Shown: positions 1 to 64,000 of the stretch, piece by piece
How positions within the stretch are numbered: position 1 is the first letter of the stretch
Layout: every line of letters starts with the position of its first letter
Assembly: GCA_001972305.1 (NCBI GenBank)
Contig: BDDD01002387.1
Coordinates: 1-64,000, forward strand
Length of the DNA: 64,000 nt
Direction: 5' to 3'
Origin: Cephalotus follicularis
Lineage: Eukaryota; Streptophyta; Magnoliopsida; Oxalidales; Cephalotaceae
Translations under genes and position numbers: made by a program
The notes under the pieces: generated by a model
What the model saw: only the letters and a program-made list of their open reading frames with translations
The model's database searches: none
Told to the model about the DNA's origin: nothing

Positions 1-422
1 GAAAATGTCGTCGATCTCTATATAAAGGCGTCGATGTCCTTCTGTTGGACGTCGATGTCTTTCTCTGAGGATCGATGTCTTTGGGTGCATTTTTCAGACA
101 GTAGCTTCTGTTCCAAAGATAACTGAATGCGTCGATGTTTTCCTGGAAGTAGTCGATGTCTTCTTGAATGTAGTCGACGTCTTCTTGAAGTAGTCGACTT
201 CTTTTGGTACGGACGTCGATGCAATAACTGGGAGGTAGATGCTTTCCTTGTAGTTAATTCTGTTACAAAAGGCGTCGATGCTTTTGGAAAGGAGTCGACT
301 TCTTTTTCTGCAGAATGGTTTTAGACTTTGATATTCAACTTGTAATTCCTTGCACATCAAGTAACTTAGTTAGATGCAAATATGTTATCATCAAAACAAG
401 GATTGAGACTTAAACGTCAACA
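1..422 (-). mobile_element. Copia-type LTR, truncated by window edge
   Basis: The sequence ends in ...ACGTCAACA after an 'atcaaaacaaggattgagac' stretch that also closes the LTRs of elements B and the solo LTR at 23868-24886. The terminus therefore fits the 5' end of a minus-strand Copia LTR. No polypurine tract follows at 423, so this is either a solo LTR or the upstream LTR of an element lying to the left. It carries a palindrome array (separate entry). The start lies outside the window, so a target duplication cannot be tested. Confidence 0.7.
16..302. repeat. Palindrome array, GTCGATGTCTT variant
   Basis: About ten degenerate copies of GTCGA(T/C)G(T/C)(C/T)TT occur at irregular 20-40 bp spacing in the partial LTR. 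They share a TCGA core and T-rich right arms (GTCTT or CTTTT). This is the same type of array found in most other LTRs of the window. Confidence 0.8.
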
Positions 423-1389
423 AAACACATGCACAGTCACAGTATCTCAAAACTTCGTTGGTAAGAAGAGTGAAATCTTGTTTCAACTCTCCCTCAGTAG
501 TTGATGCCAGTTGTTGGGGTTAATTTTTTATTTTCAAAGAGAACACGGATGTGAGAAGATGAAATAGCAACAGCTATATAACAACAAAGTGATTTACATA
601 TTTGTTCTTATTATAAAAATTGATTCAATTTACATCACTGTGATACGAAACAAGGTGCTACGGTAGTGCACTTGAAATTCGACATATCACAATACTGCTT
701 AGTCTTCAAGATAAAGAAAAAAATTCACACTTCAATTCAGCTATCACAAATATATCTTGCTCCTCGTGTCATCTTCAACAAGTTTCCCTCTAAGTTCTTA
801 GAAAGAAAGTCGAACACTAAAGTAAGTGATGATATGCTTTCCAATCATTCCACCTTTTTCTTGATTTCTCTCATTACCAATGATACCTGTAACAAAACAG
901 AAGCCAAGACCAAGCCAAGCAAAGCGGAGAATCTCATGTTGAATTGTATTGTTCCTAGACTGAATTATGCATGTCTTTGTCTTTGATATAGAAATAGAGA
1001 TACATCGTTGAAGGAAGGGAGAGGAAAATTCAGTATGGCCATGACAATTACATAGTTGAAGAGAGATTGCTGAAAGAACTACAATAGAAAAGTTGTAGTA
1101 CAAAAATCTGCGATAAAAGATACAGTTAGAAGTGTAGAGAGTTTTTGGTATTTTGTTTTTCTAAAAAATAATAAAAAATCCCATCTTCTGTCCTTTTTTT
1201 TTTTGTATTTATACCTCCCCCTCTTGTCCTGGAAGTATCCTTATTTATGGAATGCAAATAGGTGCTTGTTATGTGGAGATGAAAGAATCTTCCACTTGGC
1301 AGTTCCTGGTAGTGTCTGGCAGTCTTCTAACGAAAGGTGGCAGTATCTAGTGTGTTTGGTGGAGGAAGCTGGTTTGCTAACTACCAAGA
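423..1389. other. Unassigned stretch, no gene recognised
   Basis: This AT-rich sequence contains a T12-type homopolymer near 1192-1204. Short ORFs exist on both strands (about 100 codons at most), but none resembles a family I know and none shows gag or pol motifs. It could be old transposon DNA or host intergenic or intron sequence. Confidence 0.4.
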
Positions 1390-1533
1390 TGATAAATGAA
1401 GATGAAAGAATGTTCTTGCTTATGCCACATGTCATTGAACACTCCTATATGCTTGTCAAGTGGATAAATGAAGATGAAAGAATGTTCTTGATCATACCAT
1501 GTGTCATTGAACACTCCTATATGCTTGCCAAGC
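1390..1533. repeat. 72-bp tandem repeat, two copies
   Basis: Two adjacent units start with gataaatgaagatgaaagaa at 1390 and 1462 and are nearly identical. They share the block 'gtcattgaacactcctatat'. The period of 72 keeps the frame, so an ORF of 115 codons (1203-1550, plus) runs through both. I do not take it as a gene. Confidence 0.85.
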
Positions 1534-1754
1534 GGCGTTATTTGGGATAACCAAGGTGTAATATGAAGAAAAGTGTATGGTTTTGGTAGAGGAAGTAACC
1601 ATGTATTGCCACATCCTACTTCCCCATGTTTTGGGAATTACCAGGTACTGCCACATCCTGTATCCACATGTTCTTCCCTCAGTTGAAGCTTATGATAAAG
1701 CTCCCATAACACTTGTACAAGCTGTTAAGATTGAATTCTATAGCAGTTTGTTAG

Positions 1755-1950
1755 TAACTATCGTAGGCCCTGGAATATAGAAAACTGTCAGAAACCCATG
1801 AAGCATAAAAAAGGTGCCTTGGGCCTGGAGTATGGAAAATCGTCACCATCTCTTGAAGTATGAAAACTGCAGTAGTCCTAAATATAGAAAATGTTGTAAA
1901 CCATTGGAGCCTGGAAACTGCCAATGGACTTTGAAATGCCAAAACTTCCA
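1755..1950. repeat. Degenerate short tandem repeats
   Basis: Diverged units of about 35-45 bp recur, with the theme 'cctggaatatagaaaactg' seen in forms at about 1770, 1830, 1880 and 1910. They probably come from an old LTR or satellite-like expansion. 1951-2299 holds no recognisable feature. Confidence 0.45.
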
Positions 1951-2299
1951 CAGTTCACCATGACTCCTAATGTATTGTCGTACGTCGTGGATACTAATTC
2001 AAATCTTTTGAAGTGAGGGAAGCCCAAGTTGCCATACAAATATTCAAACAAGAACCACAAGACCACCATACTGAACTTTCCATGGCAACTAAACCACTCC
2101 TCTAACGGTAATCCCCAATATGACGTGACTCGGGCCCACGTATGAGATGAAAATAATGAAATGTATGTAAAGCATTAGCTAGTAAACATAATAAGCATGA
2201 TAAAAATAACGTGATTAAGGATGTCGTATATGTACTAAAAATGCGATGACTAGTGGAACGATATATGACAGGGTTTTCTCAGGTACCGCTTATTCCCAA

Positions 2300-2612
2300 C
2301 TTATAAAAAGAACATAGGGGACTTAGAATCACACCCAACTTATATAAGGACTGTGGGGGCTCGGTATCACACCCAACTCGTATAAGAACTGTGGGGGACT
2401 CGAGATCACACCCAACTCGTATCAAAACTGTGGGGGACTCGCGATCACACCTAATTGGTATATAATAACTGTGGGGGACTCGAGATCACACCCAACTCGT
2501 ATAAGAACTATAGGGGACTCTGGATCAGATCCAACTGCAGGGGACTCAGGATCATAGCCAACTCATATAACGAATGTGGGGGACTCAGAATCACACCCAA
2601 CTTATATGCGTA
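2300..2612. repeat. 39-bp tandem repeat array
   Basis: About eight units share 'gggggactcgagatcacacc' followed by 'caactcgtataaga', with a period of 38-39 bp in the best-preserved part (2355, 2393, 2432). Similar tandem blocks occur inside LTRs of plant Tekay/Del-type Gypsy elements. The array directly abuts the RNase H relic at 2625, so it may belong to the 3' LTR of element F. Confidence 0.8.
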
Positions 2613-2624
2613 TGTGTGATATAA

Positions 2625-3490
2625 TTTTTAGGCATCAACACCAGTTTCTGTAACTCAAAATCTGTACTTTGAGCTACTCTTATCCTGTCGAGCAACAATG
2701 GTTGTGCATGAGTGGAGGAAAGTGTCATATAGGCAATTTTGTGACTCAAAGCATCAGCGACTACATTCACTTCCTTGGATAATATTTTATCTCATAGTTT
2801 TATTCGTTAAGATATTCGAACCATCTTTGTTATCTCGTGTTCAGATTATTCTGTGTGAATAGGTACTTCAGACTCTTGTGATGGTGAAGACATCAAACCT
2901 GGAACCATAAAGATAGTGACGTCTTTTCTGTTAGGCAGAAACAATGGCCGCCAACTCAAGATCATGTACCGGATAGTTATTCTCACGTGCTTTGATCTTC
3001 CTGGATGCATAGGCAATAACCTTGCAATAATGTATAAGGACAGAACCCAGTCCTTTTCCTAAAACATCGATAAAGACAACAAAGCCTTTTTTCCATCAGG
3101 AAAAGCTAAGATAAGAGCAAAAATCAATCTCTCATTTAGCTCTTGGAAGCTCCGTTCATAGGCAGAATCTTGTACAAAAGCAGCCTATTTCTACGTTAGT
3201 CGAGTTAATGGTGCGGTAATCTGTAAGAAACCCTCGACAAACCTACTGCAATATCTTGCCAGTTCTAAGAAACTATAGAATTCGATGACATTTGACGGCT
3301 GTCTACACTATCTCTAATTTTCTCAATCTTGGATAGATCAATTGCTACCTAATACTATATACTATGTGCCCAAAGAAGGCAACTTCAGTTAGCCAGAATT
3401 CACACTTGTTGAACTTGGAATACAACGGTCGGTCTCTTAACAATTGTAAAACAATGAAAAGATGTTGTGCATGCTCTTCCTCGGCACATC
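2625..3490 (-). pseudogene. Gypsy RT thumb and RNase H relic (element F)
   Basis: The minus-strand translation gives, in order and with several stops and frameshifts, an RT thumb segment ([20 protein letters not shown], then CEFW and FGHIV), an RNase H stretch ([25 protein letters not shown]) and the later RNase H motifs (HKSLKYLFTQ, YYPRK). This order matches the end of RT and the complete RNase H of Tekay/Del chromoviruses. The catalytic palm, with its YxDD motif, is missing, as is everything downstream of the RNase H-integrase connector near 2625. It is a relic with no coding capacity. Confidence 0.8.
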
Positions 3491-3740
3491 GGAAAAGTAA
3501 CTGGCCCGGTAAGCTGAAAGTCACTACCTTCTAATAGCAGTCCACGTGAGCATATTGTACTTACAACCAGTCCATACCCATGATTACATCCAGTTCATCC
3601 ATCGATAAAACAATAAGATCGGCCTGTAGGCAGCAATAATCAATCTCTACAGTGCATTCTCTACACACCCTATCGGTAGTCACTGACTCACCAACTTATG
3701 CACTCACCTCCATTAGGAACGGTAAAAACATAGCACTCAA
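3491..3740 (-). pseudogene. Gypsy aspartic protease relic (element F)
   Basis: The minus strand reads ADLIVLSMDELDVIMGMDWL followed by a stop, then VTFSLPGQ. This resembles the C-terminal half of a plant Gypsy retropepsin (compare family patterns of the type DVILGMDWL). It joins directly to the RT thumb at about 3490, so the N-terminal two thirds of RT have been deleted. Stops and the lost active-site segment make it non-functional. Confidence 0.75.
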
Positions 3741-3899
3741 ACCCATGCGCCTTGGAAAATGAGACGGAATGTATGAATTGGATGAACCTGGGTCTATAAG
3801 AACCTAAATGCTGGAAAAGTCAAACGGTACCTCCAATGACAGTCTTCAACCCAGTAGTAACTCCCTAATCCATGGAGAAAACCATCTCTTGTACTATCG

Positions 3900-5160
3900 A
3901 TGTAGAACCAAACATGTTTCCCTTTGGATTGACCAGTCCCTCAGAAAGAAGACAGTCCATTACCAATCTGTCTCTGTGGTGCCTGTGCCCACTGTGTCAA
4001 TGCATATCCTCTATTAATATAGCTATGCGAACAGTCTATAGAAATGTAATCTGATGCTCCACAAGCCAAGCAGTTACCCAAGTACCAACGACAGTTGTTA
4101 GAAGTATGGTTGGTCTTTTGGCAATACTCACAAGGTATGGGAGTAAATTGGTTACCCATGTCAGAGCATCTAGATAGTGTACCCTAGTTGGGTACTCTAG
4201 ATCGATATCCCCGATGGGAACTCCATGACTGTCCTCTCCTTTATGAAGACTAGGGACAACTCCCACATCTTCTAGGACTTCCCTGTGAACCTCCACTCTG
4301 ATAACCTCCACAAGGAGATCCATTAATATCAGTCCATTGAGACTTTCCATTGCCACTGCTGCTACCACCATCCTGCCATGAAGAGGTACAAGTTAGGTGT
4401 TGGTCTGGTTCCTTAGTTTCTTGGCATCCTCTGCAATGTCCTCAAGCTTCCTAGACTGAGTATCAATCTCTGAAAAAAATTTCAAACCAATGGGAAGCAA
4501 TTGCCTCCATAATGAAGTCCTTAGTCTATGAAGAAACTTCTTAGCTCTGTGACTCATCACCTACTAGCTATGGAGTAGATCCATATAGTTGGGTGAACTT
4601 AGCCTCATGATATGGTACTGTCATGTTCCCTTATACTAGATTGGTAAATTCAACTTTTTCATGATATGGTTAAAACGGGCATTGAACTCTGATAAGAAAT
4701 TAGTCTATGTTCGTATGGTTCCTTTCCGTGTCCAGTCAACGTTCACCATTGCCCACCAGTGTTCATCTTCACCTTGTGAAAAGTACACGGCTAAATGAAG
4801 CTTATGTTCATCAATGTACTCCTTTACTAGAAAGATCTTCTGAATATGGAGGAGCCAAGACTTAGCTATAGAAGGGTCCATATGTCCCATGAAAACAAGA
4901 GGGTTCAGTTTTAGGAAATCTGGCTAAAGTATTGTGCCTCCGTGGCCGATGCTCCTCTCTAGCAGGTCTCTATTCTAGAAGGTCTCTCATGCATGCCATG
5001 GTGACACACGTCTCTAGGTGTCATGATTAACTCCTAAAGGTGGAGCATCTGTATCATACTCTGATGTAGCATTCTCGTGCACTGATTCTTTTTCAATATC
5101 GAGAGCCAAGACAACCCTCCTTCCACTACCTCTGCTGCCCCTTCAACTTCTGTTTTTCAT
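3900..5160 (-). pseudogene. Gypsy gag relic (element F)
   Basis: The minus-strand segment 4890-4705 (GHMDPSIAKSWLLHIQKIF ... GEDEHWW) matches the retrotransposon gag domain. It is followed by a degenerate KFTQLYGSTP stretch and a glycine/serine-rich linker. At 4159-3941 there are two zinc-knuckle-like motifs, CEYCQKTNHTSNNC (CX2CX4HX4C) and CLACGASDYISIDC. The reading frame is broken many times. Element B is inserted just upstream (target site at 5254-5258). Confidence 0.8.
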
Positions 5161-5869
5161 ATCTACCTTATATAAAAGGGTAAATAGAAATGATTAGATA
5201 TGAAACACATCTAATTATCACAGTCCAATTTCCAATTCAAAAGCATAGACAAATGTAGTGAAAGTACTACAAGAAGGAGGTGAATTGTAGTGTATATGAA
5301 AAAACGAACTTTTTCGCAATATGAATATGCAAATGATAAGTTAAAGATAGAATGTTAAACCAAACTCAAGCAATTCAAATATAATAAGTAAATGACCTGA
5401 ATTGAAACTAAATAGAGTAAGAGTTTAGAGATTGCAAACATAGTTTTAGAGTGGTTAGGCTAAACTCTTGCCTATGTCCACTTTTTCCAAGACCTCCTTA
5501 AGATTTCACTGGTATTCAATCTTCAATAAAAACTCTGAATTTCTTTAAATGAGCAATCCGGTGCACCTTACAACTTCCGTGATTGAACTCAATCACATAC
5601 ACTTTGGGTTCCCTCCCCTTGGAAATCAAAGTAACACAAAGTTGTTTGGTGATTTTGTATAACCTCTCTAAAGTTGGATATTGACTGAATAAGCTCACTT
5701 ATAACAACCCAAGATAAAAGAATAATGCTTGCTAAAGACTATGAAGCTCTTGATATTGAAAAAATTTTGATATTAGAGATTGTTGTGTTTTTTCAACCCA
5801 TTCAAGCCTCCAATTTATAGCGTTTAGCATAATAGATCGATTGTAGACATTTGAGAGTCATTGGAGACA

Positions 5870-6047
5870 TTTTAGAAGATTTTGGCTTTAATTCACCGTT
5901 GATAATATTAAGCAGATCGCAATCCCGCGATTAAAGCGTCGCCGATTTCGATCTGATATTTTAGAAGATTTTGGCTTTAATTCAGCGTTGATAATATTAA
6001 GCAGATCGCAATCCCGCGCTTAAAGCGTTGTCGGTTTTGATCTAAGC
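5870..6047. repeat. 89-bp tandem duplication in B 3' LTR
   Basis: The block starting 'ttttagaagattttggcttt' occurs at 5870 and again at 5959. The other LTR of B has the block once (near 25880). The duplication therefore arose after insertion, or in one copy during reverse transcription. Confidence 0.85.
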
Positions 6048-6490
6048 GTCGGCGCTCAGATGTTACCATTACGCCTTAATTTGAATCTTCCCCGTTTAAG
6101 CATTGTCAGTTTGGCCTCTTCATCTTTGAGCTTAGCAAAGCGCTGACACTTTCAATAAAGCGTCGTCAGTTTGTGGTGTTATTCAGTCTTGAGTCCTTCA
6201 CCGTTGAGGCTTAGTGAACCTTGTCATCAGTTTGCATAAAACACTGACGGTTTCCTGTAAGCATCGCCGCTTAAAGCGTATGAGCAACTTCATAAACCCA
6301 CTATGTCAAGGCCCTGGCATGGCCTTCTTAATAATTGGTTCTTTTTTTGCTCTAAGCACTGACGGTGTTGAGATAAGCGTCGTCACTTTAGACACATTAC
6401 CTTAGACCAAACTCCTTAATTGCAGACGGTTTAAGTGTGCCCTTCGACGGTTTGCCTAAGCGCTGACGGTTACTTTGTAACTGTCGACGC
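5930..6490. repeat. Palindrome array of B, AAGCGTCGNCGCTT variant
   Basis: More than a dozen degenerate copies of AAGCGTCGNCG or AAGCGCTGACGGTTT occur, mostly decayed at CpG sites (for example GCGTTGTCGG, GCATTGTCAG). On the minus strand the array lies directly upstream of the LTR TATA box. The partner LTR carries the same array at about 25930-26410. Confidence 0.8.
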
Positions 6491-6634
6491 TTTGTCCTAT
6501 TTTGCCTGGAAAATCTTCTTTGTTTGTAATATCTCATAATTTTCAGCATTTCTAACATCTTGCACAAAATCGAAATAATGATTAGATGCAAATATGTTAT
6601 CATAAAAATTACGATTGAGACAAAAATGTTAACA

Positions 6635-6650
6635 ATCTCCTCCTTTTTGA
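6635..6650 (-). promoter_or_regulatory. Polypurine tract of element B
   Basis: The minus strand reads TCAAAAAGGAGGAGAT immediately before the 3' LTR. This is the usual plus-strand priming site of SIRE-like Copia elements. The B 3' UTR continues to 6951, where element A is inserted, and resumes at 18240. Confidence 0.9.
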
Positions 6651-6951
6651 TGATGACAAAAATTTACTATATATATGAGCAGAAAAGCATAAGTTGAGAC
6701 ATAGTTAATCATATATCATCTTTATGAAATCAAACTAGAAACAGTTTAAACATATATCATCTTTATGAAATCAAACTATTAGAGATAAAAGATACTCTCC
6801 CTCTTAGCCTTTGCTTCCTTAACTTGTACATGACATATTCTCCCCCTTTTTGTATACCATCAAAAAGTTGAGTAGAACAAAAGATTTTTATAATAACAAT
6901 TTATGTCAAATTTAATCATTCCATAGATATAAATTGCAAGAGTATAACTTA

Positions 6952-8221
6952 TGTAGGAAGTCTAGAGGGGGGGTGAATAGACTTATAAAAATAAACTAGC
7001 AAATATCCTAGAAACAAAATAAACACAATCAATCAAAAACGAAAATTAAAGAGTGTAGGGTTGAGAGAGTTGCAAACAAATATATAGTGGTTCGACAAAC
7101 TGCCTACGTCCACTCCCCAAGGCCTCCCCTTGAGTGTTTCACTAGTTTGCCACAATCCGGGCTTGAAGTTTCAACCGAGCTTCAACGACTTTCACTTCAA
7201 CCAAGCGAGTACAAGATAGCTCCCTCCAAGCTATACAAGAGACAACCTCTCTTGTTTACAAGTAAATTGAAAGTGTTTTAATGATTCACAAATTCTCAAT
7301 GAATTTGTTTACAATTTAGCTCAAATCTAACAAAGCTTCTAGTGATTGAGAATGTAAAAAGGGAAGGCTTTGTAATTTGTGAAATTGCTTCAATATAATC
7401 TCTTTTGGTGTTGAGAGTGTTTAGAATGATGCTTGAGTTGCCTTGAATGATTATCCAACTTGATTGCTTTAAGTGTTTTGAAGAATGCTCCACTTTGGAT
7501 TATAAACATATGCTCCAACGGATCTATTTTTGAATGTCTGGCACAATCCAATCGGCTGGATTTCCTGGGCAGTCAGCTGGAGTTGATGGCGCGTTTTTCA
7601 AATATAGCCGTTGGTGAAGGCAGTCGGCTGCTTCCTCTGGACAGTCGGCAGTTTCTCCTAGGCAGTCGGTTGGTGCTCTGTTCCAGTCGGCTGCTTGAGG
7701 TGGATTGGACTTCCAAAAAGCTACTGCCTCATTTTGACACACTTGACAGTCAGCTGGAGATGTTGACAGTCGACTGGTGACCCTTGACATTCGACTGGTG
7801 TCCTGCTTCAGTCGACTAGTTGAGGTGCTATGGAGTTCGAAAACCTACTGCCTCATTTTGACACACTTGACAGTCGACTGGACCCCCTTGGCAGTCAGCT
7901 GTTTTGTCCTGGCAGTCGGCTGCTCCCTTGATGAAGTCGGCTGGTGTGGAGTGTACCTGCAGTTGCTGGGATTCCTTCAAGAACCAGTCGGCTGTTTAAT
8001 CCAAACAGTCGGCTGCTCAACCAAGACAGTCGGCTGCCCAACCTGGGCAGTCGGCTGTTTTTGCCTGTATCTGCAGAAATAGCCTTTGCTCAACTTTGGA
8101 CATTAAATCAAGTGAGTATATGAATTGATGGTTCAGAGAATTATGCATACAGGTATTACATATTTCTCAATCATCGAAATAACACATGTCAAGACAATTA
8201 ACGGGGTGGCAAGGGCCAACA
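6952..8221 (-). repeat. 3' LTR of element A (1270 bp)
   Basis: It pairs with 17012-18239. On the minus strand it starts TGTTGGCCCTTGCCACCCCG. The U3 holds a palindrome array (8065-7547) followed by a TATA-like GTTTATAATCC (7507-7497). It is exactly 42 bp longer than its partner because the partner has lost two 21-bp array units. Element E has LTRs of the same family. Confidence 0.97.
7547..8065. repeat. Palindrome array of A, CAGTCGACTG / CAGTCGGCTG variant
   Basis: About 18 copies of (A/C)AGTCGGCTG or CAGTCGACTG are spaced roughly 20-40 bp apart. Many have A in place of the first G of the core or show other single changes. The intact form CAGTCGACTG is a perfect palindrome. The array lies upstream of the LTR TATA box on the minus strand. 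The partner array is at about 17607-18077. Confidence 0.93.
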
Positions 8222-8245
8222 ATCTCCCCCTTTTTGATGATTGAC
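8222..8245 (-). promoter_or_regulatory. Polypurine tract of element A
   Basis: The minus strand reads CATCAAAAAGGGGGAGATTG against the 3' LTR. The same motif precedes the 3' LTR of element E at about 36319-36333. From here to 8794 there is 3' UTR without a gene, containing a second purine-rich stretch near 8460-8500. Confidence 0.92.
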
Positions 8246-8794
8246 AAAACATACAAATTTTGCATAACTTTTTGACAAACTACACACTTTTAACACCCAA
8301 AGTTCAATATAATCAGTTATGTCATAATCATTGCATTTCATAGCATAAGGCATAACCAATTACACTTGCACAACACAAGAATTCATAAAATTCATAAAGT
8401 TTCATACTTTTTCTCAACAAACATCATTTACACAAAATTCAACTTCTCAAACATTTCTCCCCCCTTTTGTCAAACAACAAAAAGATTGTAGGCTCCCCCT
8501 CAACCCAAGCATGTGATTTAAAAACTCCCCATCAACATTTGCATAATGAACTTATATATCAAGAGAGATTGAAAGGTAAGAATGGATAAGCATTGAAACA
8601 TAAATGATAAGAAAATGAATAACTAACCACACTTTCATTAAACCAAAAGAGGCAAGTACATAATCTAACTTCAAATGTCATTACAATAGAAACATCACAT
8701 AAACAAACTAAGAATTGCATTACAAGAAAACATTTTTTAACCTTCAACATTTAAAAAAAAAAAAACAAGGAAACATGTAATGCAATAGTGTAGC

Positions 8795-9907
8795 TCATGA
8801 CGATTCGGGAGGAGGGTTTTGTGGAAAAGCATTTTGGAACATCTGGATGAGAGTGGCTTGGCCTTCATAGATTTGATCCACTCTCCCTTTAAGGTATTCA
8901 ATGTCCGCTTGTGCCAAGTCCATCCTTGCACGAAGGGACTCAAGAGTGGGTCTGCTGCCACTACTGCTGCTCGCACCAACGGTTTCCCTCACTTCAAACT
9001 GTTGAGCATCATCTTCTTCTTCCTCTTCATCCACATCTCCTCCGGCTCTCATAGGTGGTTCCCTCGCAGGTTCTCTGCCTCCGACCACTTGTTTTACCCA
9101 CACACCATCCTCGAACTTAATATTGCAGTTTCTAAGCCCGACTTTGTTAATGAGTTGCTTATGGGATGGTTTAACCTTGTGCTCATAATCAGGAATATCA
9201 AGGTTAAGGGATGCTAGGATCCTACTTATGAGAATTGGGTAAGGAATGTGGTTTGGTCTAGACAACATATGATTAATAATAAGATAGGGAAGGTTCACAA
9301 GAGTGCCATTTTTTATGCAAGCCACAAGTTTAAGGTCTCGCTCGGATGGGAGTGTGTGCAAGCCTTCTCTAGATAAAAGAGTGTTTGTGATAATTAAAAG
9401 GAAAATGTGGGTGGCTATGGGAAGATGGCTACTAGTCACGGTCATGATAGGGTTAAAGTCGGGGCGTTCTAAGAAAATACTTATTGCTTCCAATTTCTCA
9501 ACGTCATTAAAGTGAGTAATGCCGGAATTAAGAATTCTTAAGGTTTAGGCAATAAGATCCGGGGTTATAGACACTGGATTACCTAAGATAAATGAATTGG
9601 CTACACAGGTTGTAGAATTATCAAGATTGGCATAAAAAAGTTTCACAAGTCTAGGGTAAATGGTGTGTGATGAGCACAAATATTCAAACCATCCCATTTG
9701 CTCTAGCCAAGACTTAATAACAACAATTTTACTAACTAGAATATCACTAGCAAGCCATTTTTCATTGTGCAATTTAACAAAATTAAGGACGGAGTGATAC
9801 CTAGTCTCTTTCTCTTTGGAGAGAAAAAGTTCGCTATCATAGTCAATCACACCCTGAGATGCCCGTGGTTGCCTTGTTGCTACGCTCTTTCTTCTCTTGG
9901 ATGCCAT
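8795..9907 (-). pseudogene. ORF3 of element A: Transposase_32-like plant transposon protein
   Basis: One frame of about 370 codons starts with MASKRRKS and ends NPPPESS. It is interrupted by a single in-frame TAA at 9545-9547, where the homologue in element E has AAA (Lys). The N-terminal two thirds (FLSKEKETRYHS, WLEQMGWFEYLC, YPRLVKLFYANL, SFILGNPVSITPDLIA, LPSERDLKLVACI) resemble the plant 'putative transposon protein' family often labelled Transposase_32. The C-terminus has an acidic run, a serine run and a heptad-like segment (MDLAQADIEYLKGRVDQI). I see no signal peptide or membrane segment, so I do not call it env, although it occupies the env position of Sireviruses. Its function is unknown. 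Family naming is from memory. Confidence 0.8.
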
Positions 9908-10105
9908 TTGGATCGATTGCAGGTCGTTTGTAGAGAGAGTTAGGGTTTTGGGCAGTTTTTGAGAGAGAAGGGGTAAGAGAAAAGAGGGGAAATCGGGTTT
10001 TTAAAACCTGATTCCCAAGCTTCCAGTCGACTGAGCTATTTTGGCCAGTCGGCTGGATGTTTAGGCAGTCGACTGGACAGTGAGTCCAGTCGGCTGGTTT
10101 CTGCA
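9908..10105 (-). promoter_or_regulatory. Putative ORF3 promoter of A with palindrome array
   Basis: Four copies of CAGTCGACTG or CAGTCGGCTG lie at about 10023-10100, between the RNase H stop and ORF3. On the minus strand they are followed by a TATA-like TTTTAAAAACC near 10000, a pyrimidine-rich leader and then the ORF3 start at 9907. The variant is the same as in this element's LTRs. A separate promoter is inferred from this arrangement. 10106-10315 is an AT-rich spacer with no gene. Confidence 0.55.
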
Positions 10106-10315
10106 GAATTTGGAAAAAGCAGAAAATTGCCTATCCCTTTGATTGGCAAACCTTTAGTCAGCTATTATGGACTAATAGTAACTTAGGTACATGAGCAATT
10201 TGATGTAATTGAGTTAAAAACTCAATGTTGAATGCGTGATAAATTTTGAAAAGCTTTTTTCATACCAATTCACACAACTTTTAGCCAAACATTACAAATG
10301 TGCATATAATGAGAT

Positions 10316-12130
10316 TCAAGAGGGATTTTGCATACCTAGCTCCCTTCGCAACGTGCAGAACCTCTCATTGTCCAAAGGCTTGGTAAAAATATCTGTAACT
10401 TGATTCAAAGTGTCAATATATTCAAGAAAAATATCTGCTTTTTCAACATGATCTCTAAGGAAGTGATGTCTAATTTCAATGTGTTTTGACTTAGAGTGTT
10501 GAACAGGATTCTTACTCAAATTGATTGCACTAGTATTATCACATTTTATGCACACATTGTCAATGCGAATGCCAAAATCACAAAGTTGTTGTTTTAACCA
10601 CAATGCTTGTGCACAACAACTTCCCGCCGCTACATATTTGGCTTCGGTGGTGGAAAGAGCAACACTATTTTGTTTCTTGGAAAACCATGACACTAAAGAG
10701 TTGCCAAGAAATTGGCAAGTGCCACTAGTGCTCTTTCTATCTAGTTTACACCCACCATAATCGGCATCAGAAAAAGCATGCAAGTTAAACAAGGAATCAT
10801 TTGAGTAAAACAAACCTAGTAAAGGAGTATATGCAAGATATCTAAATATACGCTTAACCGCAAGTAAGTGAGTTTCTTTAGGTGAAGATTGGAACCTAGC
10901 ACAAAGACACACACTAAACATAATATCCAGTCTACTAGCGGTAAGATAAAGGAGAGATCCTATCATGCTTCTATAGAGTTTTTGATCTACCTCTTTACCA
11001 TTTTCATCTTTGTCGAGTTTGGTAGTAGTGCTCATCGGAGTCTTGCAAGGCTTTGAGTTTTCCATTCCAAATCGTTTGAGTAGATCCTTTGTGTATTTGG
11101 ATTGGTTGATGAAGGTGGCTTCATTTCCTTGTGAGATTTGAAATACAAGGAAGTACTTGAGTTCACCCATCATACTCATCTCGAATTCACCTTGCATAAT
11201 GTTAGCAAACTCAACATAAAGAGAGTCATTAGTAGAACCGAAAATGATATCGTCAACATAGATTTGTACAATTAAAATGTCATTACGTTTGGTTTTTATA
11301 AAAAGAGTTTTGTCAACTAAACCTCTTTTAAAATCATTTTCCAAGAGAAATTTAGAAAGCCTTTCATACCAAGCTTTTGGTGCTTGCTTTAAACCATAAA
11401 GTGCTTTTGACAATTTAAAAACATGATCGGGAAAGTGTACGTTTTCAAAACCCGGAGGTTGTTCAACATAAACTTCTTCATTTATAACGCCATTTAAAAA
11501 TGCACTTTTGACAACGCCATTTAAAAATGCACTTTTGACATCCATTTGGTGCAATTTAAAACCTTTAAAACATGCAAAGGCCATTAGTAATCTAATAGCT
11601 TCTAACCTAGCTACGGGAGCAAAGGTCTCATCATAGTCAATGCCTTCTTCTTGACTATAAACTTGTGCAACTAATCTAGCTTTATTTCTAATAACCAACC
11701 CATTTTCATTCATTTTGTTACGAAAAACCCATTTTGTTCCAATGGTGGATTGATTTTTAGGCTTCGGAACTAAGGACCAAACATTACTTTTGTCAAATTG
11801 GTTTAATTCCTCTTGCATTGTCATAATCCAAAAATCATCTTTTAAAGCATCAAAAGTATTTTTGGGTTCGATATTTGAAATAAAAGCAACATTGTCACAA
11901 TACTCTCTAAGAGAGGAACGAGTTCTTACCCCTTCGGTAGGATTACCGATTACCTCGTTTTCCTTGGCATACTCTCTTTCTCTTCTTGCTACGGGCTCCT
12001 TGGTGACTTGAATTTGTTGGAGTTCTTCTTCATGTACATCTTCTTTTTCAATTTTGTCAACTTCAACATCATCTTTGGAGATGTCCAAGCCTTCCATTTG
12101 GTCCAAGATACCTACATCATCAACAACATC
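10316..12130 (-). CDS. Copia RT-RNase H of element A (open frame, non-autonomous)
   Basis: The open frame of 621 codons extends to 12181, but the first 17 or so codons are shifted integrase sequence. RT follows an acidic linker: [54 protein letters not shown] and the catalytic IYVDDIIFGST. RNase H then shows YRSMIGSLLYLTASR, SDADYGG, STTEAKYVAAGS and CDNTSA, ending with IFTKPLDNERF. Three oddities stand out. KSAFLNGV is tandemly duplicated (27 bp, near 11487-11540). The usual Gly of RLVAQG is Val. The usual TEAEY is TEAKY. It lies downstream of a truncated integrase and would be translated only as a polyprotein part, so it is a relic despite being open. Confidence 0.9.
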   Translation of the reverse strand, partial: DVVDDVGILDQMEGLDISKDDVEVDKIEKEDVHEEELQQIQVTKEPVARREREYAKENEVIGNPTEGVRTRSSLREYCDNVAFISNIEPKNTFDALKDDFWIMTMQEELNQFDKSNVWSLVPKPKNQSTIGTKWVFRNKMNENGLVIRNKARLVAQVYSQEEGIDYDETFAPVARLEAIRLLMAFACFKGFKLHQMDVKSAFLNGVVKSAFLNGVINEEVYVEQPPGFENVHFPDHVFKLSKALYGLKQAPKAWYERLSKFLLENDFKRGLVDKTLFIKTKRNDILIVQIYVDDIIFGSTNDSLYVEFANIMQGEFEMSMMGELKYFLVFQISQGNEATFINQSKYTKDLLKRFGMENSKPCKTPMSTTTKLDKDENGKEVDQKLYRSMIGSLLYLTASRLDIMFSVCLCARFQSSPKETHLLAVKRIFRYLAYTPLLGLFYSNDSLFNLHAFSDADYGGCKLDRKSTSGTCQFLGNSLVSWFSKKQNSVALSTTEAKYVAAGSCCAQALWLKQQLCDFGIRIDNVCIKCDNTSAINLSKNPVQHSKSKHIEIRHHFLRDHVEKADIFLEYIDTLNQVTDIFTKPLDNERFCTLRRELGMQNPS

Positions 12131-12395
12131 TCTCACAAAAATTTTCAAAACCAAGGTTTTCAAATTCTTTTCCGTGATCACTACGTATGCTTACAATAGA
12201 TAGACTCTTTTCATTTTGAATACGTCTACCGAATTTAATGAAGGAATCTAAAGCATCACTCTTTAAAGCTAAGAATATGACCCAAGTAAATCTAGAGTAA
12301 TCATCTACTATAACTAGGCCATATTGCTTACCACCAATGCTTAGAGTTCTAGTTGGTCCAAACAAGTCAATGTGCAATAGTTGTAAAATCCTGGT
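12120..12395 (-). pseudogene. Integrase core fragment of element A
   Basis: The minus strand reads MHIDLFGPTRTL, VIVDDYSRFTWV and SDHGKEFEN. These include the first two acidic residues of the DDE integrase core (the Asp of HIDLFGP and the Asp of SDHGKEF). The frame then leaves homology at FCE and hits stops. The third catalytic residue (the Glu of the VVERKNRTL-type motif visible in element B) and the C-terminal domain are gone, and the RT linker follows in another frame. The upstream end is cut by the solo LTR at 12396. Confidence 0.9.
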
Positions 12396-14169
12396 TGTAA
12401 CGACCCCGACCCGAGCTCACTAATAGCTCAAAGTGAACTCCGAGGATCGATTGCGTTACGTTGGGTGTGAAACGTTACATCCTTTGGTACTATTCTCTAA
12501 AAGTACACTACATCATAAACTCATGTCTTGCAACATCATACATAATCTTAAATTCAAACTTTACACATAATCATCTTATATAAAGATGTCATAACCATAT
12601 CGTTTGTCTACATTACACAGGATCATTCTTCTACATAAACATATAATACAGCGGAAAACTTTGTTCTTATTACATATCATAACATTTATGCAAACATCAT
12701 TGCATAGCCTTTCTTTCACAAAAACTCCTTCTTAAGAACTTCCTCTAAGCTCGTAATCTCCATTCATTCATTTCCTGAAAACATTTTATTTGAAAACAAC
12801 ATTGAAAGGAATGAGCTCAAAATAGCTCAGTAAGGTGTTTTTATAATAAACACATTTCATCATGATATTTTTCTAGTCAATACATATAACTAGAACATTT
12901 CGTAAAACATATCACTTTTCTAATTACAAACTCATAATTAGAACATTTCATAAACATAGAAGTCATAAAAACCTTAATGAACCCTTTACACCGCTTCATT
13001 GGGGCATTGTGCACTCCCCGACTACTATCCTTACATCACATGCATGTCCGTGATCATCTCGCTCCATTAACATTGTGCATCTCGCTCCATTCCCCTTGGA
13101 TCGCAATCCAAGGGCGGTTCATTCATCATTTACTTTGAGTGATAAGCTCAAAGCAATCATAAAAATCATTTCATAACATTTCTTTCACAATTCATAAATT
13201 TTTCTCTTCATTTGAGTAATTGACTCAAATAAGTTCATAAAAACAGTTTTGCATAGCTTTGTGAAAACTGATAATTCATATAGAAATAAGCCTTTTTAAT
13301 AAAAACTTAAAACATAAACATTAAACTAGACAGCTTTAAGAATTCAGAAAACTCAAGATCATAAAAATTGGTTGAGAATCGAATCCGTTATGAATTTTTG
13401 AAAGTGGCTGGTTCCATAAGAAAATAGGGCATGAGCAGTAAAATTAATCATTGATTCTCATCAAGAATCTGACATAATTTCGAGATACATAAAAGATAAC
13501 AGTTAAAGAGCACATCTTGAGGTTTTCAAAATATTCAACCATTTAATTTTTCATCAAGAAACGAGCAAGATATGATTTAAAGAAGTTACTGCATAATCCA
13601 GGGATAAAACAGTACCCAAACAGCAATTTAAAACATTGATTTTCATCAAGAAATCGATAGAATCTTGAAACATGAAAAGCATAACATTTAAAGAGGACAT
13701 CCTAAAGTTTCTAGAACATCCAACCAGTCAAAAATTCATCAAGAATTGATCAAGATATCAATAGAACAATCTGCTGTAAAATTTGAAAGCAAAACAGGGG
13801 ATGCTTTGTAGAAAATGGCTATAGAATTTCCTTACTTTGCTTTAGAATTTCTTTCTCTTTTGTTCTCCACGAATTCTCCACTTCACTCTCAGCAGGAGTA
13901 CTTTCCTTCTCAGCCAAAATGACTGAGTTCAACCCCCTTTGCCATTAAATAGAAGGATTACTTGGGATGCAAGATTTCCCCCCTTCTCACATGACTCAAT
14001 ACCCTCTCTTGGCAGCCCATGTGATCAAATTTCAACCAATCCAAGTGTTTACACCTGTTAGATCACCTGATAGCATCTCATATCATCCTCCCCTGGCCTG
14101 CCACATGTCCAAAATTAAAGATTTTTATGCACAAAATGCCAAAAACTCGGATATTGCATTTTGTCTGTA

Positions 14170-14445
14170 GCTCAAAGCGTCGACGTTTTCTTCTTAAGCG
14201 TCGCCGGTCACGGGCTTGACCTGAGTTTTTCACTTATATCCCGACTAAAGCACTGACGCTTTCTTACAAAACATCGCCGCTTTAAGTCTTCGTCCAGGTC
14301 AACTGACATACTTGACTTCAACGCGTCGATGTTTAAAATTAGAGCGTCCTCCGTTGCCCAAAGCGTCGACTCTTTCAATAAAACCGTCGGCGCTTTAGAC
14401 ATTTTTGTCAACTCTTAGCCTTTTAGATCGACGCTTTCAACATGA
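14170..14445. repeat. Palindrome array in Gypsy solo LTR
   Basis: About eight copies of AAGCGTCGACG(T/C)TT-like words occur, including AAAGCGTCGACGTTTTC and AAAGCGTCGACTCTTTC. The same variant is used by the unrelated Copia element B. On the minus strand the array lies upstream of the TATA-like box. Confidence 0.85.
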
Positions 14446-14486
14446 AATTCATCCAAAACAAATAGCCAATCTAAATTTTCTTCTGG

Positions 14487-14577
14487 GGGCGCTGCCCCCT
14501 GAACCCCTGCCCGCTGACCGAGCAGCGGGACCCCCCGTCCGCTCACCGGGGAGCGGAACCCCCCGAACCCCCCAAGC
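14487..14577. other. GC-rich island of the Gypsy solo LTR
   Basis: This strongly GC-rich segment starts with the palindrome-like GGGGGCGCTGCCCCC and continues with a hairpin-prone GCTCACCGGGGAGCGG. The same island appears at 43018-43107 in the related solo LTR. It stands out sharply from the AT-rich surroundings. Confidence 0.85.
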
Positions 14578-14677
14578 GTAGGGTCATACTACGAGTCCCT
14601 TGAACTATCTGGCAATTTACACAATGGAAATAATTTTCGATAATTAAATATCTTTAATGGAAATTTGGGTCATTACA

Positions 14678-15285
14678 CTAGTAGTTGAAACAATATTTTT
14701 GGCTTTAAAAGAAGTTCTAGTTTGTTTCCCTTGTGCACAACCATCACAAAGTTTGTCATTTTCAAATTTCATTTTAGGCAAGCCAATGACTAAATCTTTT
14801 CTAGAAAGTTTAGCAAGAATATCCATGCTAGCATGGCCCAACCGTCTATGCCAAAGCCATTTATCATTTGTATTAGCATTGAAACAAACATTTTTGGAAA
14901 ACATTTCTTTTAAATACACAACATACACATTCCCTTGTCTATGACCAACAAACTTTATATCATTAGTGCTAGTATCAATAATGTGACAAAGTGAGAATTC
15001 AAAATTAACTTTATATCCTTTATCACATAATTGACTAACACTAAGCAAATTATGCTTGAGCCCTACAACATAAGAAACATTTTCGATTAAGATATTGAAT
15101 TCGTTACCTATCAAGCCAATGCCAACAATCTTGGCTTTGTTGTTATCTCCAAAGGTGACCTTTCCTCCATCAACTTCTTTAAGATCAAAGAAGAGGCTTT
15201 TGTCACCGGTCATGTGCTTTGAGCAACCGCTATCCACGTACCAAGGTTCTTCCTCCTTGTGATTTGCTCGCAAACATCTTTCCAC
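14678..15285 (-). pseudogene. Protease and GAG-pre-integrase of element A
   Basis: The minus strand reads PWYVDSGCSKHMTGDKSLF, the retropepsin active site (DSG) of Copia elements. HNLLSVSQLCDKGY and the pre-integrase WLWHRRLGHASMDILAKL follow, then a zinc-binding segment (CDGCAQGKQTRTSF) and KNIVSTT, where the solo LTR interrupts the frame. The first codons overlap the previous frame and mark a frameshift near 15250-15285. Confidence 0.9.
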
Positions 15286-15904
15286 CTACAAAGGTGTTAA
15301 ATAATTTTGATCTTAGTACCCATTGTTTATTGGGTCCATTAATGTTACCTTTTTGTTTTATTGTTCCTTTAGGAACCCAAATTTGTCTAAATGTGATAGT
15401 ATTGTGATTTGGAGAACGTCTAGTGTGTGAATGAAAATGAGCAATCTTTTTAAAGAATTTATCAACAACATGTCCTACCTTATGACAATATGTGCAATGA
15501 GGTCTTGTTTTAGTGTTCTTTAATTTTGCCTTAACCTCTAAAGGAGTATAACCTTCTAGTGTGAATTTGCTAAAGGACTTCTCTAGGTTCACATTTTTCT
15601 TTTTAAGGGATTCTACTTCCTTTTCTAGATTTACATTGTCACAAGAAGTAGTCTTAACTACACAATCAACCTTTTTAGCAAGTTCATGTTCCAAGATACC
15701 AATATCGTTTTTCAAATGCTCATTTTCAATAACTAGCAAGTCCTTTTCTTTTTCAATACTAGCCATATTTTTCTTAAGTGATGAGTATTGAGAGCATTTC
15801 TTTTTAAATTCTACAAGCAATTCATCAAAAGCAAATTGTAATTCACCAAAGGTATAGGAATCATCTACCTCATTATCGCTTTCCTCGTTGTCACTCGATG
15901 CCAT
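15230..15904 (-). pseudogene. Gag C-terminal part of element A (coiled coil, second knuckle)
   Basis: The product starts at ASSDNEESDNEVDDSYTFG and has a long coiled coil (ENEHLKNDIGILEHELAKKV, then LEKEVESLKKKNVNLEK). A second zinc knuckle, CTYCHKVGHVVDKF, has lost its fourth ligand (Phe in place of Cys). RQIWVPKGTIKQKG follows, typical of SIRE gag just before protease. It is joined to the upstream gag by a frameshift between 15904 and 16012 and to protease by another. Confidence 0.85.
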
Positions 15905-16011
15905 GAAGCAAAGGTTGGAAACTTGTTCGGTGACTTCATCATCGGAAGATTCGTATCACTTAAGTGCCATGCTTTGAGAGCTTTCTTCTTGAAGAGCTTC
16001 TTCTTCTTCAA

Positions 16012-16953
16012 TTAAGGACAATCCACCTTGATGTGTCCCGATTTATTGCACTCAAAGCAAGTAGGAGGATCCAACTTGCTTCCTTCTCCATTGTTGGGAT
16101 TTTTCTTTTGAAAACGTCTAGCTTTATTCATCTTTGCGAATTTTGTGAATCGTTTCGCAAAGAGAACGTAGTCTTCTTCTTCTAACTCCTCATCACTCGA
16201 GATTTCTTCTTTGTGAGTGCTTTTGAGGGCAATGTCCTTCCTCCTTTCTTGTTGAGTCTTTTTCTCCACAAGGTTGGCGGATTTGTTGTTTAATTTCACC
16301 TCATGAGTCATGAGGGAGCCAAGTAGTTCTTCGATCTCCATGACCTTTAGGTCCTTCGACTCTTCAATTGCCGTGACCTTTGGTTCCCACTCATCATTAA
16401 GGCACCCGAGCAATTTCCTAACGAGTTCATATTTGCCAAAAACCTTGCCAAGGCCAAGAAGAGCATTAGTGATATCAAGCAAACAATTATATAAATTTTT
16501 CATGGATTCGTTTGGTTGCATTTTAAATAATTCATAGTCTCTATTCAACAAAGCAAGTTTGGCATTTTTAACTTGCTCGGTACCTTCATGGGTAAGGATG
16601 AGCAATTTCGACACATCATGTGCGGAGGTGCATCTCCTAACAAGATTATATTCGGCCTTATCTAAAGATACAAGCAAAATATTTAGGGCCTTGTTATCTA
16701 TGGTCAATTTTTTAAAATCATCATCATCCCATTCGTCTTCCGTTTTAGCAACGCATTCATTCTTATCATTTATTTTCATGGGAATGTGAGGACCATTTTT
16801 GACACTAACCCAATTCTTGAAGTCTCTAGACTTAAGGTAAATCTCCATACAACTTTTCCAATAGGGAAAATCATCACCACTAAAAAATGGTACCATAAAT
16901 TCAGAGACATCGTCATGGTTTCTAGTTTGGTTATTTATGCTAGTGGATGCCAT
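16012..16953 (-). pseudogene. Gag of element A
   Basis: The start MASTSINNQTRNHDD at 16953 lies about 45 bp inside the primer binding site. The Copia gag N-terminus (VPFFSGDDFPYWKSCMEIYL), the UBN2-type core (NALNILL-like KALNILLVSLD, MKNLYNCLLDITNALLGLGK, VTAIEESKDLKVMEIEELLG) and the zinc knuckle CFECNKSGHIKVDC are present. The frame ends at DCP followed by TAA, where homologues have AAA, so this is a nonsense mutation. Capsid-like assembly is the family role. Confidence 0.88.
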
Positions 16954-16997
16954 GATCTTTGACTAAAGATGTTAATCTTCAAAAAATGAGCACACAC

Positions 16998-17009
16998 GCT
17001 CTGATACCA
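16998..17009 (-). promoter_or_regulatory. Primer binding site of element A (tRNA-iMet)
   Basis: The minus strand reads TGGTATCAGAGC two bases inside the 5' LTR. It is complementary to the 3' end of plant initiator tRNA-Met. Confidence 0.95.
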
Positions 17010-17011
17010 AT

Positions 17012-18239
17012 TGTAGGAAGTTTAGAGGGGGGGTGAATAGACTTATAAAAATAAACTAGCAAATATCCTAGAAACAAAATAAACACAATCAATCAAAAAT
17101 GGAAATTAAAGAGTGTAGGGTTGAGAGAGTTGTAAACAAATATATAGTGGTTCGGTAAACCGCCTACGTCCACTCCCCAAGGCCTCCCCTTGAGTGTTTC
17201 ACTAGTTTGCCCCAATCCGGGGTTGAAGTTCCAACCGAGCTTCAACAACTTTCGCTTCAACCAAGCGAGTACAAGATAGCTCCCTCCGAGCTATACAAGA
17301 GACAACCTCTCTTGTTTACAAGTAAATTGAAAGTGTTTTAATGATTCACAAATTCTCAATGAATTTGTTTACAATTTAGCTCAAATCTAACAAAGCTTCA
17401 AGTGATTGAGAATGTAAAAACGGAAGGCTTTGTAATGTGTGAAATTGCTTCAATATAATCTCTTTTGGTGTTGAGAGTGTTTAGAATGATGCTTGAGTTG
17501 CCTTGAATAATTATCCAACTTGATTACTTTAAGAGTTTTGAAGAATGCTCCACTTTGGCTTATAAACATATGCTCCAACGGATCTATTTTTGAATGTCTA
17601 GCACAATCCAGTCGGCTGGATTTCCTGGGCAGTCAACTAGAGTTGATGGCGTGTTTTTCAAATATAGCCGTTGGTGAAGGCAGTCGGCTGCTTCCTCTGG
17701 ACAGTCGGCTGTTTCTCCTGGGCAGTCGGTTGGTGCTCTGTTCCAGTCAGCTGCTTGAGATGGATTGGACTTCCAAAAAGCTACTGCCTCATTTTGACAC
17801 ACTTGACAGTCGGCTGGAGATGTTGACAGTTGACTGGTGACCCTTGACAGTCGACTGGTTAAGGTGGTATGGAGTTCAAAAACCTACTGCCTCATTTTGA
17901 CACACTTGACAGTCGACTAGACCCCCTTGGCAGTCGGCTACTCCCCTGATGCAGTCGGCTGGTGTGGAGTGTACCTGCAGTTGCTGGGATTCCTTCAAGA
18001 ACCAGTCGGCTGTTTAATCCAAACAGTCGGCTGCTCAACCAAGACAGTCGGCTGCCCAACCTGGGCAGTCGGCTGTTTTTGCCTGTATCTGCAGAAATAG
18101 CCTTTGCACAACTTTGGACATTAAATCAAGTGAGTATATGAATTGATGGTTCAGATAATTATGCATACAGGTATTACATATTTGTCAATCATCGAAATAA
18201 CACATGTCAAGACAATTAACGGGGTGGCAAGGGCCAACA
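17012..18239 (-). repeat. 5' LTR of element A (1228 bp)
   Basis: It is nearly identical to 6952-8221 apart from scattered substitutions and two 21-bp deletions that each remove one palindrome plus one spacer (near 17855 and 17930). The TATA-like box is at about 17558-17568 (minus strand). Confidence 0.97.
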
Positions 18240-18463
18240 ACTTAAAACACCAATTGATTTAACCATTAATCATAAACATCTATTAAACATAAAATGAACT
18301 TTTAACAAAGAGTTTTGAAAGTTAGATCAAAATACAAATGCAAGCATAAAATACAAGGATTAACGCAACAAGATTAATGATGAATGATGTACAATACAAA
18401 TGATCAATCATCCATCCTATCATCCTCATCATCTCCATCTCCAACATCCTCAATGTCGGTGTC

Positions 18464-19618
18464 TCATCGTTCTTCTTGATTCTCTTCTTCATTTGTTGCA
18501 TCTTCTTGGCTAGATGGAGGTATTATATCCTCATCTCCAATAAGTCCTCTCTCAATAAGCTTCCTTTCTAGCCTTCTATGTCTTCTCTCAATACCTCGAA
18601 TAGCTCGTATAATCTCCTTAAAAGAACTATGAGTAAGAGTAGGAGTAGGACTATGCTCAAATTCTGGAGCTATCTCTTCTTGGCCTTGTACTTCTTCTCC
18701 TTCTTCTCCCTCTTCTTCTTCATCGCTTATTCTATTCTTTGGGGATCCATGTCCCAAGCCGCTTATGCTTCTTGAACCCCATCCTACCAAGGGTTCCCAT
18801 TCCCAACTTATCTACATTTTGAAGTGTATGGTGCACTTCCCCATCTAGATCAATATCATAATGCATAAGAATCTTAGTAATAATGTTTCTATAGGGAAGC
18901 CTTGCATTTTTCCTAGATTGTATGGGTTTCATATGCCTCATGATGAGTATCGGTATGGATATCCTCCTAGCCGTGATAATATGAAACATAGTGACTGCCC
19001 CCATGTGAGTGATTTCATCAAATCCACTGGCTTTCGGTAGAATATGGTGGCAACAGCTCTATGCAAAAAACGATAATCCAACCTAAGATTCCGAGAATAC
19101 ATTTTCTCAACCACTTGTGCATTTTCTCCAAATAGTAAATGCACACATTCTTCTATACTAAAACCCTCATCTACAACCCAACCTCTATGTGACCACCCAT
19201 GGGTCCCATCATTTGGAATGTTCAGAATAGATGCTAGTGTAGAGGAACTCATGTTAATATCTTTATTTTTCACCCTAGTGAACAATCCAAAGGCACTATC
19301 ACTAAGAATATTTGCATAAATTTCTTTTATTAAATCCGGGTAATGTGGGAGATTGATAGTAAATAAAGGTCCTAAATCAAGTACATTCAACCATTCCACT
19401 ATAGGAAAACCTTCCCCTAAGCAAAAATCAAAATCTAGAGTTTTACCAACAAGGATTTTTCTCTCAAAATAAGCTTGGGATATCTTATACCTTGTTGTGC
19501 AACTTCTTGGTGACCTACTTCCCTATCAGCCCAAGCAGCCATTGCTCTCTTAGTCCCTGTACCCATTCCTTTTGAGCTTACTCCTTCTACAGCATTTGGG
19601 TGTTATGTTCTTGCCATA
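18464..19618 (-). pseudogene. ORF3 of element B: Transposase_32-like, frameshifted
   Basis: It can be followed from about 19618 (MART, stop, then GMGTGTKRAMAAWADREVG) through VEWLNVLDLGPLFTINLPHY, PDLIKEIYANIL, SILNIPNDGTHGW, LRLDYRFLHRAVATIF and SIPILIMRHMKPIQ to an acidic and arginine-rich tail ending EENQEER. There are at least three frameshifts or stops. It is more similar in layout to ORF3 of D than to that of A and E. B UTR fills 18240-18463. Confidence 0.75.
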
Positions 19619-19789
19619 TTTGTAGAGAATATTGAGTGTAGAAGATGATTTGATGTAAAGGATGATATGAGACGATGTTTATGAGACGTTTGAAAGAGGT
19701 TTTTCGGCTCAAAATCGCCAGAGAAAGTTTTTAGAATTTTAGGGTTCTTAAAAAATAAACTTTTTAGAATTTTAGGGTTCTTAAAATAT

Positions 19790-19930
19790 GAAACTGGCGA
19801 CGCTTTAACCTGATTATCGCGTCCTAAGCGTCGATGCTTTTAACTAAGCGGCGTCGCTTAGTGTAAAAGAAACCCTAAAAATGCAGTGTTAATTGTTGAT
19901 GCTTATTGATTAAGCGTCAGTGCTTAATCC
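19790..19930 (-). promoter_or_regulatory. Palindrome array upstream of B ORF3
   Basis: Four or five words of the B LTR type occur (GGCGACGCTTTAA, AAGCGTCGATGCTTTT, AAGCGGCGTCGCTTAG, TTAAGCGTCAGTGCTTAA). They sit about 170-310 bp upstream of the ORF3 start. A duplicated AT-rich leader follows ('tagaattttagggttcttaa' twice). 19931-20094 is an AT-rich spacer. Confidence 0.6.
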
Positions 19931-20094
19931 TGTTTTCAGCAATATTTTCAAAATCCATTTTCAAAGTTTACAAAAAATGATACACATAATCGTAAATGAT
20001 ACATGAATAATCACATTATCATTTAAATATCAAAATATCAAACAAACACAAATAATCACATAATCACACAAAATCATTCATTCAATATCACATA

Positions 20095-21580
20095 AACCTG
20101 ATTTCATTCTAAATTTAGAAAAAGTTTGTTCATCAAGGGGTTTAGTGAAAATGTCCGCAATTGGATCTTGTGTCGGTACAAAAATCAAAGCAACATCTCC
20201 TTTTTCTATGTGATCTTTTATGAAATGATATCTTATATCTATATGTTTGTTCTTGAATGGTGTACAGGATTTTTACCTAAACATATAGTGCTACTGTTAT
20301 CACATTTTATAGGCATATTATTAAAGTTAAAACCATAATCTAAAAGTTGTTATTTCATTCAAATAACTTGTGCATAACAACTTCCAGCCGCAATATACTC
20401 GGCTTTGGTATTAGAAAGTGCTACCGAATTCTGTTTCTTACTAAACCAAAATATGAGCATATTGCCTAAAAATTGGCAAGTTCCACTAGTGCTTTTAAGA
20501 TCTACCTTATATCCACCAAAATCGGCATCCGAGTATGTATGTAAATCAAATGTTGATTCTTGGGGATACCAAAGACCAGAAGTATGTGTATATGCTAAAT
20601 ACTTAAAAATTCGTTTTACAGCATGTAAATGAGATTCTTTTGGACATGCTTGAAAACGAGCACATAAACATACGTTGAATAAAATGTCAGGTCTACTAGC
20701 AGTAAGATAAAGTAATGAGCCAATCATACTTCTATAAAGTTTTTGGTCAACGATTTTACCTTACTCATCCATGTCTAACCTTGTAGTTTTGCTCATAGGA
20801 GTTTTGCTTTTCATTACATTTTTCATGACGTATTTGGATTGGTTGATGAAAATGTCATCCTTTAGTTGTTTAATTTGAAGTCCAAGAAAGAAGTTGAGTT
20901 GTCCCAGCATGCTCATTTCAAACTCATCTTGCATAATCTTAGTAAAATCCTTACACAAATTTTCATTAGTAGAACCAAAAACAATATCATCAACATATAT
21001 TTGCACTATAAGTATGTCTTCATTAAGTGATTTTGTAAAAAGTGTAATGTCAATAGATCCTGTTTTAAAATCATTATCAAGTAGAAAACCACTCAATTTT
21101 TCATGCAAAGTTCTAGGAGCTTCTTTTAATCATTATAAAGCTTTTGTAAGTTTAAAAACAAGGTTTGGAAAATGTGGATCTTCAAAACCGGGAGGTTGTT
21201 CCACATACACTTCCTCTTTATTAATCCATTTAAAAACACACTTTTAAAATCCATTTGAAAGAGTGTAAAATCTTTAAATGATGCATATGTAAGCAAAATA
21301 CAAATAGATTCTAATCTAGCTACAGGTGCATACGATTCATCAAAATCAATTCCCTCTTCTTGGGAATATCCCTTAGCTACTAACCTAGCTTTGTTTCTAA
21401 CAATTATTCCTTAATCATCCATTTTCTTATGAAACACCCATTTAGTACCAGTTATGTTATGATCATTAGGTCTAGGTACTAATTTCCAAACCTTATTGCG
21501 TTCAAATTAATTTAATTCATCTTGCATGGCAATAATCCAATTTTCATCTTTTTCGGCCTCTTTTATATTTTTTGACTCTA
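20095..21580 (-). pseudogene. Copia RT-RNase H of element B
   Basis: The minus-strand RT reads GTKWVFHKKMDD, then a stop, [19 protein letters not shown] and the catalytic IYVDDIVFGSTNEN. RNase H has YRSMIGSLLYLTASRPDI, SDADFGG, SNTKAEYIAAGS and IKCDNSS, ending at IADIFTKPLDEQTF. Several stops and a lost Leu-Lys-Arg stretch (QSKYVMKNVMKSKTPMS) break the frame. The first Glu of the TEAEY motif is Lys. Confidence 0.88.
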
Positions 21581-21581
21581 T

Positions 21582-22245
21582 TTATGAAAGAAATGCAATA
21601 TAATTATGATTAATTCTAGATCTAGTAGTTATACCTTGCTTTGGATTACCTATAATTGCCTCATGAGGATGCCCTTTTACTACCTTCAAGGTCTTGTCAT
21701 GAAGAGCTTCTTGGTAGCTTTGTTGAGGGGTTACTTCTTGTGTAGGCTCCTGATTTTTCTTTTCACCTTTGCTTTCTTCCAAGCTTAATTCCTGAATGCT
21801 CTTTTCAACGAATTCTATATCATCAACATCCATTACTTCTTTTGGAAACATAGGGTTAGATTCATCAAATACAACATGCATTGATTCTTCTATAAGTAAA
21901 GTTCTTTTATTAAAACATCTATAAGCTCTACTTGTAGTGGAATAGCTAAGAAAAATACCTTCGTCAACTTTGGAGTAGAACTTACCAAGATGATCTTTTC
22001 CATTATTGTGAATGAAGCACTTACATCCAAAAGTATGGAAGTAACCAATGTTAGGCTTTCTCCCCCTCCATAATTCATATGGAGACTTTTTGAGAATTGG
22101 CCTTATTGATACACAATTTAAAACATAGCAAGAGGTATTTATGGCCTCAGCCCAAAAATATTTTGGTAACGATTTTCATTTAACATTGTTCTACACATCT
22201 CTTGTAGAGTTCTATTTTTCCTTTCAACAACCCCATTTTGTTGAG
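21582..22245 (-). pseudogene. Integrase C-terminus and pol linker of element B
   Basis: Fragments include TQQNGVVERKNRTLQEMCR (near 22230-22190), which carries the third DDE residue, then RRWVPIG-like degenerate sequence. A frame at 22078-21890 (MNYGGGESLTLV) and the acidic linker ESNPMFPKEVMDVDDIEF at 21881-21582 follow. Frames change at least twice. Confidence 0.75.
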
Positions 22246-23867
22246 TTATTCTAGGAGTAGAAAACTCATCAATAAAACCATTTTCTTTACAAAAATCTTC
22301 AAAGAGATGGCTTTCAAATTCTTTTCCATGATCATTATAATAGTTAAAATAGAAGCATCTTTTTCTTTTTGAACAACATTACAAAAATGTAAAAATTCTC
22401 TAAAAGCTTCACTTTTGTAGCCAAGAAAAATAGTCCATGTATACCTTGAATAGTCATCAACAATAACCATTGCATATGATTTACCACCTAGACTTCTCAC
22501 ATCTATAGGTCCGAATAAATCAATATGTAACAGCTGTAATGGCCTGGTTGTAGAGACAATATTTTTACTTTTAAAAGATGCTCTAGTTTGCTTCACATGT
22601 TGACAAGCATCACAAATTTTATCTTTTTCAAAATTAATTTTAGGAAGCCCTTTAACTAGACCGTGTTTTAAAATTTTTGAAAGAGTTGTCATACTAACAT
22701 GACCAAGTCTCCTATGCCATAACCAACTATCATCATTTATGAATTCTAAACATTTGACATTTTTATTTTTTAAATCATTTATATCAACTACATAAACATT
22801 GTCATGTCTATATCCAATAGATTTGGTCAAGTTGTTATTGATGTCTATTACCTTGCAATAATCTTTTTCAAAAACAACTCTACAATCTTTGTTACATAAT
22901 TGACTTATGCTCAATAGATTGTGTTTAAGTCCATCAACATATAAAACATTAGAGATAGATGTGTGATCATTACCGATGGAGCCAAATCCCATGATTTTAC
23001 CTTTAGCATTGTCTCCAAAAGTGACATATCCTCCTTGCTTTGATTTTAAAGTGACAAATAAGCTCTTGTCACAGGTCATATGCTTTGAACATCCACTATC
23101 AAAGTACCATTGTGTCTTCTTGGACAATGCCTTCAAGCATATCTCTACATTGTCTTCTTCCTCTATAGCCATCAATGCCAATTGTGCAACTTCTTCTTGT
23201 GTCTCCTCATCGGAGCTTGAGTCATCATTATCTTCCCAAGTTGCAAGTAAGGCTTTCTTCTTCTTTATTTGCTCTTTCTTTTTCAGCTTTAGACAATCAC
23301 TTTTGTAGTGCCCCGGTTTGTTGCATTCGTAGCAAATAATTTCTTCAAGCTTGCTTGTTTCTCCTTTTTGAGGATTAGTCTTCTTGTATGGTTTGCCTCC
23401 AAATTTTTTCTTATTTGCAAGGAACCTTTTGAAATTTCTCTTGATGAGGGCAAGCTCTTCATGACTATTATCTTCAATTTCTTCATTTGTGGAAGACTTT
23501 AGTGCAACCACTTTCTTCTTTCTTTTCTCCTCTTCATCATCATCCTTTTTCTTGATGGAGAGTTCATAGGTCATCAATGATCCCAGGAGATCCTCCAATG
23601 GAAGAGTATTGAGGTTTTTGGCTTCATCGATGGCCGTCACCTTTGGCATCCATGCTCTTGGTAGACACGTAAGAATCTTTCTCACCATTTCACTGTTAGT
23701 ATACTTTTTATCAAGTACTTGTAAAGCATTTATAATATTTGTAAATCTAGTGAACATGGTTTTTATATCTTCACTTTCATGCATAATAAACATTTCATAT
23801 TCATGTACAAGCATACTGATTTTAGCCTCTTTAACTTGATTAGTACCCTCATAGGTTATTTCAAGTC
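22246..23867 (-). pseudogene. Gag-protease-integrase of element B
   Basis: The longest frame of B (it opens inside the solo LTR, so its first codons are not genuine) runs through the gag core (YEGTNQVKEAKISMLVHEYE, VTAIDEAKNLNTLPLEDLLG), knuckle CYECNKPGHYKSDC, protease WYFDSGCSKHMTCDKSLF, pre-integrase WLWHRRLGHVSMTTLSKI and integrase HIDLFGP and VIVDDYSRYTWTIFLGY. It loses frame near MEKNLKA. A second knuckle is not seen, and the coiled-coil section present in A and D is missing here, with protease following soon after the Lys-rich stretch. Confidence 0.88.
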
Positions 23868-24886
23868 TGTTGGAAAACGTATGGCAACCTTTAACTAATA
23901 ACTTTGTATGCGGAAAATACAATCTAAGCAATGAACATAAACAAGCACACAAGACAAAATAAATAAGGAGTTAAGGGATAGAGATTGCAAACAAATTTAT
24001 AGTGGTTCGGCAAATCCGTGCCTACGACCACTTTCTCAAGACCTCTTGAGTTTCCACTAGAATCCCCTAGCAACCTTTGATTTTCGGCTTACGGGTGCAA
24101 ATCAAAGAAACCACCTTACACTTGATTTAACTTCCGGGTGTAAATCAATGAAAAACCTTACAAGGGTTCACTCCCCTCAAATACAAAGAATGATAGAAGT
24201 GATTGGTGTTGTGTTTACAATAACCTCTCAATAGGTTGGATATGAAAGTGTAAAGCTTTAGCTTGATGCTCTTTCTCTTTTGTTTGTAGATGTGCAAGTT
24301 GAGATTTTGAGATTGGATGTTCAAATGTTGTTCAAGTGATTACTTGGATGTTTGATCTTGTTTCTAGGCTTGTATTTATAGCATTCTTCAGTTTATAGCC
24401 GTTGGTGAAGAGATAGATCCGTTGGAGAAGTGTTGGAACTTGTTGCATAAAAAATGGCTCTTAAAAACAAGTTCTGATGTTGTTCCAGCAGTCCAAAGCG
24501 TCGACGGACTCTTTAAAGCGTCGACGGTCATGTGACCGTTGGGGCTCCAAATTTGAATCTTCAGCTCAAAGCGCAGATGTCAACATGTTGGAGTCGACTG
24601 TCAGACCTAAAGAGTCGACGCTTTACCTAAAGAGTCGACGCTTTAGCCATTTTGTAATTGCCATTTCTCCTCTGTACCAGAAGGTAGACGCTTTGAACAA
24701 AGAGTCGACGCTTTGTGCCTCAAAGAGTAGACGCTTTGCTCTAAGAGTCGACGCTTTGCACTGTTTTTGTTCTCCTTTGTTTTGCTTATATCTTTTCTTG
24801 CACATTAAGTTTCTTGCACATAAAATAGCAAAGTTAAATGCAAATTTGTAATCATTAAAACTTAGGATTGAGACTAAAAGTCAACA
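23868..24886 (-). mobile_element. Copia solo LTR (1019 bp) inside B gag
   Basis: It starts TGTTGGAAAACG and ends AAAGTCAACA, with a perfect target duplication AAGTC (23863-23867 and 24887-24891). It shares the U5 block 'tagtggttcggcaaat' with A and B LTRs in the same orientation. It is a solo LTR because no internal sequence accompanies it. Confidence 0.95.
24372..24760 (-). promoter_or_regulatory. TATA box and palindrome array of solo LTR
   Basis: The minus strand reads GCTATAAATACAAG (about 24372-24385). Directly upstream (24488-24755) are about nine copies of AAGAGTCGACGCTTT or AAAGCGTCGACGG, several of them perfect in the AAGNGTCGACGCTTT form. This is the clearest example in the window of the array-then-TATA layout. 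Confidence 0.85.
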
Positions 24887-25215
24887 AAGTCTATCCCACA
24901 TTTCCTTAGCCAAAATGTATGAGATACTCTATTAAAATCATTAGAGTTAATAGCACAAATTATAATATGTTTAGCTTTAGTATTTCTTTTCCTATCTTAA
25001 TTATTATATCTAGTTCTAAGTTTAGAAATGATTTCACTACTTTCATTTGTGGTGGTAGGAAAATTTGGACCATCAACAATTAGGTCCTAAAGATTATAAT
25101 CTAAAGATTGAATAAATCTAGTCATTTTAGCATTCCAATGACTATAGTTGTTGCCATCAAAAAATGGTGGTTTGGACATGTTTTGGCTTTCATTGATATT
25201 CATATTCATGGCCAT
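24887..25215 (-). pseudogene. Gag N-terminus of element B
   Basis: The start codon at 25215 gives MAMNMNINESQNMSKPPFFD, then YSHWNAKMTRFIQSLDYNL and a stop, and then DLIVDGPNFP. This is the Copia gag entry motif (PPFFDG-NYSHW). It continues across the solo LTR at 23867. Confidence 0.85.
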
Positions 25216-25259
25216 TATGGATCTTTAAAACTCTAACAATTAAGAATAATAAGTTTACC

Positions 25260-25271
25260 GCTCTGATACCT
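25260..25271 (-). promoter_or_regulatory. Primer binding site of element B (tRNA-iMet)
   Basis: The minus strand reads AGGTATCAGAGC two bases inside the LTR. It matches the initiator tRNA-Met site except for the first base. Confidence 0.9.
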
Positions 25272-25273
25272 AT

Positions 25274-26551
25274 TGAAAGTACTACAAGAGGGGGGTGAAT
25301 TGTAGTGTATATGAAATAATGAACTTTTTCGCAATATGAATACACAAATGATAAGTTAAAGATAGAATGTTAAACCAAACTCAAGCAATTCAACTATAAT
25401 AAGTAAATAACTTGAATTGAAACGAAATAGAGTAAGAGTTTAGAGATTACAAACACAGTTTTATAGTGGTTCAGCTAAACTCTTGCCTACGTCAACTTTT
25501 CCCAAGACCTCCTTGAGCTTCCACTAGTATTCAATCTTGAATACAAACTTCGAATTTCTTTACAGCAGCAATTCGGTGCACCTTACAACTTCCATGATTG
25601 AACTCAATCACATACAATTTGGGTTCACTCCCCTTTATAATCAAAGTAACACAAAGTTGTTTAGTGATTTTGTATAGCCTCTATAAGGTTGGATATTGAC
25701 TGAATAAGCTCACTTACAACAACTAAAGATAAAAGAATAACACTTGCTAAAGACTATGAAGCTCTTGATATTGAAAGAATTTTGATATGAGAGATTGTTA
25801 TGTTGATTGTTGTGTTTTTTACACCCATTCAAGCCTCCAATTTATAGTGTTCAGTAGAATAGATCCATTGGAGGCATTTTAGAATATTTTGGCTTTAATT
25901 CAGCATTGATAAGATTGAGCATATCGCAATCTCATGCTTAAAGCGTCCCCAGTTTTGATCTAAGCGTCGACGCTTAGATGTTACTGTTACGCCTTAATTT
26001 GAATCTTCCTGTTTAAGCTTCATCGATTTGGCATCTTCATCTCTGACCTTAGCAAAGCGCTGACGCTTTCAATAAACTGTCGTCGATTTGTGGCATTATT
26101 CAGTCTTGAGTCCTTAACCGTTGAGGCTTAGTGAACCTTATCATTGATTTGCATAAAGCGTTGACGATTTCCTGTAAGCGTTACCACTTAAAGTGTTTGA
26201 TCAACTTCATGAATCCACTGTATCAGGGTGCTGGCATGACCTTCTTAACAGTTGGCGCTTTTTTGGCTCTAAGCGCTGACGGCGTTGATATAAGCGTCAC
26301 TGGTTTAGACACATTAGCTTAGACCAAACTCCTTATTTGCTGACCGTTTAAGTGTGCCTTTCAACGATTTGCCTAAGCTTTGACGGTTACTTTGTAACTG
26401 TCAACGGTTTGTCCTGCTTTGCCTGGAAATTCTTCTTTGTTTATAATATCTCATAATTTTCAGCATTTCTAACATCTTGCACAAAAGCGAAATAATGATT
26501 AGATGTAAATATGTTATCATCAAAATTAGGATTGAGACAAAAATGTCAACA
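25274..26551 (-). repeat. 5' LTR of element B (1278 bp)
   Basis: It pairs with 5259-6634, with identical termini and the palindrome array at about 25930-26410. The TATA-like box is near 25836-25848 (minus strand). It lacks the 89-bp duplication of its partner. Confidence 0.95.
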
Positions 26552-26634
26552 TGTAGGAACATAAGTCATGCAAGTTCATTCAGTTAATCTATAACAGTTC
26601 AATCTGTAAACTCAACCTAGTGCACAGACATAAT

Positions 26635-26644
26635 CTCTGATACC
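26635..26644 (-). promoter_or_regulatory. Primer binding site of element F
   Basis: The minus strand reads GGTATCAGAG, followed upstream by the LTR. This shows that 26552-26634 is the leader of the Gypsy element interrupted by B. Confidence 0.7.
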
Positions 26645-27189
26645 GTTCTATAACACTTAGTCCAATGGTTGGATACCAGTTATGTTTTACAATTTGAAGA
26701 ACAATTAAAAACTTTCAATCAAATACATGAGTCCATTTAGAAGCTTAAATACAATGTTATTACATGGTTCCCATTATAATTAGTCCACTGACAATCCTTC
26801 ATTCTGAACATCTGTAACTATCAACTCATTGGTTGCTGTATCCTACAACTCATCCTATACACAATATTAATGCCCCATCCCAAAGGATGAGTTATCCAAA
26901 CAGTCGGGCAAAAGAGACCTTATGCACAAATGGAATGAACAATTTGTACAGTGAAGAAGCATGTCATGGCATATGCATGAATGTTATCTCTGATCTGACT
27001 ATTTGTATACAAATGTCTCATACCGGTATATAAGAATAGGATCTAATCAATCAATCCTATCCAATTATCTACTTGATAATCCAGTATGTGTACGAAGACA
27101 CTCAAACAATCTATAGAGTTTTATGACCTTTGGTGTCAGTATCAGTACAGTGCATCTAACCCACAAAAGGAAGTCCTTCAAAAAGGAAA

Positions 27190-27420
27190 AGTTAGATGAT
27201 CTAGTCGTCTAATGATCAGCCTAATAGATACTCGACTAGATGGTGATGTAATCGTCTTGGATCAGCCCAAGGAATACGTTGTTAGATTTGACTTAGCTAC
27301 CCTGGATCATCCCAAGGAATACGTAACTAACTCTCCTAGCTGTCTATGGATCAACCCAATAAATACGTAGTACGGTATAGTTGTCTATGGATCAGCCTAA
27401 TAGATGCGCAACTATATACT
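27190..27420. repeat. Tandem repeat of about 44 bp in F LTR
   Basis: Five units share TGGATCA(G/A)CCCAA(G/T)(G/A)AATACGT and are spaced 41-47 bp apart. Confidence 0.8.
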
Positions 27421-27749
27421 GGAGTTAACCAGTTAGTGAAAGCCACTAAGGCGGGTGGCTATCTAATCAGAGGGAAGAGTTAAATAGAGTTCAATGCCTA
27501 ACATGCCTGACTATAAGTCACTAAGGTCGTTCTTATGAATTCAATCAATCAATATGGTCATTTGGTACATTCAATCGATTTAATCAATGTAGAAAATAGT
27601 TTAGTATAAAGCAAAGATCGATCCTCGATAGATTTGCATTAAAATGGTATTAAGACAGTGTTTACTGGTCTAGAAAAGTACTCACAATAAAACAAGTTGG
27701 AAAATGTTCAGTTAAAGCCATGAATAAACTCCAACATGAAGCAGCAAGA

Positions 27750-28120
27750 AAGGCGTCGAAGTCTTTCAAGAAAGAAGTTGCCATCTTTCAATGATCCTTC
27801 AAGCTTGTGAAAATGGTCTCGTAAGCGTCGACATCTTTGGTGAAGGAAGTAGACTCTAGGGTGAAATAATCTCACAGTGGCTCAAAATGTAAGCGATGAC
27901 GTTTCAAGTGAAAGGTGTCAACGTAACTTAAGTATCACGTCGACGCTCAAAGGAAGGCATTGACGTTTAAGTTGGGATTTAGAGGTAGAGACTTTTTAAG
28001 GAAACATTTCGAAGTCTATGGGAGAAGGCATCAATGTGCTGGGAAACAGGAGAGAGACTATTCATCTCAATCAAGAACATGTCAACGTCTTTAGTAAAAG
28101 GTGTTGACGTACTAGGAAAT
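27750..28120. repeat. Palindrome array in F LTR
   Basis: About ten decayed words occur, such as AAGGCGTCGAAGTCTTT, AAGCGTCGACATCTTT and GTCAACGTCTTTAG. On the minus strand the array lies downstream of the TATA box, unlike the Copia LTRs. Confidence 0.7.
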
Positions 28121-28625
28121 AAACCCAATAGTTCTTAGCCTATATCAAACTAAAATTCATCCCGATTAAAAAATTCGGTCATTTACATGTTTTGGTAAGG
28201 TTAAAAATGTCTTTTAAACACTTCTGAACTAGTTTTAGGCCATTGAATTACCAGATTCATGAATTAGGTTAGAAAACCTCAATTTTGACCTAAAAAACAA
28301 ATTTCTCAATTCAACATTCTATCAGTCTGTTCAATAATCGGGTAATGCATATTATAAAGCAATAACCATTAATCCATGATGCATTTAAGGTAGAGAAACA
28401 CTACCAATTAGTTAGAAGCTTGAACTAGAGAGGGAAATCAAAAAATGGAGGAGAAACTCAAGTTTCTAGCTTCAATGGTGGAGGATCAATAAGGTTCAAT
28501 CAGTGTAAGCCAAAAGAATAAATTAAAATCCCACCCCTTTGATCTTGTAAAAATCGACAGTATTGAGAGTGTTTGAGAGGGAGTTGAGAGATGGGTTAGA
28601 GAGTTGAGAGAGAGGTGTAGGTGAG

Positions 28626-28642
28626 GAGATATTTATAGGGTA
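28626..28642 (-). promoter_or_regulatory. TATA box of F LTR
   Basis: The minus strand reads ACCCTATAAATATCTCC, followed by a CT-rich leader (CACCTCTCTCTCAACTCTC). This supports minus-strand transcription of F. Confidence 0.7.
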
Positions 28643-28849
28643 TGATGCAGTGAGTCTTGGTGCACAATAAGGTTTAAACTCCCCAATTAGTCTGTAAAAA
28701 TACCTTATGCTCTAAAAGAGCCATTTAACGAACACGTAATCATATAAATAAATATTATAAACTCCAGTCCAGTCAATTAGTTTATATATGCAATCAATAT
28801 AAGTTCAGTAAAACAGTAAACGTGAATACTAAACATGCAGTAAACAAAC

Positions 28850-29420
28850 CTTCCAGATCTGGGTTGCTACAATTTCACAAAGTGGGCAGAGGCAGAACTG
28901 TTTGCAACTACTCTCTTGTAAGGGCTGAAACAAAAGCTTGATCAAGCTAAAGGACTCTAGGTTGACAAACTCTACAATATCCTTTGGGCATACCGGACCA
29001 CGCCATGAACAACAATCGGACAAACCTCATTAAACTTGTCATATGGCACTAAAGCTATCATCCCCATTGAAGTTGGGCACCCATCACATCAGGTGAAGAG
29101 TTTCAACGAAGTGCAAAATGTAAAGGGGTTTCGTGCCCATCTCAACTTGCTAGACGAGGTTCGCAACAAAGCACAAATCCATAGAGTGACTTGCCAACAA
29201 AAATTTGTTAGGTATTACAATGCGAAAATCAAGGCAAGGATGACTTCGAAGGCAGAGACTTGGTCTTAAGACATCTGGAGGTCTCCAACCCAAGAAAGCA
29301 AGACAAACTCTCGCCTAACTGGGAAGGCCCCTACAAGGTCACCCATATAGTTCGATCGAGTTTATATCGGTTAGAGACACTCCCTTGCAAGAGAATCCTA
29401 AGGGCTTGGAACTCTCAAAG
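28850..29420 (+). pseudogene. Tat/Ogre-like Gypsy integrase relic
   Basis: The plus strand reads FTKWAEAE, then after a gap DKLYNILWAYRTTP, then the open piece 29036-29269 (SYGTKAIIPIEVGHPSHQVK, LNLLDEVRNKAQIH, QQKFVRYYNAKIK), then NWEGPYKVTHIV and RLETLPCKRI. This matches the end of the integrase core and the C-terminal domain of Tat-lineage Gypsy elements. The region between FTKWAEAE and LWAYRTTP is shortened, so part of the core is deleted. Stops occur at TTP and after AETWS. 29421-29783 is its 3' region. Confidence 0.8.
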
Positions 29421-29783
29421 CTTGTAGAGCTTTTACCAGTAGTTAACATCTTTTAGGTGTCATCAGTGGACGAGATCATTAGGATCTACATTGCTTAGGA
29501 CTTTCCTCTATGCTTCTTTCTATTTCCAATAATAGTTCTCTTTCTTCCTTCTTCTATGGTTTACATAACATTGCAAATAGTCTTGAAATCCACCAAGTCC
29601 TTTTGGAAGACATTTTGCAAACAAAATCAAAAAGATCCCACCAACAAATCTAGAGCTCAAGGAGCAATACAATAAATACTGCTTCGCTCAACGTCTCTAA
29701 TCACTGTGAGATGGAGTCGTCCATAACATTCTTTATGAATATAAGCCCTTACAGGAAAGGTTCTCACCTTCCTAAAGGGCAAT

Positions 29784-32404
29784 TGTCACACCCGTCCTGA
29801 CCGAGGCGGATGTGACCATCACGTGGTAAGCTTCCTTTCGAAAACCTCCACGTGATATCTTAAAACCAATTTGAAAACTACTTAAAAACCATATAATCAA
29901 ATTAAATATCATAAAGCTGAACTTTTCTAAGAACTTGAAAATAATTCTAACTATTAAATTTTTATGAAAATCGGGCATGTAGTATCCGTTTATCGGACTA
30001 TGCCTCTTGTAAAAGAAAACACAATTCCTATAATGGGCTCAGCCCTCAACAGACCACAAGAAAAAGAGAAAATATGGATGGGTTGGGCTCCAACTCAACC
30101 ATATTATTAAAACTTAAATATTAAATAGGGCTAAACCCTTCAAAACAGAACTATAAAAACATTTATCTAAAAACATAAATAAATGCATAATTTAAATGCT
30201 AATGTCGTTGATGATATGCATGTGTTGAAACTCTGGCAGGCATGCCCTTGTAGTCTCACCTCAGTAGACTGATTGACTTCAGCTGACAGAACTCAGCAGA
30301 CTAACCTGTCATAACTGAAAACGGAGGGGGGGTTAGTCCACAGGACTAGTGAGATGGAACAAAAGAATCGGGAAGAGTTTTGCTCGCATAAAAAATGGTA
30401 TTTTTCGCAGAACAGTTACAAACAACTTAAACAGAATATCAGAAACAGAATAAAAATCCAAAATCCAATTTATAAAATAGATTATAAAATAAAAATTTAC
30501 AGAATCACCAGAAAGTCATATTATTATCTTAAACATATTTAAATCATCAGAAACTCAGTTATATGTAGTAGTTAACAGAGTTTAAATAGAATAAATAGAT
30601 AAAGATGCAATGGGTCTACAAGGTAAGGTTGACGTGTGGGCCCCATCAAGCCAAACGTCCAGTAGATAATAGTGGCAATGATAGCTTCGTATCAAAGCAT
30701 CAATAGATGGTCATACACATGTAGACATTGCCTTATGGGCAACAAATAAGTAACTAATATAATACCGAGATCACCAGAGCAACGAAACATATTTAAATAG
30801 ATTTCAAAGTTATAGAAATCACCAATGCCTCAAAACAGACTTAAAACAGATTCAAACATATACAAAAATCATTTTCTTATCAAGTACAGATATAACTGAA
30901 AAGAACGTCATAATATGACTATCATCATGAGAGCATTTCTAAAACATTAAAAGAATGTATTAGACATTAAAACTTAAACATGTTTCATAAATGAAGTAGA
31001 TCTATGTTCGTTCAGATACGGAAATAAATAAGTGAACACGTTTAAATATTTAAATTATTTAAAAGAATTTCAGAATAAAAAAGGTTAAAGAAAGGCCTTC
31101 CACTTACAGAACAGATAAGAAAGTCCTACGACTGGTCGCCTCCATGGCCGACCTCAGCAGCTGGATCCTTTGAGGACAGAAAGACAGACAGATAGACAAC
31201 AGACTAAAAGAATTCAAACATGACATAAAACATAAACCCAAACATGACTCCAACGTATACTCATTCTCATGAATGTGTTATGGCAAAAGCCAATAAAATT
31301 CTGTTTAAACCTCAATTAAACATAATTTTGAAATCACTAAAGCAAGTCCAAGTGGTTGTCCAGGTTATCCAATTTTTAATTGATTAAACAAGTCAATTTC
31401 TTAATACCACAGAAACAGATACGGAAATATGGAAAGCAAAACTAACGGAGAAGATTTCAAAGTTTACCGGAAATAGACAGAACGGAGTACGGGGCCGGAA
31501 TCATGGAGCAGAACTAGAACGGAACACCTCTAAGCGGAAAACGGAGTCAGAATGCTGGACGGGCATCCAAAACGCACTGCGAGAGGCTGTCGGCTAATGG
31601 GCTCACACACAGCCACTGACCGGAGCGTGTCAGCCACGTGCGGTGGTCGGACAACAGCGAGGAGGGTCGGATCTGGTGAGTCGGAGGTCGGGGAACACGG
31701 ATCAGAGGCGCGTTGGTCACGACGCCGCCACATCTAGCAGGAATAAGCAAGTTTAACCGGGGCTGTCTTCACTGTCGACTTGCGCTGCCGGTGTCACATG
31801 GGTCGGGGCTGGTCGCGTTCGACTCGCCTTGACGCGAGATGTCAGATCAGGGCTCACCTTGCCGTAACCATCGTCAAAGACAGATTTCTAGCGCACCACA
31901 TTGGTGGGGAGAGAAGCGGGTCCTGCATGCACCGGGGTAGTTCACCTGTGCTGAGGTAGGGTCCGGTGCGCTCCAGAAGCCGCTGCGGTCTCGCCGGGGT
32001 CATTTCGACAGTGATGCCGACGAAAGAGGGTGAAGAAAGAGAGAGAACGGGAGAGAGGGAGAGAGAGAAACCAATTTTGGCATTTCTTTTTATACACAAC
32101 CATAACAGACTAGGTTTTTGTCCAGAATTTAAACGATACGAACAGAAATTTGATGTTTAGGACATACCACTTGGCTTATATTCCAAATTTAGCAACAATT
32201 TCAGTAAAACATCATTTAATTTAAATCAAGGAAAATTTATTTGATATACTGATAGACCATTGGAATAAAATCACACTGATAAAAAATTTATTAATGTCGT
32301 GATGCATATGTCATGAATTCCAGAATAATAGACTAACCGCTAAACAGACAGACAAAACGTCACGTAGGTTCACAGACACGGACTACGGGAACACGAATGT
32401 CACA
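29784..32404 (-). mobile_element. Gypsy solo LTR (2621 bp)
   Basis: It starts TGTCACACCCGTCC and ends CGAATGTCACA. The flanks GCAAT (29779-29783) and GAAAT (32405-32409) form a 5-bp target duplication with one mismatch. On the minus strand a TATA-like TGTATAAAAAG (about 32085-32097) is followed by a CT-rich leader. It contains no gene. ORFs near 31530-31750 lie in a GC-rich part (about 31480-32000) and lack family signals. Confidence 0.85.
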
Positions 32405-32617
32405 GAAATATATTTCCAAAGGTCGACAAAACCTTCAAGATACAAACTTTTACGAGCAAAGTTCTCATTTTGTCTCATGAGATATCTTCTAAGCCCTTTT
32501 GGACAAGATCCTCTTCTTGTCTCCACAAGGCACCATATGCCCAAGGTCTACGCAAACCTTAAGTGAATGGTCTCAAAATGTTGTGAAGATTAGCACAAGT
32601 TTCAATTTGGCATAATA

Positions 32618-32785
32618 TCGCACAATCCCATGGTGCTAGGCCATGGCACAACATCTTAGCACAAGCCCATGGCGCAACACCATTAGCACAAAGCCCATGG
32701 CACAACGCCATGGTGTGAAGCTGTGGCGCAACACAATGGTGCGGATCCGTGGTACAACACCATGGTTTGAGGCCACTCACCTCAA
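32618..32785. repeat. CCATGGCGCAACACCAT tandem repeats
   Basis: Six or more degenerate units of about 22-28 bp (CCATGGCACAAC, CCATGGCGCAACACCAT, CCATGGTG) occur in the 3' region of the Tat-like relic. Tandem repeats in that region are common in Tat/Ogre elements. Confidence 0.75.
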
Positions 32786-33458
32786 CAGACCAACATGGTA
32801 TTCTCCATGTGTAACACTCCAGACTCGGTGGAGACCCGTGATGTCACCTCAATCATATACAGCCTCTTAATCATTAAGTTAGGTACTAGTTAATCCTATT
32901 TCATACAGTGAAAAACCATAAAAATTTTAAACATTAATATATACCATACAAATGTACGTAAGTACATTCGAATACCCTTAATCATTCATACAAATTCATT
33001 GTTTTACAATACAAGTCCATACATAAATAAATCCATTAAGAACATCTCTTTGAAAAGCTTGCTTTAATGCATCTTTACCCTTACTAATTGTTGTATCATT
33101 GACCAATACCACTTACCTGTCACACCCTGTTTTCATAATAGGCACTTAGGTTGTCGGCAATTAACATGTACATTCAGCTTATGCAATTTCGGGGGAATTA
33201 AAACTTTTCCAAACATATAAAACTCTTGCAGAAGCATTTAAACATAAGCCGAATTAGAAACTGTAATGTTGGCCTTTGCCACCCCGTTTTATTGCATTTA
33301 CATATGTTATTTTGATGATTAACAAACATAGATTACTTGTATGCATGATTCTTTAAGTTATAACTTCATATACTCTCTTGATCTTTTGTCCAAAGTTGTG
33401 CCAAGAATGTTTATGCAGATACAGGCAAATCCAGCCGACTGGAATTCAATCCAGTCCA

Positions 33459-34166
33459 ACAAAACTTGACAAGGATGAGGATGGTAAAGAGGTAGATCAA
33501 AAATTATATAGAAGCATGATAGGATCTCTTCTTTACTTAACCGCTAGTAGACCGGATATAATGTTTAGTGTATGTCTGTGTGCTAGATATCAATCTTCAC
33601 CTAGAGAGTCTCACTTAACCGCGGTTAAGCGAATCTTTAGATATCTTGCCTACACACCACTGTTAGGGTTGTTTTATTCACATGATTCGTTATTTAACTT
33701 GCACGCTTATTCCGATGCCGACTATGGTGGTTGCAAATTGGATAGAAAGAGTACTAGTGGCACTTGCCAATTTCTACGTAACTTTTTAGTGTCTTGGTTT
33801 TCCAAGAAACAAAATAGTATAGCTCTATCTACCACCGAAGCCGAATATGTAGCGGCGGGAAGTTGTTGTGCTCAAGTCTTGTGGCTTAAGCAACAACTTT
33901 GTGACTTCGGAATTAGCATTAGCAATGTGTGTATTAAATGTGATAATACTAGTGCTATTAATTTGAGTAGAAATCCCGTTCAACACTCTAAGTCTAAGCA
34001 CATTGAAATTAGACATCATTTTCTTACAGATCATGTTGAAAAGGGAGATATATTTCTTGAGTATATTGACACTTTGAACCAAGTTACAGATATATTCACA
34101 AAGCCGCTGGACAACGAATGTTTCTGCACTTTGCGGAGAGAGCTAGGTATGCAAAATCCTTCCTAA
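33459..34166 (+). pseudogene. RT end and RNase H of element E
   Basis: Homology starts at KLDKDEDGKEVDQKLYRSM and runs to DIFTKPLDNECFCTLRREL without a stop. RNase H residues are intact: SDADYGG, STTEAEYVAAGS and CDNTSA. The open frame continues upstream into LTR sequence (from 33378) only by chance. RT palm motifs are absent. This copy gives the reference against which the Lys changes in A and B can be judged. Confidence 0.9.
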
Positions 34167-34374
34167 CTCATTATGTGTAATTGTGATGCTTATTTGTTCT
34201 TTTAATTAAATTGAGTGAAAAATGTTTTCAAAAATCATCATGCATTTACACATTGAGCTTGTAACTCAATGACACATATTAGCTCACTTGCCTACGTTGC
34301 TATTAGTCGATAATAGTATACCAAAGGTTTGAAATTCAATTGGATAGGCAATTTTCTGCATTTCTCATTCTGCA

Positions 34375-34565
34375 GAAAATAGCCGACTGGTCAAACTTTC
34401 CAGTTGACTGCCTTGCCATCCAGTCCACTGTCATTAGTGGCCAGTCGACTGGAATCACGACAGACAGGGTTTTATACTCGATTTTTCACCTGCCTTCTCT
34501 CACTTCTCACAATTTTAAAACGCCAAAAACCCTTTCTCTCTAAATACTTCAACCTGCAAACAACA
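34375..34565 (+). promoter_or_regulatory. Putative ORF3 promoter of E with palindromes
   Basis: Four words (TAGCCGACTGG, CAGTTGACTGCC, CAGTCCACTGTC, CAGTCGACTGG) lie at 34381-34452. A TATA-like GGGTTTTATACTCG (34467-34480), a pyrimidine-rich leader and the ORF3 start follow. The layout is the same as in A at 10105-9908. 34167-34374 is a spacer without a gene. Confidence 0.55.
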
Positions 34566-35709
34566 ATGGAACCTAAAAGACAAAGAGGAGGTTCTTCAAG
34601 GCAACAAAGGGGCTCTCAAGAGGAGATTGATTTTGACAACACCCTCTTTCTCTCCAAGGAGAAAGAGATGAGGTATAACTCCTATTTTAGTTCAGTTAAA
34701 TTGCATTGTGAGAAATGGCTGAGTAGGGATGTGTTAGTTAGTAATCTTGCTGTGGTAATGACGTGGTTAGAGACTATGGGTTGGTTTGATTATATTTGCT
34801 CATCTCACACCATATACCCTAGGCTAGTGAAAATGTTTTATGCCAATTTAGCATCCTCCACCACTTGCATTGCCAATTCATTTGTTTTAGGAACTCCTAT
34901 CTGTATAACTCCCGATTTAATTGCCAAAACCTTAGGAATTCCAAATGAAGGCATTACTAATTTTCATGATATTGGTAGAACGGAGGCTCTAGGAATTTGT
35001 CTAGAACAACCTAATGTCAATCCACTTTTGAATGTGACTAGTGGTCATTTGCCAATTGCCTCTAGGATCATTCTACTTCTTGTTACCAACACTTTTCTTC
35101 CAAAAGAAGGCTAGTACACCCTCCCTTCCAAGCGAGACCTTAAATTCGTCGCTTGTGTTAAAAACGGAACCCCAATTAACCTTGCTTATCTTATTGTCAA
35201 CCATCTTTTGTCTAGGCCAAATCACACTCCATATCCTATGCTTCTCAGTAGGATCATTTCGACTGTCCTTGCTTCATTTAACATAGATATTCCGGATGAT
35301 GAGCAAAGTATCAAACCTACCCATAAGCAATTGGTGAACAAGGCAGGCCTTAGATTGTGTGGCATTGCATTTGAGGAAGGAGAGTGGGTCAAGATGAGAG
35401 GAAGAGGTAGACAGCAAGTAAGAGAGCAAGCGGATGTTAGGGCTGGGGATGATGAGGAGGAGGAGGAAGATCGTCAACAGTATGAGGTGCGACCGAGTAC
35501 TGGACCAAGCAGCAGCAGCAACCTTGGACTCACTTCTAGCCAGGATGGACCTTGCTCAGGTAGATATTGAGTATCTCAAGGGCCAAATGCACCAGTTGGG
35601 TGAAGGACAAGCAAATCTTGTTCAGGGTCAAGAAGACATCCTTCGTGGCCAAACCAACATCCTTGAGTTGCTTCAAAACGCTTTCCCACAGCACCCTCCA
35701 CCATCTTGA
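34566..35709 (+). pseudogene. ORF3 of element E: Transposase_32-like
   Basis: The product starts MEPKRQRGGSSRQQRGS. Conserved blocks are FLSKEKEMRYNS, WLETMGWFDYIC, YPRLVKMFYANL, SFVLGTPICITPDLIAKT and NHLLSRPNHTPYPMLLSR, then an acidic run (DDEEEEED), a serine run and a heptad-like tail (MDLAQVDIEYLKGQMHQL) ending QHPPPS. One in-frame TAG (35112-35114) and one frameshift near 35510-35520 break it. It is collinear with ORF3 of A. Confidence 0.82.
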
Positions 35710-36318
35710 GCTTACATATGCATTATCATGTTTTTCTAAGTGTATTTTGGAAACTTTGCTTATGTAATATCGCTAGTTGTTTTTGAAATGTGAAAGACAA
35801 AGTGTTGATGTACTTAATGTTTTTAAGCTTTTAATGACAATATGCTTTTGGTTTATGTATGGAATTACAATGTGTCTCATATTATTGCTTTAATCTTGTG
35901 GTTAATGTGATTGCTTATGCACTTCAAGTTTTTAATGGAATTGTGCTTCAATCTTGATTGATCTCTCTTATTGCATTGATCGTATTGATAAAATTGTATA
36001 AGAATGCATAACTTGAGGGGGAGCTCTTCAATCCGTGCTATGATTGAGGGGGAGCTTCCGTCTCTCTTTTTGTTGTTTGACAAAAAGGGGGAGAGATATA
36101 TTATTTTGCACATTGCATAGAAAGGTTGCATACACATTTGGGGAATATATTGCTAAATATTGCATATTGATGAGATGGCTTGAAATCTTGCATTGAGCAA
36201 GTATATTTTGTTATGACAAATTCATTGGATATGCCTATATTGGTAAATTTGGACTTTGGAACTAAAATGGGTAAAACTTGTCAAGAGTTATGCAAAATAT
36301 GCATGTTTTGTCAATCAT
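35710..36318 (+). other. 3' UTR of element E
   Basis: This is AT-rich sequence between ORF3 and the polypurine tract without a gene. It has G-rich runs ('gagggggagctcttc', 'gagggggagcttccg', 'aaaaagggggagag') that look like extra copies of the polypurine tract. Confidence 0.7.
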
Positions 36319-36333
36319 CAAAAAGGGGGAGAT
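36319..36333 (+). promoter_or_regulatory. Polypurine tract of element E
   Basis: CAAAAAGGGGGAGAT lies directly before the 3' LTR start TGTTGGCC. Confidence 0.93.
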
Positions 36334-36660
36334 TGTTGGCCTTTGCCACCCCGTTTTATTGCATTTACATATGTTATTTTGATGATTAACAAACATAGAT
36401 TACTTGTATGCATTATTCTTTAAGTTATAACTTCATATACTCTCTTGATCTTTTGTCCAAAGTTGTGCCAAGAACGTTTATACAGATACAGGCAAATCCA
36501 GCCGACTGGAATTCAATCCAGTCGACTGCCAAGGTTAGGAGTCGACTTCCAAAGTTATGTAGTCGACTGCATCTTCAACCAAAACCCAGAATCTGCAGGA
36601 ACAACAATCCAGTCGACTGCCACAGGGGTCCAGTCCACTGCCAGGCAAAACCAGTCGCAC
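36334..36660 (+). repeat. 3' LTR of element E, truncated
   Basis: This LTR fragment of about 325 bp has seven or so palindromes of the CAGTCGACTGCC type (36500-36655). LTRs of this family are about 1.25 kb, so most of it is lost at the junction with W sequence. Confidence 0.85.
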
Positions 36661-37264
36661 CAACATATGAGCAACCATGTCAATGGCTACAATAACGCAA
36701 TCCAGCAGTCATGTCCCCAAGGGACCAAACAATCCAATCAGTACATACGAAGAGCATCGCCATCTCCTGGCCCCGACGTTGTACTCTTACTTCAATCCCG
36801 TCTCCGACAGACTCGAAGCAAGTCAACAATCCATGTTACTAGCACGGCGGCTAAGTAACCAGTATGGGTGCCCCTAGCCATATTTTGGCCCCTACGGTCC
36901 AAACCCGCCATTAGCCATCGATGGCAGCCTCCGCCGCGCAGCTAATACGGAAACAGTCTTAATCACAATCTAGTAATAAATCCACATCAATCATTTCCAA
37001 GTAATTTATAAGCTATAAAATAATTGAAATAATACATTTATTCAAAATGTAATCAGTTTTTCAGTCTTTGAAACCACGTTTCAATCCTTCGAAAATATAT
37101 ATTTGTCAAAATATACATTTTCGTGTAAAATAATGATTTCATTTTAAAATCATGAATGCACTTCCAAAATGATAAAATATTTTAGAAATCATATACAATC
37201 CATTTCTCAATTCAATCCATAACAATTATGCAATGCAAACATATGCTCAAAAGCATCTAGACTC

Positions 37265-37640
37265 ATTTCGGGGTCAACGTATCTTATCTAAGCGAAATCG
37301 TTCAAAACAGTGATTTAAGCGTCAACGTTTAACGCTTGGCATCGACGCTTATGTCCTTTAAGCGTCGACGCTTCCATCCTTAGCGTCGGCGCTTAGTTCA
37401 TAAGCCTTACGCATCAATACTTGTCTTTTGGCATTGACGCTTCAAGGCAAGGACCCTTGAGCATCTGCGCTTTACTCAATGGCGTCGACGCTTTAAGGTA
37501 GGAACCTTAGGGTCGACGTTTCACAAGTCCCATTTCCATACACAACGAACCAAGGCATTGACGTTTACTCTAAGCGTCGACGTTATAGCGTATTATATTT
37601 AAAAGCGTCGACTTATCCATTACGCGTCGACGGTTAGAGA
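37265..37640. repeat. Palindrome array 1 in LTR W
   Basis: About 14 copies occur, such as TTTAAGCGTCGACGCTTCC, TTAGCGTCGGCGCTTAG and GGCATTGACGCTT, including perfect AAGCGTCGACGCTT. Spacing is about 20-30 bp. Confidence 0.9.
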
Positions 37641-38369
37641 AGACCAGTAACTTCATCTTCTCCAACACATCCGAAAAACTAGTAAATCAAGCATGCAATA
37701 CATGCAATCCAATCCAACATCATTCAAAAACATTACATGCATAGCAGATCATCTATACATGGCAATCCATCATCATAATACAGTTCACAAATCACAACCC
37801 TCATGTATCTCATCAAATGACCATTTACCATTATTGAACTCAAAATCAAGTTTATAAAATCCCTACCTTTGTTTCCAAGTTAGGAATCAAAAGTCAACCT
37901 CTTTAAGCTTCCTGACTAGTAGCCTTTAGCTCCCAGGTTCGGTTACAATAGCTCCAAGACTAGTCCAGTGACTCCAAGCTTTTACACAGGTTCAATAATG
38001 GAGGAAATAGGGTTCCTCTTCTTTCTCTCTCTTCTCTCTCTGTGTTTCTCACTGTTTTTCTTTCTGTTCTTCCTTTCTTTTCTTTCTCTCTAGGTAACGT
38101 ACGAAGGAGAAGAAGGAAGACACGTTTTATGGTGTTGTGCATTTCCTCTCTCTCTTCCCTTCACCTGCCGTACATGCATGGCATCCACCTGCCTTCTCCC
38201 TTCTCACCTGCGCATGGCACACAGGTGTCCTCCCCTTTCTTTCTTCTAGCGTTGCATGCCTGGTGACATGATAGCATGTCCAAAACATTTCTATTGACAT
38301 GTGAAGGCGCCTGGATACCTGCCCTTCAACACGTTTTATGTTAGTGACTCAAACGTGTCCGATATTCAT

Positions 38370-38530
38370 CTTTAAGCATCGACGCTTCCTTATAAGCGTC
38401 AGCGCTTATATCATCTTACTCAATTGCGTTGACGTTATCCCTTGGTGTTGACGCTTTGCGTGCATGTGTTTACGAGCGCACTTGTATTCCTTGGCATCGA
38501 AGCTTTGATCTCTGGCGTCGACGCTTAAGG
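38370..38530. repeat. Palindrome array 2 in LTR W
   Basis: About seven copies occur (AAGCATCGACGCTTCC, AAGCGTCAGCGCTTA, TGGCGTCGACGCTTAAG). The two arrays of W are separated by about 730 bp that contain a CT-rich tract. Confidence 0.88.
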
Positions 38531-38969
38531 CTGTTTTCAACCCTTTTTAAATCACAAAATACCTTTAACACTCCTTACTCAAATTGCAATGTTATAATTG
38601 GGAAAGTTCATCACTTCTCATTAATTCATGATAAATTACATCAGAAATTGCAACAATACATTGTATGAAAATCCCAGGCGTTACATTACCCCTGCTCCAT
38701 CTAAATTTGATCACATAAAGGTGCCCCATCTCGGAGGATGGGTCAGCCATACGGCCTCATTGAAAACAACCTCATGTTTATGATATGAACAAGTATCACA
38801 AGTATATATGCATGGCGTAGTATATGCATGATAACAATTGTGGTTAAGCAATTTTTATATATAGTCTCGTACCGACATATATAACATTGTCCCATACCAA
38901 CATATATAAAAGATTAACCTAATCATACAATTATCCATAAGTGCAACCCCCTCCGCCCACCCCCCCTTT

Positions 38970-39420
38970 CTCGAGAAGGTGGCACAAGTTTGAGGTTTAG
39001 AAAATCTAGTTGCCTACAATTGAGATCGATTGAAGCTCAACCAGAATTAGTTGCCTATCATTGAGATCAATAGAAATTCAACTACTTACAGATCTGTAAA
39101 AGTCATACCATAGCATACCATACTATACTGTAATCATCATGAGTCTAGAACCCTCTGAAAGGTGGCACAAGTTCAAGGTCTAGGCATCTAGTGCCTACCA
39201 TTGAGATCGATAAGAGCTCCACTAGACCCAGTTGCCTACCATTGAGATCGATAGAAGAGAACCATGCCCTATACATATGTGAGTATAAACACTCCCAAAT
39301 GTGGCACAAGCTCAAGGTTTCTGCATCTAGTCACCTACCGTTGAGATCAACAAGAGTTCGATTAGAACTAGTTGCCTGTCATTGAGATCGATAAGAGCTC
39401 AACTTGTCATGTACCATGAG
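38970..39420. repeat. Tandem repeats of LTR V
   Basis: Higher-order units combine 'ggtggcacaagttcaaggt' with GTTGCCTACCATTGAGATCGAT. The second block recurs about seven times, two per larger unit of roughly 150 bp. They resemble the ATCGATAG-type blocks of plant Gypsy LTRs. 39421-39770 holds no gene. Confidence 0.8.
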
Positions 39421-41611
39421 CAACTCTAGAAGAGGATCAGTCGACTGTAGATCGACGCCTAGATACCTGACTAGAAGTTTCAATTTCACTCTATGATGAA
39501 CACTTACAAACTTTCCCTTTCCTTTACTAAGTCGTTGTAGAAAACCATTCCATTTTAGTTAGAAAATAAACCTTTGTTATGCGAATCAATCCGTGGTTAA
39601 AACCATGTTTAAACTCTCTTTTAAAAACCTTACACAAGCCTAGAAAAGGATCCAAAAGAGAACCATTTAGAAAACATTCTTTAAAACCATTTAAAAACTA
39701 TTGCAAGCCTTCAGCGGCGACGCCATAGACTTCAACAATCATTGATTTAGTTAACTTGCATGAAAGAAAGTGTGACGACCCGAATTCCCTTTTTGTACTG
39801 GTCCTGCATACCTTGTACTGTATCGTACCGTATTGAATTATATTGAACCGAATTGTACTGTATTGACTTGTACTGGACCGTATTTTATTGTACCGGTATG
39901 AAATAAATATATACCTATCGGTTATGGTATGGAACGTGTGCATGTACAGTCAGGATTTTGGACTGAGTATCGGAGAGATAGTGAATTGACTATATAAGTC
40001 AATTTCCTCCCCTTTTTCTCTCATTTTTCCCCACCATCTCACTCTCTCTACCTTCCTCCTCCTCTCTCTTAGCTTGACAGCCTCCATCCTTCATCTAGCA
40101 GCTCTGGTTTGGCTTCTTCCATCAACAAGGATAGCATTTGCAAGTGATAAGCTTACCAATTGAACAAGAAAAGAGTGAGTTCTTGGGATTTTTCGGCCTT
40201 GGATCGATCGATACTCAACGGTTAAAGCTACGGTTATAGGTAGGACTTCTTACTTGAACTCCCTACAATTTGTATTGATTGATTGATTGATTGAATTGTA
40301 TGACTAAATGAATGTATTTTGTAATGCCCCAGACCCGAGTCCACTTTATGCTCAAAGCGAGCCTCGAGGAATCGGTGCATTACGTGGGGTCAACCATTAA
40401 CCATCAAATCGTTTAATCATTTAATGATCCATTAATCATTTAATCTTAACTTAGATTTAAAACCTAACATTATTACTCAATAACTTCACAGGATCACATA
40501 TGCTTACATCTTTGAACACCAATTTCAAAGTATCATATTCTCATTATCATGATCGTTTCTAATACCTTTGTATTTGTACATTACTTAACATGTAACCTTA
40601 CACAGTGGAAAAACATAAACTTATTAAATCATAAAACAATCATATACTCACCTTTACCATTAACTTTCCATACTCTCAAGTATGTTCAATAACTTTTGAT
40701 ATCATCATCTTACATAAAATCATCATAACCTATAGCATTCATTTCCTTACTTTAACATCTATACATCGTTTATCATAAAACGTTACATGGCGGAAAACAT
40801 TAAGACATGACATTAAAACATAACTCATAGCATAACATACTTCCTTTCTAATACTTCGTTTACGAACTTTCTTTAAAGCTCACAACTTCACGTTCAACGT
40901 TTCCTGGAAGATTTGTTTGAAAACAAGACATTGAAAGGAGTGAGCTTTAAAGAGCCCAGTAAGAATCATAGTCATAAAATGTTATCGAAATCCGTTATTT
41001 TTGATAATTTATATCAAAACATTTCAACATCATACATTTCAAAATATCTTTGAAAATCATCTTCTAGTTATATAAAACCAGAACATCTCACTATCAAAAT
41101 ACTCTTTTTTGATAACTTTCATTAAATCAGAACATTTCTAAAATCATACATTTTCTGGGGTATAACACCGACATACTTGAAAACAATCAAAAACGTTTTC
41201 CAATCATACCTTCTTTTGGCTTGTATCACAGCCATACTTGAAAACATCAGTATAATCATTTTCTTCACATTCATAAACAAAACATCTTTAAAACTCTTTT
41301 TCTGTTCATATCTCATGAAACATAACATTTCATAAAACTTAATGGTCGTGAACCTTTAATGAACCCTTTCACACCGCTTCACCGGGGCATTGTGCACTCC
41401 CCGATTACTATCCTTACATCACATGCATGTCCGCGTGCACTTTACGCTCCATCATAATCCATTTAGGATTCTTTCCCCTTGGATCGCAATCCAATTCATT
41501 CATTAATCTTTACTAGATTAATCCTCACTGGATCGTAATCCAGTAGTTGTTCATTCATTTCATAAAACATTTCTTAATACTTTGAGTGACCAGCTCAAAG
41601 CATTCATCAGA

Positions 41612-41835
41612 CACTTCTCTTCATTTGAGTAATTAACTCAAATGCATTCGTAAAACATTTCTCTTCATTTGAGTACTTAAGTCAATTGCATTCATAAAAC
41701 ATTTCTCTTCATTTGAGTATTTAACTCAAATGCATTCATAAAATATTTCTCTTCATTTGAGTAATTAACTCAAATGCATTCATAAAACATTTCGCTTCAT
41801 TTGAGTAGTTAGCTCAAATGCATTCAAAAAATCAT
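41612..41835. repeat. 44-bp tandem repeat with internal inverted repeat
   Basis: Five units of about 44 bp, TTCTCTTCATTTGAGTAATT followed by AACTCAAATGCATTCATAAA, are present. Each unit contains the near-palindrome CATTTGAGT-n5-ACTCAAATG. The homologous LTR at 12396-14677 has this block once, near 13205. Confidence 0.88.
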
Positions 41836-42739
41836 TTCATAAATCTTTCTTAATACCTTGAGTGATTAGCTCAAAGTGTTCATAAAACATCATTGTAAAA
41901 AATTTCTAAAACTGGTTTCTCATGTAGAAACATTCATTTCCTTTCATTTCACAATCATAAAACCTTTCTCATCACTTTGAGCAATTAACTCAAAAACATT
42001 TATAAAATAGCTTTGCATAACTTCTCTAAAATAGATATTTCATATAAAATAATCACTTTCATAGAAAACTTAAAACATAAACATTAAATTAGACATCTTT
42101 AAGAATTCATAAAGCTCAAGATCATAAAAATTGGTTGAGAATCGAATCCGTTATGAATTTTTAAAGTCAAAGCTTCTATATGAAAATAGAACATGAGCAA
42201 TAGAATGAAACATGGATTCTCATCAAGAATTCAATAGAATTTAGAGAATAATAAAACATAACATTTAAATTAGACACCTTGAAGTTTCCAAAACATTAAA
42301 CCATTCAAAATTTCATCAAGAAATGAGCAAGATATGAATAAAACTATCTTCTACATAATTTGGAAGTAAAACAGAGGCATACTTTTATAAAATGGGTATT
42401 GGATTTTCCTTACCTTACTTTGATCTCCTTTTCTCTCGCTCTCCCACGAATTATCCTCTCCAAAATCAGCAGAAAACTAACCATTTCTCAGCTGAAGTTA
42501 CACATGCATATATAGGAGAGACAAACTTGGAGTCCAAGCTTGCATGGTGTCATCCATGACCTCACCCATGTGAGTTTGCCTCCTAGTTGCCCATGTGTTT
42601 ATTTCAAACCAATTCAGCTGATGACACATGTTCCTTAACATCAAAATATCATAAGTCTTCACTTCCTTGCTTGACAAGTGTCCCACAATCCATTTAATCC
42701 CTCCTCACGTGACATAAAACTTAGAATTCCGCACCTGAC

Positions 42740-43107
42740 ACAGGGCAAAGCGTCGACACTTTCTCACTAAGCGTCGCCGGTCATGGGCTTATCCTAAGTT
42801 CTTACACTTACTTCCCAACTAAAGCACTGACGCTTTCTCGTAAGCGTCGCCGGTGTGAGGGGTTTTTCCAATTTGCCGTTGCACTGGTTTAAAGCTCCGT
42901 TAGAAGGGGTCCAAGCGTCGCCGGTTTACCACCAAAGCATCCACTCTTTACTTGGAACCGTCGGCGCTTAAGCCAGAATTTCCTGTCCAAAGCAATAACC
43001 AATTTCAGATTTCTTTCGGGGGCGCTGCCCCCGAGCCCCTGCCCACTATCCGGGCAGTGGGACCCCCCATCCACTCACCGGGGAGCGGAACCCCCGAACC
43101 CCCAAAG
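42740..43107. repeat. Palindrome array and GC-rich island of solo LTR
   Basis: 42745-42975 holds about seven words of the AAGCGTCG(A/C)CGCTTT type (AAAGCGTCGACACTTTC, AAGCGTCGCCGG, GCACTGACGCTTTC). 43018-43107 holds the GC-rich island that begins GGGGGCGCTGCCCCC, as in the family member at 14487. Confidence 0.85.
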
Positions 43108-43399
43108 CGTAGGGTCATACTACGGGTCCCTTAAAATATTTTCCAATTACACGATAGCAATCATCTTTCCATAATTAATATCTTTAATGGAAATTCGGAT
43201 CATTACATATTGAGTGAGTTGTAGGTTTTAGGGTTTTATTAAATCCTTCACCTAATTGATACAGAGAATGATAGAAATTGTAAATTAAAGGTTGTAACTT
43301 GTTTTAATGACCTTGAATGATTGTTTTTAACACTTGGATTTCAAAGAATGGGTTTTAATGGGTTTTTGACATGAGATTTGGCTATTTTTCTGCATAAAA

Positions 43400-43765
43400 T
43401 CGACCCTGCCCAGCAAAGACATCGATCCCTAGCCCATGGACATCGATGTATTTTGCTTGAAATGCCGCATCCTTGTTTTCTGCAGCAAAGACATCGATTT
43501 CTTTCAAAGGCATCGACGTCTTTGCCCAGGATTTCTCCTTTTTGAAGAAGACATCGATGCCGAACATCGATGCGCATTTACAGGTTATTTTTAATGAAAC
43601 GCATCGATGCCTTTTTCCAAAGACATCGACGTCTTTAAGCCAGATCTTTATTCAAATAGAGAAAGACATCGATGTCTTTGAAAGACATCAATGTCTTTCT
43701 ACAGTTTTAAAGAATTGCCTAAAACGCATCGATGTCTTTCGCCAAAGACATCGACACCTATAGTG
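43400..43765. repeat. Palindrome array of X, AAGACATCGATGTCTT variant
   Basis: About 14 copies of AAAGACATCGATGTCTTT or CATCGACGTCTTT occur. The perfect palindrome AAGACATCGATGTCTT shows that this family has replaced the GTCGAC core with ATCGAT while keeping the TCGA centre. Reading frames through the array give repeats like KTSISFKGIDVF, which are not genes. Confidence 0.93.
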
Positions 43766-44724
43766 CAGAATGGAATTTTAACAGTTTTAAAGCTGGTTTT
43801 CAACTCCTTTTAACATTGCCACTTGACCGGAGCCTCACTTGAGGTATTCAAGCGTTTGAAACACAGTTTTCTACGGTTTTCAAAGATTGGATTGATAAAT
43901 TGATAGGGTGATGGAGTGAGCCATAGGCGATGATCCAGTGACTTTCATAAACCGGATAGACATTCATTTCTATCTCGTTGATTCGATTGTCACTGTCTAT
44001 TAGCTATCGATTGATTGATTGATTGATTAAGACATAAGTGTTGAGATTCTAAGTTCGGAACGTTGGAGGCTCATTCCCATTTCTCCATTGGACATCACCA
44101 CTTCTCGGCATTGTACTAACATATTGATTGATTGTATTGTCTGAATCCTATAGAGCGACCTTCTGATTCGTGTCGGCATATTAGGTTGTTGACTCTGTCC
44201 ACCTATTCTGTCGATCGTTTCATTTATTGTATTGTATTGACCTGCTGACAAACAGTATTGTATTGATTGATGATTGATGCTCCTTTGAGGGTCGTAGCTC
44301 CCTAACGGTATAGTAGCTCCGTCGGTTGTATCTCATCAATATTGTATTGACCCAGCCATAGGCTGGAATATCTACGAGTTCCAAACCTGATCAGTCTAAG
44401 AACAGTAGATAGATCTCCCACCTTTATCGAAGGACTACCTTCCGTGGAATTGATCATTACTATTGATTGACATTGTACTGACCTGAGGTCGCATGCTCTA
44501 TAGGATATGATTGATTGATTTGGTGTTTGATGCACCACCACTGAGTGTCTGCCATTGATTGATTGTTATAGATCCTATCCATATGCTCTGTTATGGGCCA
44601 GTGACATACGGATAGTAGATCGCCAAACTGTATTCATGCATTTGCCATATCATGCACTGATATTGTACACTGCACATTTATATTTCATAGACTGTCACCG
44701 ATATTGAATATTGTACATGCATAC

Positions 44725-45860
44725 TGTCACACCCGTTCCCTGTAACAACCAATCCTACCGAGAACGGATATGACGTTCCACATGACAACTTCCTTTTGAT
44801 TTTGAAATAAAGTCAGTTAACATTTTATTGAATATATTTTCTGGCTTAATGAACTCCGCTATGTTATGTTTATGAAATGTTATGCAAATGTCTCTTTATT
44901 GTGAAAATAAAAGAGTTGCATTTCGATTATGAAAGTATATGTTATGTGAAACTATATCGTTTGTGAACGATTATGATTATGTTGGGAAACCTTTCTATGT
45001 ATTTTAAATGGATTTGATGAAATCAAAGTTTTGAAATGGTGAAATACTGAGCTTTTATAACCACCTATGGGGTTACCATAGGCATGCTGTGAGCCTGGGA
45101 CGGGGGCATGACACTTTCCGTAATGGTGTGATTAGTTTACGGCGTCTCTCTGGGATATCCTTGGATAGGATTTGTGATAGAGGCGTACAGATCGATCCTA
45201 GTTATATGTTTTGGGATATGAGAATTGTATGTGTAGTGCCGTACACTGCAATTCTATTTGGCAATGTGGGTGTCGCGAACCCCTTGCTATTATGTGATTC
45301 TGATATGTTATGGGTTTTGGCGCTCAGTTATGGAACCTACGTTTTGGAAAGGTAAGCTTTATGGTTTCAAAGTTATGAACTTGGGTTATATGTTTTGCCG
45401 TGGGCATTTACAAAGTATGTTTTAAATTATTTTATTGCTTAAGATTTCTGCTTTAAAGTACTTTTGAAATCTTCTTGCTTTAAAATATCGTTTACTGTTT
45501 TATTGTCTATATCTGTACTGAGGTTTGCTCAGCCGCGTTTTTGTTTCCATGCGGCAGGTTATCAGGAGCGGAGGGGCAATGTGTGATGAGAGTGACTTCC
45601 CTATGTCTGAGGATCACCTAGGAGCTGATCCCTTTGTGTTTATGTGGTCATAGTGGGACCCGTTGAATAAACAATATGTTAATTTCAATTATGACTTTTG
45701 GATTATGAATAAGTTTCAGTTTATGATCAGTTTCAATATGTTTTGGATATATTTTAAACCATCACATTTTTAATAAAGATGAACCTTTATTTTATGATAT
45801 GATATGTTAAGTTTCTATAATTTGCACCTGTGGCGACTCCCACGGCTCGGGGGTGTTACA
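44725..45860. mobile_element. LTR Y (1136 bp)
   Basis: It starts TGTCACACCCGTTCCC and ends CTCGGGGGTGTTACA, giving good LTR termini. The flanks CATAC and AAGGG do not match, and neither a primer binding site nor a polypurine tract adjoins. It may be a solo LTR made by recombination between two insertions, with loss of the rest of X. No gene is seen. Confidence 0.65.
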
Positions 45861-46477
45861 AAGGGATTCCTTGGTTCGGGCCGAAACAGAAATGTCACTC
45901 AATAATTATTATCAAATTGACTGTGGAAAATACTTTATTTGAAGACAGTGATATGCAAATACATTTCGTGCTTTTAACCCAACTCAAGCTAAAGAAACAT
46001 ATTAAATGGTCACTACTAATCGCTTTTTGTCCCAAATGTATTGGCAAAGTTCATGCCAAGACGATATGTGTGGAAGGGCTTTTTTGTTGATGCATTCCTA
46101 TTGAGAGTAAATAAGAAAAGATAGAGATCCTTTTCAACTGGTCTGGATTAATTATTACAGACCCTAAAATATCCTCATATATTTTTCATTTCTTTATTTG
46201 TCTTAGATAACTGCTCCTCCTCTCTGTCTTTAAGGGTACATACATACATATACATATGAGATATGAGATATGACTTGTGAATGATAATATACAATTGAAC
46301 GGTGAATAGTCACCTTAATTTGGTGATTTGGGAGTGATGTTTTAAAATTTATTCACTAGATTTGATATTATATTAAAAATTATCAAGTCAATAGGATATT
46401 TATAGGTATTGTATTGAAAAGGCTAATCTTTTATTATTTATGAGTAAATTATAGAATGGTCAAACTTTTCATTTGAA
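45861..46477. other. Unassigned AT-rich stretch
   Basis: No gene or transposon domain is recognised. Near 46265-46312 a block 'gagatatgacttgtgaatga' is related to 'agatataacttgtgcatgtc' at 46666, a diverged direct repeat. Confidence 0.4.
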
Positions 46478-46822
46478 GATAAAATAATTAGAGATATTCA
46501 ATTTACTTAAAATTTGCATACATGATCTAGAAAATAGAACATCAAATCTCATGGTTAGATTTAAAAATATTATTCACATATACAGTAATTATAGTGTCTA
46601 TGCACATAAGTTAGGTACATTGACAATGTAAATAGGCTTTTTTCCATATATAAGATATAACTTGTGCATGTCAATGTTCAATTGAACAGTGCATAGTTTG
46701 ACAAAATAGGTCACTGTTCAATTATATTTTATGAATCTAGCCATTAAATATGAAGTTCTATCACTATATTTTATGTGTGCAAAATTTCAAATTTATTGAT
46801 CATCTCTAACTATTTCATTTGA
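46478..46822. repeat. Imperfect inverted repeat, MITE-like
   Basis: The left arm (about 46478-46572: 'ataattagagatattcaatt' ... 'gaacatcaaatctcatggtt') is the diverged reverse complement of the right arm (about 46727-46822: 'agccattaaatatgaagttc' ... 'tgatcatctctaactatttc'). The arms are about 95 bp with a spacer of about 155 bp. Target-site duplications and exact termini are not clear. Confidence 0.5.
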
Positions 46823-48086
46823 ATATCCCAATTCAATCTGTGTAACATCCTGAGCCCAAAGGGCAAGACCGAGAAGTCACTCTATGCCCTATTCAATCAC
46901 TTCGTCCAAAAGTTGGGGCTACTAGTTAAGTGTATCAATTGTTGAATAATCAAAAACTTTTACAATAATGAAATGGACCATTCAGAAAACTTAAATAGAA
47001 TATCTTACATAAATAATATCCCAACAATCCATATTAAACAGTCTTTTAATCAAGTACAATGCAATAAATACACTATTAATCCCTTTACCCAAGTAGTTAC
47101 AGCAATCGATTCACTGTATGGTACTCCCTGCTCCCTGTCCTATACACAATATCAATGCCTCATCCCAAAAGATGGGTTAGACAAACGACCAAGCAGAAGA
47201 GTACGCATGCACAATGAAGTGAATAGTTTATGCAGTAATAATGTAACACCCCGCGCCCGCAGAACGGACACGTCGCATTACTCTCAATCCAATATACAAT
47301 ACAGTGGTCAGGACTAGCAATATAAAAATACGAAAAAACTTAAAACTTTTCAATACATGTCATATGCGAAAGATACAGTACAAATATTCATTCATGCGAC
47401 ACAATACGATACAGTACAAGTCATTATAAAACAACAGTTATTCAGTTACAATACTATGTCAGTCATTTCATTCTGATACATTTCCATACAACACTAGTCT
47501 TCAGTCTCATCGGTACAATCTGTAAGAGAGCTCTGTCACATCCAAATGATCATGCGGTCACCGAAACTTCAATCCTTATGTCCACTGCTACCTGCTGCCC
47601 TACCTATGCCACACATAAAAGTACAACACAGCCCCACCCCGAGGGATGGGGTTAGCCACACTGGCTAAGTAGAAACCTCATGCAGAGTGTATGCATGTAC
47701 AATGTGCAATATCAATGACAGTCTATGCAATATCAATGTGTGGTGTACAATATCAATGCATGACATGGAAAGTGCATGAATACAATTAGCGATCGGACTA
47801 TCCGTTGAACAATGGCCCATAAGAGAGCATATGGATAGGATCTATAATAATCAATCAATGACAGACACTCAGTGATGGTGTATAAAACACCCAATCAATC
47901 AATCATATCCTGTAGAGCATGTGACCGGGTCAGTACGATGTCAATCTATAATAATGATCAATCCCACGGAAGGTAGTCCTTCAAAAAAGGTGGGAGATCT
48001 ATCTACTGTTCTCAGACTGATTAGGTCTGAAACTCGTAGATCTTCCAGCCTATGGCTGGGTCAATACAATCTCGATGAGATACAAC

Positions 48087-50623
48087 TGTCACACCCCGTT
48101 TTCCACAAGACAACATATGTGGTGATATCAGTTATAAATAATAATCCAGCAATCAACATTAATCAACATTCATTAAACAAGCGGAAGCATTCCATTGCCG
48201 GATTATAAAATTATCCGCACGTAGCCCAAACCACGTGCTTATACAATATCAACAATTATCCTTTTACATATTGGAAATGTAAAACAACAACAACGGAGTA
48301 TGATCATTCATTTCAATACAAAACATAGTAAATAACAACCTTTAAACAAGATAGAAGCTCTCCAATAAAGCTTCAGCAGCACTTGACCAACACCTTCGTC
48401 AATCTGAAATTATAGGGGTTAACCTTTGTCCTCACTCAGCTAAGTAGTAATAATGCATGAGAAAGAATATATAAATGTAAACATGTATGACAATTATTTT
48501 GAATAACATAAGTAAATAAGTATTCCAATATATATGAGCAATCATACCAAGTTTCCATAGACAATACAATTCAAGAATACCGTACAAGGGTAAAATCAAT
48601 CAATACAGTGTTTTGGGTGTCGCATGTCGCTAACTCCTAGCACCAACTGCGCACCACAGAACTATCACCCTACACTCCGAAGATGATAGATCAGGTCAAT
48701 TCTGCCGGCATTTAGCAGGCAGGTAACAATCAAGATCTGCATTGCAGATAAGTGTGGTGGAAGCTCTAGCCAACTCCTGGCACATAGGACCACCCCGTAG
48801 CCAGTGATGTCTCCTATCACTCGACTAACGACAATAACATAGACAAACAATTCAATCAGTTCAATAGCAATATTACATATATTTATAATATGCAATATAG
48901 TAGTTGTTTTCTTTTGAAACCTTTAACAAATTAGTGACCATCCTCTCTTTTGGAGGAACAGTATTCAATACAGTAAGGGTGCCTCTCATTGGAGGAAAAT
49001 CAGTAATTCATTTGGCAATAAGTTTCCATTTTGAAAACAATAAGAAGAAGATCCATATTTGTGCTTATAGCACTAGTTGGTTCAATCATTAATATTAAGT
49101 GTAACAATAGTATCTATGAACACTTAATAGCTATATAGTATCTATAACAGCATCATTAAACAACAGCGGAACAATCACAATTCAAGGGTTCAAACAAGAT
49201 GTTAGTATACCCTAGTCATTCTTGCAGAACTCTCACAAGGAGTGCATAAGTTGTTTACTTTCTGTAATGTAACTACATAAGGCCAGGATAGACTGTTACA
49301 ATTATCCCATGTGGAGGCCAGGGTAATTGCATAAAATTTAAAGCCTAACAGTAGCTAATATCAGTAATTTATCACTTAACAGTCAACTGTTCATAAGAAT
49401 AGACGGCTGTTTTCATTAGGCAGTCAACTGTTTACATTGAGCAGTCGACTGTTGGGATTAAAGAATCGACTGTTTTTGTCCAGAAACGCCAGGCAGCAGT
49501 TTCATAAAAACAGGGTATGCATGTCACAATCCAATTTCAATAAATTAACAACATGTGATCATACTGAAATTATCCAGACATGCTATAGATATCATATCTT
49601 CTAAAACATGTCAATACCTCTACCTCAATCGCTATCCCAGAACCAAATTGGGTTGATTCTTCTCTTTGAGTTCCAACTTCACTCAACACCAACAATTCAG
49701 AAGTTTAATGCTATGGGTGCATGTTAATAGGTATGTGCAACGAAATCAGTAGCCAAAAATGGTTGACTAATTACCAAATCAACACTGAATTAAACCAGCA
49801 ACTTACCAGGGATTCCTAATCCTCAAACTTTCTTTTGAGTTCCAACCCTTATATCAACTCAACTCCAATTCCAGCAATTAAACTATGTGTGCATGTCAAT
49901 AAAAGATATATATATATATAGTACACAATCAGTACATATATACCTATTGAACGATTATAACACATTTGAAATCATACAGAAGCTTACCTCTTAAATTCAA
50001 GCTTCTAACTCCACTTGGAACCCCAACTAACATGCACAATCAATCCAATGGTTGAACTCTTCTCTCCAGACGATTACTAACCTCTCTGAACACTCATGCA
50101 ACACTGATATATAGAACTTGTGGTTCCAGTGACCAGTTCTAGTCATAACTCAAGGTTTCCACTTTTCTCTTCTCTCTCTCACATGCACCTCTTCTCACTC
50201 TTTTCTCTTCTGTTTTGCAGGTTGCAGGTCTACAGATGGAATAGAGCACATGCAAGACACCACTCTTGCATGTTGTACACCTGGTGGCACGCATCTATCA
50301 TGCAAGACACGTTTAGGCTACCACTGCTATGTTTTTCACGCCATGCACAGACACCTGTCTGAGCTAGACCAGTCGACTATTGCCCTTTGATAGTCGACTA
50401 TCACTACCTGAATCAAAGCAATCGGCTATTACCTTGTGACAGTTGGATGTTTGAGGCTAGTTTTGGTTTGTTAAGTGTATTTCACCACATTTGCATTTCA
50501 GGTCAAACCCAACAATTCAACAATTCCAATTTATATAGTAATTGGACATTAAAATTTAATGTAAGTGCATATTTTATTCATCAAGAGTACAATATACACG
50601 AATTGCAAATTGCAGTTATTACA
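48087..50623 (-). mobile_element. Solo LTR (2537 bp) inside X
   Basis: It starts TGTCACACCCCGTTTTCC and ends GCAGTTATTACA. The target duplication ACAAC is perfect (48082-48086 and 50624-50628), and the uninterrupted site can be read in the left copy of X near 44310-44325. On the minus strand TTCTATATATCAG (about 50105-50117) is a TATA-like box. It contains no gene. Confidence 0.93.
49370..49475. repeat. Palindrome array, CAGTCGACTGTT variant
   Basis: Five words (CAGTCAACTGTT, AGACGGCTGTT, CAGTCAACTGTT, CAGTCGACTGTT, AATCGACTGTT) occur in the nested solo LTR. Two or three more lie at 50368-50440 (CAGTCGACTATT, TAGTCGACTATC). The variant matches Copia A and E although this LTR is of Gypsy type. 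Confidence 0.85.
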
Positions 50624-51189
50624 ACAACCGAGGGAGCTACTGTTACCGTTAGGGAGCTACGGCCCTCATGGGAGCATCAATCGTCAATCAATACAGTACC
50701 GCTCGTTAGCAGGTCAATACAATACGATAAATGAAATGATAGACAGAATAGGTGGACAGAGTCAACAACCTAACATGCCGACACAAATCATAAGGTCGCT
50801 CTATAGGATCCATACAATACAATCTATCTATCTATCAGTGCAATGTCAAAACAAGGTCAAAAAGTGGTGATGTCTAATCGAAGGAATGGGAATGTTCATC
50901 CAACGTTCCGAACTTAGACTCACAACACTTATGACCCAAGCAAACAGTCAATCAATCAGAAGCCGCTAGACGGTGACGAGTCGATGAAATAGGAAAGAAC
51001 ATATATTCAGTCCACGAAAGTCACTGGGTCATCGCCTATGGCTTAACCATCATTCTAACAATTCAATCTTTGAAAACCATGTAAAACTGTGTTTCAAACA
51101 CTTGAATACCTCAAGTGAGGCTCCGGTCAAGCGGCAATGTGAAAAGGAGTTGAAAACTAGGTTTAAAACTGTTAAAAGTTCCATTCGGC

Positions 51190-51560
51190 CCGAAAGGCAT
51201 CGATGTCCTTGGCCAAAGACAACGATGCATATCAGGGCATTTCTTTAAAACGGTAGAAGGACATCGACGTCTTTGAAAGACATTGATGCATTTCTCAATT
51301 TGTATAGAGATTTGGCCGAAGGACGTCGATGTCTTTGAAAAAAGACGTCGACGCGATTCAATAAAAGTAGCCTGGGATTGCGTATCGATGTTCAGCATCG
51401 ATGTCTTTCCTGGGGATAAGACATCTCAAGGCAAAGACGTCGATGTCTTTCAAAGATATCGATGTCTTTGCTGTGGAATCAAGGATACAGCATTCTAAAG
51501 CGAAAGACATCGACGTCCATGGGCTAGGGTCGATGTCCTTGCTGGGCAGGGTCGATTTTT
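51190..51560. repeat. Palindrome array of X, right copy
   Basis: About 14 words of the GACATCGATGTCTTT or GACGTCGATGTCTTT type occur, the inverse counterpart of 43400-43765. Individual words differ from the left copy in core (more GTCGA here), so the two copies diverged within the array. Confidence 0.9.
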
Positions 51561-52294
51561 GTGCAGAAAAAGTGGTCAATCTCAAGTCAAAATCCAATTT
51601 AAAGCCATTCTTTGAAAACTAAGGGTCAAAATCAATCATTTAAGGTTAGTAAAACTTGTTACAACCTTCTAATTTCAATTTAATCCTTCTAGATCAGTTA
51701 GATTGAGGATATCAATAAAAACCCTAGTTTTTCAATTCTATACAATACAATCATTCAATCAATCATGCAATTAAGCAATAGGCAATACAAGTAGAGAAGT
51801 CCTACCTATAACCGAAGCTTCAACAGTTGAGCTTCCAATCAATTAATCGGCTGAAATCACCCATGAATTAGCTGCTATCTCACTCAAACGATAACCCTCA
51901 ACTTGCAATCGTTATCCTTGTTGATGGAGATGCAAATCCGGGGCTGCTGGGGAGGAAGATGGAGGCTGCTCAGCAAGAGAGAGAAGGAGAGGGAGAGGGA
52001 GAGATGGAGAAGAATGAGAAAATGAGAAAAATGGCTAAGGAATTGGCTTATATAGCCGATTCCGCCAACTCTCCGAAACTCAGCCCAAACATCCCGACTA
52101 TACATGCATGTGATCAATACAATAGCAATAGGTATAGGAATACCTCAATTCAATATAGTACAATATAGTTCAATATGGTACAATACGATACAGTATATGC
52201 ATGAACAATGTTCAATAGTACAGAAAGGAAATTCGGGTCGTTACAAATAATACATGTCATGGTATATGCATGAATGCTAGATGTTATCGACTAT

Positions 52295-54417
52295 TATTTA
52301 GCATAAAAATATGTTGTTTTTAACGAGTTAATTGTTTTATTTTTATGCTTGGATCAGATTACTTGGGTCATTTTTATTTGATTTGCAGGTACAAAGGGAA
52401 AGATATCAAAGTGTAGTGAAATTGGTTCAAATTCTGCAAATTACAGAGCAAAGCGTCGACACTTACATTATAAGCATCGACGCCTATCTTTAAAGTGCTG
52501 ATGGTTCAATTAAAAGCATCGACGCTTGGTTTCTCTGCATCACTACGCGCTATGCTTAATGCTTTCTCGTGGCCTTCTCTGACTTTGTGCTCTGGTCGGA
52601 TTGCTCAGCACTTTGTGGTTGCATAGCACAACACCTCATCTCTGGCCTGACAAACACTTCAAGTCTGCCTCATACCTGTATTCCATGCTTTATTCTACCA
52701 TATTCATCATGCTCAGCAAAGAGTAGTTGGTGCTCGGCAACGTTGGTCGGCAGGCCTAGTCAGATAGTTTGATATTTTTATGTTCACAATGAATGCTCTG
52801 CATTTTAACACTTCTATGCAAAATGGTACTCGATATGCATGGTCTGACTTCGTTATGCTTTGCTCATCTCAGCATCTTGGCTCCTTTCATTTTTGGTCTG
52901 GTAGTCGAGTATCAATTAGTTTGTGCACTTCTCTGGTCAGCTCGATATCCCAGCTATTTCATGTATGGCCTGATCATTCGTCAAGTCGGTTTGGTTATTT
53001 GGTTCTCGGGTATGTGTTAGTTGGCTTCTCTGCTCGGTAACGTGTTTGGCTGGTTTGGTTTCATGCTCTGCTAATATTGCATGCTCGGCAAGTTCATTTC
53101 ATGCACTTCTCGAACTCTCTTCATGGTTTATACTCTACATGCAAGCTCTACCTTTGCACAAAAAACCAACATTTCAAGTTTGAAGCTCTGCTCGGGTACA
53201 TGTCCCACTTTACAAGTCTGAGTTTACATTTTAAAACGTCGTTGCATTGCACATTAGCGTCAACGCTTAGCTCAGTTTAGTATTGTAAGCGCCGACGTTT
53301 TACTCAACATTGTCGACGCTTAACAGCTTAAGTGCAGAACTAATTGCATTCATATTATTAAAACGTCAATGCAAAATGCACAAACCAATGACGCTTCCAA
53401 TGAAAGCGTTGATGCTTACGACTGGCAGCAAAATAGGAAAGTTTAGATTTTTTTTCCCAGTTTTGTAATTACGTTATTTTATTTCTGTTTTTAATCAGTT
53501 TTGTAAGTATATATATGTATAGAGGCAGGCCAAAGCAGTGTGTAGCCTCCCTCTTAGCCACCTTCTTCTTCCTTTTAGTTTTTTGTAGTTTATTTTCAAT
53601 GTTTTCTAGCTAAACTCTTTAGGTTTTTAGGGCAAGAACAAGCCATTAGGTTGAATTGATTCAACTCCATTAATAAAAATCCTTGAAGTTTTGATTTGTT
53701 CTTCAATTCTCTCCCTTCACACACACTTTGTCTATCTGATTAAAATCCACAAAAATCTTATCAGTGAATATGAAAGTTGCTAAATAAATGGTTTTTAATG
53801 CAATCAATGGAGTCTACTCATAAGGTTTGTCACAACAAACACACTCCATATAGACCTAGCATGTCTACTCATATGATTTGACGCTGCTGCCGTAGTCCGT
53901 ATAGACCTAGCATGACTACTCATACAATTTGTCATCACAGTCACACTCCGTATCGACCTAGCTGCTGTTGGTTACCAAGGTTTGATCAATCAAGTAAGTG
54001 AGTTGTTTGATATAATCTATTGTGAGTTTCTATTCCCTAAAGCCGACTTTAATTTTCATATTTTATACTCTTTAATTTATTGCTTTGATAATTCATAGTT
54101 GCATGCGTTAGAAATCTGTTAATTTCATTCCAGTGCTATAACCTTCAACGCTTTACTATTAGCGTCAATGCTTTCCCTGCTTTGTTTAGTTTTCGTCGAC
54201 GCCTTGTGACAAGCGTCAACGCTTTAGTGCCTTGTTTCAAATGTTTACTTTATTTTTGTGTTTTTGTAATAGTTATTGATAATCTACCTCTATTTTTCAT
54301 GTTATGCCTAGGTTGAATAGATTAAAATTAATTTAGATTGATTTCCTAGTGTTCAACCCGTTACTGCACAACCATGCACTTGCGGTATAAATTTAAAACA
54401 TTCAAAATACGTGAACA
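52295..54417 (+). repeat. 5' LTR of element C (about 2.1 kb)
   Basis: The first dinucleotide has changed from TG to TA. A TATA-like AGTATATATATGTATAGAGG (about 53507-53526) marks the promoter. Palindromes of the GCGTCGACGCTT or GCGTCAACGCTT type lie upstream at 52448-52530 and 53233-53420 and downstream at 54140-54225. A short block 'ctcatacgatttgtcacaac'-like (53815-53965) is repeated three times with GTATAGACCTAGC. ORFs of 60-86 codons near 52570-53280 lack family signals. Confidence 0.88.
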
Positions 54418-54423
54418 AGTTTT

Positions 54424-54441
54424 TGGAGTCGTTGCCGGGGA
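54424..54441 (+). promoter_or_regulatory. Primer binding site of element C (tRNA-Asp type)
   Basis: TGGAGTCGTTGCCGGGGA differs at two bases from TGGCGCCGTTGCCGGGGA, the site complementary to tRNA-Asp that is usual in Athila and Tat elements. 54442-54847 is the leader. Confidence 0.85.
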
Positions 54442-54847
54442 AACAGGTTTTAGATTAGTTTTAATTCATTTAACTGATTCGTAGTATTTGTTTTTATGTT
54501 TATTTTTATTTTCCTATTTTCGTGTTTTTGTTAAACAATTTCTCACTTGCGGTATAATTAGGGATTCGTTGCATAAGATTTAAACAAATTCTGTCAATCA
54601 TTGCATAAGCTTTAACAAACCCTGATTTTGCTAATTCCTTGCATAAGCTTTAATTTAAAAAAAAAAACTGGTTTGTTATTATTTGTGTTTTCTGCCTAGT
54701 TTTGCGTCATGTTTTTGTTCGTAATTTACGTTTGTTAACCTTAGTTTTCTAGTCTTCGTTATTTAGTGCCTTGCTTTATGCTAGTTTATGACTGAGTGGG
54801 TGCATGGTCCAAACAATCGCTTAGAACGAATTAATCAATAAGCAGCA

Positions 54848-56535
54848 ATGGCAGACGAACAACTGATACAAACTCTGCACGATAGATTCTATCCTACGAG
54901 GACAGCGCAACCATCATGTATCATGTTGCCTACCCCTCAAGAGAAAAATTATGAGTTAAAATCTCAGTTCATTAGCATGCTTCCGCACTTCCATGGTTTA
55001 CCCAATGAGGATGCATATCTCTTCCTTTGCGAGTTCGAGGAGGTGTGTGCTCTAATGAAACTTTAGCAACTCTCGGATGATGCAATCAAATTGTGTTTTA
55101 TCAATTTTTCACTGAAAGATGGAGCTAAGAAGTGGCTTTACAGTCTCCTCAATGTCTCTATCTCTACATGGGACCATTTCACTGTTTCGTTCCTCAAGAA
55201 ATTCTTTCCGCTCCATAAACCAATAAGCTTAGGAACGACATTCTCTAGTTTTGACAGTGACCCAATGAGTCATTTTCTTGATGCATGGAACATTTCAAAG
55301 ACCTTCTTTTAGAGTGTCCACATCACGGATTAAACACGTGGCATTTATGCCAAATCATTTATGAAGGGATCGATTACCAAACCAAGCAGTTGGTCGAATC
55401 AATGTGTTATGATGGGTTCACCTCCTATACCTATTAAAATGAGGCTTGGAATTTCTTTTTAGATTTGAGTGAGCGAACTAGGGAATGGGAGTCCACTCAA
55501 GTTTCAGAGAGAGCTTTGCCGAATAAAGGGTACATTATAGAAGGAGCAGTTGCGCTGGAGGCACAGTTAGACAGTCGCCTCAAGAGATTAGAGTTGTTAA
55601 TTAGGGGACCTGAGCAAGCTAATCACGTAAATCAAAGCATCCCTATGTGTTCTTGGTGTCAGTCCTCTAGTCATGTTGTTGAAGAATGCCAAATTTACAT
55701 GGAAAATCATTATCCTCCTGAGAACATTTCCGCAATGAACCAATACAACCCGTATAGAAACACTTATAATCCGGGTTGGAGAAATCATCCAAATTTCTCA
55801 TGGAGTCATGGGCATAACCAAAGAGGACCATCGAATTTTTCTGGTCAACCGTCAAACTTTTCTAGTCAATCGTCAAACTTTTTGGGGCAGCCTTCGAGCT
55901 TTTTCTGGCAAGTCTGCTCCACAGCAGACCTATCAAAGGTTTCCCCCGAATTCAAAAAATGTCCAACCATCCTTCCCCCCAAATCAATTTCAAAATCAAC
56001 AATCACCTGGATTGTTGAACCAAAGGGAAGACACGTCTAGGATTTCCTCGTTAGAAAAGAGCATGGAGCTTCTCATGAGCATTTTTATGACTAGTCAGCA
56101 CAACATGGAGAAGCAAATCTATCAGCTAGCATCTGCGTTGCATACACGAGAAAAAGGAAAAATGCCCTCCCAGCCAGAACCTAATCGTAGAACGACCATG
56201 AACCAGCCCACGCATGCTCAACCGAAATCTAATCCGCAATGCTCATCTTCTTCCTCAAGACCAGCTGACCAAGAGTTTTCCCTACGAAGTGGTAATGAGT
56301 ACCAACCAGCGGATCCATCAGAAAAGTCAAGAGAGCAGTTGGTTGAGTCCTTGGCGCATGAAGATTTTAAAGAGCAATTGGTTGATTCCTTTGAGCAACC
56401 AACAACTTCAAGTGCGCAAGATGAAACGAAGAAAGAAGAAAATAAGAAGAAGAAGGAACAACCAGTGGGGTTACCCGAACATTCATATGACCCCCCAGCT
56501 CATTTCCCAAAAAGATTGCAAAGTAAGAAAGCATA
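54848..56535 (+). pseudogene. Athila-like gag of element C
   Basis: The start at 54848 reads MADEQLIQTLHDRFYPTRT. The capsid region follows: FISMLPHFHGLPNEDAYLFL, EFEEVCALMKL, stop, QLSDDAIKLCF, LKDGAKKWLYSLL, STWDHFTVSFLKKFFP. In-frame stops occur at 55064-55066, 55313 and 55436. One knuckle-like CSWCQSSSHVVEEC follows, then Asn/Ser/Gln-rich repeats (QPSNFSSQSSNF) where the frame shifts near 55880-55920. A coiled-coil-like MELLMSIFMTSQHNMEKQIY and a Lys/Glu-rich tail ending PKRLQSKKA complete it. Confidence 0.85.
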
Positions 56536-56538
56536 GTA

Positions 56539-57175
56539 ATGGAAAAGATCGTCAAAACTTTTAGACAAGTCCAAATAAATATTCCATTGCTGGAAGCAAT
56601 TGCTCAGGTGCCTTCTTATGTAAAAGTCCTAAAATACTTATGCACGAAAAAAAGGATCCTTCAGACACCAAAAAAGGCATTCTTGGCAGTCAATATCACT
56701 GTGATCATTTCGCAACCAAAGGCTCCAAAGTACAAAGATTCTGGTTGCCCGACTATCTCTTGTGTGATTGGGAATACCAAAATTGAACATGCTTTGATCG
56801 ATTTAGGAGCAAGTGTGAATTTTTTGCCTTCTTCAGTATATGAGCAACATGGTTTAAGAGAGTTACACCCGACCACGATGACTTTGCATTTAGCCCGATA
56901 GGACGGTGAGAGTACCAAGAGGGAAAATTGAGGATGTTTTGATCAAGGTTTGTGAGTTTTTCTTTCCTGTCGACTTTGTCGTATTAGAAACCCAACCTAT
57001 TACGAATATAAAAGACCAAATCCCAGTTATCCTTGGTAGACCATTCTTGGCCACGAGTAATGCGTTGATCAATTGCCGAAATGGTCTGATGAAGTTGAGT
57101 TTGGAAAGTCGTCAATGGACTTTAACATTTTCCGTTTGGGAAAGCATCATGGTGACTTTGATGAAATCTACGTGA
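56539..57175 (+). pseudogene. Athila-like aspartic protease of element C
   Basis: NIPLLEAIAQVPSYVKVLKY leads into the retropepsin: GCPTISCVIGNTKIEHALI, the active-site DLGASVNFLPSSVY (DLG is the usual Athila form, not a mutation), LHLAR and a TAG. The frame continues two bases later with VRVPRGKIEDVLIKV, FFPVDFVVLETQ and IPVILGRPFLATSNALINC. The stop and frameshift at about 56900 disable it. Polyprotein cleavage is the family role. Confidence 0.85.
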
Positions 57176-57642
57176 TACACTCGATTCCTGATAAGATTGA
57201 CACATATGTTGACATTGATTTTGATAGAGACTTCATTGAGTGTATGAGAGAATTTGAGAACACAGAAGCTACCCAAAAGAAAATGTTAACGTGGCTGGAA
57301 AATGAGGAAACGTTAACATGGCTGGAAAATAAGATCAATGAGTCATCTTTGGATAGTGAATGGGATCATCTATCCCATTACGCTTACAAAATTTCCACGC
57401 CTGACCAAAAGTACTTTGATGTAGATTTTGAGAACAACTTCATGGAATGTTTAAAAGATTTCGAGGAATTGGAGGTCACGCAGAAAGAAATTCTGAGTTG
57501 GTTGGACGATGGGATCATTGATTCTACTTCGGATATTCAATGGGACGATCTGTCCCATTTCACTCACAAGCTTAGCACGCCGTCTCACCCTCTCACCACC
57601 CTCGAAAATAATTTTTTCTCTACTAAAGACCAAATAGGATAG
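57073..57642 (+). pseudogene. Post-protease linker of C with duplicated segment
   Basis: The open frame opens in another frame within protease and from about 57180 continues element sequence. Two tandem protein repeats are visible: DFDRDFIECMREFE ... WLENKINESSLDSEWDHLSH ... KISTP and DFENNFMECLKDFE ... WLDDGIIDSTSDIQWDDLSH ... KLSTP. Such an acidic linker lies between protease and RT in Athila elements. No RT motif follows. Confidence 0.65.
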
Positions 57643-57686
57643 AGGGTGTGCTTTATCAATGACAAAATGTTTGACAAGTTGGTTGG

Positions 57687-58092
57687 CCATGACTATTACG
57701 GTTTTCTTAATGGTTTTTACTGGTGAAAATCCTGTTGGGACGGTTCTAATATTGCAAAATTTGTTTTCTCACATTATGAGTTGGAATTTCATCTTGATGG
57801 TTTTTATTGGTGGAGATCATGGTAGGATAATTCTTATTTTGTAAAAATTATTTTCTCACCTTATGACTTGGAATTTAATTTTGATGGTTTTTATTGGTGG
57901 AAATCTTATTGGGGTGATGTTCATATTGTTAAAACTATGCTTTCACCTGGTATGTTTCAATTTTTTAAGACAGGTACGAATGAAGCGTTTGGAGTAAACA
58001 AGCAGCAAATGCAAAGATTTCTCAAGTTTACAGCTGGACCGGTGGAAGAGGCCATGGATCTTCATGTGCCTCCATATTTCGAGCCTCCATGA
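57687..58092 (+). pseudogene. Three 87-bp repeats and integrase tail of C
   Basis: Three direct repeats of 87 bp (57687-57945) share GATGGTTTTTA(C/T)TGGTGG and 'ttttctcac', and translate as YELEFHLDGFYWWRSW-like units. The reading frame then gives FKTGTNEAFGVNKQQMQRFL and VEEAMDL, which resembles the integrase C-terminus of Athila (pattern FKVNGQRLKPFL). RT, RNase H and the integrase core are absent between protease and this tail. Confidence 0.65.
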
Positions 58093-59226
58093 TCATATTC
58101 GGTAAACCCTACCCCTTTTGTTATTTATTTTATTGCATTTGTTCATATATATTTGTGATCATTCATTGTTATTTTTATAGTTGATTTTTAGTGCATTGAG
58201 GACAATGATACTTAGAAATAATAGAAAACCCCATAGGAGAAATAATAAAAATTTTGTTTTCAAGGAAAAGAAAAAAGAATGCATCTCATGGTAGGAGTTT
58301 GTGCAAAAATAAATGAAAAGAATGAATAAAAAGACCAATCTTGTATGTTTTCAAGGTTTCATAAATCTTAATAACGAGGAGGACAAGGAATTAATGTTCT
58401 TGCATATAAAAAGAAGAGGAAAAAAAAGAAGAAAAAAATATGTATATTTTACCTTTTAGAATTCAGTCTTGGGTTATAGCCTATTTGATTCGAGTAATTA
58501 AGTCTTAGGGGTGTTTTACACCTAATTCCTTAAAGCCAACTGGTTTGAGAGTAACTTGTCGAAAGCTTGCTACATGGGTCTTATAGAAAGCTTAAGAGAT
58601 CAAGACATTGCATGAATTTAAGTTGGTAAAATCTGAAGCTACTTGGTAATTTGGGTGTCTGGTCTTTGCTCCATCCATGTCATTCAAACCAAAAGTAGTG
58701 GAGGAATGAACTCAATGCAAAGAGAAAAGAAAAGAAAAAGAAAGAGAAAGATGTGTGTATGTGCTAAAGTTCTTTGTCCGACTCCAAACTAGGATTTTAT
58801 GTTACTAAAAATGCATATCTTGATTGGTATATATTGTGAAAAAAAACAGAAAATTTTGGAAAAGCTTCTTAATTGAGATGTGTTTTGATTCTAGAACTTG
58901 GAACGAGATAATAAAATTCAAGTATGGGGGTTGCCTATGAATTTTTAAGGAGAGATACATTTTGCCTATTTTCAAAGTTTTGATGAATTGAATTTTGTGT
59001 GTTTATTCGTTGGAAAATACTCACCAGACAAAACTCGTCCACTAGGACCACCTAGGGGTTTAAAGGCTTGTTGCATGTGCTAAATGCAATCGTGATTCCT
59101 ACGAAAGTGAGTTATGGTTTTTTGTTTAGTTTTTCTGTCTTAGTTTCTGTTTTGTTTTCCAGTTTTTGTGTTTGTTTTCTAGTTTTAGCTTTCCATTTTG
59201 TTTGCTTGAGGACAAGCAAAGTTCAA
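58093..59226 (+). other. 3' UTR of element C
   Basis: No gene is seen. The region has AG-rich and A-rich tracts (58250-58440, 58720-58755). The phrase 'ttcaagtatggggg' occurs twice (58918 and 59222), the second being the polypurine tract. Confidence 0.7.
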
Positions 59227-59239
59227 GTATGGGGGTATT
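59227..59239 (+). promoter_or_regulatory. Polypurine tract of element C
   Basis: AGTATGGGGGTAT directly precedes the 3' LTR start, as in Athila elements. The same words near 58920 may be a duplicated tract. Confidence 0.75.
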
Positions 59240-59646
59240 TGTTTAGCATAAAAATATGTTGTTTTTAACGAGTTAATTGTTATATTTTTATGCTTGGATC
59301 ATATTACTTGGTTTGTTTTTATTTGATTTGCAGGTACAAAGGGAAAGATATCAAAGTGTAGTGAAATTGGTTCAAATTCTGCAAATTACAGAACAAAGCG
59401 TCGACACTTTCATTATAAGCGTCGACGTCTATCTTTAAAGCGCTGACGGTTCAATTAAAAGGGTCGATGGTTGGTTTCTCTGCATCACAACGTGCTCCGT
59501 TTAATGCTTTCTTGTGGCCTTCTCTGACTTTGTGCTCTGTTCGGATTGCTCGGCACTTTGTGGTTGCATAGCTCAACACCTCATCTCTGGCCTAACAAAC
59601 ACTTCAAGTCTGGCTCATACCTGTATTCCATGATTTACTCTACCAT
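59240..59646 (+). repeat. 3' LTR of element C, truncated by D
   Basis: It matches the first 400 bp of 52295-54417, including four palindromes at 59395-59475 (AAAGCGTCGACACTTTC, AAGCGTCGACGTC). It ends at CTCTACCAT, where element D starts. Confidence 0.93.
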
Positions 59647-59779
59647 TGTTGACATTTATATATTACAATCCTTGTTTATCCTTGTTTTGATGATAACAAA
59701 ACACCTGACATGTGTGTTTGATGTGAAGGAATCTTTAACTAATCTTACTTGTATTGTAAGAAGCTTAAACTTGCATATC

Positions 59780-60372
59780 AGAACTATTGGCGTCAACGAT
59801 TATGTTCTACGCGTCAACGTGCTGGGAATAAGTACATGTTCTAGGCTTGGAAGGATGCTTTTCGTCAACGCCATTATCTATCCGCGTCAACGTGCTGTAA
59901 AACTTATGATTTACATCAACGCCTTAAGGAAGACGTCAATGTCAATGACTTGAGCGTCAACGCAGAAAACAAGTGGAGTCAACACCTTGTATATATGCGT
60001 CAACGCCATATAAAGACGTTAACGCAAATGGTGCACATTTCGGACAGTGAGTTTAGACGTTAACGTGAAGATATCATGGAGTCAACATCTTGACTATATA
60101 CGTCAATGCCATGGATGAGTGTCAACGTAAATAGAGCTGAAGCTGAAGAAAAGCTTGAAGTATGAACGCAAAGAACCATAGGAGTCAATTCATAAGGAGA
60201 TAGACGTCAACGCCATGCGTACACGTCAACGACAATGACAGCCTGACTTAAAAATTGCAAAGATTGAAGGTGCTAAAATGGTGTGATCCTTTCCATATTG
60301 GATTCAAACGGCTCTCTGACAATTCCTGGACTCTAGCAATGGTAACAAACATCTGAAGGCTATAAATAGAGG
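59780..60372 (+). promoter_or_regulatory. Palindrome array (GCGTCAACGC) and TATA box of D LTR
   Basis: About 18 words such as GGCGTCAACG, GCGTCAACGCC, ACGTTAACGC and GTCAACGCCAT lie at 59785-60235. The TATA box GGCTATAAATAGAGG follows at 60358-60372. This family has TCAA or TTAA in place of the TCGA centre. The order of array then TATA is the same as in A, B and the solo LTR at 23868. Confidence 0.88.
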
Positions 60373-60873
60373 CTCGATCCATGAAGAAAATATCAAGCCA
60401 AAAGCAAGAATTCAAACAAGCAATATCCAAGCAATACAAGAGTTGTTTTCAAAGCTATTTTGCAAAGTTCTTTGCCTGAGATTTTTGAACTTTATATTTG
60501 TTATATCAGCCTTGTTAGAGGTTACATATACACTACACAAATACTCAACTCATACATTTGTGTAACCCAATGTCGTTAGTACCTTACTCAAAAAGTTAGG
60601 ATTTAGCATTGAAAAATCCGAGTTAGAATTTAGCTCGCAAAAAATTCAAATTAGGATTGACCTTGTAAAAATCCAGAGTTACTGTTTTTGATCAGAAGGA
60701 TTACATTCTAGTGAAATCTCAAGTGCAGCTTGGGAGAGTAGATGTAGGCACGATTTGCCGAACCACTATAAAATAGTTTGCATCTCTCTTCTCTTAGTCT
60801 TAACTTATTTGCAAATTATTTTATTTTCTTGTGTGTTGATTGATATTATTATCATTCTTGTTCTTAACTTACT

Positions 60874-62042
60874 ATGCTTGAGAATGAAATTATTTCCAGT
60901 ATGTATGCTCGTTTTAATAATATTATCAATGCTTTAAAAGGTCTTGGAAAGGTATACACTAACCATGAACTTGTGAGAAAGATTCTTAGGTGTTTACCAA
61001 AATCATGGGAACCAAAAGTCACGGCAATAGAGGAAGCAAAAGATTTATCAACTTTTCCATTAGAAGACTTGTTGGTATCCTTGATGACACATGAGCTTAG
61101 AATGAGTGACCAAGCAAGGAATGAGCCAAAGAAAAAGACGATCGCCTTGAAAGCATCAAAAGATGAAGAAAGTGATGAAGATAAAGATGAAATGGCTTTG
61201 CTTACAAAGAGGATTAGAATAATCCTACTGGACAAAAAAAAAATTCAAAGAAGCAATTGAAGAAGTTCCAAACGAAAGGAGATTTGAGCAAAAGTGACAA
61301 AGACGAAAAAGAGGTAATATGTTATGAATGTAACAAACCTGGTCACATAAGGCCGGATTGTCCTAAATTAAAAAAAAAGGACAAGAAGAAAGCAATGATC
61401 GCTACTTGGAGTGATGGTGACGATTCAAGTTCGAACGAGGACGAAAACGAGGAAATTGCCAACATTGCATTTATGGCTATGGAAGATGACAATAAGGTAT
61501 ATTCTTCATCCCTTAGTTATAATGATCTTCAAATTGAATATAATGAATTGATTGATGTTTTGGATGATCTTAACAAGGAATATCAATTGTTAAAGAAAAC
61601 AGCTAAAGATAGAGCTAAAGAAAATGTTGAATTGAAAAAATACATTCTTGATATAAAAAAGAATGAAGGCTTAGTGGAAAAGAATTTTGCTTTAGAAAAA
61701 GAGAATTCTGAGTTGAAAATCGAAATCGATGCTTTGAAAAAGACATTTTCAAAATTTTCTGATAGTAGTAATAAATTGGATAAGTTGCTAGGAATGCAAC
61801 GTTGTGTGTTTGACAAAGCCGGCTTAGGCTTTGATGAAATGAACAAGGTACAACATTTTAATAAATTGTTGGATAGAAAGAAGAAAATGGTTAACTGCAA
61901 TTATTGTGGAAAGTTTGGACATGTTTCTACTAATTGTTGGTTTAAAAGAACAAGTACAAAGGTTAAAAGGATATGGGTTTCAAAAGGAACTTTTCCTACT
62001 AATGCAAAAGGACCTAAAACCTTTTGGGTACCAAAAAGATGA
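60874..62042 (+). pseudogene. Gag of element D, N-terminally truncated
   Basis: The preserved part starts near MLENEIISSMYARFNNI and runs through VYTNHELVRKILRCLPKSW and VTAIEEAKDLSTFPLEDLLV. The frame shifts in an A10 run at 61234-61243, then continues with knuckle CYECNKPGHIRPDC, a coiled coil (ENVELKKYILDIKKNEGLVE, FALEKENSELKIEIDALKK), a second knuckle CNYCGKFGHVSTNC, VKRIWVSKGTFPTNAKG and FWVPKR before TGA. The stop lies exactly where protease should begin. Confidence 0.88.
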
Positions 62043-62319
62043 ACTTTTTGTTTTGTAGGTGTGATTGAAGAAGATTGGATAAAAAGATGATCCAAGCACA
62101 CACATTGTAAGTGTTTATTGTTTTTAATTGTTTGTTAAAATGTTGCATAATTTTGTTGTGTGAAAAAGATAAAATTAGTTATACATATTGTTGTTTGAAT
62201 ATGTATGCAATATCTTTTTTATGAATGTGCCATATTTCTCAATGATTTGATGTGTTATAGTTTTTGGAAGAAATTTTTTTTTTTTTGCAAAAATCAAAGT
62301 TTTCATGTTTTAAATGTTT

Positions 62320-62590
62320 TCACGTCAACGCTATACTATACAACTATCTATTTTTACGCGTTAACAAAAATATTTTCTCCTTCTATGCTTTTAGCGTCAA
62401 CGCTATATATTAGTGTTAACGTTATATATTCACGTCAACAATGGCGTTAACGTTATTATCCCCTGTACATGAATGTACACGATTAATGTCAACGCGTATG
62501 TTAGACGTCGACACCTAAACACCTGATATATATTGTTTTGGACATTTTCGTCGACACCAATTTTGTTTGGAGTTAACCTAAGTTTTTTTC
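62320..62590 (+). promoter_or_regulatory. Palindrome array upstream of D ORF3
   Basis: About nine words of the D LTR type occur (CACGTCAACGCTATA, ACGCGTTAAC, AGCGTCAACGC, GCGTTAACGTTAT, GTCAACGCG) and one or two GTCGACACC. A TATA-like TGATATATATTG (62523-62534), a CT-rich leader and the ORF3 start at 62676 follow. 62043-62319 is a spacer without a gene. Confidence 0.6.
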
Positions 62591-62675
62591 CTCTCTCGAT
62601 TTTTTTTGCAAAATCGATTTCAAATCAAAAATTCTTCTGTTTTTATCATCAAATCTACACCTACAACGATCTACA

Positions 62676-63322
62676 ATGCCGAAGAAGCACTCATCTATTG
62701 GAGGAAAAACTCCTAGGGCAAGATACAAGGGAAGCTACACAGCAAGGAAAGTTCTCTGTGGAAGGATTGTAGATTTTGCTTTTACATCAGGTGATAATTT
62801 TCTATTAGACCAATGGTTTACTACTTTAGGTTGGAGAGATTATTTCACCATTAATGTCCCTTACTATGTAGAGATAGTGAAAGAATTTTATAGTAACATG
62901 TTCAATGTTAGTGATGGATGTGATATTATGGAAATTAAGACCAAGGTGAATAACACTGTGATAAAATTTGATGATAAGTTGTTAGGTAATATTCTAGGCG
63001 TGCCTGCTGATGGTTCTAGGTTTTTTGAGACCAAAAAATGGCCAGAGGATCCCGATCTTGTGCTTAAGGATTGTTTGAGGGTATTCTACCCGAACGAAAA
63101 TGTGTTTGGAGGCATGGAAAAGCCTACCAATTTGCTGGGTGCTGAGCATAGGCTGCTCCACCACATCACAGCCAATCATATTCTCCCTACTTTCGGTGGG
63201 CATGAGAAAATGAGTTACCAAGATCTTTACATTATGTGGCATGTGGTAACTGGAAAGCTTTTGAATCTTCCCCACCTCATCATGAAAAAAATGATTAGAG
63301 CCACTTCTAAGGTAGATGGTGA
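62676..63322 (+). pseudogene. ORF3 of element D: Transposase_32-like, 3'-truncated
   Basis: The start MPKKHSSIGGKTPRARYKGS is followed by DQWFTTLGWRDYFTINVPYY, EIVKEFYSNMFNV, VIKFDDKLLGNILGVPADGS, LLGAEHRLLHHITANHILP, YQDLYIMWHVVTGKLLNLPH and IMKKMIRATSKVDG. It is unbroken up to about 63322. The remaining codons to 63422 read into GC-rich sequence and are not ORF3. Its layout parallels ORF3 of B, including the LDYRFLH and EHRLLHH block. This is the best-preserved ORF3 in the window. Confidence 0.82.
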
Positions 63323-64000
63323 CATGCTCCGTTCCCAAGCATGCCGGCCCAAGGACGGTCGTGCCAGGTGGAAGGATCCCCCACCTGGATCCCTAACCAA
63401 AACCCCCAAAAGCAAAGGCTAACGCTAAGGCCAGGGCAGGCGTTAAAACGCGCTGCCGAGGAGAGCCGCGCTCCCCAGGCCAAACGTACCATAAGGCATA
63501 CAAACAACAAATACCCGTGCACAAGGAAACGGCAACATTTAACATAAGGCTAAGCCTGGGATCAACACAAGGGTCCGGGGACAAAAGCCAAGCAAAGGAC
63601 AACCACCCGAGGTCCCACCAACGCTCAACTTACACTAAGGAGACGGAATCTCACACCGGCCAAGCAACCATGGAATCCACCAGGGATCACCTGACAAAAC
63701 ATCTCCAGGGACCGAGCTGGTCCGAGGTCGGGAGGACAGGCAAAACTAAGGAAAACTGCTTACTCTCACTTAACGCCTACCAGCATGCCCGGGGACAACA
63801 CCCGAGAACGCCACCAGACCTCAGCTTAGGGTCAACCAACCCGAGCTGTGAAGTCAACCTAAGGTTTGACTAATCATGAACACTGCCACCCCTCCCCCGG
63901 AATCTCAGCAGAGGTGCCACGCACAAAAAGCCCGGGAAGAAACACTTAGGTTTCACCAAGGCCAGGGCTGGGGAGACCTGCTCCTCTGCCCAGGGTCAAA
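63323..64000. other. GC-richer sequence, unidentified element end
   Basis: Base composition changes abruptly from AT-rich ORF3 to GC-rich sequence ('caagcatgccggcccaagg'). Short words AACGCTAAGG, GGCCAGGGC and CTAAGGC recur. ORFs of 60-118 codons on both strands overlap and show no domain. It probably belongs to a Gypsy-type LTR entering from the right. The LTR start cannot be fixed. Confidence 0.45.

Follow-up and report, generated by a model that had tools for sequence, protein, structure and literature searches.

The window, as used here, is the whole stretch of 64,000 nucleotides of DNA from Cephalotus follicularis, a carnivorous plant, that was analysed. It contains four Sirevirus-type Copia elements, called A, B, D and E, of which D and E are rearranged. 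A is nested within B; a solo LTR, C, is also present. A and E belong to a single family, which means that the window represents three families, not four.

Table 1. Positions of LTRs, palindrome arrays and genes in the window.
Feature	Position	Strand	Details
B 3' LTR	5260-6636	-	Degenerate V2 array; TSD TGTAG read from sequence
A 3' LTR	6952-8221	-	V1 array about 7619-8059; TSD and LTR edge read from sequence
A ORF3	8795-9908	-	Single in-frame stop; PF20167 in piece 8795-9493, 33 bits, below family cut-off of 45
A internal array	10022-10098	-	V1, 4 sites in steps of 20-22 bp; between pol end and ORF3
A pol, 3' part	10316-12181	-	RVT_2, Copia
A 5' LTR	17012-18239	-	V1 array about 17607-18077; PBS TGGTATCAGAGC adjoining
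B ORF3	18400-19545	-	Interrupted; PF20167 in piece 18938-19399, 28 bits, below cut-off of 45
B internal array	19790-19935	-	V2, degenerate
C solo LTR	23869-24887	-	Within B pol; V2-like array 24496-24756; TSD AAGTC
B 5' LTR	25271-26550	-	Degenerate V2 array
E LTR fragment	33268-33456	+	Joined to pol 3' end (rearranged copy)
E internal array	34381-34453	+	V1
E ORF3	34566-35711	+	Interrupted; PF20167 in piece 34566-35114, 38 bits, below cut-off of 45
E 3' LTR	36334-36650	+	Truncated; V1 array 36497-36642; terminal PPT just 5' of LTR
D LTR	59646-60870	+	3' end lost; V3 array about 59790-60234; TATAAAT at 60361
D gag fragment	61257-62042	+	Zinc knuckle; pol missing
D internal array	62320-62560	+	V3; between gag end and ORF3
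D ORF3	62676-63422	+	Cut short; PF20167, 73 bits, E 3.8e-20

The domains are of Copia type: RVT_2 and gag in A, and Retrotran_gag_2, gag_pre-integrs and rve in B. The TSD of A, read from the sequence, is ACTTA (6947-6951 and 18240-18244), with PPT-ATTG at the LTR edge. A PBS complementary to initiator tRNA-Met (TATCAGAGC) adjoins the 5' LTR of both A and B. The Sirevirus PPT AGGGGGAG, followed by AT/TG at the 3' LTR, is present in A and E with extra copies upstream. The form GGGGGAGATTG occurs in four elements from outside the window (L005, L009, L024 and L026). The Sirevirus PPT was not found in L011 or L015, and that of B differs. Searches of viral contigs gave no relatives of A pol or D ORF3.

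Palindrome arrays in LTRs and spacers

The initial annotation placed a second palindrome array between ORF3 and the gene preceding it in A, E, B and D. All four arrays are there, with the qualification that in D, where pol is missing, this gene is gag. It also stated that each internal array uses the variant of the element's own LTR. Site counts and shuffle controls bear this out for every element, which amounts to agreement in three families, A and E being one.

Sites were scored as V1 (CAGTCGACTG, 1 mismatch), V2 (AAGCGTCGACGCTT, 4 mismatches) or V3 (GCGTCAACGC, 1 mismatch). The palindrome cores are GTCGAC, GTCAAC and ATCGAT. The LTRs of A have 11 and 12 V1 sites and its spacer 4; E has 5 in the LTR and 3 in the spacer, C has 1, and B and D have zero at this threshold. 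V2 sites number 10 and 12 in the LTRs of B and 5 in its spacer, with zero in A and E at 4 mismatches. D has 7 V3 sites in the LTR and 2 in the spacer. Dinucleotide shuffles of the same regions yield about 0-0.3 sites each. The B arrays are degenerate: when 1 mismatch to the 10-mer is allowed, each has a single site. V2 and V3 scoring overlaps: D also scores for V2 (LTR 3, spacer 2), and the B 5' LTR for V3 (3).

Among the control regions, B pol and D gag lack all four motifs, and the ORF3s of A and B have one V4 site between them, in B. A gag-pol has one V4 site and 7 V2 sites (0.93 expected). This control is not clean, since the seven sites (14175-14382) lie inside a TG...CA insertion at 12396-14677.

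Palindromes were also counted without supplying the motif. The V1 motif then leads, alone or in a tie, in all 8 V1 LTR regions, and the stated motif is first in the LTRs of C, D and another element, F, although the count in C is within the shuffle maximum. In both B LTRs this motif-blind count failed. For spacers, it ranks V1 first in E and L015 only; when the motif is not given, the A spacer and further short spacers lie inside or close to the chance range.

Distances between V1 sites are 20-21 bp in 118 of 193 distinct gaps, mostly from loci selected at such pairs (20 of the 21 sequences were selected at 21-bp pairs). Strict helical phasing was considered and rejected. Gaps of 27-28 and 49-50 bp are also present, so phasing is claimed no further than two turns.

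The initial annotation further described a TATA-like sequence and an AT- or CT-rich leader before ORF3. The first is seen in the V3 clade only: 0 of 7 V1 spacers have TATA[TA]A[TAG] no farther than 300 bp from the ATG, and 9 of 9 V3-clade spacers have a TATA box between -127 and -170, although 18-37% of shuffles of these stretches match as well. A TATA 3' of the last palindrome is not above chance in any of 10 leaders, F coming closest (93/300). A CT-rich tract is matched by no more than 4 of 300 shuffles in seven of the ten leaders; the figures are 18/300 in L005, 75/300 in B and 137/300 in F. A putative internal promoter for ORF3 is at present unproven, and the hypothesis is already in print for such arrays (Bousios et al. 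2010, PMC2829016).

ORF3 and a hAT transposon with the same block

Covariation between LTR and internal arrays was checked in 26 elements, a set that extends beyond the window; 23 of them have both arrays readable. In all 23 the two are of the same type. Array type also tracks the ORF3 clade. This supports the claim of one shared recognition factor and of co-evolution between it and its site; the initial annotation did not name ORF3 as that factor. The first look for ORF3 candidates gave sets of 13,073 and 10,044, possibly overlapping, and 150 were scored from each.

The clade link extends to a DNA transposon with a V3-type ORF3. Loci L029/L034 and L033/L035 are a hAT element, with TIRs (TAGGGTTGCAAGTGG, imperfect in L033), 8-bp TSDs (CCTAGGTG and CTTGTAGC) and a hAT transposase (PF14372, 9.4e-9, in L034; PF05699, 2e-5, in L035). 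Three further L034 pieces have no Pfam match. The element holds ORF3 and palindrome arrays together. Its right arrays have one orientation (14:0 and 13:0 pattern matches, where one site may count twice); its spacers are mixed, at 4-8 versus 1-5.

ORF3 is a PF20167 protein. For six of six proteins, hmmscan up to E 10 returned PF20167 and otherwise chance-level matches only, with no VANC similarity, and a profile search of PDB sequences did not return VANC21. An initial ORF3 model built from 29 rows was of no use (pLDDT 35). A second model, of an ORF3 relative and from 54 rows, was good, and among the matches listed its best fold match is VANC21 on DNA. The predicted fold appears VANC21-like, with a long C-terminal helix. 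dN/dS indicates past purifying selection on ORF3. This covers ORFs of at least 230 aa, which excludes L033, L005, A, E and B; D and F are long enough but unpaired.

Possible readers of the arrays

Because the palindrome type follows the ORF3 type, and because the predicted fold resembles a transposon-encoded anti-silencing protein, ORF3 probably reads the arrays. We infer, with a probability of roughly 0.6, that each element's arrays are recognised by the VANC-like ORF3 protein which that element encodes. ORF3 would bind the palindrome of its own clade in front of each transcription unit. For gag-pol that place is the LTR and for ORF3 it is the spacer; in the hAT element the bound sites would precede the transposase gene. 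Such binding may protect these promoters from silencing or activate them. Site and reader would move and diverge jointly, so that both arrays of one element match.

Alternatively, the arrays could be enhancers for host transcription factors, the LTR set driving gag-pol and the internal set driving ORF3 through an internal promoter, with ORF3 doing something else. Bousios et al. 2010 (PMC2829016) proposed this, citing stress-factor sites in PLACE. In D and L026 the TATA box of the LTR follows the arrays; this, the seven CT-rich leaders, and arrays in elements without an ORF3 in range all fit. It gives no reason, however, why array type tracks ORF3 clade across Copia and hAT, or why the hAT element keeps ORF3 alongside its arrays, and it needs a separate factor per family in one host. 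It is unlikely.

It is quite improbable that the arrays work as RNA, with transcripts forming hairpins that supply or guide small-RNA silencing, a role proposed for maize Sireviruses, whose palindromes are described as small-RNA hotspots. Folds do exceed shuffles on both strands (z of -7.0 and -8.5 for the A spacer, -3.3 and -2.7 for E, -3.1 and -2.7 for D at 62316-62465), but folding is expected of any array of palindromes. On the sense strand V1 most often reads CAGCCGACTG, with 48 copies against 0 of CAGTCGGCTG in 15 V1 regions; in sense RNA this orientation gives a C-A mismatch, where a G-U pair would come from the opposite one. This reading also leaves the link to ORF3 clade unexplained.

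Passive spread between LTR and spacer by copying or conversion, without a reader, is highly improbable: both sites are in one element and could be homogenised, and the 20-21 bp steps make tandem growth plausible, but the stretches shared around the palindromes are at most 13-18 bp in A and B, with none listed for D and E, which disfavours the spacer array as a copied LTR piece, and the gaps separating sites at 21-bp spacing are 40% alike within arrays and 32% between, with 25% expected, so the sites are kept while the rest drifts.

Recognition by ORF3 can be widened to a portable self-recognition module of plant transposons, made up of a PF20167 reader, VANC-like in fold, and arrays of the reader's own palindrome. 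The odds of this are about even. The module would have diversified in Sireviruses. The hAT element would have taken the block whole and would now have a captured LTR promoter before its transposase, and other LTR elements with sites alone would exploit the module.

The role of the extra env-like gene in Sirevirus-type elements is unsettled (PMC2829016, PMC3414828). If recognition by ORF3 is right, this gene would be a self-targeted regulator and not an envelope, acting on specific sequences to counter silencing or to activate. The Mu-like VANDALs would then not be the only TEs to encode a DNA-binding protein with an anti-silencing role, and one reader-and-site module could pass between retrotransposons and DNA transposons. 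Binding of four ORF3 clades to four palindromes (V4 being unreplicated) is a direct prediction.

Comparison with known systems

Palindrome arrays in the LTR and before the extra gene, with one motif per element, are already known, as is the internal-promoter idea (Bousios et al. 2010, PMC2829016). As in the Sireviruses of that paper, one palindrome array lies 5' of the TATA box in the LTR and a second precedes the env-like gene, and motifs differ among elements. The Sirevirus core signature, CGG-CCG with Tnd-1 listed as an exception, is absent here, where the cores are the three given above. The extra gene lies downstream of pol, like the env-like gene of SIRE1. SIRE1 is described as having a single stop codon, subject to suppression, between pol and env (PMC2829016), whereas A and E have about 400 bp with an array between pol and ORF3. 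The portion of that paper drawn on here describes no self-encoded reader, link to extra-gene clade or other transposon class.

The Arabidopsis VANC/VANDAL system is a transposon-encoded anti-silencing system (Hosaka et al. 2017, PMC5735166). VANDALs belong to the Mu-like DNA transposons, while the present arrays are in Copia and hAT elements. The VANC21 motif, YAGTATTAY, is not palindromic, unlike these. VANC motif arrays have one orientation (PMC5735166); here the commonest V1 copy stands at 48 to 0 and the hAT right arrays at 14:0 and 13:0, and the hAT spacers are mixed. Sequence similarity of ORF3 to VANC was not detected, and the likeness is one of the predicted fold of an ORF3 relative. 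Common to both is a transposon-encoded protein together with a short motif, in dense noncoding arrays and upstream of a gene. In both, the motif varies among related families, and the VANC6 motif also occurs in an unrelated element (PMC5735166), a further likeness to the present arrays.

Elements and arrays of the window

The elements of the window are Copia by their Pfam domains, with Sirevirus marks that can be read in the sequence: PPT AGGGGGAG, the AT/TG junction and primer site TATCAGAGC. Pol is missing from element D, and element E consists of an LTR fragment fused to a pol end. ORF3, the extra, envelope-like gene, matches PF20167 (Transposase_32) in A, B, D and E alike. D passes the 45-bit cut-off of the family, as do full-length relatives (59-89 bits); the interrupted ORF3 pieces from A, B and E fall short of it at 28-38 bits. 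A protein search with the D ORF3 gave 163 matches (top identity 89%), of which the best 120 are all from Cephalotus follicularis. The genome searched was the assembly of this species, 1.58 Gb.

Elements, repeats and other features. Positions without a locus name are in the window; L numbers are loci elsewhere in the genome.
Feature	Position	Strand	TSD	Remark
A	6952-18239	minus	ACTTA	nested within B
B	about 5260-26550	minus	TGTAG	host of A
C	23869-24887		AAGTC	solo LTR inside B pol
Repeat TGTAACGACC...GGTCATTACA	12396-14677			insertion in A pol; V2 array 14175-14382
Repeat partly related to the last	about 40806-43207			V2 array 42748-42956
Inverted repeats, 81% alike	43229-44329 / 50624-51726			V4-type arrays 43416-43745, 51194-51504
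Repeats other than A-E	37317-38513, 52451-54211, 59396-59459			more V2-type arrays
Apparent insertion point of D	about 59646			in one of these V2-array repeats
LTR of about 2.75 kb	L018:4720-7475		AGTTG
LTR of about 2.75 kb	L012		TATGT
LTR of about 2.75 kb	L019		CTATA
Extra V2 cluster, B-type element	L039:1889-2022 (ORF3 orientation)			shortly past ORF3, well ahead of the LTR-side cluster
hAT element	L029:110-3399, L034:1-2694
Inverted ORF3-end repeat	L029 1704-1850 vs 3013-2864			80-87%, in five hAT copies

The initial annotation held that each element repeats the palindrome variant of its own LTR in the spacer, the stretch between the preceding gene and ORF3. This is confirmed. Compared with dinucleotide shuffles (200 in one test, 100 in another), array counts are in far excess and form a diagonal pattern, with variant V1 in A and E, V2 in B (and C) and V3 in D. 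The arrays of B are degenerate, and V2 and V3 are neighbouring motifs; V2 arrays hold some V3 sites and vice versa. A palindrome count that is blind to the motif recovers it in most LTRs, and does not do so in B or in most spacers. The spacer arrays are therefore conspicuous mainly once the LTR motif is given.

That the spacer is a pasted LTR was rejected, because the longest stretch common to the spacer and LTR of one element is 13-18 bp. The genome contains 25,896 exact copies of the pattern CAGTCGACTG-N11-CAGTCGACTG, against 89 when the pattern is read backwards. Across 15 V1 regions, the sense strand has 48 copies of CAGCCGACTG and none of its reverse. V1 sites 21 bp apart are separated by 11-bp gaps; over 44 units, some from sister LTRs, these gaps are 40% identical when compared inside one array and 32% when compared across arrays, where chance gives 25%. 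This means that the V1 sites are maintained while the intervening gaps drift.

Agreement beyond the window

The comparison covers 26 ORF3 elements, 4 from the window and 6, 8 and 8 from elsewhere in the genome. The six come from 20 stretches of 10 kb picked at V1 pair sites, a biased choice, in which ORF3 is present in 6; five of these have V1 in both spacer and LTR. The sixth, F (L018, continuing in L025), is Copia by gag and pol, with an ORF3 29-34% identical to the D type. It carries a fourth variant, ACATCGATGT (V4), at 6 sites in the spacer and 14 in the LTR, together with loose V2 matches (2 and 3).

A PF20167 search gave 13,073 first-look candidates, of which 150 were scored and 8 picked at about even ranks. 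V3 sites lie both upstream and downstream of ORF3 in 8/8. V3 is ahead in all eight downstream arrays; a looser V2 pattern scores at least as high as V3 in four of the eight spacers, all hAT copies. A search with the B ORF3 (10,044 candidates, 150 scored, 8 picked similarly) found V2 upstream in 7, downstream in 6 and on both sides in 5, with L037 weak (1 and 2 sites). L038, whose stretch has 1,199 N, shows no downstream site, L040 no LTR-side V2 array within range, and L041 no spacer array.

The array types agree in all 23 elements readable for both, at the level of V1, V2/V3 or V4. The expectation that LTR and internal variants covary between families is thus borne out in the sampled ORF3 elements. 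Stray single matches of another type do occur, for example one V4 in the L005 spacer and one per array in L030. The sampled copies are related, forming four lineages by ORF3 and three sharply distinct types, V2 and V3 being close. With four lineages all would match by chance once in 24 cases, and with three once in 6, which makes the number of lineages weak evidence by itself.

Array type follows ORF3 clade. The tree of 26 ORF3 sequences contains clades for V1 (7 sequences, support 100/100), V2 (9, 100/100) and V3 (9, 96/94), with 14 of 23 inner branches open. F is a lone long branch, and its placement beside V2 is unsure according to a warning of the tree tool. Seven hAT copies nest inside the V3 clade (93/94), where the array is constant although the chassis changes (Copia, hAT). 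dN/dS is 0.16-0.21 for six V1 ORF3 pairs, and 0.13-0.16 for the Copia L026 against six hAT ORF3s (dS 1.07-1.41). Recent hAT copies (15 pairs) give 0.54-2.59 at dS of at most 0.11, so constraint is not visible among them.

A hAT transposon with the Sirevirus-like block

Seven of the eight PF20167-picked loci (L027-L033) have a common 5' boundary, ahead of which nothing aligns. The L028 alignment starts somewhat later, with a TIR-like start still readable. The opposite end was obtained for two, L029 (with L034) and L033 (with L035). The two elements, about 5.9 kb long, are hAT transposons: they have TIR TAGGGTTGCAAGTGG (imperfect in L033) and 8-bp TSDs CCTAGGTG and CTTGTAGC, and their other strand encodes a hAT transposase (PF14372, 9.4e-9, in L034; PF05699, 2e-5, in L035). 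Three further L034 pieces have no Pfam match. The hAT C-terminus matches in 5 of the 7 loci and not in L030 or L032, the latter having 575 N. In both elements CGG-CCG repeats adjoin both TIRs.

In L029/L034 the left array resembles the L026 spacer (72% identity, 270 bp), and the middle array, past ORF3, the L026 LTR (77.5%, 218 bp). The right array, ahead of the transposase, also resembles this LTR (70%, 445 bp); it reads in the same direction as the transposase and is followed by TATAAAT. By this homology, a DNA transposon carries a Sirevirus-like block of spacer, ORF3 and LTR-U3, with its transposase behind putative LTR-derived promoter sequence. We infer the direction of transfer from the LTR and spacer homology. 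The inverted repeat of the ORF3-stretch end, past the middle array, is perhaps a trace of block assembly.

Proposed internal promoter and known systems

An internal promoter had also been proposed from TATA-like sequence and a CT-rich leader before ORF3. TATA[TA]A[TAG] stands at -127 to -170 in 9/9 V3-clade spacers (D has two more upstream), with a match somewhere in 18-37% of shuffles of those stretches, and in 0/7 V1 spacers. In 7 of 10 leaders the pyrimidine tract is stronger than in shuffled sequence (at most 4/300). By reading, A, D, E, L009, L011 and L015 lack any AG from the tract to the ATG, and L005 and L024 have a single one, which counts mildly against a splice acceptor at this site.

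Paired LTR and spacer arrays are already known. In Sirevirus LTRs, the accessible parts of Bousios 2010 (PMC2829016) describe repeated motifs that are palindromic; nine env-containing elements have additional copies, 77 of 79 of them upstream of env. In its core the finding is therefore not new. The authors also report a consensus that varies by element, and suggest an internal promoter. Their motifs have a CGG-CCG signature, whereas the cores here differ. Maize palindromes are small-RNA hotspots, with the same palindrome in Helitrons (extracts of PMC5311732, PMC10760457). Among the results listed by searches of an open-access library, which lacks most subscription papers, there was no precedent for the link of array type to ORF3 clade, for the proposed hAT capture or for a VANC-like predicted fold. 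A sunflower Athila ORF has partial PF20167 similarity (excerpt of PMC11728184).

Whether additional ORFs of LTR elements behave like VANC is left open in the accessible text of PMC12844716, and unpublished VANC-DNA structures mentioned in part of PMC12859917 suggest co-evolution of protein and target. Four Sireviruses without env still have LTR arrays (Bousios 2010, PMC2829016, in part). Such elements could use a reader from other elements, or they could be evidence that the reader is not self-encoded. LTRs of about 2.75 kb here (TGTAATAACC...TGACA; L012, L017, L018, L019, L023) belong to another LTR retrotransposon family. They have V1 arrays and no own ORF3 in range, with 5-bp TSDs in three; in L017 a primer site follows the LTR.

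According to the available sections of Hosaka 2017 (PMC5735166), VANC21 binds YAGTATTAY; within its own element this motif is densely repeated, in one orientation, in the non-coding DNA. The motif of VANC6 is different and is found also in an unrelated element. Like the VANC6 motif, the palindrome sites here occur also in elements without ORF3 in range, namely C and the LTRs of about 2.75 kb.
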